Positions 1-64,000 of a stretch of DNA of 64,000 nt are shown in pieces. The DNA is from Ehretia macrophylla (lineage: Eukaryota; Streptophyta; Magnoliopsida; Boraginales; Ehretiaceae). The notes beneath the pieces were generated by a model. It did no database searches, had not been told where the DNA came from, and worked only from the letters and a program-made list of their open reading frames with translations. The stretch lies in NCBI GenBank assembly GCA_037974665.1, contig CM075775.1, positions 39,954,152 to 40,018,151 on the forward strand, in the 5' to 3' direction. The translations under genes and the position numbers were made by a program. The stretch's first letter is position 1. The number at the start of each line of letters is the position of its first letter.

Positions 1-1659
1 TTCTCACAAAAAGAGTTGAACATGAGACAAAGACGGTGGATGGAGCTTTTGGATGATTATAACTGCACAATCAATTATGTACCCGGTAAAGCAAATGTAG
101 TTGCAGATGCCTTAAGTCGGAAGGTAAGCATGGCAAAACTGGAAGTCAAGGTGCAGGAGTTATTAGAGGAAACATTCTTGTGGAAAGCACAATTGACTCA
201 AAAAGGGTTATTTTTTGCCACTACACAAGTTCAATCGACCTTGTTGTCTGAATTACGAGAGACTCAACAGAAGGACCAACAGTTTCAGAAGATTAAAGAA
301 AGCAACACAGATTTCAAGTTTCATGATGATGGTATTTGGAGATTTAGGAATCGGATCTGTGTTCCTAATGAGCCAGAGTTGAAAAAGAAGATTCTTGAAG
401 AAGCCCATAATTCAAGATATACTATTCACCCCGGCGGAACAAAGATGTACCGGGATTTGAAGCAACACTATTGGTGGAATAACATGAAGAGAGAGATTGC
501 GGAGTTTGTGGCACGGTGTTTGACTTGCTAGAGAGTCAAAGGTTAACGACAAGCAGGTTTACTTCAGCCGTTGAAAATTCCTCAATGGAAATGGGAACAT
601 ATAACTATGGACTTTGTCATGGACCTGCCTAGGTCACAAAAGGGTCATGACGCCGTTTGGGTCATAGTGGATAGATTGACCAAGTCAGCGCACTTCTTAC
701 CGATGAACAAGGAAGATAGTCCTGAGAAGTTGGGAGATATGTATGTGGCGGATATTGTAAGGTTGCACGGGATGCCTGTGAGTATTGTATTGGATAGGGA
801 TCCTCGTTTTACTTCCCGATGTTGGAAGAGATTGCAAGAAGCTTTGGGAACAAAGTTGAGTTTCAGCACGGCTTATCACCCTTAGACTGATGGACAATCT
901 GAGAGAACTATTCAGATTCTGGAGGATATGCTGAGGGAGTGTGTTTTAGACTTCGGGAAAGGTTATGAGAAATATCTGTCTCTAGCGGAGTTTGCTTATA
1001 ATAATAGTTATTAGGCCACTATCAGGATGGCCCCTTTTGAGGCATTGTATGGACGTAAGTGTCGATCCCCAATTTATTGGGATGAAGTAGGTGAGACGAA
1101 GACTTTTCACCCGACCCTTCTACCTGAACTTATGAAGACTGTTAATAATGTCCACCTCATCCAAAAACGGATGCTTACCACCCAAAGCAGGCAGAAAAGT
1201 TATGCAGACCGACGGAGACGGAGTCTAGAGTTTGAGGTCGGCAACAAGGTGTTCTTGAAGATATCACCTCGGAGGGGACTAATTAAACACGGCAAGGGTG
1301 GAAAGTTGAGCCCGAGGTTTGTAGGACCATTTGAGATAATTGAGAAGGTTGGCAAATTGGCGTATCGCCTGGAACTACCCCAAAACCTCTCTAATATCCA
1401 TGACGTCTTTCATGTTTCAATGCAACAGAAGTATCTCCCTAATCCATCGCATATCTTGGAGCCAGAGCTTTTGTAGCTTCGGAAGAACTTGTCTTATGAA
1501 GAAAAGCCCATTCGGATCCTAGACCAGCAAGATCGGGAGTTGCACAGCAAATCTATACCGATGGTGAAAGTATTGTGGGATCACCATGGAGTTGAAGAAG
1601 CAACGTGGGAAAGGCGAGACCAGATGGAGCAACAGTATCTAGCTTTATTTAAAAGGTAA
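1..1659 (+). pseudogene. pol: pol 3' fragment of element A (RNase H end, integrase, chromodomain-like tail), five stops
   Basis: The reading frame is open across the left window edge in frame 1 and ends at TAA 1657-1659. It begins in the RNase H C-terminus (NVVADALSR at about codons 28-36). The integrase zinc-binding region (HNSRYTIH ... CLTC) spans roughly 409-531. The core DDE triad is intact as codons: D in TMDF at 610, D in LDRDPRF at 793 and E in GQSERT at 901, a true D-35-E spacing. The GPF/Y-like and chromodomain-like C-terminus follows (KVLWDHHGVEEATWE). Premature stops are at 529, 544, 883, 1012 and 1474. All lie where the sister copies have CAA or CAG, or where those are implied, so each fits one C-to-T change. 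A 6-bp in-frame deletion lies near 541. There is no frameshift. The copy is dead as protein-coding DNA but young enough to keep its frame. Confidence 0.93.
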
Positions 1660-1686
1660 TATTGAATTTCGGGACGAAATTCTTTT

Positions 1687-1699
1687 AAGGAGGGGGGGA
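1687..1699 (+). other. Polypurine tract of element A
   Basis: The purine run AAGGAGGGGGGGA lies immediately before the LTR 5' end (TGTGAGGC). It is the expected primer site for plus-strand DNA synthesis. The equivalent tracts in D (35105-35117) and E (60125-60137) occupy the same place. Confidence 0.9.
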
Positions 1700-4600
1700 T
1701 GTGAGGCTCGACCTCGATTTGCATACGATACCTCATTTCGTGTGCCCTAACCTAGATTTGCGTGCCTTGACCTAGGTTTAAGAATTGTGTTTTGTTTTGT
1801 GTGCCTTGCATTGAATTACTTGCATTCATTTAGGGTTGCATGCATTTACTTGGGAAACGTGCATTCATCTCGTAGTGCATGCCCTTAACCTAGGAAAGCG
1901 TGCCCTCACGCTAATAAAGAAAGCATCTTACACGAAGCACAAGATCATCGATTAATCCTACAAACTCCACTAATCAATATTAAATTACTAATTCAACCCA
2001 CTAGAAGACGAAATTGCACCAAAAGCTAGACATTCCTTATTCTTTATTCCTTATTCTTTTGCACATCTCAAACACACAATATTAAATTGCTCAACCAAGA
2101 CAAAAATTCAGATTCTTGCACAAGCTTGGCCGACCACTATTGCATATTGAACTAGCTTTGCATTTCAAAATTTGTACCTAAACATTCTATGACAAGTTAT
2201 GACACAAAGCATTAAAAAAATGACTCAAACTCTACCCAAAGCTCCACCAATCTCGACACACACTCCATGCCTATGCAAAGGTGATTCAAACATGCTCCTT
2301 GAAGACACAAAAATCTGAATTTGCAAGCCCTAGGCCGACATATGCATCAATTCCTTCAAGCCTTTCATTTTTCTTTCATTCTTTCTCTCATTCTTCTCTC
2401 TCTCTCGGCCCTAGCTGAAACTCTACTCTCCATAGCTTAAGTTCATCACTCAATGGTTCATCAAGACATGCAAGCTACTAGGAACTCGACCAAGCAAAGC
2501 TAGAATGCAAAAGACACACATGCAAGCTCATTGAACCTTTATTTCGGCTTAGGTGAGTTTGTTAGCTTCCATTTCATTTTATTTTTGTTCTAGCCACTTG
2601 CACATACTAAGAACATGGTTACTAAGCTAGGAAATTAGAGAAAATCAGGTGGTCTCTCGGCTAAGCAAGGAAAAAGGGTCGACATTGTGCTTCATCAAGA
2701 GTTTGTGCATCTTCTTTGTTGTCTTGCTAAGGTGAGGGCTAAAACTTCTTGAAAAGCTTTCAAAAACCACATGCATGCCTTTAAATGTCTATCTTTACCT
2801 CTGTACTTGTGATATATGTGTGTACATGAGCTTTGGTAAACATGCATGGCAAGATATTTGGCTAGATTGTGAAGATAGGTGAAATTGCGTATTTGGCAGC
2901 TTTCTGTTCTGTTGGAACGAAGTGATTTTGACTAGGTAAATGATGTTGAAAATGCGTGAAAATTGGTAGGTGACTAGTTTTGCCAGTTCTAAGCATTTTT
3001 CGTAGAACTAGGCCAAAGCTAATTTTGACTCTAAGGTCCTCAAATGGCAAAATATTAGAATGTGTCCAAATTTGGAAAATCTGGAAAACTGAAGCAGGTT
3101 TTGGCAGATTCACTGTCCTTGTAGAACAAACCAGTTTTGACTTAGTAAATGACATCCACAATGAATGAAATTTTTTTTACTGCTAGATATTTCAGTTCTG
3201 GACATTTTTGTTAGAAATGGACTAAGGCTAAATCTGACCCTAAGGTCCTCAAAAACGACAAGTATTGAAATGTGTACAAATCTGGACAGTTTTGTGTAGT
3301 CTCACGGTTTTGGCTATACCTCTTGAACCCGAACTCCAAATGATGCGAGGTTTGTTTCTGAATTTAGTTCACTCCTTAAGCTTTAATTTGAAATTTTTTT
3401 CACTGGAATTGGAGATTTTTTGCTTGTCTGAATGATTCTGAGAAATCAGACCAATGCAGTGAGGTTTTCATCTAGTGATATGCTTAGAAAAATTATTGTA
3501 ACTTCTCTTGTTGTATTAATTGTTTGGGATTGTGGCACTTGGATGTTGTGTGGACTGTTTTGAATGTTTGAGGGTGTTTGAATTAATCAATGCATGGCTT
3601 GAGTTTAATTACGTGATAACTTGGGGCTTAATCACACGGGTAAGCACGAATCAAAACCCTAGTGACTAGGTAAACACACTAAATGTTGATCCTATGGATA
3701 TCGTGTTTAGTTATGTAATTAGTAGGCTGCCCGTAGTTGCCCTTATATCCCTAAATGTGATTCCGATGATTACATGTTGACAAGTAGGCCTTCCTTGCAC
3801 CCGGTCCCACGTAAACGTCATTGCATGTTGTATGTCCTTATTATTTGATTACGTGAACTTCGAAATGAGTTATATGACTTGATTTACATGCGTTACATGG
3901 CTGCCTGTTTAATATTCACATAACTCCATGTGCTTTACAAGTGAAATTACTTATCATATCGTGCCTCGCTTGTTTACTTGTCAATGTGCAATCTTATGAC
4001 TGCTCAGAGGCAACCTACTTTGTTGTCCTCCTAATGTGATATATTAAATGTCATAAATGTGCATTGCATACAAGGTTGCAACCTTTCATTCTGGCGTGGT
4101 AGCGTTCACGCATACCGGGCGGCGTGGGGCTTGCCGGTGCAACCGTGACTACCGTTGTCCAATTCCCTCTCTCGCTTGGGGGCTAGACTTCCTCGGAGAG
4201 TTGGGTCGTAGGATTTCAGGGTACATCCGGAGTACACCCATTTGGCGTGATAAGGGGATGATTTGAAGTCGGCCGCAACAACTGATACTGGAAATGAACT
4301 GAGAGCAAAAGCTCACCGTATCCTTTTCACTATGTGTATAAGTACTCTCGCTTGGTTCCTAGAGGACCTTGGGGAGGAAAGACGGGTAACTGTGTTCTTT
4401 TACTTTTATATTACATTATGAACTTACTTGTGATATATGTCATGCTTGCAAAAGGGTTTTCATAATTGAACCGAAAAAAGAGTTTCAAAACTTATTTCTC
4501 GTTCACTCTCACTGAGTTCATAAGGATTCAACCTCTTTTATCATTTCAGGTGAAGAAGACCAGGAACAGATACCCGAGGACAACGTGCCTAACGATGATT

Positions 4601-5230
4601 CCTTGGAATGATTGCTTGCCTTACGTGACTATGGCCATTTTGTGAACAATGTGTTGTGTGAAGACTATTTCTTATGTTGTTTGTTATTGTATTGTAAATG
4701 ACCCCCGTTGTAATTTGGGGTCTAATTTTGGCTTGTACTGATCATAACTAGATAGTCACTACTATGGTCATTTTTACTATCGCTATTGACTAGTATCTAT
4801 CATAGGATTATGAAGTATCAGGTAAGGATTAAGTAAAATGAATCTATCCAATCTTAAGCAGGTACTCATCGTTAAGCTAAGATCAACATGTACTTTTGTA
4901 ACAAGGATTAACAAACAAACGAGACATAGTACCATGCTAGGTTGTCAATCAAACGAGACTTTGAGATAACTAATAGGCGTTTCGATTGGTGATAAATAGT
5001 AATCTTAGCTAGAAATAAAATTGAGATTGGAAATTTTGAGGCCTTTAGAAAACTAGGTCAAAATAAAGATCCCAATTACAGCCGTTATGCTGCAAGTTTT
5101 TCGGAGAGTTTGTGGAGTTTAGGTTAAACGTTAAGTGTTAAACCTTCTTGAACGATTAAGTATGTGATATGACTTGAATGTTTAGATCACTCCCTAGTCT
5201 AACCTCTATAGGTCGGGTTGGGGCGTGACA
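1700..5230 (+). repeat. 3' LTR of element A (about 3.53 kb)
   Basis: It starts TGTGAGGC directly after the polypurine tract and ends GTGACA, giving the canonical TG...CA ends. It contains a CT-rich stretch near 2370-2410, a TATAAG box candidate at 4337-4342, and a segment near 4540-4620 resembling an intron 3' end. It lacks one copy of a 19-bp direct repeat (CTCGTAGT...) near 1870 that most other LTR copies keep. Small open frames of 60-100 codons inside it (for example 4057-4266) are not supported as genes. Confidence 0.95.
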
Positions 5231-5733
5231 AAGGTGCCGTGGGATTTGGTAATAGAATTGTGATGGATTAGGTAGTCATCCTTTTCGCGGCTCACGACGT
5301 ACGATCCGGGATTGAAAAACAGCGCAAAAGAAGAAAAGTGTCCCGAAACTAATGAAAACGTTTGATTTTGGAGAACCGATAGCAGGCGCCACCAAGCGGA
5401 CTTGTTGTCCCCATCGTAGAGCTCTCGAAGAGCTTTCCAACGGTATGCTGTGCGCCGCGTAACTCCTTACAGATCAAAAGTTATGGGCACCGGAGTAACG
5501 GAGACTTGGACCTAAACCCCACGCCCTCGGTTTGCGGGCCCAGCCTCTACGTGAAGCGAAGTTGTCTTGCCCAAGGTGCCAAGGGATTCGTTAATAGAAA
5601 TGTGATGGATTAGGTTGTCGTCCATTTTGCAGCTCACGACGTACGATCCGGGACGAAAAAACAGTACAAAAGAAGAAAAGTGTCCCGAATCTAATGAAAA
5701 CGTTTGATTTTTGGCTCTGAAAACAGGCGCAGC
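5231..5733 (+). repeat. Satellite block 1 (about 1.5 monomers of the 341-bp satellite)
   Basis: This short island of satellite lies between the 3' LTR of element A and solo LTR B. It starts AAGGTGCCG (offset 93 of the monomer) and ends GGCGCAGC (offset 253). It shares orientation and register with the other blocks. Confidence 0.95.
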
Positions 5734-8700
5734 TGTCACGCCCCAACCCGACCTATAAAGGTTAGACTAGGGTGTGATCTAAACATTTATGAAAGTTTAA
5801 CACTTAACGTTTTAGCCTAAAATCCACAAATTCTTCGAAAAACCGGCAGCATAACAGTTGTAATTAGGCTATTTAGTTTGACCTAGTTCTCTAAACGCCT
5901 CAGAATTTCCAATCTCAATTTCATTTCTAACTAAGATTACTATTTATCACCAATCGAAATGCCTACTAGTTATCTCGAAGTCTCGTTTAATTAATACCTA
6001 GCATGATACTATGTCTCGTTTGTTTGTTAATCCTTGTTACAAAAGTACCTGTTGATCTTAGCTTAATAATGAGTACCTACTTAAGATTGGATAGATTCAT
6101 TTTACTTAATCCTTACCTGATACTTCATAATCCTATGATAGATACTAGCCAATAACGATAGCAAAACGACCATTGTAGTGTCTATCTAGTTAGGATCAGT
6201 ACAAGCCAAAATTAGACCCCATATTACAACGGGGGTCATTTACAATACAATAGCAAGCATCATAAGAAAATGAAACAGTCTTCAAGTAACATATCGTTCA
6301 CAAAATGGCCATAGTCAAGCAAGGCACGTAGGGCAAGCAATCATTCCAAGGAATCATCAATAGGCACGTTGTCCTCGGGTACCTGTTCCTGGTCTTCTTC
6401 ACCTGAGATGATAAAAGAGGGTGAGTCCTTATGAACTCAGCGAGGGGGAACGAGAAATAAGTTTTGAAACTCTTTTTTCGGTTCAACTTGTGAAAACTCT
6501 TTTTGCAAGCATGACATGTATCACAAGTAAGTACATAATGTAATATAACAGTAAAAGAACACAGTTACCCATCTTTCCTCCCCGAGGTCCTCTAGGAACC
6601 AAGCGAGAGTACTTATACATATAGTGAAAAGGATACGGTGAGCTTTTGCTCTCAGTTCATTTCCAGTATCAGTTGTTGCGGTCGACTTCAAATCATCCCC
6701 TTATCACGCCAATGGGTGTACTCCGGATGTACCCCAAAATCCTACGACCCAACTCTCCGAGGAAGTCTAGCCCCCAAGCGAGAGAGGGAATTGGACAATG
6801 GTAGTCACGATTGCACCGGTAAGCCCGATGCCACCCGGTGTGCGTGAACGCTACCACGCCATAATGAAAGGTTGCAACCTTGTATGCAATGCACATTTAT
6901 GACATTTAATATATCACATTTGGAGGTCAACAAAGTAGGTTGCCTCCGAACAGTCATAAGATTGCACATTGACAAGTAAACAAGCGAGGCACAATATGAC
7001 AGGCAATTTCACTTGAAAAGCACATGGAGTTATATGAATATTAAACAGGAAGCCATGTAACGCATTTAAATCAAGTCATATAACTCATTTCGAAGTTCAC
7101 GTAATCAAATAATAAGATTATTTATCATGTACCGACATCTACGTGGGACCGAGTACAAGAAATGCCTACTTGTCAACATGTAATCATCGAAATCATGTTT
7201 AGGGCTATGAGGGAAACTACGGGCAGCCTACTAATCATATTATTAAACGCGATATCCATAGGATCAACACTTTGTGAGTTTACCTAATCACTAGGGTTTC
7301 AATTCGTGCTTACCCGTGCAATTAAGCCCCAAGTCATCTCGTAATTAAACTCAAGCCATGCATTGATTAATTCAAACACCCTCAAGTATTCAAAAAATTC
7401 CACACAACATCCAAATGCCACGATCCCAAGCATTTAATACAACAAGAGAAGCTACAATACTTTTTCTAAGCATATCACTATGTGAAACCCTCACTGCAAT
7501 TGGCTATTTTCTCACAATCATTAAGACATGCAAACAAACTCCAATTCCAGTAAGAAAAATGTCAAATTAAATCTTAAGGAGTGAAATAAATCCAGAAACA
7601 AACCTTACATCATTTGGAGTTCGGGTTCAAGAGTTATAGCCAAAATAGTGAGACTACGCAAAACTGTCCGGATTTGCACACATTTCAATACTTGTCATTT
7701 TGTAGGGCCTTAGGGTCAGATTTATCCTTAGTCCATTTCTGACAAAAATGTCCAGAACTGAAAAATCTAGCAGTACACCAAATTTCATGCATTTTGGATA
7801 TCATTTACTAAGTCAAAAATGGTTCGTTCTACAAGAACAGTGAATTTGCCAAAACCTGCTACATTTTCCCAGATTTTCCAGATTTGGACACATTTTGATA
7901 TTTTGCCATTTTGAGGACCTTAGAGTCAAAATTAACTTTGGCCTATTTATGCAAAAAATGCTCAAAACTGGCAAAACTAGTCACCTACCAATTTTGACGC
8001 ATTTTCAACCTCATTTACCTGGTCAAAATCACCCCGCACCAACAAGGCAGAAGGTTGTCTCATACGCGATTTCAACTATCATCACATTCTAGCCAAATAT
8101 CTTGCCATGCTTGTTTATAAAAGCTCATGAACACACATATATCACAAGTACAGAGGTAAAAATAGACATTCAAAGGCATGCATGTGGTTTTCAAAAGCTT
8201 TTCAAGAAGTTTTAGCCCTCACCTTAGCAAGACAACAAAGAAGATGCACAAACTCTTGAGGATGCACAAGATTGACTCTTTTCCTTGCTTAGCCGAGAGA
8301 CCACTTGATTTTCTCTAATTTCCTAGCTTAGTAACCAAGTTCTTAGTAGGTGCATGTGGTTAGAACAAGAAGAAAATGAAATGGAAGCTAACAACTCACC
8401 TAAGCCAAAATGAAGGTTCAAAGAGCTTGCATGTATGTTTCTTTGCTCCTAGCCTTGCTTGGTCGAGCTCCTAAGTAGCTTGGAGGCCTTGAAGAGCCTT
8501 AGGATGAAGAACTTAGCTATGGAGTCTACAATTTCAGCTAGGGCCGAGAGAGAGAGAAGAAATGAGAGAGAGTGAGAGAAAATGTGAGAAGAAAAGAAAG
8601 AATGAAAGAAAAATGAAAGGCTTTGATGAATAAGATGCTTGTGTCGGCCTTGAACTTGTAAATTTTAGATTTTTGTGTCTTCAAGGAGCATGTTTGAAGT

Positions 8701-9337
8701 GTCTAGCATGGGCAATTGGAGTATGTCGAGAATATAGAGCTTTGGGTAGAGTTTTGAGCCAATTTTTTATGCATTGTGTCATAACTTGTCTAAGCATAAA
8801 CTTTGAAATTGAAAAGCTTGATCACATGCTCCTACATGGTCGGCCAAGGCTTGAAAAAATGTTGAATCTTTCTGCAAAGTTTGATCACATGCTCCTACAT
8901 GGTCGGCCAAGGCTTGAAAAAATGTTGAATCTTTGTCATCTTTTGAGCATTATTTTAATTGTGTGTTTGGGATATGCAAAGAATAAAGAATGCTTAGCTT
9001 TGGTACAATTTCGTCTTCTAGTGAGTTGAATTAGCAATTTAATATTAGTCAGTGGAGTTTGTAGGATTAATTAATGATCTAGTACTTCGTGTAAGATGCT
9101 TTTTTGATTAACGTGAGGGCATGCTTTCCTAGGTTTAGGGAACACACTACGAGGTAAGGCACGAACTACCAGATGAATGCACATTTCTCAAGTGCACGCA
9201 ACCCTAAATGAATGCACGTAATTCAATCCAAGGCACACAAAACGAAACACAATTCTTAAACCTAGGTCAAGGCACGTAAATCTAGGTTAGGGCACATGAA
9301 ATCAGGTATCGCACGTAAATCGAGGTCGGGCCTCACA
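5734..9337 (-). mobile_element. Solo LTR B, minus orientation (about 3.60 kb)
   Basis: It reads TGTCACGCCCC... to ...GGCCTCACA on the + strand, the reverse complement of the LTR ends seen in A, C and E. There is no internal region, primer-binding site or polypurine tract on either side, and satellite DNA flanks both ends in register. The flanking five bases are GCAGC (5729-5733) and GCAGT (9338-9342), a target duplication with one mismatch. This is the product expected from recombination between the two LTRs of a full element. A 63-bp tandem duplication lies inside at 8818-8934. Confidence 0.92.
8818..8934. repeat. 63-bp tandem duplication inside solo LTR B
   Basis: A unit beginning TTGATCACATGCTCC occurs at 8818 and again at 8881, with about 54 bases identical in the two copies. 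Sister LTRs have a single copy of the homologous region. Because 63 is a multiple of 3, it also creates a repeated peptide in an open frame at 8673-9029, which I regard as incidental. Confidence 0.9.
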
Positions 9338-12300
9338 GCAGTGGAGTAAGCTTACTGCCCCATTCGTAGAGCTCTCGGAGAGCTTTCCAACAATATGTTT
9401 GGTGCTGCATAACTCCTTATAGATCAAAAGTTATGGGCACCAGAGCGACGGAGACTTGGTCCCAAGCCCCACGCCCTCGATTTGTGGGCCCAGCCTCTAC
9501 GTGAAGCGAAGTTGTCTTGCCCAAGGTGTCGGGGAATTTGGTAATAGAAATGTGATAGATTAGGTTATCGTCCTTTCCGTGGCTCACGACGTACGATCCG
9601 GGACAGAAAAATAGTGAAATGAAGAAGAATCCCAAAACTGATAAAAATGTTCAATTTTGGGCTCCAAAAATAGACGCAGCCAACAGGACAACTGCCCCTA
9701 TCGTAGAGCTCTCAGAGAGCTTTCCAACGGTATGCTGCACGCCGCGTGACTCCTTATAGATCAAAAGTTATGGGTACCGGAGCGACAGAAACCTGGTCTC
9801 AATCCTCACGCCCTCGGTTTGCGGGTCCAGCCTCTACGTGAAGCGAAGTTGTCTTGCCCAAGGTACCGTGGGATTCGGTAACACAAATGTGATGGATTCG
9901 ATTGTCGTCCTTTTCGCGGCTCACGACGTATGATCCGGGACAAAAAAATAGTGCAAAAGAAGAAAAATATCCCAAAATAGATGAAAATGTTCGATTTTGG
10001 GCTCCGAAAATTGGCACAATAGAGCTGGCTTGCTGCCCCTGTCTTAGAGCTCTCGGAGTGCTTTCCAACGGTATGCTGTGCACCGCGTAACTCCTTACGG
10101 ATCAAAAGTTATGGGCACCGGAGTGACGAAGACCTGGTCCCAAGCCCCACGCCCTCGGTTTATGGGCCCAGACTCTACATCAAGTGAAGTTTTCTTGCCT
10201 AAGGTGCTGTGGGATTCGGTAATAGAAATGCGATGGATTAGGTTGTCGTCCTTTTTGCGGCTCACGACGCACTATCCGGGACGAAAAAACAGCGCAAAAG
10301 AAGAAAAGTGTCCCAAAACTAATGAAAACGTTCGATTTTGGGCTCCAAAAACTGGCGCAACAGTGCAGGCTTGCTGCTCGTCATAGAGCTCTTAGAGAGC
10401 TTTCCAACGGTATGTTGTGCGCCGCGTAACTCCTTACGGATCAAAAGTTATGGGCACCGAAGCGACGGAGACCTGGTCCCATGCCGCACACCCTCGGTTT
10501 GCGGGCCTAGCCTTTACGTGAAGCGAAGTTGTCTTGCCCAAAGTGCCCTGGGATTCGGTAATAGAAATGTTATGGATTAGGTTATCGTCCTTTTCGCGGC
10601 TGACGACGTATGACCAGGGACGGAAAAACAGCGCAAAAGAAGAAAACTGTACCAAAATTGATGAAAACATTTGATTTTGGGCTCCAAAAATAGGTGCAGT
10701 CGAGTAGGCTAGTTGCCTACGTCGTAGAGCTCTCGGAGAGCTTTCCAATGCTATGATGTACGCCGCGTAACTCCTTACGGATTAAAAGTTATGGGCACCG
10801 GAGCGACGGAGACTTGGTCCCAAGCCTCACGCCCTCGGTTTGCGGGCCCAGCCTTTACGTGAAGCGAAGTTGTCTTGCCTAAAGTGCTGTGGAATTTGGT
10901 AATACAAATGTCAAGGATTCGGTTGTCATCCTTTACGCAGCTCACGACGTACGATCCGGGATGGAAAAACAGCGCAAAAAGAAGAAAAGTGTTCTAAAAT
11001 AGATGAAAACATTCGATTTTGGGCTCCGAAAAGATGTGTAGCATAGCAGGCTTGTAGCCCCTATCGTAGAGCTCTCTGAGAGCTTTCCAACAGTATGCTG
11101 TGTACCGCGTAACACCTTACGAATCAAAAGTTATGGGCACTAGAGCGATGGAAACCTGGTCCCAAGCCCCATGCCCTCGGTTTGTGGGCCCAGCCTTTAC
11201 ATGAAACGAAGTTGTCTTGCCCAAGGTGCCATGGGATTCAGTAATAGAAATGTGATGGATTCAGTAGTCATCCTTTTTGCGGCTCACGACGTATGATCTG
11301 GGACGAAAAAATAGCGCAAAAGAAGAAAAGTGTCCTAAAACATATGAAAACGTTCAATTTTGGACTCCGAAAATAGGCATAGTCGAGCAGGCTTTCTACC
11401 CCCGTCGTAGAGCTCTTGGAGAGCTTCCCAACAGTATGCTGTGCGCCTTGTAACTCCTTACACATCAAAAGTTATGGGCACCAGAGCGACGGAAACCTCG
11501 TCCCAAGCCCCACGCCCTCGGTTTGCGGGTCCAGCCTCTACATGAAGCGAACTTGTCTTGCCCAAGGTACCGTGGGATTCGGTAATAGAAATGTGATGGA
11601 TTAGATTGTCATCCTTTTCGCGGCTACCGACGTATGACCCAGGACGGAAAAACTGCGCAAAAGAAGAAAGTGCCCCAAAACTAGTGAAAATGATCGAATT
11701 TGGGCTCCGATAACATATGCAGTAGAATAGGCTAGCTGCCCCTGTCGTAGAGCTTTCCAACGGTATGCTGTGCGCCGCGTAACTCCTTACGGATCAAAAG
11801 TTATGGGCACCGGAGTGACGGAGACTTGGTCCCAAGTCCCACGCCCTCAGTTGGAGGACCCAGCCTCTACGTGAAGCGTAGTCGTCTTGCCCAAGGTGCC
11901 ATGGTATTCGGTAATAGAAATGTGATGGATTAGGTTGTCGTCCTTTTCGCGGCTGACGATGTACGATCCGAGACAAAAAAATAGCGCAAAAAAAGAAAAG
12001 TGTCCCAAAACTGATGAAAACATTAGATTTTGGGCTCTGAAAACAGGGTCAGCCTAACGCGCTTGCTAGCCCCGTCGTAGAGCTCTCGGAGAGCTTTCCA
12101 ACGGTATACTATGCGTCGCGTAACGCCTTACGGATCAAAAGTAATGGGCACCGGAGCAATAGAGACCTAGTCCCAAGCCCCACGCCCTCGGTTTGTGGGC
12201 CCAGCCTCTACGTGAAGAGAAGTTGTTTTTCCCAAGGTACCGTGGGATTCGGTAATAGAAATGTGATGGATTAGGTTGTCGTCCTTTTCGTGGCTCATGA

Positions 12301-15300
12301 CGTACTTTCCGGGACGAAAAAATTGCGCAAAAGAAGAAAAGTGTCCTGAAACAGATGAAAACATTCGACTTTGGACTCCGAAAATAGGCTCAACATTGCA
12401 AGCTTGATGCCCTCATCGTAGAGCTTATGGAGAGCTTTCCAACGGTATGCTGTGCGCCGCGTAACTCCTTACGGATCAGAAGTTATGGGCACGGGAGCGA
12501 CGGAGGCCTGGTCCTAAGCCCCACGCCCTCGGTTTACGGACCCAGCCTCTACGTGAAGCGAAGTTGTCTTGCCCAAGGTGCTGTGGGATTCGGTAATAGA
12601 AATGTGATGGATTAGTTTGTCGTCCTTTTCGCGGTTGACGACGTACGATCCGGGACGAAAATATAGTGCAAAAGAAGAAAAGTGTGCCGAAACTGATGAA
12701 AATATTCAATTTTGGTCTCCAAAAATAGGAGTAGCAGAGCAAGCTTGCTGCCCCTGTCGTAGAGCTCTTGGAGAGCTTTCCAACGGTATGTTGTGTGCCG
12801 CGTAACTCCTTACGGATCAAAAGTTATGGGCACTGGAGCGACTGAGACCTTGTCCCAAGCCCCATGCCTTGGGTTTGCGGGCCCAACTTCTACGTGAAGC
12901 GAGGTTGTCTTGCCCAAGGTGTCGTGGGATTCGGTAATAGAAATGTGAATGATTAGGTTGTCGTCCTTTTCGGTGCTCATAACGTACTATCCGGGATGGA
13001 AAAACTGCAGAAAAGAAGAAAAGTGTCCCGAAACTGATGAAAACGTTGGATTTTGGGATCCAAAAATAGGCGCAATCAAGCAGGCTTGCTGCCTTTGTAG
13101 TAGAGCTCTCGGAGAGCTTTCCTACAGTATATTGTGCGCCACGTAACTCCTTACGGATCAAAAGTTATGAGCACCGGAGCGGCGGAGACCAGGTCCCAAG
13201 CCCCACGCCCTCGGTTTGCAGGCCCAGCCTCTACGTGAAGCGAAGTTGTCTTGTCCAAGGTGCCATGGGATTCAGTAATAGAAAAGTGATGGATTCGGTT
13301 GTCGTCCTTTTCGCGACTCACGACGTACGATCTGGGACGGAAAAACAGCGCAAAAGAAGAAAAATGTCCTGAGACATATGAAAATGTTCGATTTTTGGGC
13401 TCCGAAAATAGGCGCAGCCGAGCAGGCTTTCCGTACCCGTCGTAGAGCTCTCGGAGAGCTTTCCAACGGTATGTTGTGCGTCTCGTAACTCCTTACATAT
13501 CAAAAGTTCTGGGCACCAGAACGATGGAGACCTTGTCCCAAGCCCTACGCCCTCGGTTTGTGGGTCCAGCCTCTATGTGAAGCGAACTTGTCTTGCCCAA
13601 GTTGCCATGGGATTCAGTAATAGAAGTGTGATGGATTAGGTTGTCGTCCTTTTCGTGGCTCATGACGTACGTTCCGGGACAGAAAAATCGCGCAAAAAAA
13701 GAAAAGTGTCCAAAAATAGATGAAAACATTCGATTTTGGACTCCGAAAATAGGCGCAGCAAAGCCAGCTTGCTACCCCCATCGTAGAGCTCACAGAGAGC
13801 TTTCCAACGGTATACTTTGCGCCACGTAACTCCTTACATATCAAAAGTTATGGGCACCGGAGTGACAGAGACCTGGTCCCAAGCCCCACGCCCTCGGTTT
13901 GCGGGCCCAGCCTTTATGTGAAGCGAAATTGTCTTGCCCAAGGTGCTGTGGGATTCAGTAATAGAAATGTGATGGATTAGGTTCTCATCCTTTTCGCGGC
14001 TCACGACGCACTATCTGGGACGGAAAAACAGCGCAAAAGAAGAAAAGTGTCCCAAAACTGGTGAAAACTTTTGATTTTGGGCTCTGAAAATAGGCGCAGC
14101 CGAGCAGGCTTGCTACCCCCGTCTTAGAGGTCTCGGAGAGCTTTCCAACGGTATGCTGTGCGCCGCGTAACTCCTTACAGATTAAAAGTTATAGGCACCG
14201 GAGCGTCGGAGACCTGGTCCCAAGCCCCACGCCATCGGTTTGCGGACCCAGCCTCTATGTGAAGCGAAATTGTCTTGCCCAAGGTGCCATGGAATTTGGT
14301 AATAGAAATGTGATGGATTAGTCTGTCGTCCTTTTCGCGGCTGACGACGTACGATCCGCGACGGAAAAATAGCGCAAAAGAAGAAAAGTGTCCCAAAACT
14401 GATGAAAACGTTCGATTTTAGGCTTCGAAAATAGGCGCAGCCGAGCAAGCTTGCTGCCCCCGTCGTAGAGCTCTCGGAGAGCTTTCCAACGGTATGATGT
14501 GTGCCGCGTAACTCCTTACGGATCAAAAGTTATGGGCACCGGAGCGACGGAGACCTGGTCCCAAGCCCCACGCCCTGGGCTTGCGGGCCCAGCCTCTACA
14601 AGAAACGAAGTTGTCTTGCCCAAGGTGCCGTGGGATTCGGTAATAGAAATATGAATGATTAGGTTGTCGTCATTTTTGTGGCTCATGACGTACGATCCGA
14701 GATAGAAAAACTGCGCAAAAGAAGAAAAGTGTCCCGAAACTGATGAAAATGTTGGATTTTGGGATCCGAAAATAGGCGCAATCGAGTAGGCTTGCTTCCC
14801 CTGTAGTAGAGCTCTTGGAGTGCTTTCGAACAGTATGTTATGCACTGCGTAACTGGTTACGGATCAAAAGTTATGGGCACCGGAACGACGGAGACCAAGT
14901 CCTAAGCCCCACGCCCTCGACTTTCGGGCTCAGCCTCTTCGTGAGGTGAAGTCTTCTTGCCAAAGCTGCTGTGGGATTTGGTAATAGAATTGTGATGGAT
15001 TAGGTTGTCGTCCTTTGAGCAGCTCATGACGAACGACACGAGACGGAAAAACAGCGCAAAAGAAGAAAAGTATCCCGAACCTGATGAAAACAATCGATTT
15101 TGGGCTCTGAAAATAGGTGCAGCCTAGCAAGCATGCTGCCCCCGTCGTAGAGCTCTTGGAGAGCTTTCCAACGGTTTGTTGTGCGCCTCGTAACTCCTTA
15201 CGAATCAAAAGTTATGGGCACCGGAGCGACGGAGGCTAGGTCCCAAGCCCCACGCCCTCGGTTTGCGAGCCCAGCCTCTACGTGAAGCGAAGTTGTCTTT

Positions 15301-15828
15301 CCCAAGGTGCCGTGGGATTCAGTAATAGAAATGTGATGGATTAGGTTGTCGTCCTTTTTGCGGCTCACGACGTACGATCCGGGACCAAAAAATAGCGCAA
15401 AATAAGAAAAGTGTCCCGAAACTGATGAAAACATTCGATTTTGGGCTCTAAAAATAGGAGCAGCAAAGCAAGCTTGCTGCACCTGTCGTGGAGCTCTCGG
15501 GGAGCTTTCCAACTGTATGCTGTGCGTCGCGTAACTCCTTACGGATCAAAAGTTATGGGCACCGAAGTGACGGAGACCTGGTCCTAAGCCCCACGCCCTC
15601 GGTTTGCGGGCCAGCCTCTACATGAAGCGAAGTTTTCTTGCCCAGGGTGCCGTGGGATTCAGTAATAGAAATGTGATAGATTCGGTTGTCGTCCTTTTCG
15701 CGGCTCACGACGTACGATCCGGGACGGAAAAAGAGCACAAAAGAAGAAAAGTGTCCTGAAATAGATGAAAATGTTCGATTTTGGGTACCGAAAATAGGCG
15801 CAACCGAGCAAGCTTTCTGCCCCCGTCG

Positions 15829-16014
15829 TAGAGCTCTCGGAGAGCTTTCCAACGGTATGCTGTGCGCTTCATAACTCCTTACATATCAAAAGTTATGGGC
15901 ACCAGAACGACGGAGACCTCGACCCAAGCCCCACGCCCTCGGTTTGCGGGCCCAGCCTCTACGTGAAGCGAAGTTGTCTTGGCCAAGGTACCATGGGCTT
16001 TGGTAATACAAATG
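15829..16014 (+). repeat. Identical satellite patch, copy 1 (partner at 16511-16696)
   Basis: About 186 bases, including the rare variants GCGCTTCATAAC and CTTGGCCAAGGTACCATGGGC, are identical to 16511-16696, exactly 682 bp (two monomers) downstream. Sequence on both sides of the patch is diverged as usual between monomers. Confidence 0.9.
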
Positions 16015-16510
16015 TGGTGGATTAGGTTGTCGTTCTTTTCGTGGCTCCTGACGTACCACCCGAGAAGAAAAAACTGCGCAAAAGAAGAAAAGTGTTCGGA
16101 AACTGATGAAAACGTTCGATTTTGGGCTTCGATAATAGGTGCAGTTGTGCAGGCTAGCTGTCCCCATCGTAGAGCTCTCAAAGTACTTTCCAACTGTATG
16201 TTGTGAACTGCGTAAATCCTTACGGATCAAAAGTTATGGGCAAGGGAGCGATAGAGACCTAGTCCCAAGCCCCACGCCCTCGGTTTGCGGGCCCAGCCGC
16301 TACTTGAGGCGATGTTCTCTTGTCCTAGGTGTCATGGGATTCGGTAATAGAAATATGATAGATTATGTTGTCGTCCTTTTCGCGGCTCACGACATACGAT
16401 CCGGGATGGAAAAATCGTGCAAAAGAAGAAAAATGTCCAGAAACTAATGAAAACATTCGATTTTGGGCTCTAAAAATAGGCGCGGCCATGAAGGCCAGCT
16501 GCCCCCATCA

Positions 16511-16696
16511 TAGAGCTCTCGGAGAGCTTTCCAACGGTATGCTGTGCGCTTCATAACTCCTTACATATCAAAAGTTATGGGCACCAGAACGACGGAGACC
16601 TCGACCCAAGCCCCACGCCCTCGGTTTGCGGGCCCAGCCTCTACGTGAAGCGAAGTTGTCTTGGCCAAGGTACCATGGGCTTTGGTAATACAAATG
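16511..16696 (+). repeat. Identical satellite patch, copy 2 (partner at 15829-16014)
   Basis: This is the second copy of the 186-bp identical patch. The flanks (for example GCGCGGCCATGAAGG before it) do not match those of copy 1, which suggests a conversion tract rather than a whole-dimer duplication. Confidence 0.9.
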
Positions 16697-17269
16697 TGAT
16701 GTATTCGATTGTCGTCCTTTTCGCGGCTCACGACGTACGATCCAGGACAGAAAAACAGCACAAAAGACGAAAAGTGTGTCGAAATAGATGAAAATGTTCG
16801 ATTTTGGTCTCCAAAAACAGGCACAACAGAGCAGGCTTGCTGCCCCTCGGAGAGCTTTCCAATGGTATGTTGTGGGCCTCGTAACTCCTTGCGAATCAAA
16901 AGTTATGGGCGCCGGAGCGATAGAGACCTGGTCGCAAGCACCACACCGTCAGTTTGCGGACCCAGCCTCTACTTGAAGCGAAGTCATCTTGACCAAGGTG
17001 CTGTGGGATTCAGTAATAGAAATGTGATGGATTAGGTTGTAATCCTTTTCGTGGCTGACGACGTTCTATCTTGGACGAAAAAACAGCGCAAAAGAAGAAA
17101 AGTGTCCCGAAACTGATGAAAACGTTCGATTTTGTGCTCCGAAAATAGGCACAGCCTAGCGGGCTTGCCACCCCCGTCGTAGAGCTCTCGGAGAGCTTTC
17201 CAACGGTGTGCTATGCGCCGTGTAACTCCTTACGAATCAAAAGTACTGGGCACTGGAGCAACGGAGACC

Positions 17270-17274
17270 TGGTC
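17270..17274. repeat. Target site duplication of solo LTR C, left copy (TGGTC)
   Basis: The satellite reads GAGACCTGGTC up to the LTR start. The same five bases recur at 20837-20841 right after the LTR end. Removing the LTR and one copy restores a normal monomer (offset 27-31). Confidence 0.95.
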
Positions 17275-20200
17275 TGTGAGGCCTAACCTCGATTTGCGTG
17301 CGATACCTCATTTCGTGTGCCCTAATCTAGATTTGCGTGCCTTGACCTAGGTTTAAGAATTGTGTTTGTTTTGTGTGCCATGCATTGAATTACGTGCATT
17401 CATTTAGGATTGCGTGCATTTACTAGAAAACGTGCATTCGTCTCGTAGTTCATGTCCTACCTCGTAGTGCGTGCCCTAGACCTAGGAAAGCGTGCCCTCA
17501 TGCTAATCAAGAAAACATCTTGCACGAAGCACTAGGTCATTAATTAATCCTACAAAATCCACTAACTATTATTAAATTACTAATTCAACTCACTAGAAGA
17601 CAAAATCTCACAAAAAGCTAGACATTCCTTATTCTTTATTCCTTATTCTTTTTGCACTTTCAATACACAATTAAATAATGCACATAAGATGACAAAAGAT
17701 CTGATTTTTTATTGCCTTGGCCGACCACTACAAGGGCTTTGTGCTTGCTTTGCATAATTCAAATCTTATTCCCAAACATTTTATGACATTCTAAGACACA
17801 AATGAATAAAAAATTGCACAAAATCTCCTCAAAACTCTACCATTCTCAACATTGCTCCCTTGCCCATGCTAAACACTTCAAAATTCAAGCCTCTTGAAGA
17901 CATAAATCTGAAATTTTGCGGCCCAAGGCCGAACATGCTTCATCAAATGCAAGGCTTTTGTTTTTTTTTCATTTCTCTCATCTTCCTCTCACATTTCTCT
18001 CTCTCCCTCTCATTCTTCTCTCTCTCTCTTGGCCTTGGCTGAGTTTCTTACCTTCATAGCTCATCTTCATCATACCATAGTTAATCAAGACAAGCCACAA
18101 GCAAGAAACTCGATCAAGCTAGCTAGGATGCAAGAATCACACATGCAAGCTTTTTGAGTCACCATTTTCGGCCTTGGTGAGTTTACTAGGTTCCATTTCT
18201 TTTCTTCTTGTTCTAACCACATGCATGTACTAAGAACTTGGCCACTAAGCTAGGAAAAATAGAGAGAAATTGGGTGGTGTCTTGGCTAAGCAAGGAAGAA
18301 GAAGAAAATTGTGCTTCATCAAGTTTTGTGCATCTTCTTGTTGAATTGAGGGCTAAAACCTTTTGAAAATCCTTCAAAAATCCACATGCATGCTCTTAAA
18401 TGTATGTCTTTGCTTCTGTACTTGAGTTATTTGTGTGTTCATAAGCTTTTACAACCATGCATGGCAAGATTTTGGCTTGAAGATGATGATAGATGAAATT
18501 GGGTTTGTTGACAGCTCTCTGACTTGTTGTTTCGAGGTTAGTTTGGATAGGCAAATGATGTTGAAAATGCATGAAAATTGGTAGGTAACTAGTTTTTCCA
18601 GTTTTAAACATTTTTCACAGAAATAGGCCAAAGCTAGTTTTGACTAGGTCCTCAAAATGGAAAATAATTAAAATGTGTCCAAATCTAGAAGTCTGGAAAA
18701 ATGAAGCAGGTTTTGGCAGATGCACTGACCTTGTGGAACGAACCAGTTTTGACTTAGTAAATGATGTCCAAAATTCATGAAATTTTGTGTACTGCTATAT
18801 TTTTCACTTCTGGACATTTTTGTCAGAAATGGACTAAGGCTAAATCGGACCCTAAGGACCTCAAAAACGACAATTATCGAAATGTGTGCAAATCTGGACA
18901 GTTTTGTGCAATCCCACTGTTTTGGCTATAACTATTGATCTCGAACTTCAAATGATGCAAGGTTTGTTTCTGATTTTAGTTCACTTCTTAAGCTTTAATT
19001 TGAAATCTTATTCACTGGAATTGGAGATTGTTTGCTTGTCTTAATGATTGTGAGAAAACAGCCTATTGTAGTAAGGGTTTCACTTAGTGTTATGCTTAGA
19101 AAAATTGTTGTAACTTCTCTTGTTGAATTAAATGCTTGGGATTGTGGCTTTGAGATGTTGTGTGGACTGTTTTGAGTACTTGGGGATGTTGAATTAATTG
19201 ATGTATGACTTGAGATTGACTTTGAGTTGACTTGAGAATTAATTGCACGGGTAAGCATGAAATGGAAACCCTAGTGACTAGGCGAACTTGATAAGTGTTG
19301 ATCCTTTGAATATTGAGCGTGATTATATCTTTAGTAGGCTGCCCGTAGTTGCCTTATAGCCCTAAATGTGATTTTGATTCATTGCATGTTGACAAATAGG
19401 CCTTTCTTGCATATGAACCACGTAGATTGTTGTTGCATGTTGAATAACCTTATTATTTGATTTCGTGGATGTTGAAATGAGTTATATGACCTGATTTACG
19501 TGCATTACATGGCTGCCCGTTTAATGTTCATATAACTCCATATGCTTTTCAAGTGAAATTACTTGTCTATTCGTGCCTCGCTTGTTTACTTGTCAATGTG
19601 CAATCTTATGACTGTCCGGAGGTAACCTACTTTGTTGTCCTCCTAATGTGATATATTAAATGTCATAAATGTGCATTGCATACAAGGTTGCAACCTTTCA
19701 TTCTAGCATAGTAGCGTTCATGCACACCGGGCGGCATCGGGCTTGTCGGTGCAACCGTGACTACCATGGTCCCATTCCCTCTCTCGCTTGGGGGTTATAC
19801 TTTCTCGGAGAGTTGGGTTGTAGGATTTCGGGGTACATTCGGAGTACACCCACTTGGCATGTTAAAGGGATGATTTGAAGTCGGCCACAACAACTGAGAG
19901 CAAAAGCTCACCGTATCCTTTTTCTATATGTATAAGTATTCTCGTTTGGTTCCTAGAGAACCTCGAGGAGGAAAGATTGGTAATTGTGTTTCTTTACTTT
20001 GTATTATTGTTATGTACTTAATTGCGTTATATTCATGCTTGCAAAAGGATTTTCATAAGTTGAACCAGAAAATGAGTTTCAAAACCTATTTCTCGTTCCC
20101 CCTCACTGAGTTCATAAGGACTCACCCTCTTTTATCATCTCAGGTGAAGAAGATCAAGAACAGGTACCTGAGGACGATGTGCATAACGATGATTCCTTGG

Positions 20201-20836
20201 AGTGATTGCCTATCTGATGTGCCTTGCGTGATTATGGCTATATGTGAACTATGCTACTTGAAGACTATTTATTCTTATGTTGCTTGATGTGTAATGTAAA
20301 AGACCCCTGTTGTAATTTGGGGTCTAGTTTTGGGTTGTACTGATATTAACTAGACAGACACTAGACACTACTATGATCGTTTTGCTATTATTACTGCTAG
20401 TATCTATAATAGGATTATGAAGTATTAGGTAAAGGCTAAGTAAAATAAACCAACCAAATCTTAAACATGTACACGTTATTAACCTAGGATCAACAGGTAC
20501 TTTTGTAACGAGGATAAACGAACAAACGAGACATAGTATCATGCTAGGTTACTAATCAAACGAGACATCGAGATAACCAGTAGGCATTTCAATTGATGGT
20601 AAATAGTAATCCTAGTTGAAAATGAAATTGAGATGAAAAATTTGAGGCGTTTAGAGAATTAGGTCAAACCAAATAGCCCAATTACAGCCGTTATGCTGCC
20701 GATTTTCGGGAAAATTTTGGAGTTTAGGCCAAAACGTTACGTGTTAAATCTTCATGAATGGTTAAGTACGAGACGTGACTTGAATGTTTAGATCACACCC
20801 TAGTCTAACCTTTATAGGCCGGGTTGGGGCGTGACA
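17275..20836 (+). mobile_element. Solo LTR C, plus orientation (about 3.56 kb)
   Basis: It begins TGTGAGGCC and ends GTGACA, flanked by a perfect 5-bp duplication TGGTC and by in-register satellite. No internal retrotransposon sequence is present, so it is a solo LTR left by LTR-LTR recombination. By eye its sequence departs more from A, D and E than those do from each other, so it may be an older insertion or a sub-family. A long CT-rich run lies at about 17960-18040. Several short open frames (for example 19669-19878) match the ones in other LTRs through DNA homology only. Confidence 0.95.
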
Positions 20837-20841
20837 TGGTC
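20837..20841. repeat. Target site duplication of solo LTR C, right copy (TGGTC)
   Basis: It directly follows the LTR end GTGACA and is identical to 17270-17274. Confidence 0.95.
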
Positions 20842-23800
20842 TCAAGCCCCACGCCCTCGGTTTGTGGGCCCAGCCTCTACGTGAAGCGAAGTTGTCTTGC
20901 CTAAGTTGCCATTGGATTTGGTAATAGAAATGTGATGGATTAGGTTGTCTTCCTTTTCGTGGCTCATGACGTACGTTCCGGGACGGAAAAATTGCGCAAA
21001 AGAAGAAAAGTGTCCCGAAACAGATGAAAACATTCGATTTTGGTCTCCGAAAATAGGCGCAGCAAAGTAGGCTTGCTGTCCCCATCGTAGAGCTCACGGA
21101 GAGCTTTCCAACGGTATACTGTGCGACGCGTGACTCCTTACGGATCAAAAGTTATGGGCACCGGAGTCACGGAGACCTAGTCCTAAGCCCCATGCCCCCG
21201 GTTTGCGGGCCCAGCCTCTACGTTAAGCGAAGTCTTCCTGCCTAAGGTATCGTGGGATTCGGTAATAGAAATGTGATGGATTAGGTTGCCGTCCTTTTCG
21301 CGGCTCACGACGCACTATCCAGGACAGAAAAAAAGCTCAAAAGAAGAAAAGTGTCCCGAAACTGGTGAAAACGTTTGAATTTGGGCTCCGAAAATAGGCA
21401 CAGCCAAGCAGGCTTGTAGCCCCCGTCTTAGAGGTCTCGGAGAGCTTTCCAACGGTATGCTGTGTGCCATGTAACTCCTTACGGATCAAAAGTTATGGGC
21501 ATCGGAGCGACGGAGACTTGGTCCTAATCCCCACGCCCTCGGTTTACGGACCCAGCCTCTACGTGAAGCGAAGTTGTCTTGCCTAAGGTGCCATGGGATT
21601 CGGTAATAGAAATATGATGGATTAGTTTGTCATCCTTTTCGCGGCTGATGACGTGCGATCCGAGACAGAAAAATAGTGCAAAAGAAGAAAAGTGTCCCGA
21701 AAGTGATGAAAACGTTCGATTTTGGGCTCTGAAAATAGGAGCAGCAGAATAGGCTTGCTACCCCCATCGTGGAGCTCTCGGAGAGCTTTCCAATGGTATG
21801 CTGTGTGCCGCGTAACTCCTTACGGATCAAAAGTAATGGGCACCGAAGCGACGGAGACCTGGTCCCAAGCCCCACGCCCTGGGTTTGCGGGCCCAGCCTC
21901 TACGTGAAGCGAAGTTGTCTTGCCCAAAGTTCTGTGGGATTCGGTAATAGAAATGTGAATTATTAGGTTGTCGTCCTTTTCGTCGCTCATGACGTACGAT
22001 CCGGGACGAAAAAATCGAGCAAAAGAAGAAAAGTGACCCGAAACTGATGAAAAAGTTGGAATTTGGGATCCCAAAACAGGCGCAATCGAGCAGGCTTGCT
22101 ACCTCTATCGTAGAGCTCTCAGAGAACTTTCCAACAGTATGTTGTGCGCCATATAACTCCTTACGGATCAAAAGTTATGGGCACCGGAGCGACGGAGACT
22201 AGGTCTCAAGCCCCACGCCCTCGATTTGTGGGCCTAGCCTCTACATGAGGCGAAGTCTTCTTGCCCAAGGTGCCGTGGGATTCAGTAATAGAATTGTGAT
22301 GGATTAGGTTGTCGTCCTTTTCGCAGCTCACGACGTATGACCCGGGATGATCCAACAGCACAAAAGAAGAAAAGTGTCCCGAACCTGATGAAAATAATCG
22401 ATTTTGGGCTCTGAAAACATGTGTAGTCGAGCAGGCTTGTTGCCTCTATCATAGAGCCTTTGGAGAGCTTTCCAACGGTATGTTGTGCGCCGCGTAACTC
22501 CTTACGGATCAAAAGTTATGGGCACCAGAGCGACGAAGACCAGGTCCTCAGCCCTACGCCCTCAGTTTGCGTGCCCAGCCTCTACGTGAAGCGAAGTTAT
22601 CTTGCTCAAGGTGCTGTGGGATTCAGTAATAGAAATGTGATGGATTAGGTTGCCATCCTTTTCGCCGCTCACGACGTACGATCTGGGACGAAAAAACAGT
22701 GCAAAAGAAGAAAAGTGTCCCGAAACTGATGAAAAAGTTCAATTTTGGGCTCTAAAAATAGGCGCAGCTAAGCAAGCTTGCTGCCTTGTCGTGGAGCTCT
22801 CGGGGAGCTTTCCAACTGTATGCTATGCGCCGTGTAACTCCTTACAGATCAAAATTTATAGGCACCGAAGCGACGAAGACTTGGTCCCAAGCCCCACGCC
22901 CTCGGTTTGCCGGCCCAGCCTCTACATGAAGCGAAATTGTCTTGCCCAAGGTGCCGTGGGATTCAGTAATAGAAATATGATGGATTGGGTTGTCGTCCTT
23001 TTCGCGGCTCACAACGTACGATCCGAGACGAAAAAACAGCGCAAAAGAAGAAAAGTGTCCTGAAACATATGAAAATGTTCAATGTTGGACTCCGAAAATA
23101 GGCGCAGCCAAGTAGGCTTTCTACCCCGGTCGTAGAGCTCTCGGAGAGCTTTCCAACGGTATGGTGTGCGCCTCGTAACTCCTTACATATCAAAAGTTAT
23201 GGGCACTAGAACGACGAAGACCTAGTCCCAAGCCCCACGGTCTCGGTTTGCGGGTCCAGCCTCTATTTGAAGAGAACTTGTTTTACCCAAGTTGCCGTGT
23301 GATTCAGAAATAGAAATGTGGTGGATTCGGTTGTCGTCCTTTTTGCGGCTCACGATGTACAATCCGGGACAGAAAAACAACAAAAAAGAAGAAAAGTGTC
23401 CCGAAACTGATAAAAAACATTCAATTTTGGGCTTCGAAAATAGGCGCAGCTGAACAAGCTTATTACCCCCATCGTGGAGCTCTCGAAGAGCTTTCCAACG
23501 GTATGCTGTGCGCTGCGTAACTCCTTACGGATCAAAAGTTATGGGCACCGGAGCGACGGGACCGGGTCCCAACCCCCACGCCCTCGGTTTGCGAGCCTAG
23601 CCTCTACATGAAGCGAAGTTGTCTTGCCCAATGTGCCATGAGATTCAGTAATAGAAATGTGGTGGATTAGGTTGTCGTCTTTTACGTGGCTCACGGCATA
23701 CGACCCAGGATGAAAAAATAGCGCAAAGGAAGAAAAATGTCCCGAAACTGATGAAAATGTTCGATTTTGGGCTCTAAAAATAGGCGCAGCAAAGCACACT

Positions 23801-26800
23801 TGCTGCCCCTGTCGTGGAGCTCTCGGGGAGCTTTCCAACGGTATGCTGTACGCCACGTAACTCTTTACAGATCAAAAGTTATGGGCACCGAAGCGACGGA
23901 GACCTGGTCCCAAGCCCCACTCCCTCGGTTTGCGAGCCCAGCCTCTACTTGAAGCGAAGTTGTCTTGCCCAAGGTGCCGTGCAATTCGGTAATAGAAATG
24001 TGATGGATTAGATTGTCGTCTTGTTTGCGGCTCATGACGTACGATCTGGGACGGTAAAACAACGCAAAAGAAGAAAAGTGTCCCCAAACTGATGAAAACA
24101 TTCAATTTTGGGCTCTTAAAATAGGCGCAGAAAAGCAGGCATTTTGCCCCTATCGTGGAGCTCTCGGGGAGCTTTCCAACGGTATACTGTACGCCGTGTA
24201 ACTCTTTACGGTTCAAAACTTATGGGCACCGAAGGGACGGAGACCTGGTCCCAAGCCCCACGCCCTCGGTTTGTGGACCCACATTCTACGTGAGGTAAAG
24301 TTGTCTTACCCAAGGTGCCGTGGGATTCGGTAATAGAAATGTGAAGGATTAAGTGGTAGTCCTTTTTGCGTCTCACGACGTACGATCCAGGACGAAAAAA
24401 TAGCGTAAAATAATAAAAGTGTCCCGATACTGATGAAAATGTTCAATCTTGGGCCCAAAAATAGGCGCAACTGAGCAGGCTTGCTTCCCCCTTCGTGGAG
24501 CTCTCGGAGAGCTTTCTAACGATATACTGTGCGCCGCGTAACTCCTTATGGATCAGAAGTTATGGGCACCGAAGCGACGGAGACTTGGTCCCAACCCTCA
24601 CGCCCTCAGTTTGCGGGCCCAGCCTCTACGTGAAACGAAGTTGTCTTGCCCAAGGTGCCGTGGGATTCAGTAATAGAAATGTGATGGATTAGGTTGTCGT
24701 CCTTTTCGCGGCTCACGGCGTACGACCCGGGACGGAAAAACAGCGCAAAAGAAAAAAAGTGTCCCGAAACTAATGAAAATGTTCGATTTTGGGCTCTAAA
24801 AATAGGCGCAGTAAAGCAGGCTTGCTGCCCCTGTTGTGGAGCTCTCGGGGAGATTTCTAACGGTATACTGTACACCGCGTAACTCTTTACGGATAAAAAG
24901 TTATGGACACCGAAGCGACGGAGACCTGGTCCCAAGCCCCACACCCTCGGTTTGCGGGCCCAGCCTCTACGTGAAGTGAAGTGATCTTGCCCAAGGTGCC
25001 GTGGGATTCGATAATACAAATGTGATGGATTAGGTTGTCGTCCTGTTCGCGCCCCACGCCCTCGGTTTACGGGCCGAGCCTCTTCGTGAAGCGAAGTTGT
25101 CTTGCCCAAGGTACCGTGGGATACGGTAATAGAAATGTGATGGATTAGGTTTACGTCCTTTTCGCGGCTCACGACACACGATCCAGGATGAAAAAATTGC
25201 GCAAAAGAAGAAAAGTGTCCCGAATCTGATGAAAACGTTCAATTTTGGGCTCCGAAAATAGGCACAACCGAGCAGACTTGCTGCCCCCGTCGTAGAGCTC
25301 TCGGAGAACTGGTCCCAAGCCCCACGCCCCTGGTTTACGGGCCCAGCCTCTACGTGAAGCGAAGTTATCTTGCCCAAGGTGCCGTGGGATTCAATAATAC
25401 AAATGTTATGGATTAGATTGTCGTCCTGTTCGCGCCCCACGCCCTCGATTTGCGGGCCCAGCCTCTACGTGAAGCGAAGTTGTCTTGCCCAAGGTACCGT
25501 GGGATTCGGTAATAGAAATGTGATGGATTAGGTTGTCGTTCTTTTCGCGGCTCACGACATACGATCCGACATGAAAAAACAGCGCAAAAGATGAAAAGTA
25601 TCCCGATACTGATGAAAACGTTCAATTTTGGGCTCCGAAAATAGGCGCAGTCGAGCAGGCTTGCTGCCCCTGTCGTAGAGCTCTCGGAGAGCTTTCCAAC
25701 GGTATGTTGTTTGTCGCGTAACGCCTTACGGATCAAAGGTTATGGGCACCGGAGCGACGGGACGGAGACCAGGTCCCAAGCCCCACGCCCGCGATTTGTG
25801 GGCCAGCCTCTACGTGAAGCGAAGTTGCCTTGCCCAAGGTGCCGTGGGATTCGGTAATAGAAATCTGATGGATTAGGTTGTCGCCCTTTCCGCGGCTCAC
25901 GACGTAAGATCTGGGACTGAGAAACTGCGCAAAAGAAGAAAAGTGTTTCGAAACTGATGAAAACATTCAATTTTAAGCTCCAAAAAAAGGCGCATCCTAG
26001 CAAGCTTGCTGCCCCTACCGTAGAGCTCTCGGAGAGCTTCCCAACAGTATGATGTGCACCGCGTAAGTCCTTACGGATCAAAAGTTATGGGCACTGGACC
26101 GACGAAGACCTGGTCCTAAGCCCTACGCCCTCGGTTTGCGGGGCCAGCCTCTACGTGAAGCGAAGTTGTCTTGCCAAAGGTACCTTGGGATTCGGTACTA
26201 GAAATGTGATGAATTAGGTTGTCGTCCTTTTCGTAACTTATGACGTACGATCCTGGACGAAAAAACAGCGCAAAAGAAGAAAAGTATCCCAAAATTGAAG
26301 AAAACGTTCAATTTTGGGCTCCAAAAATACGCGCAGCCGAGCAGACTTGCTGCCCCCATCGTAGAGCTCTTGGAGAGCTTTCCAACGGTATGCTGTACGT
26401 CGCGTAACTCCTTACGGATCAAAAATTATGGGCACCAGACTGACGAATACCTAGTCCTAAGCCCCACGCCCTCGGTTTCCGGGCCCAGCCTCTATGTGAA
26501 GCGAAGTTGTCTTGCCCATAGTACCGTGGGATTCGGTAATAGAAATGTGATGGATTAGGTTGTCGTCCTTTTCGTGCTCACGACGTACGATCCGGGACGA
26601 AAAAATAGTGCAAAAGAAGAAAAGTATCCCGAAACTGATGAAAACATTCGATTTTAGGCTTCAAAAATAGGCACAGCCAAGCAGACTTGCTACCCCCGTC
26701 GTAGAGCTTTCAGAGAGCTTTCAAATGGTATGCTGCGCGCCGCATAACTTCTTACGGATCAAAAGTTATGGGCACCAGAGCAACGGAGACCTGGTCCCAA

Positions 26801-27479
26801 GCCCCATGACCTCGGTTTGTGGGCCAGCCTCTTCGTGAATCGAAGTTGTCTTTCCCAAGGTGCCGTGGGATTCGGTAATAAAAATCGGATGGATTAGGTT
26901 GTCGTCCTTTTCGCCGCTCACGACGTACGATCTGGGACTGAAAAACTGCACAAAAGAAGAAAGTGTTCCGAAACTGATGAAAACGTTCGATTTTGGGCTC
27001 TGAAAATAGGCGCAAACTAGTAGGCTTACTGCCCCCACCGTAGAGCTCTCAGAGAGATTCCCAATAGTATGATGTGCACAACGTAACTCCTTACAGATCA
27101 AAAGTGATGGGCATCAGAGCGACGCAGACCTGGTCCCAACCCCCATGCCCTCGGTTTACGCGCCCAAACTCTACGTGAAGCGAAGTTGTCTTGCCCAAGG
27201 TGCCGTTGGATTAGGTATTAAATATGTGATGGATTAGGTTGTCATCCTTTTCGCAGCTCACGACATTCAATCCGGGACAGAAAAACAGCGCAAAAGAAGA
27301 AAAGTGTCGCAAAACTGATGAAAACATTCGATTATGGGCACCAAATATAGGCGCAGCCGAGCAGACTTGCTGCCTCCGTCGTAAAGCTCTCGAAGAGCTT
27401 TCAACGGTATGCTGTGCATCACGTAACTCCTTACGGATCGAAAGTTATGGGCACTAGACCGACAGAGGCCTGGTCCTAA

Positions 27480-28935
27480 GCCCCACGCCCTCGGTTTGTG
27501 GGCCCAACCTCTACGTAAAGCGAAGTTGTCTTGCCCAATGTGCCATGGGATTCGATAATAGAAATGTGATGGATTAGGGGGTCTTCCTTTTCGCAGCTCA
27601 CGACGTACGATCCGGGATAAAAAATAGCGCAAAAGAAGAATAGTATCCCGAAACTAAAGAAAACGTTCGAATTTGGGTTCTAAAAACAGGCGCAGCAAAG
27701 CAGGCTTGCTGCCCCTGTCGTGGAGCTATCGGGGAGCTTTCCAATGGTATGTTGGGCGCCGCATAACTCCTTACGGATCAAAAGTAACGGGCACGGGAAC
27801 GACGAAGACCTGGTCCCAAGCCCCATGCCCTTGGTTTGCGGACCCGGCCTCTACGTGACGCGAAGTTGTCTTGCCCAAGGTGCCGTGGGATTCAGTAATA
27901 GAAATGCGATAGATTAAGTTGTCATCCTTTTCGCGGCTCACGACGTAAGATCCGGGATGAAAAAAAGCGAAAAAGAAGAAAAGTGTCCCGAAACTAATGA
28001 AAATGTTCAATTTTGTACTCCGAAAATAGGCGCAGCTGAGCAGGCTTGCTGCCCCCGTCGTAGAGCTCTTGGAGAGCTTTCCAACGGTGTGCTGTGCGGC
28101 ACGTAACTCCTTACGGATCAAAAGTTATGGTCATCGGAGCGACGGAGACTTGGTCCCAAGCCCCAAGCCCTCGGTTTGCGAGCCCAGCCTCTACGTGAAA
28201 CGAAGTTGTCTTGCCCAAGGTACCGTGGGATTCGGTAATAGAAATGTGATAGATTAGGTTGTCATTCTTTTCGCGGCTCACGACGTACAATCCGGGACAA
28301 AAAAACAGCGAAAAAGTAGAAAAGTTCCCAAAATTGATGAAAACGTTCGATTTTGGGCTCCGAAAATAGGTGCAGCTGAGCAGGATTTCTGCCCCCATCG
28401 TGGAGCTCTCGGAGAGCTTTCCAACGGTATGCTGTGCACCGCATAACTCCTTACAGATCAGAAGTTATGGGGACCGGAGCAACGGAGACCTGGTCCCAAG
28501 GCCCACGCCCTCGGTTTGTGGGCCCAGCCTCTACGTAAAGCGAAGTTGTCTTGCCCAATGTGCCGTGGGATTCGATAATAGAAATGTGATGGATTAGGAG
28601 GTCGTCCTTTTCGCAGCTCACGACGTACGATTCGGGATGAAAAAACAGCGCAAAAGAAGAATAGTGTCCTGAAACTAAAGAAAATGTTCGAATTTGGGTT
28701 CTAAAAATAGGCGCAGCAAAGCAGGCTTGCTGCCCCTGTCGTGGAGCTCTCGGGGAGCTTTCCAACGGTATGTTGTGCGCCGCATAACTCCTTACGGATC
28801 AAAAGTAACAGGCACCGGAACGACGGAGACCTGGTCCCAAGCCCCATGCCCTTGGTTTGCGGACCCGGCCTCTACGTGAGGCGAAGTTGTCTTGCCCAAG
28901 GTACCGTAGGATTCAGAAATAGAAATGAGATGGAT
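27480..28935 (+). repeat. Local 3-monomer higher-order repeat (period about 1021 bp)
   Basis: Rare variants recur at a 1021-bp distance. These are CGTAAAGCGAAG with CCCAATGTGCC (about 27515 and 28535), TTCGAATTTGGGTTCT (27667 and 28688), AAAAGTAAC with GGCAC (27780 and 28801) and GACCCGGCCTCTACGTGA (27841 and 28862). The stretch between the two copies holds ordinary monomers. Confidence 0.8.
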
Positions 28936-29199
28936 TAAGTTGTCGACCTTTTCGCGGCTCTCGACGTAAGATCCGGGATGAAAGAACAGCGTAAAAGAAG
29001 AAAAGTGTCCCGAAACTGAAGAAAATGTTCAATTTTGTACTCCGAAAACAGGCGCAACCGAGCAGGCTTGCTGCCCCCATTGTAGAGCTCTCGAAGAGCT
29101 TTCCAACAGTATGCTGTGCGTCGCGTAACTCCTTACAGATCAAAAGTTATGGGCACCGGAGCGACGGAGACCTGGTCCCAAGCCCCAAGCCCTTGGTTT

Positions 29200-31100
29200 C
29201 CTTTTCGCGGCTCACGACGCACGATCCAGGATAAAAAAATAGCGCAAAAGAAGAAAAGTGTCCCGAATCTGATGAAAATGGTCAATTTTGGGCTCCGAAA
29301 ACAGGCACTGTCGAGCAGACTTGCTGCCCCTATTGTAGAGCTCTTGGAGACCTGGTCCCAAGCCCCATACCCTCGGTTTGCAGGCCCAGCCTCTACGTGA
29401 AGCAAAGTTGTCTTGCCCAAAGTACCGTGGGATTCGATAAGAGAAATGTGATGGATTAGGTTGTCGTTCTTTTCGCAGCTCACGACGTACGATCCGGCAC
29501 GAAAAAATAGCCTACAAGAAGAAAAATATCTCAAAACTGATGAAAACGTTCGATTTTGGGCTCCAAAAACAGGCGCAGTCGAGCAAGCTTGATGCCCTCA
29601 TCGTAGAGTTCTCGGATAGCTTTCCAACGGTATGTTGTGCACCGCGTAACTCGTTACGGATCAAAAGTTATGGGCACCGGAGAGACGGAGACCAGGTCCC
29701 AAGCACTACGCCCTCGGTTTGCCAGCCCAGCCTCTACGTGAAGCGAAGATGTCTTGCCCAAGGTGCCGTGGGATTCGGTAATAGAAATGTGATCGATTAG
29801 GTTGTCATCCTTTTTGCAGCTCATGACGTACGATCCGGGACAGAAAAAGAGCAAAAAAGAAGAAAAGTATCCCGAAACTAATGAAAACGTTCAATTTTGG
29901 GCTCCGAAAATAGGCGCAGCTGAGCAGGCTTACTACCCCCATCGTGGAGCTCTCAGAGAGCTTTCCAATGGTATGCTGTGTGCCGCGTAACTCCTTACGG
30001 ATTAGAAGTTATGGGCACCGGAGTGACGGAGACTTGGTCCCAAGCCCCACGCCCTCGGTTTGCGGGCCCAATCTCTACGTGAAGCAAAGTTGTCTTACCC
30101 AAGGTGCTGTGGGATTCGATAAAAGAAATGTGATAGATTAGGTTGTCGTCCTTTTCGCGGGTCACGACGTACGATCCGGGATGGAAAAACAGCGCAAAAG
30201 AAGAAAAGTGTCCCGAATCTGATGAAAACGTTCGATTTTGGGCTCCGAAAACAGGCGTAGCCTAGTAGACTTGCTGCCCCCGTCGTAGAGCTCTCGGAGA
30301 CCTAGTCCTAAGCCCCACGCCCTCGGTTTGTTGGCCCAGCATCTACGTGAAGCGAAGTTGTCTTGCCCAAGGTACCATGGGATTCAGTAATAGAAATGTG
30401 ATGGATTAGGTTGTCGTTCTTTTCGCGGCTCACGACGTACGATCCGGCATGAAAAAATAGCCTAAAAGAAGAAAAGTATCTCAAAACTGATGAAAATGTT
30501 CGATTTTGGGCTCTAAAAATAGTCGCAGTAGAGCAAACTTGGTGCCCCCATTGTAGAGCTCTCAGAGAGCTTTCCAACGGTATATTGTGCACCGTGTAAC
30601 TCCTTACGGATCAAAAGTTATGGGCACCGGAGAGACAGAGACCAGGTCCTAAGCCCCATGCCCTCGGTTTGCGGGCCCAGCCTCTACGTGAAGCGAAGAT
30701 GTCTTGCCCAAGGTGCCGTGGGATTCGATAATAGAAATGTGATGGATTCGGTTGTCATCCTTTTCTCGGCTCACGACGTACGATCCGGGACAGAAAAACA
30801 GCGAAAAAGCAGAAAAGTGTCCTTAAACTGATGAAAACATTCGATTTTGGGCTCTCAAAAAAGGCGCAGCGGAGCAGGCTTGTTGCCCCCATCGTGGAGC
30901 TCTCGGAGAGCTTTCTAACGGTATGTTATGCGCCGTATAACTCCTTACGGATCAGAAGTTATGGGCACCGGAGCGACGGAGACCTGGTCCTAAGCCCCAC
31001 GCCCTCGGTTTGCTGGCCCAGCCTCTACGTGAAGCGAAGTTGTCTTGCCCAAGGTGCCATGGGATTCGATAATAGAAATGTGATAGATTAGGTTGTCGTC
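29200..31100 (+). repeat. Local higher-order repeat containing a truncated monomer (period about 950 bp)
   Basis: The following recur about 950 bp apart: GATCCGGCA followed by AAAAAATAGCCTA (29492 and 30442), GAAGATGTCTTG (29746 and 30695), CCCATCGTGGAGCTCTC (29937 and 30887), and the truncated joint GGAGACCT(A/G)GTCC (29350 and 30297). The period is three monomers minus one roughly 75-bp deletion. Confidence 0.78.
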
Positions 31101-31552
31101 CTTTTCGCGGCTCAAGACGTACGATCCGGGATGGAAAGACTGTGCAAAAGAAGAAAAGTGTCCTGAAACTGATGAAAACGATCGATTTTGTGCTCCAAAA
31201 ATAGGCTTAACTAGGCAGGCTTGCTTCCTCCGACGTAGAGCTCTCGGAGAGCTTTCCAACGGTATGCTGTGCGCCTCGTAACTCGTAACGGATCAGAAGT
31301 TATGGGCACTGGAGCGACGGAGACCTGGTCCCAAGCCCTACGCCCTCGGTTTGCTGGCCCAGCCTCTACGTGAAGCGAAGTTGTCTTGCCCAAGGTGCCG
31401 TGGGATTCGATAATAGAAATGTGATGGATTATATTTTCGTCCTTTTCGCGGCTCACGACGTACGATCCGGGACGGAACGACGGCACAAAAGAAGAAAAGT
31501 TCCCCGAAATTGATGAAAACGTTCGATTTTGGTCTCCAAAAATAGGCTATGC

Positions 31553-34500
31553 TGCCACGCCCCAACCCAACCTATAAAGGTTAGACTAGAGTGTGATCTA
31601 AACATTCAAGTCATATCACGTACTTAATCGTTCATGAAAGTTTTAACACTTAACATTTTAGCCTAAACTCCACAAATTCTCCAGAAATCCGGCAGTATAA
31701 CGGCTGTAATTGGGCTCTTTAGTTTGACCTAATTCTCTAAACACCTCAAAACTTTCAATCTTAAATTCATTTCCAACTAAGATTACTATCAATTGAAACG
31801 CTTACTAGTTGTCTCGAAGTCTCGTTTGATTAACAGCCTAGCATGATAACTATGTCTCGTTTGTTTGTTAATCCTTGTTACAAAAGTACCTGTTGATCTT
31901 AGCTTAACAATGAGTACCTGCTTAAGATTGGATAGATTCATTTTACTTAATCCTTACCTGATACTTCATAATCCTATGATAGATACTAGTCAATAGCGAT
32001 AGTAAAAACGACCATAGTCGTGACTATCTAATTATGATCAATACAAGTCAAAATTAGACCCTAAATTACAACGGGGGTCGTTTACAATACAATAACAAGC
32101 AACATAACAAATGAAATAGTCTTCAAGCAACATATCGTTCACAAAATGGCCATAGTCAAGTAAGGCACGTAGGGCAAGCAATCATTCCAAGGAATCATCA
32201 TTAGGCACGTTGTCCTCGGGTACCTGTTCCTGGCTTTCTTCACCTGAGATGATAAAAGATGGTGAGTCCTTATGAACTCAGCGAGGGAGAACGAGAAATA
32301 AGTTTTGAAACTCATTTTCCGGTTCAACTTATGAAAACCTTTGCAAGCATGACATGTATCACAAGTAAGTACATAATGTAATATAACAGTAAAAGAACTC
32401 AATTACCCGTCTTTCCTCCCCGAGGTCCTCTAGGAACCAAGCAAGAGTACTTATACACATAGAGAAAAGGATATGGTGAGCCTTTGCTCTCAGTTCATTT
32501 CCAATATCAGTTGTTGCGGCCGACTTCGAATCATCCCCTTATCACGCCAAATGGGTGTACTCCGGATGTACCCCGAAATCCTACGACCCAACTCTCCAAG
32601 GAAGTCTAGCCCCCAAGCGAGAGAGGGAATTGGACAATGGTAGTCACGGTTGCATCGGCAAGCCCGATGCCGCCCGGTGTGCGTGAATGCTACCATGCTA
32701 GAATGAAAGGTTGCAACCTTGTATGCAATGCACATTTATGACATTTAATATATCACATTAGGAGGACAACAAAGTAGGTTGCCTCCGAGCAGTCATAAGA
32801 TTGCACATTGACAAGTAAACATACAAGACACAATATGACAGGTAATTTCACTTATAAGCACATGGAGTTATATGAATATTAAACGGGCAGCCATGTAACG
32901 CATGTAAATCAAGTCACATAACTCATTTCGAAGTTCACGTAATCAAATAATAAGATTATTCAACATGCAACAACATCTACGTGGGAACGGGTGCAAGAAA
33001 GGCCTACTTGTCAACATGTAATCATCGAAATCACATTTAGGGCTACAAGGGCAACTACGGGCAGCCTACTAATCACATAATTAAACACGACATTCATAGG
33101 ATCAACACTTAGCGAGTTTACCTAGTCATTAGGGTTTCATTTCATGTTTACCCGTGCGATTAAGCCCTAAGTCATCTCGTAATTAAGCTCAAGCCATGCA
33201 TTGATTAATTCAAACACCCTCAAGCATTCAAAACAGCTGACACAACATCCAAATGCCACAATCTCAAGCATTTAATACAACAAGAGAAGCTACAATAATT
33301 TTTCTAAGCATATCACTAGATGAAAACCTCACTGCAATGGTTTGTTTTCTCACAATCATTGAGACAAGCAAAAAATCTCCAATTATAGTGAACAAAATTT
33401 CAAATTAAATCTTAAGGAGTAAACTAAAATTAGAAACAAACCTCGCATCATTTGGAGTTCGGGTTCAAGAGTTATAGCCAAAACCATGGGACTACGCAAA
33501 ACTGTCCAGATTTGCACACATTTCAATACTTGTCATTTTTTAGGACCATAGGGTCCGATTTAGCCTAAGTCTAGTTCTGACAAAAATGTCCAGAACTGAA
33601 AAATATAGCAGCACACCAAATTTCATACATTTTGGATATCATTTACTAAGTCAAACTGGTTCGTTCTACAAGGATAGTGAATCTGCAAAAACCTGCTTCA
33701 TTTTTCCAGATTTTCCAGATTTGGACACATTTTGATATTTTTCCATTTTGTGAACCTTAGAATCAAAATTAGCTTTGGCCTATTTCTACGAAAAATTCTC
33801 AGAACTGGAAAAACTAGTCACCTACCAATTTTAACGCATTTTCAGCATCATTTACCTGGTCAAAATCACTTCGTTCCAACAGAACAGAAAGATGTCAAAT
33901 ACGCGATTTCACCTATCTTAACATTCTAGCCAAATATCTTGCCATGCATGCTTACAAAAGCTCATGTATACACACATATCACAAGTACAGAGGTAAAAAT
34001 AGACATTCAAAGGCATGCATGTGGTTTTTAAAAGCTTTTCAAGAAGTTTTAGCCCTCACCTTAGCAAGACAACAAAAAGATGCACAAACTCTTGATGAAG
34101 CACAATGTCGACCCATTTCCTTGCTTAGCCGCGAGACAACTTGAGATTTCTCTAATTCCTAGCTTAGAAACCATGTTCTTAGTATGTGCAAGTGGCTAGA
34201 ACAAATGAAAATTAAATGGAAGCTAACAAACTTACCTAAGCCAAAATGAATGTGCTATGAGCTTGCATGTACAATTTTTGCATTCTAGCTTGCTTGGTCG
34301 AGCTTCCTAGTTTCTTGCATGTCTTGATGAACCATTGAGTGATGAAATTAAGCTATGGAGAGTAGGATTTCAGCCAAGGGCCGAGAGAGAGAGAGAAGAA
34401 ATGTGGGAGTGAGAGAAAATGTGAGAAAGAAAATGAAAGGCTTAGCATTTTGGTTGGCTATATGCTTCTACAATCTGATTTTTGTGTTGTCTTTTGAATG

Positions 34501-35104
34501 TTATTTGAATTGTTAGTGGACAAGGGTGATGTGGCCGAGATGGGTGGCTTAGTAGTTAGCAAAATGTGGCTTTGGTGCAAGCAAAAGGTATGACAATGTG
34601 AAGATTTTGTCTTAAGCATGCTTGGTTAAAATAATTTTTGTTCAAACTTTGCTCAAAGCCCTAGGTTTGGCCGACCTTATGAGCATCAAGATCTGAATTT
34701 TTTTGTTTGTTCAAGGCTTATTTTATTGTGTGTTTGGGAAGTGCAAAAGAATAATGAATAAAGAATAAGAATGTCTAGCTTTTTGTGAGATTTCGTTTTC
34801 TAGTGAGTTGACTTAGCATTTTAATATTAGTTAGTGGAGTTTGTAGGCTTAATTAATGATTTAGTGCTTCGTGTAAGATGCTTTCTTGATTAGCGTGCGG
34901 GCACGCTTTCTTAGGTTTAGGGAACGTACTACGAGACAAATGCACGTTTCCCAAGTAAATGCACGCAACCCTAAATGTATGCACGTAATTCAATGCAAGG
35001 CACACAAAATGAAACATGACTCTTAAACCTAGGTCAAGGCACGTAAATCTAGATTAGAGCACACGAAACGAGGTATCACACGTAAATCGAGGTCGGGCCT
35101 CACA
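31553..35104 (-). repeat. 3' LTR of element D (about 3.55 kb)
   Basis: It runs from TGCCACGCCCC (a mutated TGTCACGCCCC) to GGCCTCACA on the + strand. It lacks one 19-bp unit between two ACTACGAG repeats near 34928, unlike the 5' LTR of the same element. The same single-unit state is found in the LTR of element A. Confidence 0.94.
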
Positions 35105-35117
35105 TCCTCCCCTCCTT
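35105..35117 (-). other. Polypurine tract of element D
   Basis: The + strand sequence TCCTCCCCTCCTT, read on the minus strand, is the purine run AAGGAGGGGAGGA that abuts the 3' LTR. Confidence 0.9.
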
Positions 35118-35144
35118 AAAAGAATTTCGTCCCAAAATTCAATA

Positions 35145-36198
35145 TTACCTTTGAAATAAATTTGGATACTGTTGCTCCATCTGGTCTCGCCTTTCCCACG
35201 TTGCTTCTTCAACTCCATGGTGATCCCACAACACTTTCACCATCGGTATAGATTTGATGCGCAACTCCTGATCTTGCTGGTCTAGGATCCGAATGGGCTT
35301 CTCTTCATAAGACAAGTTCTCCCGAAGCTGCAATGGCTCTAGCTCCAAGATATGCGATGGATCAGGGTGATACTTCCGTAGCATTGAAACATGAAAGACG
35401 TCGTGAAGATTGGAGAGGTTTTGGGGTAGTGCCAGGCGATACGCCAATTTGCCAACCTTCTCAACTATCTCAAATGGTCCTACAAACCTCGGGCTCAACT
35501 TTCTACCCTTGCCGTGTTTAATCAGTCCCCTACGAGATGATATCTTCAAGAACACCTTGTCGCTGACCTCAAACTCTAGACTCCGTCTCCGTCGGTCTGC
35601 ATAACTTTTCTGCCTGCTTTGGGCGGTAAGCATCCATTTTCGGATGAGGTGGATATTATCAACAGTCTTCATAAGTTCAGGTAGAAGGGTTGGGTCAAAA
35701 GTCTTCGTCTCACCTACTTCATCCCAGTAAATTGGGGATCGACACTTACGTCCATACAATGCCTCAAATGGGGCCATCCTGATAGTGGCTTGATAATTGT
35801 TATTGTAAGCGAACTCCACTAGAGACATATATTTCTCCCAATTTCTCAGGACTATCCTCCTTGTTCATTGGTAAGAAGTGCGCTGACTTGGTCAATCTAT
35901 CCACTATGACCCAAACGGCGTCATGACCCTTTTGTGACCTGGGCAGGTCCATGACAAAGTCCATAGTTATATGTTCCCATTTCCATTGAGGAATTTCCAA
36001 CGGCTGAAGTAAACCTGCTGGTCGTTGATGTTCCGCTTTGACTCTCTGGCAAGTCAAACACCGTGCCACAAACTCCGCAATCTCTCTCTTCATGTTATTC
36101 CACCAATAGTATTGCTTCAAATCCCAGTACATCTTTGTTCCGCCGGGGTGAATAGTGTATCTTGAATTATGGGCTTCTTCAAGAATCTTCTTTTTCAA
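35145..36198 (-). pseudogene. pol: Integrase and chromodomain-like tail of element D, with a 233-bp core deletion
   Basis: The integrase starts with the zinc-binding region (HNSRYTIH ... CLTC, about 36168-36049) and the first catalytic Asp in TMDFVMDLP. It then reads into a junction at about 35829-35845 where 233 bp present in element E are missing. The lost piece holds the second Asp and the Glu of the DDE triad and shifts the frame (233 is not a multiple of 3). After the junction the frame resumes as EFAYNNNYQ, the GPF-like motif (RFVGPFEIVEK) and the tail KVLWDHHGVEEATWE, ending at 35145. The tail is the chromodomain-like region that in Tekay-type elements is thought to direct integration to heterochromatin. 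This enzyme could not be active. Confidence 0.93.
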
Positions 36199-37155
36199 CT
36201 TTGGCTCATTAGGAACACAGATCCGATTCCTAAATCTCCAAATACCATCATCATGAAACTTGAAATCTGTGTTGCTTTCTTTAATCTTCTGAAACTGTTG
36301 GTCCTTCTATTGAGCCTCTCGCAATTCAGGCAACAAGGTCGATTGAACCTGTGTAGTGGCAAAAAGTAACCCTTGTTGAGTCAATTGTGGTTTCCACAAG
36401 AATGCTTCCTCCGACAACTACTGCACCTTAACTTCCAGTTTTGCCATGCTCGCTTTCCGACTTAAGGCATCTGCAACTACATTTGCTTTACTGGACACAT
36501 AATTGATTGTGCAGTTATAATCATCCAAAAGCTCCATCCATCTTCTTTGCCTCATGTTCAACTCTTTTTGTGAGAACAAGTATTTCAAGCTCTTGTGATC
36601 AGTAAACACCTCGATCTTGTTACCCCACAGATAGTGCCTCCACTTCTTGAGTGCAAACACAATAGCCGCTAACTCCAAATCATGCGTCGGGAAATTCAAT
36701 TCATACGGCTTCGGTTTCCTAGAAGTATAAGCAATCACTCTACCATTTTGCATCAATACACAACCTAATCCTTCCTTCGAAGCATCGCTATAGATTACAA
36801 AACCTTGACTCCCTTCAGGTAATGCAAGAACAGGTGCAGAAGTCAATCACTTCTTCAATTCTTGGAAGCTGTTCTCACACTTGTCATCCCATATAAACTT
36901 CGTTTTCTTTTGAGTGAGCTTTGTAAGCGGTCCTGCAATCGTTGAGAAATCCTTCACGAACCTCCGATAATAACCAGCTAGACCAAGAAAACTCCGAACC
37001 TCCGTAACGTTTTCCGGCTTCTTCCAAGACATCACCGCTTCTATCTTTGCTGGATCTACTGCTATTCCCTCTTGGGATATGATGTGCCCCAGAAATGTAA
37101 TCTGCTGCAACCAAAATTCGCATTTGCTGAACTTTGCAAACAATTGATGCTCTCA
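36199..37155 (-). pseudogene. pol: Reverse transcriptase end, RNase H and linker of element D
   Basis: This stretch carries the RT connection region ([21 protein letters not shown]) and RNase H. The RNase H motifs YSDAS, ELAA, FTDHKSL and NVVADALSR keep all four acidic residues. It is interrupted by TGA at 37153-37155, TGA at 36847-36849, TAG at 36418-36420 and TAG at 36307-36309. The 36307 stop occurs at the same codon as the stop at 58700 in element E, while element A has an intact glutamine codon there. The reading frame is otherwise continuous with the RT upstream. Confidence 0.92.
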
Positions 37156-38445
37156 AAGTTTCTGCATTACCAATCGCAGATGTTGTTCATGCTCAGCCTT
37201 GGATTTCGAGTACACCAAAATATCATCAATGAAGATCACCACAAATTGGTCCAAGTAGGGTTGAAACACCTTATGCATCAAGTCCATAAAAGCTGCAGGG
37301 GCATTAGTTAGTCCAAATGGCATTACCACATATTCATAATGCCCATATCTCGTCCTAAAAGCCATTTTAGGCGCATCCTCCTTTTTGATCCGTAACTGAT
37401 AATACCCTTGCCTCAAGTTGAGCTTCGAATACACTTTAGCTCCCTGAAGTTGATCAAACAACTCGTCGATCAGTAGAAGTGGGTATTTATTCTTGACGGT
37501 TACTTGGTTCAATCCTCGGTAATCGATGCATAGCCTCAACGTTCCATCTTTCTTCTTTACAAATAGGACTGGTGCACCCCACGGAGAAGAACTTGGTTGA
37601 ACAAACCCCTTCTTCAACAATCCTTGCAATTGGTCCTTCAATTCTTGTAGCTCGGCTGGTGCCATACGATAGGGAGCTTTAGATATCGGCTGGGTATCAG
37701 GCAGTAATTCTATAATGAACTCGATCTTCCGATTTGGGGGTAAACCGGGCAATTCTTCCGAAAACACATCCGCATAATCTTTAATCACTGGCATCTCCTC
37801 CAACTTAGCTTTGTCCGACGGCTTGTTGATGAGGTAAGGTAAGTATCCACTACATCCTTTTCTCAAGGACTTCACTGCTTTTGTAGATGAAATGATGGAA
37901 CTCCCGGTGAAGTCTCTTCGACCCATTACCTCTAATATTGGTTGACCAGGTATCCGGAATGTTACAATCTTCGTCCGGAAATCTAGTTGGACATGATGCT
38001 TTGCCAACCAGTCCATCCCTAAGATGACTTCATAGTCTCGAAAAGGTAATACAATAAGATTGACTGAGAATTCCCTATCTTTAATTTGGATTTTACATGC
38101 TTTACAAGCTGAGCTAGTAACAAGTTTAGAACCCATCGGAGTACCAACTTCTACTTTGTAAGGCAAACATACAACTCGTAGTTTCACACGTTGCACACAT
38201 AAGGGAGTAATAAATGAATGAGTAGCACCTAGATCAATTAGCACCCTAACAGGTTGATTCAGTATCAAGAATGTACCTTCAACAACAGCGGTCTCCTCTG
38301 GAAGCTCCTCGCACTCAAGAGCATAAGCTCGAGCCTGAACTCTAGGAATTGGAGCCTTGCCTCTACCAACTGGTTTAACTTGATTTTGTCCTCCTTGCCA
38401 TTTAGGGCAATCCTTGATCTGATGCTGATCATTGCTACACCGCAC
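37156..38445 (-). pseudogene. pol: Protease and reverse transcriptase of element D (430 codons open)
   Basis: This is the longest open stretch in the window. It starts inside the second Gag zinc knuckle and runs through the aspartic protease ([14 protein letters not shown], catalytic Asp at about 38235) into RT. RT motifs are [46 protein letters not shown] and the active-site FIDDILVYS. Although open, it is probably inactive: the first RT catalytic Asp of motif A (KLDLRQGY in element E) is Asn here (codon 37417-37419, GAC to AAC). The protease has DLG where element E has DPG. The frame is closed by TGA at 37153. Confidence 0.93.
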
Positions 38446-38508
38446 ACATCGTCCTGACTTCTTCTAGCACTGGGCCTCGATATGACCCTTCTTGTAACAG
38501 TAAGAACA
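38407..38508 (-). other. Two CCHC zinc knuckles of element D Gag
   Basis: Knuckle 1 is CSYCYKKGHIEAQC (38467-38508) and knuckle 2 is [14 protein letters not shown] (38407-38448). Both fit CX2CX4HX4C, the nucleic-acid binding module of retroelement nucleocapsids. A TAG at 38464-38466 lies between them. Element E has both knuckles damaged (first Cys to Tyr in knuckle 1; a Cys to Ser change and a stop in knuckle 2). Confidence 0.85.
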
Positions 38509-39425
38509 GTTGATAGACTGAGTAGCAGGTGAACTACCTGTGGATCCGCGGGTGGAAGAGGCTGACGGTGCTTTAGTCGGGCCACGGTTATTAATTAGTC
38601 TGTTTTGGCTCTGGCCCTGACTACGACTCTGGCTCTGGAATTTCCTCTGTTGACCTGGAGGATAATACGGTTTCTTGTTCAGCTGGCTTGAACCGACTCT
38701 ATCAAGTTTCCTCTTCTCAACTCGGGAAGCAGCCACAAGGAGAGCAGAATAGGTATCAAAGTCAAGCAAAGCCAACTAGTCCTGAATTTCTAGCCTCAAC
38801 CCATTCGTAAATTTCCACATCTTCGCCTCAGGGGTACTGACCATGTATTGAGCATAACAGGACAGTCGGTCAAAACGAGCCTCGTACTAGGCCACCGTCA
38901 TGTTACCCTGGATCAAGTGCATGAATTCTTCAATCTGCCTCTGCCTGGAAACTACATGTACGTATTTCTCCTTGAAAGCCTTAACGAAATTACCCTACAA
39001 GCGAGGTGTCTGATCAGTTTCCCAAAGCGCCTCCACAGTGTGCCACCAATGCTCACATCCCCGTGCAATAGGAACACAGCGAACTCCATCTTTTCTTCAT
39101 CAGTATAGTCAAGTGGCCTGAAAATCATCTTGATCTCAGACAGCCAAGCCTCTGCTTTTTCATCATCAGCTTCCCCGTGGAATTTGGACAGGCAAAATTC
39201 AAGGAATTCCCGCATTCTGCTATTTCTCCCATGGTTACCATCATTCCTGTTGTTGTTGTTGTTGTTTGCTTCACGCACATCTTGACGTTCTATCACTCGC
39301 GACACGCGATCCATGGCATTCGCCATCATATTAAACATAGCCATGCTGGGATTAGTTTGATGAGCATCTCCGGTCTATTGGGGCTCACCGCTCCTATTAA
39401 TATTGTGGGTACTAAGGCCAGCCAT
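38446..39425 (-). pseudogene. gag: gag of element D, broken by stops and a 1-bp deletion
   Basis: The homologous ATG is at 39423-39425 (MAGLST...). A stop follows after 16 codons (TAG 39375-39377). The retrotransposon Gag core is readable as GEADDEKAEAWLSEIKMIFRPLDYTDEEK until a missing base at about 39057, just after HGD. From there the homologous reading continues in the frame shared with pol. Further stops are TAG at 38887-38889, 38776-38778 and 38464-38466. The C-terminal half is basic and Gln/Ser-rich (RKFQSQSRSQGQSQ) and leads to two zinc knuckles. Gag would coat the RNA inside cytoplasmic particles. This copy cannot make it. Confidence 0.92.
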
Positions 39426-39701
39426 CTATAGACACAAATTACGATGCACAATTTATTGGAATACGACAAACAAGAATTTAATCTATCAGGTATGCCACAT
39501 ATAATTTTATATAGATACACAATTCTAGAAACAGTTAAGACATGTTAATCACATAAGCACATAGAAACGGAGAAGGCATACTTGATATTGTCACACAATA
39601 ACACATAAACAAGTCATCCTAATAACCTTAGGGGTTCTACCCATGGTTCGAGAGTTAAACCCGGCTTAAGCAATCTAAGCTCTCATACTATTAAGATAAG
39701 G
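39426..39701 (-). other. Untranslated leader of element D
   Basis: This non-coding stretch between the 5' LTR and the gag start contains the decayed primer-binding site. It aligns with 55306-55585 of element E. I see no other feature in it. Confidence 0.8.
39679..39690 (-). other. Primer-binding site of element D (decayed)
   Basis: Read on the minus strand it is TAGTATGAGAGC, two mismatches from TGGTATCAGAGC, the complement of the plant initiator methionine tRNA 3' end. It lies 11 bases inside the 5' LTR boundary, as in element E. Confidence 0.85.
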
Positions 39702-42700
39702 TGTCACGCCCCAACCCGACCTATAAAGGTTAGACTAGGGTGTGATCTAAACATTCAAGTCATATCACGTACTTAACCGTTCATAAAAGTTTTAACACTT
39801 AACATTTTAACCTAAACTCCACAAATTCTCTGGAATTCCGGCAGCATAATGACTGTAATTGGGCTTTTTAGTTTGACCTAATTCTCTAAACGCCTCAAAA
39901 TTTCCAATCTCAAATTCATTTCCAACTAAGATTACTATCAATTGAAACGCCTACTAGTTGTCTCGAAGTCTCGTTTGATTAACAGCCTAGCATGATAACT
40001 ATGTCTCGTTTGTTTGTTAATCCTTGTTACAAAAGTACCCGTTGATCTTAGCTTAACAATGAGTACCTGCTTAAGATTGGATAGATTCATTTTACTTAAT
40101 TCTTACCTGATACTTCATAATCCTATGATAGATACTAGTCAATAGCGAAAGCAAAAACGACCATAGTAGTGACTATATAATTATGATCAGTACAAGCCAA
40201 AATTAGACCCCAAATTACAACAGGGGTCGTTTACAATACAATAACAAGAAACATAAGAATGAAATAGTCTTCAAACAACATATCGTTCACAAAATGGCCA
40301 TAGTCAAGTAAGGCACGTAGGGCAAGCAATCATTCCAAGGAATCATCATTAGGCACGTTGTCCTCGAGTACCTGTTCCTGGCCTTCTGCACCTGAGATAA
40401 TAAAAGAGGGTGAGTCCTTATGAACTCAGCGAGGGGGAACGAGAAATAAGTTTTGAAACACATTTTTCTGTTCAACTTATGAAAACCCTTTGCAAGCATG
40501 ACATGTATCACAAGTAAATACATAATGTAATATAACAGTAAAAGAACTCAATTACCCGTCTTTCCTCCCCGAGGTCCTCTAGGAACCAAGCGAGAGTACT
40601 TATACACATAGTGAAAAGGATATGGTGAGCCTTTGCTCTCAATTCATTTCTAGTATCAGTTGTTGCGGCCGACTTCAAATCATCCCCTTATCACGCCAAA
40701 TGGGTGTACTCCGGATGTACCCCGAAATCCTACGACCCAACTCTCCGAGGAAGTCTAGCCCCCAAGCGAGAGAGGGAATTGGACAATGGTAGTCACGGTT
40801 GCACCGGCAAACCTGATGCCGTCCGGTGTGCGTGAACGCTACCATGCCAGAATGAAAGGTTGCAACCTTGTAGGAAATGCACATTTATGATATTTAATAT
40901 ATCACATTAGGAGGACAATAAAGTAGGTTGCCTCCGAGCAGTCATAAGATTGCACATTGACAAGTAAACATGCGGGGCACGATATGACAGGTAATTTCAC
41001 TTATAAGCACATGGAGTTATATGAATATTAAACGGGCAGCCATGTAACGCATGTAAATCAAGTCATATAACTCATTTCGAAGTTCAGGTAATCAAATAAT
41101 AAGATTATTCAACATGCAACGATATCTACGTGGGACCGGGTGCAAGAAAGGCCTACTTGTCAACATGTAATCATCGAAATCACATTTAGGGCTACAAGGG
41201 CAACTACGGGCAGCCTACTAATCACATAATTAAACACGATATTCATAGGATCAACACTTAGCGAGTTTACCTAGTCATTAGGGTTTCATTTCATGCTCAC
41301 CCGTGCGATTAAGCCCTAAGTCATCTCGTAATTAAGCTCAAGCCATGCATTGATTAATTCAAACACCCTCAAGCATTCAAAACAGTCTACACAACATCCA
41401 AATGCCACAATCCCAAGCATTTAATACAACAAGAGAAGCTACAATAATTTTTCTAAGCATATCACTAGATGAAAACCTCACTGCAATGGTCTGTATTCTC
41501 ACAATCATTGAGACAAGCAAACAATCTCCAATTCTAGTGAACAAAATTTCAAATTAAATCTTAAGGAGTAAACTAAATTTAGAAACAAACCTCGCATCAT
41601 TTGGAGTTCGGGTTCAAGAGTTATAGCCAAAACCGTGAGACTACGCAAAACTGTCCAGATTTGCACACATTTCAATACTTGTCATTTTTGAGGACCTTAG
41701 GGTCAGATTTAGCCTTAGTCTATTTCTGACAAAAATGTCCAGAACTGACAAATATAGCAGCACACTAAATTGGTTTACTAAGTCAAAACTGGTTCGTTCT
41801 ACAAGGACAGTGAATCTGCCAAAACCTGCTTCATTTTTCCAGATTTTCCAGATTTGGACACATTTTGATATTTTTCCATTTTGAGAACCTTAGAGTCAAA
41901 ATTAGATTTGGCCTATTTCTATGAAAAATTCTCACAACTGGCAAAACTAGTCAGCTACCAATTTTCAAGCATTGTCAGCATCATTTACCTGGTCAAAATC
42001 ACTTCATTCCAACAGAACAGAAAGCTGTCAAATACGCGATTTCACCTATCTTCACATTCTAGCCAAATATCTTGCCATGCATGCTTACAAAAGCTCATGT
42101 ATACACATATATCACAAGTACAGAGGTAAAAATAGACATTCAAAGTCATGCATGTGGTTTTTAAAAGCATTTCAAGAAGTTTTAGCCCTCACCTTAGCAA
42201 GACAACAAGAAGATGCACAAACTCTTGATGAAGCACAATGTCGACCCTTTTCCTTCCTTAGCCAAGAGACAACTTGAGATTTCTCTAATTCCTAGCTTAG
42301 TAACCATGATCTTAGTATGTTCAAGTGGCTAGAACAAAAGAAAATGAAATGGAAGCAAACAAACTTACCTAAGCCGAAATGAATGTGCTATGAGCTTGCA
42401 TGTGTGATTTTTCCATTCTAGCTTGCTTGGTCGAGCTTCCTAGTTTCTTGCATGTCTTGATGAACCATTGAGTGATGAACTTAAGCTATGGATAGTAGGA
42501 TTTCAGCCAAGGGCCGAGAGAGAGAGAAGAAATGTGAGAGTGAGAGAAAATGAGAGAAAGAGAAAATGTGAGAAAGAAAATGAAAGGCTTAGCATTTTGG
42601 TCGGCTATATGCTTCGACAATCTGATTTTTGTGTTGTCTTTTGAATGTTATTTGAATTGTTGGTGGACAAGGGTGATGTGGCCGAGATGGGTGGCTTAGT

Positions 42701-43270
42701 AGTTAGCAAAATGTGGCTTTGGTGCAAGCAAAAGGTATGACAATGTGAAGACTTTGTCTTAAGCATGCTTGGTTAAAATAATTTTTGTTCATACTTTGCT
42801 CAAAGCCCTTGGTTTGGCCTGCCCTATGAGCATCAAGATCTGAATTTTTTTGTTTGTTCAAGGCTTATTTTATTGTGTGTTTGGGAAGTGCAAAAGAATA
42901 AAGAATAAAGAATAAGAATGTCTAGCTTTTTGTGAGATTTCGTCTTTTAGTGAGTTGACTTAGCATTTTAATATTAGTTAGTGGAGTTTGTAGGATTAAT
43001 TAATGATCTAGTGCTTCGTGTAAGATGCTTTCTTGATTAGCGTGCGGGTACGCTTTCCTAGGTTTAGGACACGCACTACGAGGTAGGGCACGAACTACGA
43101 GACGAATGCGCATTTCTCAAGTAAATGCACACAACCCTAAATGTATGCACGTAATTCAATGCAAGACACACAAAACAAAACACGTCTCTTAAACCTAGGT
43201 CAAGGCACGCAAATCTAGATTAGGGCACATGAAACGAGGTATCGCACGCAAATTGAGGTTGGGCTTCATA
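39702..43270 (-). repeat. 5' LTR of element D (about 3.57 kb)
   Basis: It runs from TGTCACGCCCC to GGGCTTCATA on the + strand. The last bases are mutated from CTCACA. It keeps both copies of the 19-bp ACTACGAG repeat (about 43074-43101) that the 3' LTR has reduced to one. Confidence 0.94.
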
Positions 43271-45661
43271 TCTGCAATGCAGGCTTGTAGCCCCCGACGT
43301 AGAGCTCTCGAAAAACTTTCCAACGGTATGTTGTGCGCCGCATAACTCCTTATGAATCAAAAGTTATGGGCACCGGAGCGATAGAGACCTGGTCCCAACC
43401 CCCCGCGCCCTCGATTTGCGGGCCCAACCTCTACGTGAAGTGAAGTTGTCTTGCCCAAGGTGTCGTTGGATTCGGTAATAGATATATGATGGATTAAGTT
43501 GTCATCCTTTTCGTGGCTCACGATGTACGATCTGGGACGAAAAAACAGCGCAAAAGAATAAAAGTCTCCCAAAATTGATGAAAACGTTCGATTTTGGGTT
43601 CCGAAAATAGGCGCAGCTAAGCAGACTTGCTGCCCCCGTCGTAGAGTTCTTGGAGAAATTTCCAACGGTATTTTGTGCGCTGCGTAACTCCATATGGATC
43701 AAAAGTCATGGGCACCGAACCGACGGAGACCTGGTCCCGAGCCCCACGCCATCGGTTTGCGGGCCCAGCCAATACGTTAACCAAAGTTGTCTTGCCCAAG
43801 GTGCCATGGGATTTGGTAATAGAAATGTGATGGATTAGGTTGTTGTCCTTTTTGTGGCTCACGACGTGCGATCCAGGACAGAAAAAAAGCGCAAAAGAAG
43901 AAAAGTATAACGAAACTAATGAAAACGTTCGATTTTGGGCTCCAAAAATAGGCGCAGCTGAGCAGACTAGCTCCCCCTGTTATAGAGCTCTCGGAGAGCT
44001 TTCCAACGATATGCTATGCGCCGCGTAACTCCTTACGGGTCAAAAGTTATGGGCACCGGAGCGACGGTGACATGGTCTTAAGCCCCACACCCTCGGTTTG
44101 TGGGCCCAGCCTCTACGTGAAGCGAAGTTGTCTTGCCCAAGGTACCGTGGGATTCGGTAATAGAAATGTGATGGATTTGGTTGTCGTCCTTTTCGCGGCT
44201 CACGACGTACGATCCGGGATGAAAAAACAGCGCAAAAGAAGAAAAGTATCCCGAAACTTATAAAAACATTCAATTTTGGGCTTTGAAAACAGGCGTAGTT
44301 GAGCAGGCTTGCTGCCCCCATCGTAGAGCTCTTGGAGAGCTTTCCAACGGCATGTTATGTACCGCGTAACTCCTTACGGATCAAAAGTTATGAGCACCGG
44401 AGCAACGGAGACCAGGTCCCGAGCCCCACGCCCTCGGTTTGTGGGCCAGTCTCTACGTGAAGCGAAGTTGCCTTGCCCAAAGTGCCGTGGGATTCTGTAA
44501 TAGAAATCTGATAGATTAGATTGTCATCCTTTTTGCGGCTCACGACGTACGATCTGGGACTGAAAAACTGCGCAAAAGAAGAAAAGTATTCTGAAACTGA
44601 TGAAAACGTTCGATTTTGGGCTCCGAAAACAGGCGCAGCCTATCAGGCTTACTGCCCCCGCCGTAGAATTCTCGGAGAGCTTCATAATAGTATGTTGTGC
44701 GCCGCGTAATTCCTTATGGATCAAAAGTTATGGGCACCGGAGAGATGGAGACCTGGTCCCAACCTTTCGCCCTCGGTTTAAGGGCCCAACCTCTACGTGA
44801 AGCGAAGTTGTCTTGCCCAAGGTGTTGTGGGATTCGAAAATAGAAATGTGATGGATTAGGTTGTCGTTCTTTTCGTGGCTCACGACGTACGATCCGGGAC
44901 GGAAAAACAACGCAAAAGAAGAAAAGTGTCCCGAAATGGATGATAACGTTCGATTTTGGACTCCAAAACCAGGCGCAACCGAGCAGACTTTCTGCCCCAG
45001 TCGTAGAGCTCTCATAGAACTCTCCAACGGTATGCTATGCATCGCGTAACTCCTTACAGATCAAAAGTTATGGGCACCAGAGCGATGGAGACCTGGTCCA
45101 AAGCTCCACGCCCTTGGTTTGTAGGCCCAGCCTCTACGTGAAGCGAAGTTGTCTTGCCCAAGGTGCTGTGGGATTCGGTAATAGAAATGTGATGGATTAG
45201 GTTGTCGTCCTTTTCGCAGCTCACGACGTAGGATGCGGGACGGAAAAACAGCGCAAAAGAAGAAAAGTGTCCTAAAATAGATGAAAACGTTTGATTTTGG
45301 GCTCCAAAAACAGGCGCAGCCTAGCAGACTTGCTGCGCCCGTCGTAGATCTCTCGGAGAGCTTTCCAACGGTATGTTGTGCACCGCGAAACTCCTTACGG
45401 GTTAAAAGTTATGGGCACTGGAGCGACGGAGACCAGGTCCCAAGCCCCACGCCCTCGGTTTGCGGGCCGGCCTCTACGGGAAGCGAAGTTGTCTTGCCCA
45501 AGGTGTCGTGGGATTCAGTAATAAAAATCTGATGGATTAGGTTGTCGTCCTTTTCGCGGCTCACAATGTACGATCTAGGACTGAAAAACTGCGCAAAAGA
45601 AGAAAAGGGTTCCGAAACTGATGAAAATGTTCGATTTTGGGCTCAGAAAATAGGCACAACC

Positions 45662-48600
45662 AAGCAGGTTTGCTGCCCCCACCATAGAGTTCTCAGAGAG
45701 CTTCGCAATAGTATGCTGTGCACCGCGTAACTCCTTACGGATCAAAAGTTATGGGCACCGGAGCGATGAAGACCTGGTCCCAACCCCCATGCCCTCGGTT
45801 TGAGGGCCCAACCTCTACATGAAGCGAAGTTCTCTTGCCCAAGGTGTCGTGAGATTCGGTAATAGAAATGTGATGGATTAGGTTGTAGTCTTTTTTGCGG
45901 CTCGTGACGTACTATCCGGGACAGAAAAACAGCGCAAAAGAAGAAAAGTGTCCCAAAATGGATGAAATCGTTCGATTTTGGGCTCCAAAAACAGGCACAG
46001 TCGAGCAGACTTGATGCCCTCGTCGTAGAGCTCTCAGAGAGCTTTCCAACGGTATGCTGTGTATCACGTAACTCTTTACGGATCAGAAGTTATAGGCACC
46101 GGAGCGACGGAGGCCTGGTCCCATACCCCACGCCCTCGGTTTGCTAGCCCAGCCTCTACATGAAGCGAATTGTCTTTCCCAAGGTGCCATGCGATTTGGT
46201 AATAGAAATGTGATGGATTATGTTGACGTCATTTTCGCGTCTCACAACGTACGATCTGGGACGGAAAAACAGCATAAAAGAAGAAAAGTATCCTAAAATG
46301 GATGAAAACGTTCTATTTTGGGGTCCAAAAATAAGCGCAGCCGAGTTGACTTGCTGCCCCCGTCATAGAGCTCTCAGAGAGCTTTCCAACGGTATGTTGT
46401 GCGCCACGTAACTCCTTACGGATTATAAGTTATGGGCACCGGAGCGACGGAGACCAGGTCTCAAGCCCCACGCCCTTGGTTTGCGGGCCCAGCCTCTACG
46501 TGAAGTGAAGTTGTCTTGCCCAAGGTACCATGGGATTTGGTAATAGAAATGTGATGGATTAGGTTGTTATCATTTTCACGGCTCACGACGTACGATCCGA
46601 GACGAAAAACCAGCGCAAAAGAAGAAAAGTATCCCAAACTGATGAAAACGTTCAATTTTGGGCTCTGAAAATAGGCGCTGTCGCGCAGGCTTGCTGCCCC
46701 CGTCGTAGAGCTCTCGGAGAGCTTTCCAACAGTATGTTATGCGCGCGTAACTCCTTACGGATCAAAAGTAATGGGCACCGGAGAGACGGAGACCATGTCC
46801 TAAGCTCCATGCCCTCGGTTTGCGGGCCAACCTCCACGTGAAGCAAAGTTGTCTTGCCCAAGCTGCAGTGGGATTCGGTAATAAAAATGTGAAAGATTAG
46901 GTTGTCGTCCTTTTCGCAGCTCACGACGTACGATGCGAGACTGAAAAATAGCGCAAAAGAAGAAAAGTGACCCGAAATGGATGATAACGTTTGATTTTGG
47001 ACTCCAAAAACAGGTGCAACTGAGCATACTTTCTGCCCCCGTCGTAGAGCTCACCAACGGTATGCTGTGCATCGCATAACTCCTTACAGATCAAAAGTTA
47101 TGGGCACCGGAGCGACGGAGACCTAGTCCAAAACCCCATGCCCTCGGTTTGCGGGCCCAGCCACTATGTGAAGCGAAGTTGTCTTGCCCAAGGTACAGTG
47201 GGATTCGGTAACAGAAATGTGATGGATTAGGTTGTTGTCCTTTTCGCAGCTCACGACGTATGATGCGGGACTGAAAAACAGCGCAAAAGAAGAAAAGTGA
47301 CCCAAAATAGATGAAAACGTTCGATTTTGGGCTCCAAAAATAGGCGCAGCCGAGCAGACTTGCTACCCCCGTCGTAGAGCTCTCGGAGAGCTTCCCAACG
47401 GTATGTTGTGCACCGCGTAACTCCTTACAGGTCAAAACTTATGGGCACCGAAGCGACGGAGACCAGGTCCCAAGCCCCATGCCCTCGGTTTGCGGGTCGG
47501 CCTGTACGTGAAGCGAAGTTGTCTTGCCCAAGGTGTCATGGGAGTTAGTAATAAAAATCTAATGGATTAGGTTATCGTCCTTTTCGCGGCTCACGAAGTA
47601 CGATCTGGGACTGAAAAACTACGCAAAAGAAGAAAAGTGTTCTGAAACTGACGAAAACGTTCGATTTTGGGCTCAGATAATAGGCGCAGCCAAGCAGGTT
47701 TGCTGCCCCCACCATAGAGTTCTCAGAGAGCTTCGCAATAGTATGCTGTGCACCGCGTAACTCCTTACGGATCAAAAGTTATGGGCACCGGAGCGATGAA
47801 GACCTGGTCCCAACCCCCATGCCCTCGGTTTGAGGGCCCAACCTCTACATGAAGCGAAGTTCTCTTGCCCAAGGTGTCGTGGGATTCGGTAATAGAAATG
47901 TGATGGATTAGGTTGTCGTTCTTTTCGCGGCTCGCGACATACGATCCGGGACGAAAAAACAGCGCAAAAGAAGAAAAGTGTCCCAAAATGGATGAAATCG
48001 TTCGATTTTGGGCTCCAAAAACAGGCACAGTCGAGCAGACTTGATGCCCTCGTCGTAGAGCTCTCAGAGAGCTTTCCAACGGCATACTGTGCGTATCGTA
48101 ACTCTTTACGGATCAAAAGATATGAGCATCGGAGCGACGGAGACCTGGTCCCAAGCTCCATGCCCTCGGTTTGCGGGCCCAGCCTCTACATGAGGCGAAG
48201 TTGTGTTGCCTAAGGTGCCATGTTATTCTGTAATAGAAATGTGATGGATTAGGTTGTCATCCTTTTCGAGGCTCACGACGTACGATCCGGGACGAAAAAA
48301 CAGCGCAAAAGAAGAAAAGTGTCCCAAAACGGATGAAAACGTTCGATTTTGGACTCCAAAAATAGGCACAGTTAAGCAGACTTGCTGCCCTGTCATAGAG
48401 CTCTCAGAGAGCTTTCCAACGGTATGTTGTGTGCCGCGTAACTCCTTACGGATCAAAAGTTATGGGCACCGGAGCGACAGAGACCAGGTCCCAAGCCCTA
48501 CACCCTTGGTTTGCGGGCCCAGCCTTACGTGAAGTGAAGTTGTCTTGCCCATGGTGCCATGGGATTAGGTAAAATAAATGTGATGGATTAGGTTGTCGTC

Positions 48601-49760
48601 CTTTTCGCGGCTCACGACGTGTGATCCGGGACGGAAACACTGTGCAAAAGAAGAAATGTATCCCGAAACTGATGAAAATGTTCAATTTTGGGCTCTGAAA
48701 ATAGGCGCTATCGAGCAGGCTTGCTGCCCCCGTAGTAGAGCTCTCGAAAAGCTTTCTAATGGTATGTTGTGCGCGTGTAACTCCTTACGGATCAAAAGTT
48801 ATGGGCACCGGAGCGACGGAGACCATGTCCCAAGCCCCATGCCCTCGGTTTGCGGGCCAACCTCCACGTGAAGCGAAGTTTTCTTGCCCAAGATACCGTG
48901 GGATTCGATAATAGAAATGTGAATGATTAGATTGTCGTCCTTTTCGCAGCTCACGACGTACAATGCGGGACGGAAAAACAGTGCAAAAGAAGAAAAGTGT
49001 CCTAAAATAGATAAAAATGTTCAATTTTGGGCTCCAAAAACAGGCACAACCGAGCAGACTTGCTACCCCTGTCGTAGAGCTCTCGAAGAGCTTTCCAACG
49101 GTATGTTGTGCACTGCGTAACTCCATACGGGTTAAAAGTTATGGGCACTGGAGCGACGGAGACCAGGTCCCAAGCCCCCCGCCCTCGGTTTGCGGGCCGG
49201 CCTCTACGGGAAGCGAAGTTGTCTTGCCCAAGGTGTCGTGGGATTCAGTAATAAAAATATGATGGATTAGGTTGTCGTCCTTTTCGCGGCTCACGAAGTA
49301 CGATCTGGGACTGAAAAAACTTCGCAAAAGAAGAAAAGTATTCCAAAAGTGATGAAAACGTTCGATTTTGGGCTCCAAAAATAGGCGCAGCCTAGCAGGT
49401 TTGCTACCCCCGCCGTAGAGTTCTTGGAGAGCTTCGCAACAGTATGCTATGCGCCGCGTAACTCCTTACGGATCAAAAGTTATGGGCACCGGAGCGACGG
49501 AGACCTGGTCCCAACCCCCACACCCTCGGTTTGAGGGCCCAGCCTCTACGTGAAGCGAAGTTGTCTTGCCCAAGGTGTTGTGGGATTCAGTAATAGAACT
49601 GTGATGGATTAGGTTGTTGTCCTTTTCGCGGCTCGCGACGTACAATTTTGGACAAAAAAATAGTGCAAAAGAAGAAAAGTGTCCCAAAATGGATGAAAAC
49701 GTTCAATTTTGGGCTCCAAAAATAGGCACCGCCGAGCACACTTGATGTCCCCGTCGTAGA
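45662..49760 (+). repeat. Higher-order repeat region: 6-monomer then 5-monomer spacing
   Basis: CACCATAGAGTTCTCAGAG lies at about 45681 and again 2030 bp on. The roughly 420 bases from there (including GATGAAATCGTTCG and ACTTGATGCCCTCGTCG) are nearly identical in the two copies. The GACTTGATG variant recurs at 46013 and 48043 (+2030), and as CACTTGATG at 49742 (+1699). The GCGGGC/TCGGCCT variant recurs at about 45466, 47506 and 49196. The CCAACCTCCACGTG variant recurs at about 46828, 48858 and 50562. Confidence 0.85.
48681..48880 (+). repeat. Identical 200-bp satellite patch, copy 1 (partner at 50385-50584)
   Basis: The patch carries AGGCGCTATCGAGC, CTCTCGAAAAGCTTTC and GCGCGTGTAACTCC. It is identical base for base to 50385-50584, 1704 bp (five monomers) downstream. 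Flanking bases differ. Confidence 0.88.
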
Positions 49761-50384
49761 GCTCTCAGAGAGCTTTCCAATGGTATGTTGTGCATCGCAT
49801 AACTCCTTACGGATCAAAAGTTATGGGCACCGGAGCAACGGAGACCTGGTCCCAAGCCCCACGCCCTTGGTTTGCTGGCCCAGCCTCTACATGAAGCGAA
49901 GTTGTCTTGCCCAAGGTACCCTGGGATTTGGTAATAGAAATGTGATGGATTAGGTTGTCATCATTTTCGCGGCTCACGACGTACGATCCGAGACGAAAAA
50001 ACAGCGTAAAAGAAGAAAAGTGTCCTAAAACATATGAAAACGTTCAATTTTGGTCTCCAAAAATAGGCGCAACCGAGCAGACTTGCTGCCCCCATTGTAG
50101 AGCTCTCGGATAGCTTTCCAACGGTATGTTGTGCGCCGCATAATTGCTTACGGATCAAAACTTATGGGCTCCGGAGCGACGGAGACCTGGTCCCAAGCCC
50201 CACGCCCTACGTTTGCGGGCCCAGCCTCTATGTGGAAGGAAGTTGTTTTGCCCAAGGTACCGTGGGATTCGGTATTAGAAATATGATGGATTAGGTTTTT
50301 CGTCCTTTTCGCCGCTCACGACGTACGATCCTAGATGGAAAAACCGCGCAAAAGAAGAAAAGTATCCCGAAACTAATGAAAACG

Positions 50385-50584
50385 TTCAATTTTGGGCTCT
50401 GAAAATAGGCGCTATCGAGCAGGCTTGCTGCCCCCGTAGTAGAGCTCTCGAAAAGCTTTCTAATGGTATGTTGTGCGCGTGTAACTCCTTACGGATCAAA
50501 AGTTATGGGCACCGGAGCGACGGAGACCATGTCCCAAGCCCCATGCCCTCGGTTTGCGGGCCAACCTCCACGTGAAGCGAAGTT
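50385..50584 (+). repeat. Identical 200-bp satellite patch, copy 2 (partner at 48681-48880)
   Basis: This is the second copy of the 200-bp patch. It ends where copy 1 reads GTTTTCTTG and this copy reads GTTGTCTTG. Confidence 0.88.
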
Positions 50585-53500
50585 GTCTTGCCCAAGCTGC
50601 CGTGGGATTCGGTAATAGAAATCTGATGGATTAGGTTGTCGTCCTTTTCGCGACTCACGATGTACGATATGGGACTGCAAAACTACGCAAAAGAAGAAAA
50701 ATGTTCCGAAACTGATGAAAACGTCCAATTTTGGGCTCTGAAAAAAGGCGCAGCGTAGCTGGCTTGCTGCCCCCACCGTAGAGTTCTCGGAGAGCTTCCC
50801 AACAGGATATTGTGCGCCTCGTAACTCCTTACGAATCAAAAGGTATGAGCACTAGAGCGACGGAGACCTGGTCCCAACACCCACGCCCTCGGTTTATGGG
50901 CCTAGCCTCTACATGAAGCGAAATTGTATTGCCCAAGGTGCCGTGGGATTCGGTAATAGAAATGTGATGGATTAGGTTGTCGTCCTTTTCGCGGCTCATG
51001 ACATACGATCCGGGACGGAAAAACAGCGCAAAAGAAGAAAAGTGTCCCAAAACTATTGAAAATGTTCGATTTTGGGCTCCGAAAATAGGTGCAGCTGAGC
51101 AAGCTTGTTGCCCCCGACGTAGAGCTCTCGGAGAGCTTTCCAACGGTATGCTGTGGGCCGCGTAACTCTTTACGGGTAAAAAGTTATAGGCACTGAAATG
51201 ACAGAGACCAGGTCACAAGCCCCACGCCCTCTGTTTGCTGGCCCAGCCTCTACGTGAAGTGAAGTTGTCTTGCCCAAGGTACCATGTGATTCGGTAATAG
51301 AAATGTGATAGATTAGGCTGTAGTCCTTTTCGCGGCTCACGACGTACGATCCGAGACGGAAAAACAGCGCAAAAGAAGAAAAGTATCCTGAAACTTATGA
51401 AAATGTTCGATTTTGGGCTGTGAAAACAGGAACAGTCGAGAAGGCTTCCTGCCCCCGTCGTAGAGCTCTCGGAGAGCATTTCAACGGTATGTTGTGCGCC
51501 ACGTAACTCCTTACGGATCAAAAGTTATAGGCACCGGAGCGACGGATACATGGTCACAAGCCCCATGCCATCGGTTTGCGGGCCAGCCTCTACGTGAAGC
51601 GAAGATGTCTTGCCCAAGGTGCTGTGGGATTCGGTAATAGAAATCTGAAGGATTAGGTTGTCGATATGGTACTGAAAACTACGCAAAAGAAGAAAAGTGT
51701 TCCGAAACTGATGAAAACGTTCGATTTTGGGCTCTGAAAACAGGCGCAGCTGTGAGGCCCGACCTCGATTTGCGTGCGATATGTCGCTTCGTGTGCCCTA
51801 ACCTAGATTTGCGTGCTTTGACCTAGGTTTAAGAGTCGTGTTTCATTTTATGTGCCTTGTATTGAATTACGTGCATTTATTTAGGGTTGTGTGCATTTAC
51901 TTGGGAAACGTGTACTCATCTCGTAGTTCGTTCTTTACCTCGTAGTGCGTGCCCTAAACCTAGGAAAGCATGCTCGCACGTTAATCAAGAAAGCATCTTA
52001 CATGAAGCACTAGATCATTAATTAATTCTACAAACTCCAGTAACTAATATTAAAATGCCAAGTTAATGCACTAGAAGACGAAATTTCACCAAAAGCTAAA
52101 CATTCTTATTCCTTATTCTTTATTCTTTTGCATATTCCAAACACACAATAAAATAAGCTCAAAACAAGACAAAAAATTCAGAATTGAGCTTGCCTTGGCC
52201 GACCATGTGAGGAGCTTTTGTCGTGCTTTGCAATTTCAAAAATCAAGTTTAGACATTCTATGACACAATGCAAAAAAAAAAAATGGAAACCAAGCATTAT
52301 TTTATCCTCCACCATGCTCCACATTTTCGATCTATTCAATGCCCATGCTAGACAATTCAAAATATGCTTTTGAAGACACAAAAATCAGATTTGTAGAAGC
52401 CCAAAGCCGACCACATGCTCGAGCTTTTCATTTCTTTCTCTCATTCTCTCATCCTCTCATTTTCTCTCATCCTCTTAGCCTAGGCTGCTTCATCACCTCT
52501 CCATAGCTTAAGCTCATCATCCTAAGGTTCATCAAGACACTCAAGGTCCTAGGAAGCTCGACCAAGCAAGCTAGAAGCAAAGAAACATGCATGCAAGCTC
52601 ATAGAACACTCATTTCGGCTTAGGTATGTTTGATAGCTTCTATTTCATTTCCTTTTTGTTCTAACCACATGCACATACTAAGGACATGGTAACTTAGCTA
52701 GGAATTAAGGAAATCAAGCAATATCCCTCGGCCAAACAAGGAGAGAAGACCATTTGTGCATCTTCAAGAGTTTTGAGCATCATTTGTTGTCGATAGGCTA
52801 AGGTGAGGGTTAATCCTTTTTAAAAGCTTTCAAAAACCACATGCATGCCTTCATATGTCTATTTTACCTCTGTACTTGTGTAATATGTGTGTATATGAGC
52901 TTTTGTAACCATGCATGTCAAGATATTTAGCTAGAACTTGAAGATAGGAAAATCGCGAAAATGGCAGATTTCTGACTTGTTAGAACGAAGTGTATTTTGC
53001 CTGGTAAATGATGTTGAAAATGCATAAAAATTGGTAGGTGACTATTTTTGCCCGTTCTGAGCATTTTTCATAGAAATATGGTAAGGCCAATTTTGACTCT
53101 AAGGTCTCCAAAATGGCAAAACATCGAAAGGTGTCTAAATCTGAAAAATCTGCGAAATGAAGCAGGTTTTTGGCAGTTCACTGTCTTTGTAGAACGAACC
53201 GGTTTTGACTTAGAAAATGATATCTAAAATGCATGACATTTCGTAGGTTGCTATATTTTTCAGTTCTGGACATTTTTGTCAGAAATAGACTAAGGCTAAA
53301 TCTGACCCTAAGGCCCTAAAACATGACATGTATCGAAATGTGTATAAATCTGGACAGTTTTGCGTAGTCTCACGGTTTTGGCTATAACTCTTGAATCCGA
53401 ACTCCAAATGATGCGAGGTTTGTTTCTGGATTTAGTTCACTTAACAAGCTTTAATTTGAAATTTTTTTCACTGGAATTGGAGATTTTTTTCTTGTCTAAA

Positions 53501-54404
53501 TGATTGTGAGAAAATAGACCATTGCAGTAAAGTTTTTATCTAGTGATATGCTTTGAAAATTATTGTAACTTCTCTTGTGGTGTTAAATGCTTGGGATTGT
53601 GGCACTTGGATGTTGTGTGGACTGTTTTGAATGATTGAGGATGTTTAATTAATTGATGCATGGCTTTGGTTTAATTACGTGACAACTTGTGGCTTAATCG
53701 CACAGGTAAGCATGAACTGAAACCCTAATGACTATGAAAACTCGCTAAGTGTTGATCCTATGGTTATCGTGTCTAATTATGTGATTAGTGGGCTGCCCGT
53801 TGTTGTCCTTATAGCCCTAAATGTGATTTCCGATGTTTACATGTTGTCAAGTAGGCCTTTCTTGTACCCGGTCCCACGTAGACGTCGTTGCATGTTGTAT
53901 TTGCTTTTTATTTGATTATGTGAACCCCGAAATGAGTTATATGACTTGATTTACATGTGTTACATGGCTGCCCGTTTAATATTCATATAACTCCATGTGC
54001 CTTACAAGTGAAATTTCCTGTCATAGCATGCCTCGCGTGTTTACTTCTCAATGTGCAATCTTATTACTGCTCGGTGGCAACTTACTTTGTTGTCCTCCTA
54101 ATGTGATATATTAAATGTCATAAATGTGCATTGCATATAAGGTTGTAACCTTTCATTCTGGCATGGTAGTGTTTCACGCACACCGGGCGGCATCGGGCTT
54201 GCCGGTGCAATCGTGACTACCATTGTCCAATTCCCTCTCTCGCTTGGGGGCTAGACTTCCTCAGAGAGTTGGGTCGTAGGATTTTGGGGTACATCCGTAG
54301 TACACACATTTGGCGTGATAAGTGGAGGATTTGAAGTCGGCCACAACAACTGATACTGGAAATGAACTGAGAGCAAAAGCTCACTGTATCCTTTTCACTA
54401 TGTG

Positions 54405-54410
54405 TATAAG
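54405..54410 (+). promoter_or_regulatory. Candidate TATA box in the 5' LTR of element E
   Basis: TATAAG within CTATGTGTATAAGTACTC is kept in most LTR copies (for example 4337-4342 in A). If used, transcription would start about 30 bp downstream, giving a U3 of about 2.7 kb and R plus U5 of under 0.9 kb. This is a sequence match only; I have no transcript evidence. Confidence 0.3.
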
Positions 54411-54599
54411 TACTCTCGCTTGGTTCCTAGAGGACCTCGGGGAGGAAAGACGGGTAATTTTGTTCTTTTACTTTTATATTACATTATGAATTTACTTATG
54501 ATATATGTCATGCTTGCAAAAGGGTTTTTATAAGTTGAACCGAAAAAAGAGTTTCAAAACTTATTTCTCGTTCCCCCTTGCTGAGTTCATAAGGACTCA

Positions 54600-54680
54600 C
54601 CCTCTTTTATCATCTCAGGTGAAGAAGATCAGGAACAGGTACTTGAGGATAACGTGCCTATCGATGACTCCTTGGAGTGA
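54600..54680 (+). other. Intron-like 3' splice context and short acidic open frame in the LTR
   Basis: A pyrimidine-rich stretch, CCTCTTTTATCATCTCAG, ends at 54618. It is followed by a frame encoding EEDQEQVLEDNVPIDDSLE and a TGA at 54678-54680. The acidic frame stays open, with conservative changes, in the homologous place of all LTR copies that reach this point. A donor-like GGGTAA lies about 170 bp upstream (near 54454). It may be a spliced leader exon end, or simply shared ancestry. The function is unknown. Confidence 0.3.
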
Positions 54681-55305
54681 TTGTCTGCCCTACGTGCCTT
54701 ACTTGACTATGGCTATTTTGTGAACGATATGTTGTATTGAATACTATTTCTTGTGTTGCTTACTGTCGTTATTGTAAATGACCCCCGTTGTAATTTGGGG
54801 TCTAATTTTGATTGTACCGATATTAACTAGACAGACACCCTATTTGCTCGTTTTGCTACTGGTTTAGTATCTATCACAAGCTTATGAAGTATTAGGTAAA
54901 GGGTTAAGTAAAATGAATCTATCCAATCTTAAACAGGTACTCATCGGTAAGCTAAAATCAGCAGGTACTTTTGTAGCAAGGATTGACAAACAAACGAGAC
55001 ATAGTTATCATGCTAGGTTGGTAATCAAGCCGGACTTCGAGATAACTAGTAGGCATTTCGATTGGTGATAAATAGTAACCTCAGTTGGAAATGAATTTGA
55101 GATTGAAAGTCTTGAGGCCTTTAGAAAATTAGGTCAAACTAAAGAGCCCAATTACAGCCGTTATGCTGCCAATTTTTCCGGAGAATTTTTGAAGATTTAG
55201 GCTAACGTTAAGTGTTAAACCTTAATGAACGATTAAGCGTGAAATGATATGAATGTTTTGGTCACATCTTAGTCTAACCTCCATAGGTCGGGTTGGGGCA
55301 TGACA

Positions 55306-55585
55306 CCTTACAGAAATGGTATCAGAGCTTAGATTACTTAAGCTGGGTTTAACTCTCGGACCATGGGTAGAAGCCCTAGGGTTATTGAGATGACTTGTTT
55401 ATGTGTATTATTGTGTGACAATATCAATTGTGCCTTCTTTGTTTTTATGTGCTTATGTGGTCAACATGTCTTAGCTATTTTGAGAAATTGTATGTCTATA
55501 TAAAATTGTATGTTGCATACCTTATACATTAAATTCTTGTCTTGTCGTATTCCAATAAATTGTGCATCATAATATATGCCTATAG
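55306..55585 (+). other. Untranslated leader of element E
   Basis: This non-coding stretch between the LTR and gag contains the primer-binding site. I see no other feature in it. Confidence 0.8.
55317..55328 (+). other. Primer-binding site of element E (initiator Met tRNA)
   Basis: TGGTATCAGAGC matches 12 bases of the complement of the plant initiator tRNA-Met 3' end, including the CCA. It starts 12 bases after the LTR end, a normal spacing for this class. Confidence 0.93.
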
Positions 55586-56739
55586 ATGGCTGGCCCTAGT
55601 ACCCGCAATACTAATAGAAGCGATGAGCCTCAAGAAGCCGAAGATGCTCATCAAACTAATCCCGGCATGACCATGTTTAACATGATGGCGAATGCTATGG
55701 ATCGCGTGTTGCGAGTGATGGAACGTCAAGATGCACGTGAAATAAGCAACAACAACAACAGGAATGGTGGTAACAATGGGAGAAACAACAGAATGCGTGA
55801 GTTCCTTGACTTTCACCCGTCCAAATTCTTTGGGGAAGCTGATGATGAAAAGGCAGAGGCCTTGCTGTCCGAGATTGAAAGGATTTTCAGGCCACTTGAC
55901 TATACTGATGAAGAAAAGGTTGAGTTCGCTGTATTTCTATTGCACGGGGATGCTGAGCATTGGTGGCACACTGTGGAGGCACTTTGGGAAACTGATCATA
56001 CACCTCGCTTGTGGGGTAATTTCGTTAAGGCATTCAAGGAGAAATACGTACCTGCAGTTTCTAGGCAGAGGTGAATTGAGGAATTCATGCACTTGATCTA
56101 GGGTAACATGACGGTAGCCCAGTATGAGGCTCGTTTTGACTGACTGTCCTGCTATGCTCAATACATGGTCAGTACCCTTGAGGCGAAGATGTGGAAATTT
56201 ATGAATGGATTGAGGCTAGAAATTCAAGATCAGTTGGCTTCGCATGACTTCACTACCTATTCTGTTCTCCTTGATGTTGCCTCCCGAGTTGAGAAAAGGA
56301 AACTTGATAGAGCCGGTTCGAGCCAACCGAACAATAAACCATATCAGCCTCCAGGACAACAGAGGAAATTCCAGACCCAGAGTCGCAGTCAGGGCTAGAA
56401 CCAGAACAGACAAGTCAATAACCGTGGCCCGACTAAAGCACTATCAGCCTCTTCCACCCGCGGATCCATAGGTAGTTCACCTACTACTCAGTCTATCAAC
56501 TATTCTTATTGTGACAAGAAGGGTCATACCGAGGCCAAATGCTGGAAGAAGTCAGGACGAAGTGTGCGGTGAGGCAGTGATCAGCATCAGATCAAGGATT
56601 GCCCTAAATGGCAAGGAGGACAAAATCAAGTTAAACCAGCTGGTAGAGGCAAGGCTTCAGTTCCTAGAGTTCAGGCTCGAACTTATGCTATTGAGTGCAA
56701 GGAGTTTCCTGAGAAGACTATTGTTGTTGAAGGTACATT
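55586..56739 (+). pseudogene. gag: gag of element E with five stops
   Basis: The ATG at 55586 gives MAGPSTRNTNRS. An Asn-rich linker (residues about 54-68) is followed by the retrotransposon Gag core at residues about 73-160, with FHPSKFFGEADDEK, IERIFRPLDYTDEEK and AEHWWHTVEALW. Premature stops are TGA 56072, TAG 56099, TGA 56141, TAG 56396 and TGA 56570. A basic Gln/Ser-rich stretch precedes two zinc knuckles (56501-56542 and 56561-56602). In the first, the leading Cys is Tyr; in the second, one Cys is Ser and one is replaced by the stop at 56570. Element D retains both knuckles intact. No frameshift is present, and the frame runs on into protease. The boundary with pol is approximate because gag and pol share one frame. 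Confidence 0.92.
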
Positions 56740-57239
56740 CTTGATACTAAATCAACCTGTTAGGGTCCTAATTGATCCAGGCGCTACTCATTCATTTATT
56801 ACTCTCTTATGTGTGCAACGTGTGAAATTACGAGTTGTATGTTTGCCCTACGAAGTAGAAGTTGGTACTCCGATGGGTTCTAAACTTGTTACTAGCTCAG
56901 CTTGTAAAGCATATAAAATCCAAATTAAGGATAGAGAATTATTAGCCAATCTTATAGTGTTAGCCTTTTGAGACTATGAAGTCATCTTAGGGATGGACTA
57001 GTTGGCAAAGCATCATGCCCAACTAGATTGCCGAACGAATATTGTAACGTTCCAGAAACCTGGTCAACTAATATTGGAGGTAATGGGTCGAAGAGACTTC
57101 ACAGGGAGTTCCATCATCTCATCTAAGAAAGTAGTGAAGTCCTTGAGAAAAAGGTGTAGTGGATACTTAGCTTACCTTATCAACAAGCCATCGGACAAAG
57201 CTAAGTTGGAGGAGATGCCAGTGATTAAAGATTATGCGG
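56740..57239 (+). pseudogene. pol: Aspartic protease region of element E
   Basis: VRVLIDPGATHSFI (catalytic Asp at about 56774) marks a retropepsin-like protease that would cleave the Gag-Pol polyprotein. A second conserved stretch, [20 protein letters not shown], and EVILGMD follow. TGA at 56969 and TAG at 56999 interrupt it. Element D reads through both positions with CGA and TGG codons, so both are single transitions. Confidence 0.88.
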
Positions 57240-58180
57240 ATGTGTTTTCAGAAGAATTGCCCGGTTTACCCCCGAATCGGGAGATCGAGTTCATGATAGA
57301 ATTACTACCTGGCACCCAGCCGATATCTAAAGCTCCCTATCGTATGGCACCAGCCGAGCTACAAGAATTGAAGGACCAATTGCAAGGAATATTGAAGAAG
57401 GGGTTTGTTCATCCAAGTTCTTCTCCGTAGGGTGCACCAGTCCTATTTGTAAAGAAGAAAGACGGAACGTTGAGGCTATGCATCGATTATCGAGGATTGA
57501 ACCAAGTGACCATCAAGAATAAATACCCACTTCCATTGATCGACGAGTTGTTTAATCAACTTCAAGGAGCTAAAGTGTATTCGAAGCTCGACTTAAGGCA
57601 AGGGTACTACCAATTGTGGATCAAAAAAGAGGATGTGCCTAAAACGGCTTTTAGGACGAGATATGGGCATTACAAATTTGTAATAATGCCATTTGGGCTA
57701 ACTAATGCCCTTGTAGCTTTTATGGACTTGATGCATAGGGTGTTTCAACCTTACTTGGACTAATTTGTGGTGATCTTTATTGATGATATTTTGGTATACT
57801 GGAAATCCAAGGCTAAGAATGAATAACATCTACGATTGGTATTGCAGAAACTTCAGGAGCACCAATTGTATGCAAAGTTTAGCAAATACGAATTTTGGTT
57901 GCGGCAAATTGCATTCTTGGGGCACATTATATCCCAAGAAGGAATAGCGGTAGACCCAGCAAAGATAGAAGCGGTGATGTCTTGGAAGAAGTCGGAAAAT
58001 GTTACAGAAGTTCAGAGTTTTCTCGATTTAGCCGGCTATTATCGGAGATTCGTGAAGGATTTCTCAAAGATTGTAGGACCGCTTACAAATCTCACTCAAA
58101 AGAAAACAAAGTTCGTGTGGGATGACAAGTGTGAGAACAGCTTTCAAGACCTGAAGAAAAGATTGACTACCACACCTGTT
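57240..58180 (+). pseudogene. pol: Reverse transcriptase of element E
   Basis: Motifs in order are [55 protein letters not shown] (motif A Asp kept), [20 protein letters not shown] and FIDDILVYW at 57776-57787 (the two active-site Asp kept). The connection region with [17 protein letters not shown] follows. Stops are TAG 57428, TAA 57761 and TAA 57824. The catalytic residues survive better than in element D, whose motif A Asp is Asn. Confidence 0.93.
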
Positions 58181-58834
58181 CTTGCATTGCCTAAGGGGAG
58201 TCAAGGTTTTGTAATCTATAGCAATGCTTCGAAGGAAGGACTGGGTTGTGTGTTGATGCAAAATGGTAGAGTGATTGCGTATACCTCTAGGAAGCCCAAG
58301 CCGTATGAATTGAATTACCCAACGCATGATTTGGAGTTGGCGGCCATTGTGTTTGCACTCAAGAAATGGAGGCACTATCTGTGGGGTAACAAGTTCGAGG
58401 TGTTTACTGATCACAAGAGCTTGAAATACTTGTACTCACAAAAAGAGTTGAACATGAGGCAAAGACGGTTGATGGAGCTTTTGGATGATTATAATTGCAC
58501 AATCAATTATGTGTCCGGTAAAGCAAATGTAGTTATAGATGCCTTAAGTCGGAAAGAGAGCATGGCAAAACTGGACGTTAAGGTGCAGGAGTTGTTAGAG
58601 GAAGCATTTTTGTGGAATCCATGATTGACTCAAAAAGGGTTACTTTTTGCCACTACACAGGTTCAGTCGACCTTGTTGTCTGAATTACGAGAGACTCAAT
58701 AGAAGGACCAACAGTTTCAGAAGATTAAAGAAAGCAACACAGATTTCAAGTTTCATGATGATGGTATTTGGAGGTTCAGGAATCGAATTTGTGTTCCTAA
58801 TGATCCAGAGTTGAAAAAGAAGATTCTTGAATAA
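58181..58834 (+). pseudogene. pol: RNase H and linker of element E
   Basis: The RNase H domain degrades the RNA of the RNA-DNA hybrid. It reads [10 protein letters not shown] (first catalytic Asp changed to Asn at 58223-58225, GAT to AAT), [19 protein letters not shown] and NVVIDALSR. It is open up to TGA 58622. TAG 58700 and TAA 58832 follow in the linker to integrase. The 58700 stop matches the 36307 stop of element D. Confidence 0.92.
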
Positions 58835-59830
58835 GCCCATAACTCAAGATATACTATTCACCCCAGCGGAACAAAGATGTACCGGGATTTGAAGCAACAC
58901 TATTGGTGGAGTAACATGAAGAGGGAGATCACGGAGTTTGTGGCACGGTGTTTGACTTGCCAGAGAGTCAAAGCAGAACATCAACGACCGGCAGGTTTAC
59001 TTCAGCCGTTGGAAATTCCTCAATGGAAATGGGAACACATAACTATGGACTTTGTCATGGACCTGCCCAGGTCACAAAAGGGTCATGACGCCGTTTGGGT
59101 CATAGTGGATAGATTGACCAAGTCAGCGCACTTCTTACCGATGAACAAGGAGGATAGCCCTGAGAAACTGGGAGATATGTATGTGGCGGATATTGTAAGG
59201 TTGCACGGGATGCCTGTGAGTATTGTATCGGATAGGGATCCTCATTTTACTTCCCGATTTTAGAAGAGATTGCAAGAAGCTTTGGGAACGAAGTTGAGTA
59301 TTAGTACAACTTATCACCCTCAAACTGACGAACAATCTGAGAGAACTATTCAGATTCTGGAGGATATGCTGAGGGCATGTGTTTTAGACTTCAGAAAAGG
59401 TTGGGAGAAATATCTGCCCCTAGCAGAGTTTGCTTATAATAACAGTTATCAAGCCACTATTGGGATGGCCCCATTTGAGGCATTGTATGGACATAAGTGT
59501 CGATCCCCAATTTATTGGGATGAAGTAGGTGAGACGAAGACTTTTGACCCGACCCTGCTACCAGAACTTATGAAGACTATTGATAATGTTTACCTCATCC
59601 GGAAACGGATGCTTACCGCCCAGAGCAGGCAGAAAAGTTATGCAGACCGACGGAGACGGAGTCTAGAGTTTGAGGTCGGCGACAAGGTGTTCTTGAAGAT
59701 ATCACCTCGGAGGGGACTGATTAAACATGGCAAGGGTGGAAAGTTGAGCCCAAGGTTTGTAGGACCATTTGGGATAATTGAGAAGGTTGGCAAATTGGCG
59801 TATCGTCTGGAACTACCCCAAAACCTCTCC
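58835..59830 (+). pseudogene. pol: Integrase of element E, catalytic triad intact but one stop
   Basis: The zinc-binding region HNSRYTIH ... CLTC is at 58838-58963. Core: Asp in TMDF at 59048, Asp in SDRDPHF at 59231 and Glu in EQSERT at 59339, which is D-35-E. The stop TAG 59261 replaces a Trp codon between the last two. The C-terminal motif [22 protein letters not shown] shows the GPY/F-type module found in chromovirus integrases. Element D lacks 59169-59401 of this region. Confidence 0.93.
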
Positions 59831-60097
59831 AATATTCATGATGTCTTTCATGTTTCAATGCTACGGAAGTATCACCCTGATCCATCGCATATCTTGGAGC
59901 CAGAGCCGTTGCAGCTTCGGGAGAACTTGTCTTATGAAGAGAAGCCCATTCGGATCCTAGACCAGCAATATCGGGAGTTGTGCAACAAATCTATACCGTT
60001 GGTGAAAATGTTGTAGGATCACCATGGAGTTGAAGAAGCAACGTGGGAAAGACGAGACCAGATGCAGCAACAGTATCCGGCATTATTTCAAAGGTAA
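59831..60097 (+). pseudogene. pol: Chromodomain-like integrase tail of element E
   Basis: The tail [19 protein letters not shown] ... [11 protein letters not shown] ... [10 protein letters not shown](stop)DHHGVEEATWE ends at TAA 60095-60097. Its wording (VKVLW..H.VEEATWE) is typical of Tekay/Del elements, whose divergent chromodomain is thought to bind modified chromatin and steer integration. The TAG at 60014 replaces a Trp codon. The whole gag-pol from 55586 is 1503 codons in one frame. Confidence 0.85.
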
Positions 60098-60124
60098 AAT
60101 TGAATTTCGGGACGAAATTCTTTT

Positions 60125-60137
60125 AAAGAGGGGAGGA
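60125..60137 (+). other. Polypurine tract of element E
   Basis: The purine run AAAGAGGGGAGGA abuts the 3' LTR start (TATGAGGCC, mutated from TGTGAGGCC). Confidence 0.9.
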
Positions 60138-62445
60138 TATGAGGCCCGACCTCGATTTGCATGCGATATGTCACTTCGTGTGCCCTAACCTAGATTTGTG
60201 TGCCTTGACCTAGGTTTAAGAATCGTGTTTCGTTTTATGTGCCTTGCATTGAATTACGTGCATTCATTTAGAGTTCCGTGCATTTACTTGGGAAACGTAC
60301 ATTCGTCTCGTAGTTCGTGCTTTACCTCATAGTGCATGCCCTAAACCTAAGAAAGCGTGCCCGCACGCTAATCAAGAAAGCATCTTACACGAAGCACTAG
60401 ATTATTAATTAATCCTACAAATTTCACTAACTAATATTAAAATGCTAAGTCAATGCACTAGAAGACAAAATTTCACCAAAAGCTAAACATTCTTATTCCT
60501 TCTTCTTTATTCTTTTGCATATTCCAAACCCACAATAAAATAAGCTCAAAACAAGACAAAAAAATTCAGAATTGAGCTTGCCTTGGCCGACCATGTGAGG
60601 AGCTTTTGTCATGCTTTGCAATTTCAAAAATCAAGTTTAGACATTCTATGACACAATGTAAAAAAAAAAATGGAAACCAAGCATTATTTTATCCTCCACC
60701 ATGCTCCACATTTTCGATCTATTCAATGCCCATGCTAGACAATTCAAAATATGCTTTTGAAGACACAAAAATCAGATTTGTAGAAGCCCAAAGCCGACCA
60801 CATGCTCAAGCTTTTCATTTCTTTCTCTCATTCTCTCATCCTCTCATTTTCTCTCATCCTCTCGGCCTAGGCTGCTTCATCACCTCTCCATAGCTTAAGC
60901 TCATCATCCTAAGGTTCATCAAGACACTCAAGGCCCTAGGAAGCTCGACCAAGCAAGCTAGAAGCAAAGAAACATGCATGCAAGCTCATAGAACACTCAT
61001 TTCGGCTTAGGTATGTTTGATAGCTTCTATTTCATTTCCTTTTTGTTCTAACCACATGCACATACTAAGGACATGGTAACTTAGCTAGGAATTAAGGAAA
61101 TCAAGCAATATCCCTCGGCCAAACAAGGAGAGAAGACTATTTATGCATCTTCAAGAGTTTTGAGCATCATTTGTTGTCGATAGGCTAAGGTGAGGGTTAA
61201 TCCTTTTTAAAAGCTTTCAAAAACCACATGCATGCCTTCATATGTCTATTTTTACCTCTGTACTTGTGGAATATGTGTGTACATGAGCTTTTGGAACCAT
61301 GCATGTCAAGATATTTAGCTAGAACTTGAAGATAGGAAAATCGCGAAAATGGTAGATTTCTGACTTGTTAGAACGAAGTGTATTTGGCCTGGTAAATGAT
61401 GTTGAAAATGCATGAAAATTGGTAGGTTACTAGTTTTTCCAGTTTTGAGAATTTTTCATAGAAATAGGCTAAGGCCAATTTTGACTCTAAGGTATCCAAA
61501 ATGTCAAAACATCGAAAGGTGTCTAAATCTGGAAAATCTGAAAAATGAAGCAGGTTTTTGGCAGTTCACTATCCTTGTAGAATGAACCAGTTTTGACTTA
61601 GAAAATGATACCTAAAATACATGAAATTTGGTAGGTTGCTATATTTTTCAGTACTGGACATTTTTGTCAGAAATAGACTAAGGCTAAATCGGACTCTAAG
61701 GCCCTAAAAAATGACAAGTATCGAAATGTGTACAAATCTGGACAGTTTTGCGTAGTCTCACGGTTTTGGCTCTAACTCTTGAATCCGAAATCCAAATGAT
61801 ACGAGGTTTGTTTCTGGATTTAGTTCACTTAATAAGCTTTAATTTGACATTTTTTTGACTAGAATTGGAGATTGTTTTCTTGTCTAAATGATTGTGGGAA
61901 AACAGACCATTGCAGTGAAGTTTTTATCTAGTGATATTCTTTGAAAATTATTGTACCTTCTCTTGTGGCATTAAATGCTTGGGATTGTGGCACTTGGATG
62001 TTGTGTGGACTGTTTTTATTGATTGAGGATGTTTAATTAATCGATGCATGGCTTTGGTTTAAGTATGTGACAAGTTGTGGCTTAATCGCACGGGTAAGCA
62101 TGAACTGAAACCCTAATGACTATTAAAACTCACTAAGTGTTGATCCTATGGTTATCGTGTCTAATTATGTGATTATTGGGCTGCCCGTTGTTGTCCTTAT
62201 AGCCCTAAATGTGATTTCCGATGATTACATGTTGTCAAGTAGGCCTTTCTTGCATCCAGTCCCACGTAGACGTCGTTGCATGTTGTATAAACTTATTATT
62301 TGATTACGTGAACCCCGAAATGAGTTATATGACTTGATTTACGTGTGTTACATGGCTGCCCGTTTAATATTCATATAACTCCATGTGCTTTACAAGCGAA
62401 ATTACGTGTCAAAGCATGCCTCGCGTTTTTACTTGTCAATGTGCA
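60138..62445 (+). repeat. 3' LTR of element E, truncated (about 2.3 of 3.56 kb)
   Basis: It is collinear with the 5' LTR from 51751 up to about 54057 (TCAATGTGCA) and then joins satellite sequence TTGGAGCGACAGAG. The last 1248 bp of the LTR, including the TATA candidate and the terminal CA, are missing. The bases GCA at the joint are shared by both parents. Confidence 0.93.
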
Positions 62446-64000
62446 TTGGAGCGACAGAGACCAGGTCCCAAGCCCCACGCCCTTGGTTTGCGGGCCCAGC
62501 CTCTATGTGAAGCAAAGTTGTCTTGCCCAAGGTACCGTGGGATTCGGTAATAGAAATGTGATGGATTACGTTATCGTCCTTTTCGTGGCTCACGACAAAC
62601 GATCTAGGGCCGAAAAGCAGCATAAAAGAAGAAAAGTATCACAAAATTGAAGAAAACGTTCAATTTTGGGCTCAAAAAATAGGTGTAGCTGAGCAGACTT
62701 GCTGCCCCCGTCGTAGAGCTCTCAGAAAGCTTTCCAACGGTATACTGTGCATCGCGTAACTCCTTATGGATCAAAAGTTATGGGCACCGGACCGACAGAG
62801 ACCTGGTCCCAAGCCCCACGCCCTCGGTTTGCGGGCCCAGCCTCTACGTGAAGCGAAGTTGTCATGCCCAAGGTGCCATAGAATTCGATTATAAAAATGC
62901 GATGGATTAGGTTGTCGTCCTTTTTTAGGCTCACGACGTACGATCCGGGATAGAAAAACATCGCAAAAGAAGAAAAGTATCCCGAAATTGATGAAAATGT
63001 TCAATTTTTGGCTAAGAAAATAGGCACTGCTAAGCAGGCTAACTGCCCTTGTCGTAGAACTCTCGGAGAGCTTTCCAACGGTATGCTGTACATCGCGTAA
63101 CTCCATACGGATCAAAAGTTATGAGCACCGGAGCGATGAAGACCTGGTCCCAACCCCCACGCCCTTGGTTTGCGGGCCCAACCTTTACGTGAAGCGAAGT
63201 TGTATTGCCCAAGGTACCGTGGAATTCGTTAATAGAAATGTGATGGATTAGGTTGTCGTCCTTTTCGCGGCTCACGATGTACGATCCGGTACGGAAAAAT
63301 AGCACAAAAGAAGAAAAGTGTCCCCAAACTGATGAAAACATTCAATTTTGGGCTTTGAAAATAGGCGCAGCCGAGTAGACTTGCTGCCCCCTTCGTAGAG
63401 CTCTTGAAGAGCTTTGCAACGGAATGCTGTGCGCCGCGTAACTCCTTACGGATCAAAAGTTTTGGGCACTTGAGCGATGGAGACCTGGTCCCAAGCCCTA
63501 CACCCTTGGTTTGCGGGCTCAGCCTCTAAGTGAAGCGAAGTTGTCTTGCCCAAGGTGCCGTGGGATTCAGTAATAGAAATGCGATGGATCAGGTTGTCGT
63601 CCTTATCGCAGCTTACGATGTACGACCTGGAACGGAAAAATAACGGAAAAGAAGAAAAGTATCCCAAAACTAATGAAAACGTTCAATTTTGGGCTTCGAA
63701 AATAGGCGCAGCATAGCAGGCTTGTTGCCCCTGTCGTAGAGCTCTCGGAGAGCTTTCCAACGGTATCTTGTGCGCCGCGTAACTCCTTACGGATCAAAAG
63801 TTATGGGCACCGGAACGATGGAGACCTGGTCCCAAGCCCTACACCCTCAGTTTGCGGGCCCAGCCTCTACGTGAGGCAAAGTTGTCTTGCCCAAGGTGCC
63901 GTGGGATTCGATAATAGAAATGTGAGGGATTAGGTTGTCGTCCTTTTCGCGGCTCACGACGTACGATCCGGGACAGAAAAACAACGAAAAAGAAGAAAAG
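62446..64000 (+). repeat. Satellite block 5 (about 4.6 monomers, continues off the window)
   Basis: It has the same monomer and orientation. It starts at offset about 11 (GGAGCGAC) after the truncated LTR, so its phase does not continue that of block 4, unlike the joints around B, C and D. It runs out of the right edge within a monomer. Confidence 0.96.

Follow-up and report, generated by a model that had tools for sequence, protein, structure and literature searches.

RIRE7, a gypsy element of the CRM clade, is reported to insert preferentially into the TrsD tandem repeats of rice. The LINE L1-CS occupies recurrent preferred places in the monomer of the satellite CUS-TR24 of Cuscuta europaea, and this preference has been explained by a target motif that is conserved in the monomer (PMC8091179). 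TRRT, a gypsy element in the 18S rDNA of tomato, always lies at one position of the tandem repeat (PMC2679016). The target duplications of plant LTR elements are highly variable, so that most of these elements seem not to recognise particular sequences, with Phygy as the exception (PMC6317226). Generally, plant LTR elements show a weak palindromic motif around their 5-bp duplications and a tie to predicted nucleosome occupancy (PMC6911290). The Ehretia macrophylla family described here resembles L1-CS in its recurrent preferred places within a satellite monomer and TRRT in its association with one position of a tandem repeat. Offsets 249-253 of a 341-bp monomer quite likely form a recurrent integration hot spot of this one Ty3/gypsy family of LTR retrotransposons, which is Retrosat2-like and probably of the Tekay clade.

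The window, a stretch of 64,000 bp that was analysed as a whole, is taken from contig CM075775.1 (labelled C12; C12:39954152-40018151) of a 1.58-Gb assembly with 20 contigs. It is made up of the 341-bp satellite, about 86 monomers' worth, which is broken by five insertions (A to E) of one LTR-retrotransposon family. Offset 1 of the monomer is set at TTATGGG, and all satellite blocks and target copies are read on the plus strand. The 3′ part of element A (1..5230, plus strand) harbors a broken pol followed by the 3′ LTR (approximately 1700-5230) and is bordered by its right duplication copy AAGGT (5231-5235, offsets 93-97). The satellite between A and B (5231..5733) runs from offset 93 through 253. 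Solo LTR B (5734..9337, minus strand) is flanked by GCAGC on its left (5729..5733, offsets 249-253) and GCAGT on its right (9338-9342). The array continues (9338..17274) up to solo LTR C (17275..20836, plus strand), which has the duplication TGGTC on both sides at offsets 27-31, and resumes behind it (20837..31552). Full-length element D (31553..43270, minus strand) carries LTRs at approximately 31553-35104 and 39702-43270 with broken frames between them, and lies between the target copies TATGC (31548..31552, offsets 249-253) and TCTGC (43271-43275). A further block of satellite (43276..51750) ends with GCAGC (51746..51750, offsets 249-253), the left target copy of element E (51751..62445, plus strand). 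E has a 5′ LTR at 51751-55305 and a truncated 3′ LTR at 60138-62445, and the array follows it to the end of the window (62446..64000). Between positions 24901 and 30568 the satellite monomers are of altered length (periods of 115, 268, and 383 bp), which corresponds to internal deletions and partial duplications.

All five insertions belong to one family, whose complete LTRs measure approximately 3.53-3.60 kb by the boundaries set here. Two different-looking LTR starts, TGTGAGG and TGTCACG, are the opposite termini of one and the same LTR read in opposite orientations. The broken frames of element D match, in order, the Pfam domains RVP_2, RVT_1, RT_RNaseH, Integrase_H2C2, and SH3_Tf2-1, which is the gypsy order; the integrase catalytic core was absent among the Pfam matches of the D pieces searched. 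The LTR pair, the 5-bp duplication, and the order protease-RT-RNase H-integrase identify the family as Ty3/gypsy. The Pfam Chromo model matches the end of D's pol with an E-value of 6e-4 and 20.1 bits, below the curated cut-off of 25.1. The last ten LTR bases, GGGCGTGACA, are those given for rice Retrosat2/RIRE8 (PMC3485330), and Retrosat-2 has been placed under the Tekay clade of chromoviruses (PMC6317226). The LTR length, the terminus shared with Retrosat2, and the published clade table point to a Tekay/Del placement, and the family is thus probably a Retrosat2-like member of the Tekay clade. An assignment to the centromeric chromoviruses of the CRM type was rejected, as CRM LTRs are 299-1225 bp long with TGATG/CATCA ends (PMC3059260), unlike the approximately 3.53-3.60-kb LTRs with TGTGAGG...GTGACA ends found here. 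Elsewhere on contig C1, LTR 5′ ends on one strand follow each other at 8386-bp steps (39532319, 39540705, and 39549091), which suggests tandem elements sharing LTRs. At two further loci (L063 and L087) the LTR ends border on one and the same sequence. By eye, it looks like the interior of a same-family LTR, and the arrangement may reflect nesting at a single site or copying.

A sequence-only reading of the window had placed B, D, and E at the same 5 bp of the monomer, with B and D in minus and E in plus orientation, and had placed the remaining insertions elsewhere. Rereading of the target copies at all three sites gave the same offsets, 249-253, and the same orientations, and C (offsets 27-31, TGGTC on both sides) and A (offsets 93-97, AAGGT on the right) indeed lie apart. 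Four of five bases are identical between the two target copies of B, and likewise between those of D. D's right copy was read by eye; the automated placement of the right edge falls 5 bp further on (254-258), because the boundary is blurred by D's mutated LTR end. E shows the left copy only and offers no right-hand duplication for checking, because its 3′ LTR is cut off at 62445. The coincidence had been called very unlikely by chance, and a calculation by hand agrees, as at least three of five insertions would share one of 341 positions with a probability of about 10/341^2 = 9e-5, a figure that is post hoc.

For an independent sample of the genome, LTR ends were gathered without regard to their flank, and 208 ends outside the window were read together with the flank. 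They stem from exact matches to the first 27 LTR bases, read consecutively on C1 between 3.5 and 41.1 Mb, and from searches with the terminal 100 LTR bases of E, A, and D, each of which contributed its 40 best matches. Six of the 100 C1 places and one of the 40 E-like places were left unread as 3′ LTRs by their spacing, and eight loci (L001-L008) were excluded from every count, as their query spanned B's own junction. The 208 ends are divided into 90 inner LTR edges, 61 ends in satellite (at least 82% identity), and 57 below 82% identity. The 82% rule cannot separate the satellite from its copy in the 5S spacer, and the 61 include at least one end (L025) from a 5S array. When flanks at least 90% alike at the same place are collapsed, the 61 satellite junctions become 51. 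Nine of these 51 lie at the prespecified offset 249 (p = 4.4e-14), 12 at 248-250 (p = 2e-14), and 14 start at 246-252 (p = 1e-12); with collapse at 92.5% instead, nine of 52 lie at 249 (p = 5e-14). The integration hot spot that had been proposed from the window is thereby borne out. The share of junctions at 246-252 in the uncollapsed sampling sets is 6/26 for the exact C1 matches, 4/15 for the E-like, 4/14 for the A-like, and, as a point against the hot spot, 0/6 for the D-like ends. Offsets 78-82 and 321-325 are weaker recurrent sites, with six and four of the 51 junctions starting at 78 and 321, respectively; two each start at 27, 30, 59, and 309, and the remainder are single. Even when 246-252 is left out, the satellite junctions are uneven, with 25 coincident pairs compared to 2.0 expected.

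The orientation of the 14 junctions at 246-252 relative to the satellite is plus in ten and minus in four. At 14 sampled hot-spot loci the opposite edge of the target was looked for as well, and two-sided duplications were found at five of them, four solo LTRs and one full element: CGCAG/TGCAG at 248, GAAGC/GCAGC, GCAGC/ACAGC, and ACAGC/ACAGC at 249, and CAGCC/CAGCT at 250. Four of these five further duplications agree at four of five bases only. Of the other nine loci, eight show, at the distance of one LTR, an inner LTR edge, as in full elements, and one shows nothing.

Junctions were also counted across the whole genome, in which LTR 5′ ends of the family number 13,467 at up to three mismatches. 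The pattern combined the LTR end with the nine satellite bases up to offset 253 and accepted either orientation. With up to three mismatches, the hot-spot junction occurs at 2121 places and its reversed control at none, while the junction at offsets 39-43 occurs at 335 places. The counts with at most one mismatch are preferable, since chance matches of other LTR ends are likely to inflate the three-mismatch figures; they amount to 654 at 249, 190 at 78, and 50 at 39 (30 with a single mismatch, 20 without). Two control offsets, out of a random draw of six from words of equal or higher conservation, gave seven (last flank base 218) and two (last flank base 166) at the same stringency. Conservation of the words fails to explain this ranking because in the window they occur, with at most one mismatch, 53 (249), 80 (78), 68 (39), 61 (218), and 73 (166) times. 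Among the first 100 exact places of the 249 junction, out of a larger number, all on C1-C8, 44 are in plus and 56 in minus orientation, and both orientations are also found genome-wide at offset 39. Insertions at the hot spot are present on at least contigs C1-C8, C10, and C12.

The base composition around insertions outside the satellite sheds light on the choice of this site. From the 57 nonsatellite ends, 12 were set aside because they resembled the satellite or were judged by eye to be leftover inner edges, and five collapsed as duplicates, which leaves 40 half-sites for training a motif. The resulting table shows an excess of G 3-4 bp outside the duplication (17/40 and 19/40 at positions 8 and 9 from the LTR) and A in the middle of the duplication (17/40). 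The training set is not wholly foreign to the satellite, because approximately 12 of the 40 half-sites lie within 5S arrays, whose spacer contains the monomer; these half-sites lie outside the part of the spacer that is similar to it. Scored over the monomer at widths 5-10 and 12, the motif ranks offset 249 between 1st and 18th and offset 78 between 6th and 31st of 341. The set of observed sites comes out top of the 341 circular shifts at widths 7, 8, 9, 10, and 12, and 35th and 17th at widths 5 and 6. Without 246-252 the rank of the observed set is 116th, 92nd, and 23rd at widths 5, 6, and 7, and first at widths 8-12. Offset 27 is missed by the motif (rank 222-305), and offset 321 is poorly predicted (rank 34-172). 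In 500 trials with shuffled half-sites, 249 scored as high in 3.8%, and the mean score of the observed set was matched in none. An earlier motif on 38 half-sites, inner LTR edges included, ranked 249 second to ninth. Structural features of the site were considered and rejected: a hairpin at 249, where the inverted repeat is 3 bp compared to a mean of 3.6, and a dyad, with 2/8 compared to a mean of 2.0. At offset 321 there is a 5-bp inverted repeat, as at 19% of offsets.

Site choice is thus at least partly a matter of sequence, and other factors are likely to contribute. Among the causes that had been offered for the hot spot (sequence, a positioned nucleosome, or a chromodomain target), local sequence has gained direct, if partial, support from the motif of the nonsatellite insertions. 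The findings support a mechanism in which the integration complex would weakly prefer certain bases around its 5-bp stagger, with the site at 249 as a good fit. Such a weak preference can yield a sharp peak because the same 341 bp are offered very many times. Upstream of this step, recognition of heterochromatin, perhaps via the weakly matched chromodomain, may bring the complex to the arrays, where local sequence or shape, possibly together with nucleosome wrapping, would then fix the base.

A less probable reading, although one to be taken seriously, gives the leading part to chromatin. A nucleosome (or CENH3 nucleosome) would be positioned on each monomer, integration would take place at the most exposed or bent site, and sequence would act solely through nucleosome position. 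This reading overlaps with the preferred one, and so do the confidences attached to the two. It agrees with the monomer length, as 341 bp is about two nucleosome repeats and the recurrent sites 78 and 249 lie 171 bp apart, and in an in silico study, insertions of LTR retrotransposons in plants were associated with predicted nucleosomes (PMC6911290). Counts of all insertions show significant phasing with periods of 10.5 bp and half a monomer (p < 0.001), but this stems largely from the recurrence of a few sites, and with distinct offsets the values are p = 0.06 and 0.14, respectively. Against nucleosome positioning speak the absence of 10.25-bp phasing (p = 0.47), the width of the cluster of just a few bases, and the base preference learned at other sites, which already places 249 high.

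The origin of the satellite bears on a further explanation. In all 12 of the 5S-array loci examined (for example, L022:1936-2277), the monomer is found, permuted at offset 130, inside a 5S rDNA repeat of approximately 679 bp. Monomer and 5S repeat copy are 83-95% alike, with a few cut-off pieces at 79-82%. It is known in principle that satellites can arise from rDNA spacers (PMC2679016), and the genome-wide satellite appears to be derived from the 5S spacer rather than the reverse. The same LTR family is also inserted in the 5S arrays themselves. Within the 5S unit, positions 588-592 and 616-620 recur at three loci each (L016, L020, L029, L089, L093, and L167), as read by hand from alignments with copies uncollapsed. 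Alternatively, the target could be tethered or exposed by a host protein bound to the DNA at the hot spot. Since the satellite corresponds to part of the 5S rDNA spacer, this protein might conceivably belong to 5S chromatin. The idea fits with the presence of the complete monomer, permuted, within the 5S repeat and with the insertion of one family into both kinds of array. The insertions in 5S units, however, are scattered over gene and spacer, and a fixed distance from the 5S genes, looked for from the 5S start, was rejected, which makes a tethering protein improbable. The preferred reading, an integration complex with a base preference of its own, can be extended tentatively. Contrary to what is stated for plant LTR elements, the integrase might read enough of its target to put about a quarter of the satellite insertions within 7 of 341 positions, and the family might be specialised on 5S rDNA arrays and the satellite born from their spacer; element and satellite might have spread together over the chromosomes; this extension is possible but doubtful.

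Very little speaks for the idea that unequal exchange, conversion, or segmental duplication has multiplied a single original insertion in each orientation. The process itself is real in this genome. At offsets 39-43 the flanks of the sampled copies are 88-100% alike and at 68-72 they are 93-95% alike, so that the copies sampled at these places are largely duplications, and their reading as independent events was rejected. In six loci at 39-43 on C2 and C10 (L102, L103, L107, L109, L116, and L125), the flanks are 91-100% alike, and it seems that blocks of satellite were copied together with the LTR insertion they carry. TRRT in the tomato 18S rDNA provides a precedent (PMC2679016). At the hot spot, in contrast, the flanks of different insertions at or next to 249 are 75-89% alike (from 55 of the 61 junctions), close to the background of random monomers (median 84%, 95th percentile 88%, 99th percentile 90%); three hot-spot pairs (0.883-0.890) are above its 95th percentile. 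The duplications begin at 248, 249, and 250, and these one-base shifts indicate separate insertion events. Both orientations are common, as seen in the exact places listed.

The LTRs of the insertions in the window lead to the same result. Kimura distances within elements are 0.049 for D's LTR pair and 0.053 for E's, compared to 0.139-0.143 for B-D, 0.170-0.211 for B-E, and 0.169-0.200 for D-E. The divergence among B, D, and E hence exceeds that within the LTR pairs of D or E by a factor of 2.9-4.1, which rules out their joint duplication. The suggestion that B and D could be copies of one insertion fails on the same distances: the divergence between B and D is nearly three times that of D's own LTR pair, which excludes a duplicate made after D inserted. 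An LTR end that is identical to E's over 100 bases lies 112 kb away at the same offset, but its flank is no closer to E's than other window monomers are; the 561-bp stretch is 89% identical to that of E, and its satellite part is 91% identical to another monomer run of the window. The hot spot has received many independent insertions of either orientation. Most of them lie at 249-253 and some are displaced by 1-3 bp, and they carry 5-bp duplications where both sides were found. An even spread of insertions followed by better survival or retention at 249, for which nothing specific speaks, is just as implausible as copying, since the place within a repeated monomer should have hardly any influence on recombinational loss, several different offsets recur, and solo LTRs and full elements are both found at the site.

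Recurrent, independent integration at the same few bases in both orientations shows that retrotransposons of this kind can choose their target almost to the base. The satellite serves as a natural integration assay, since it presents the same 341 bp very many times. With it, the target choice of a plant gypsy integrase becomes measurable to the base, and effects of sequence and chromatin could be separated. The general view that plant LTR elements are blind to particular target sequences also needs qualifying in the light of the hot spot. A search of the literature by titles and the starts of abstracts, with few subscription papers covered, yielded no case of an LTR element that independently reuses one site of a satellite monomer with base precision; the report on RIRE7 and TrsD may bear on this.

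Among the described systems, Retrosat2/RIRE8 is similar in the element itself, with LTRs over 3.2 kb, the identical GGGCGTGACA terminus, and the gypsy gene order, and the accessible part of its description contains no satellite hot spot (PMC3485330). L1-CS differs in being a LINE with two sites that resemble the mammalian L1 cleavage motif (PMC8091179), while the Ehretia family is an LTR element with 5-bp duplications and a GC-rich site. The published tandem-repeat case, TRRT, consists of duplicates of one insertion according to its authors (PMC2679016), whereas the hot-spot insertions in Ehretia are independent and present a clear case of reinsertion at one site. A weak base preference around the duplication is common to plant LTR elements and to the Ehretia family (PMC6911290). 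The effects averaged over plant families are slight (PMC6911290), however, whereas in Ehretia 14 of 51 satellite insertions lie at one position of the monomer.
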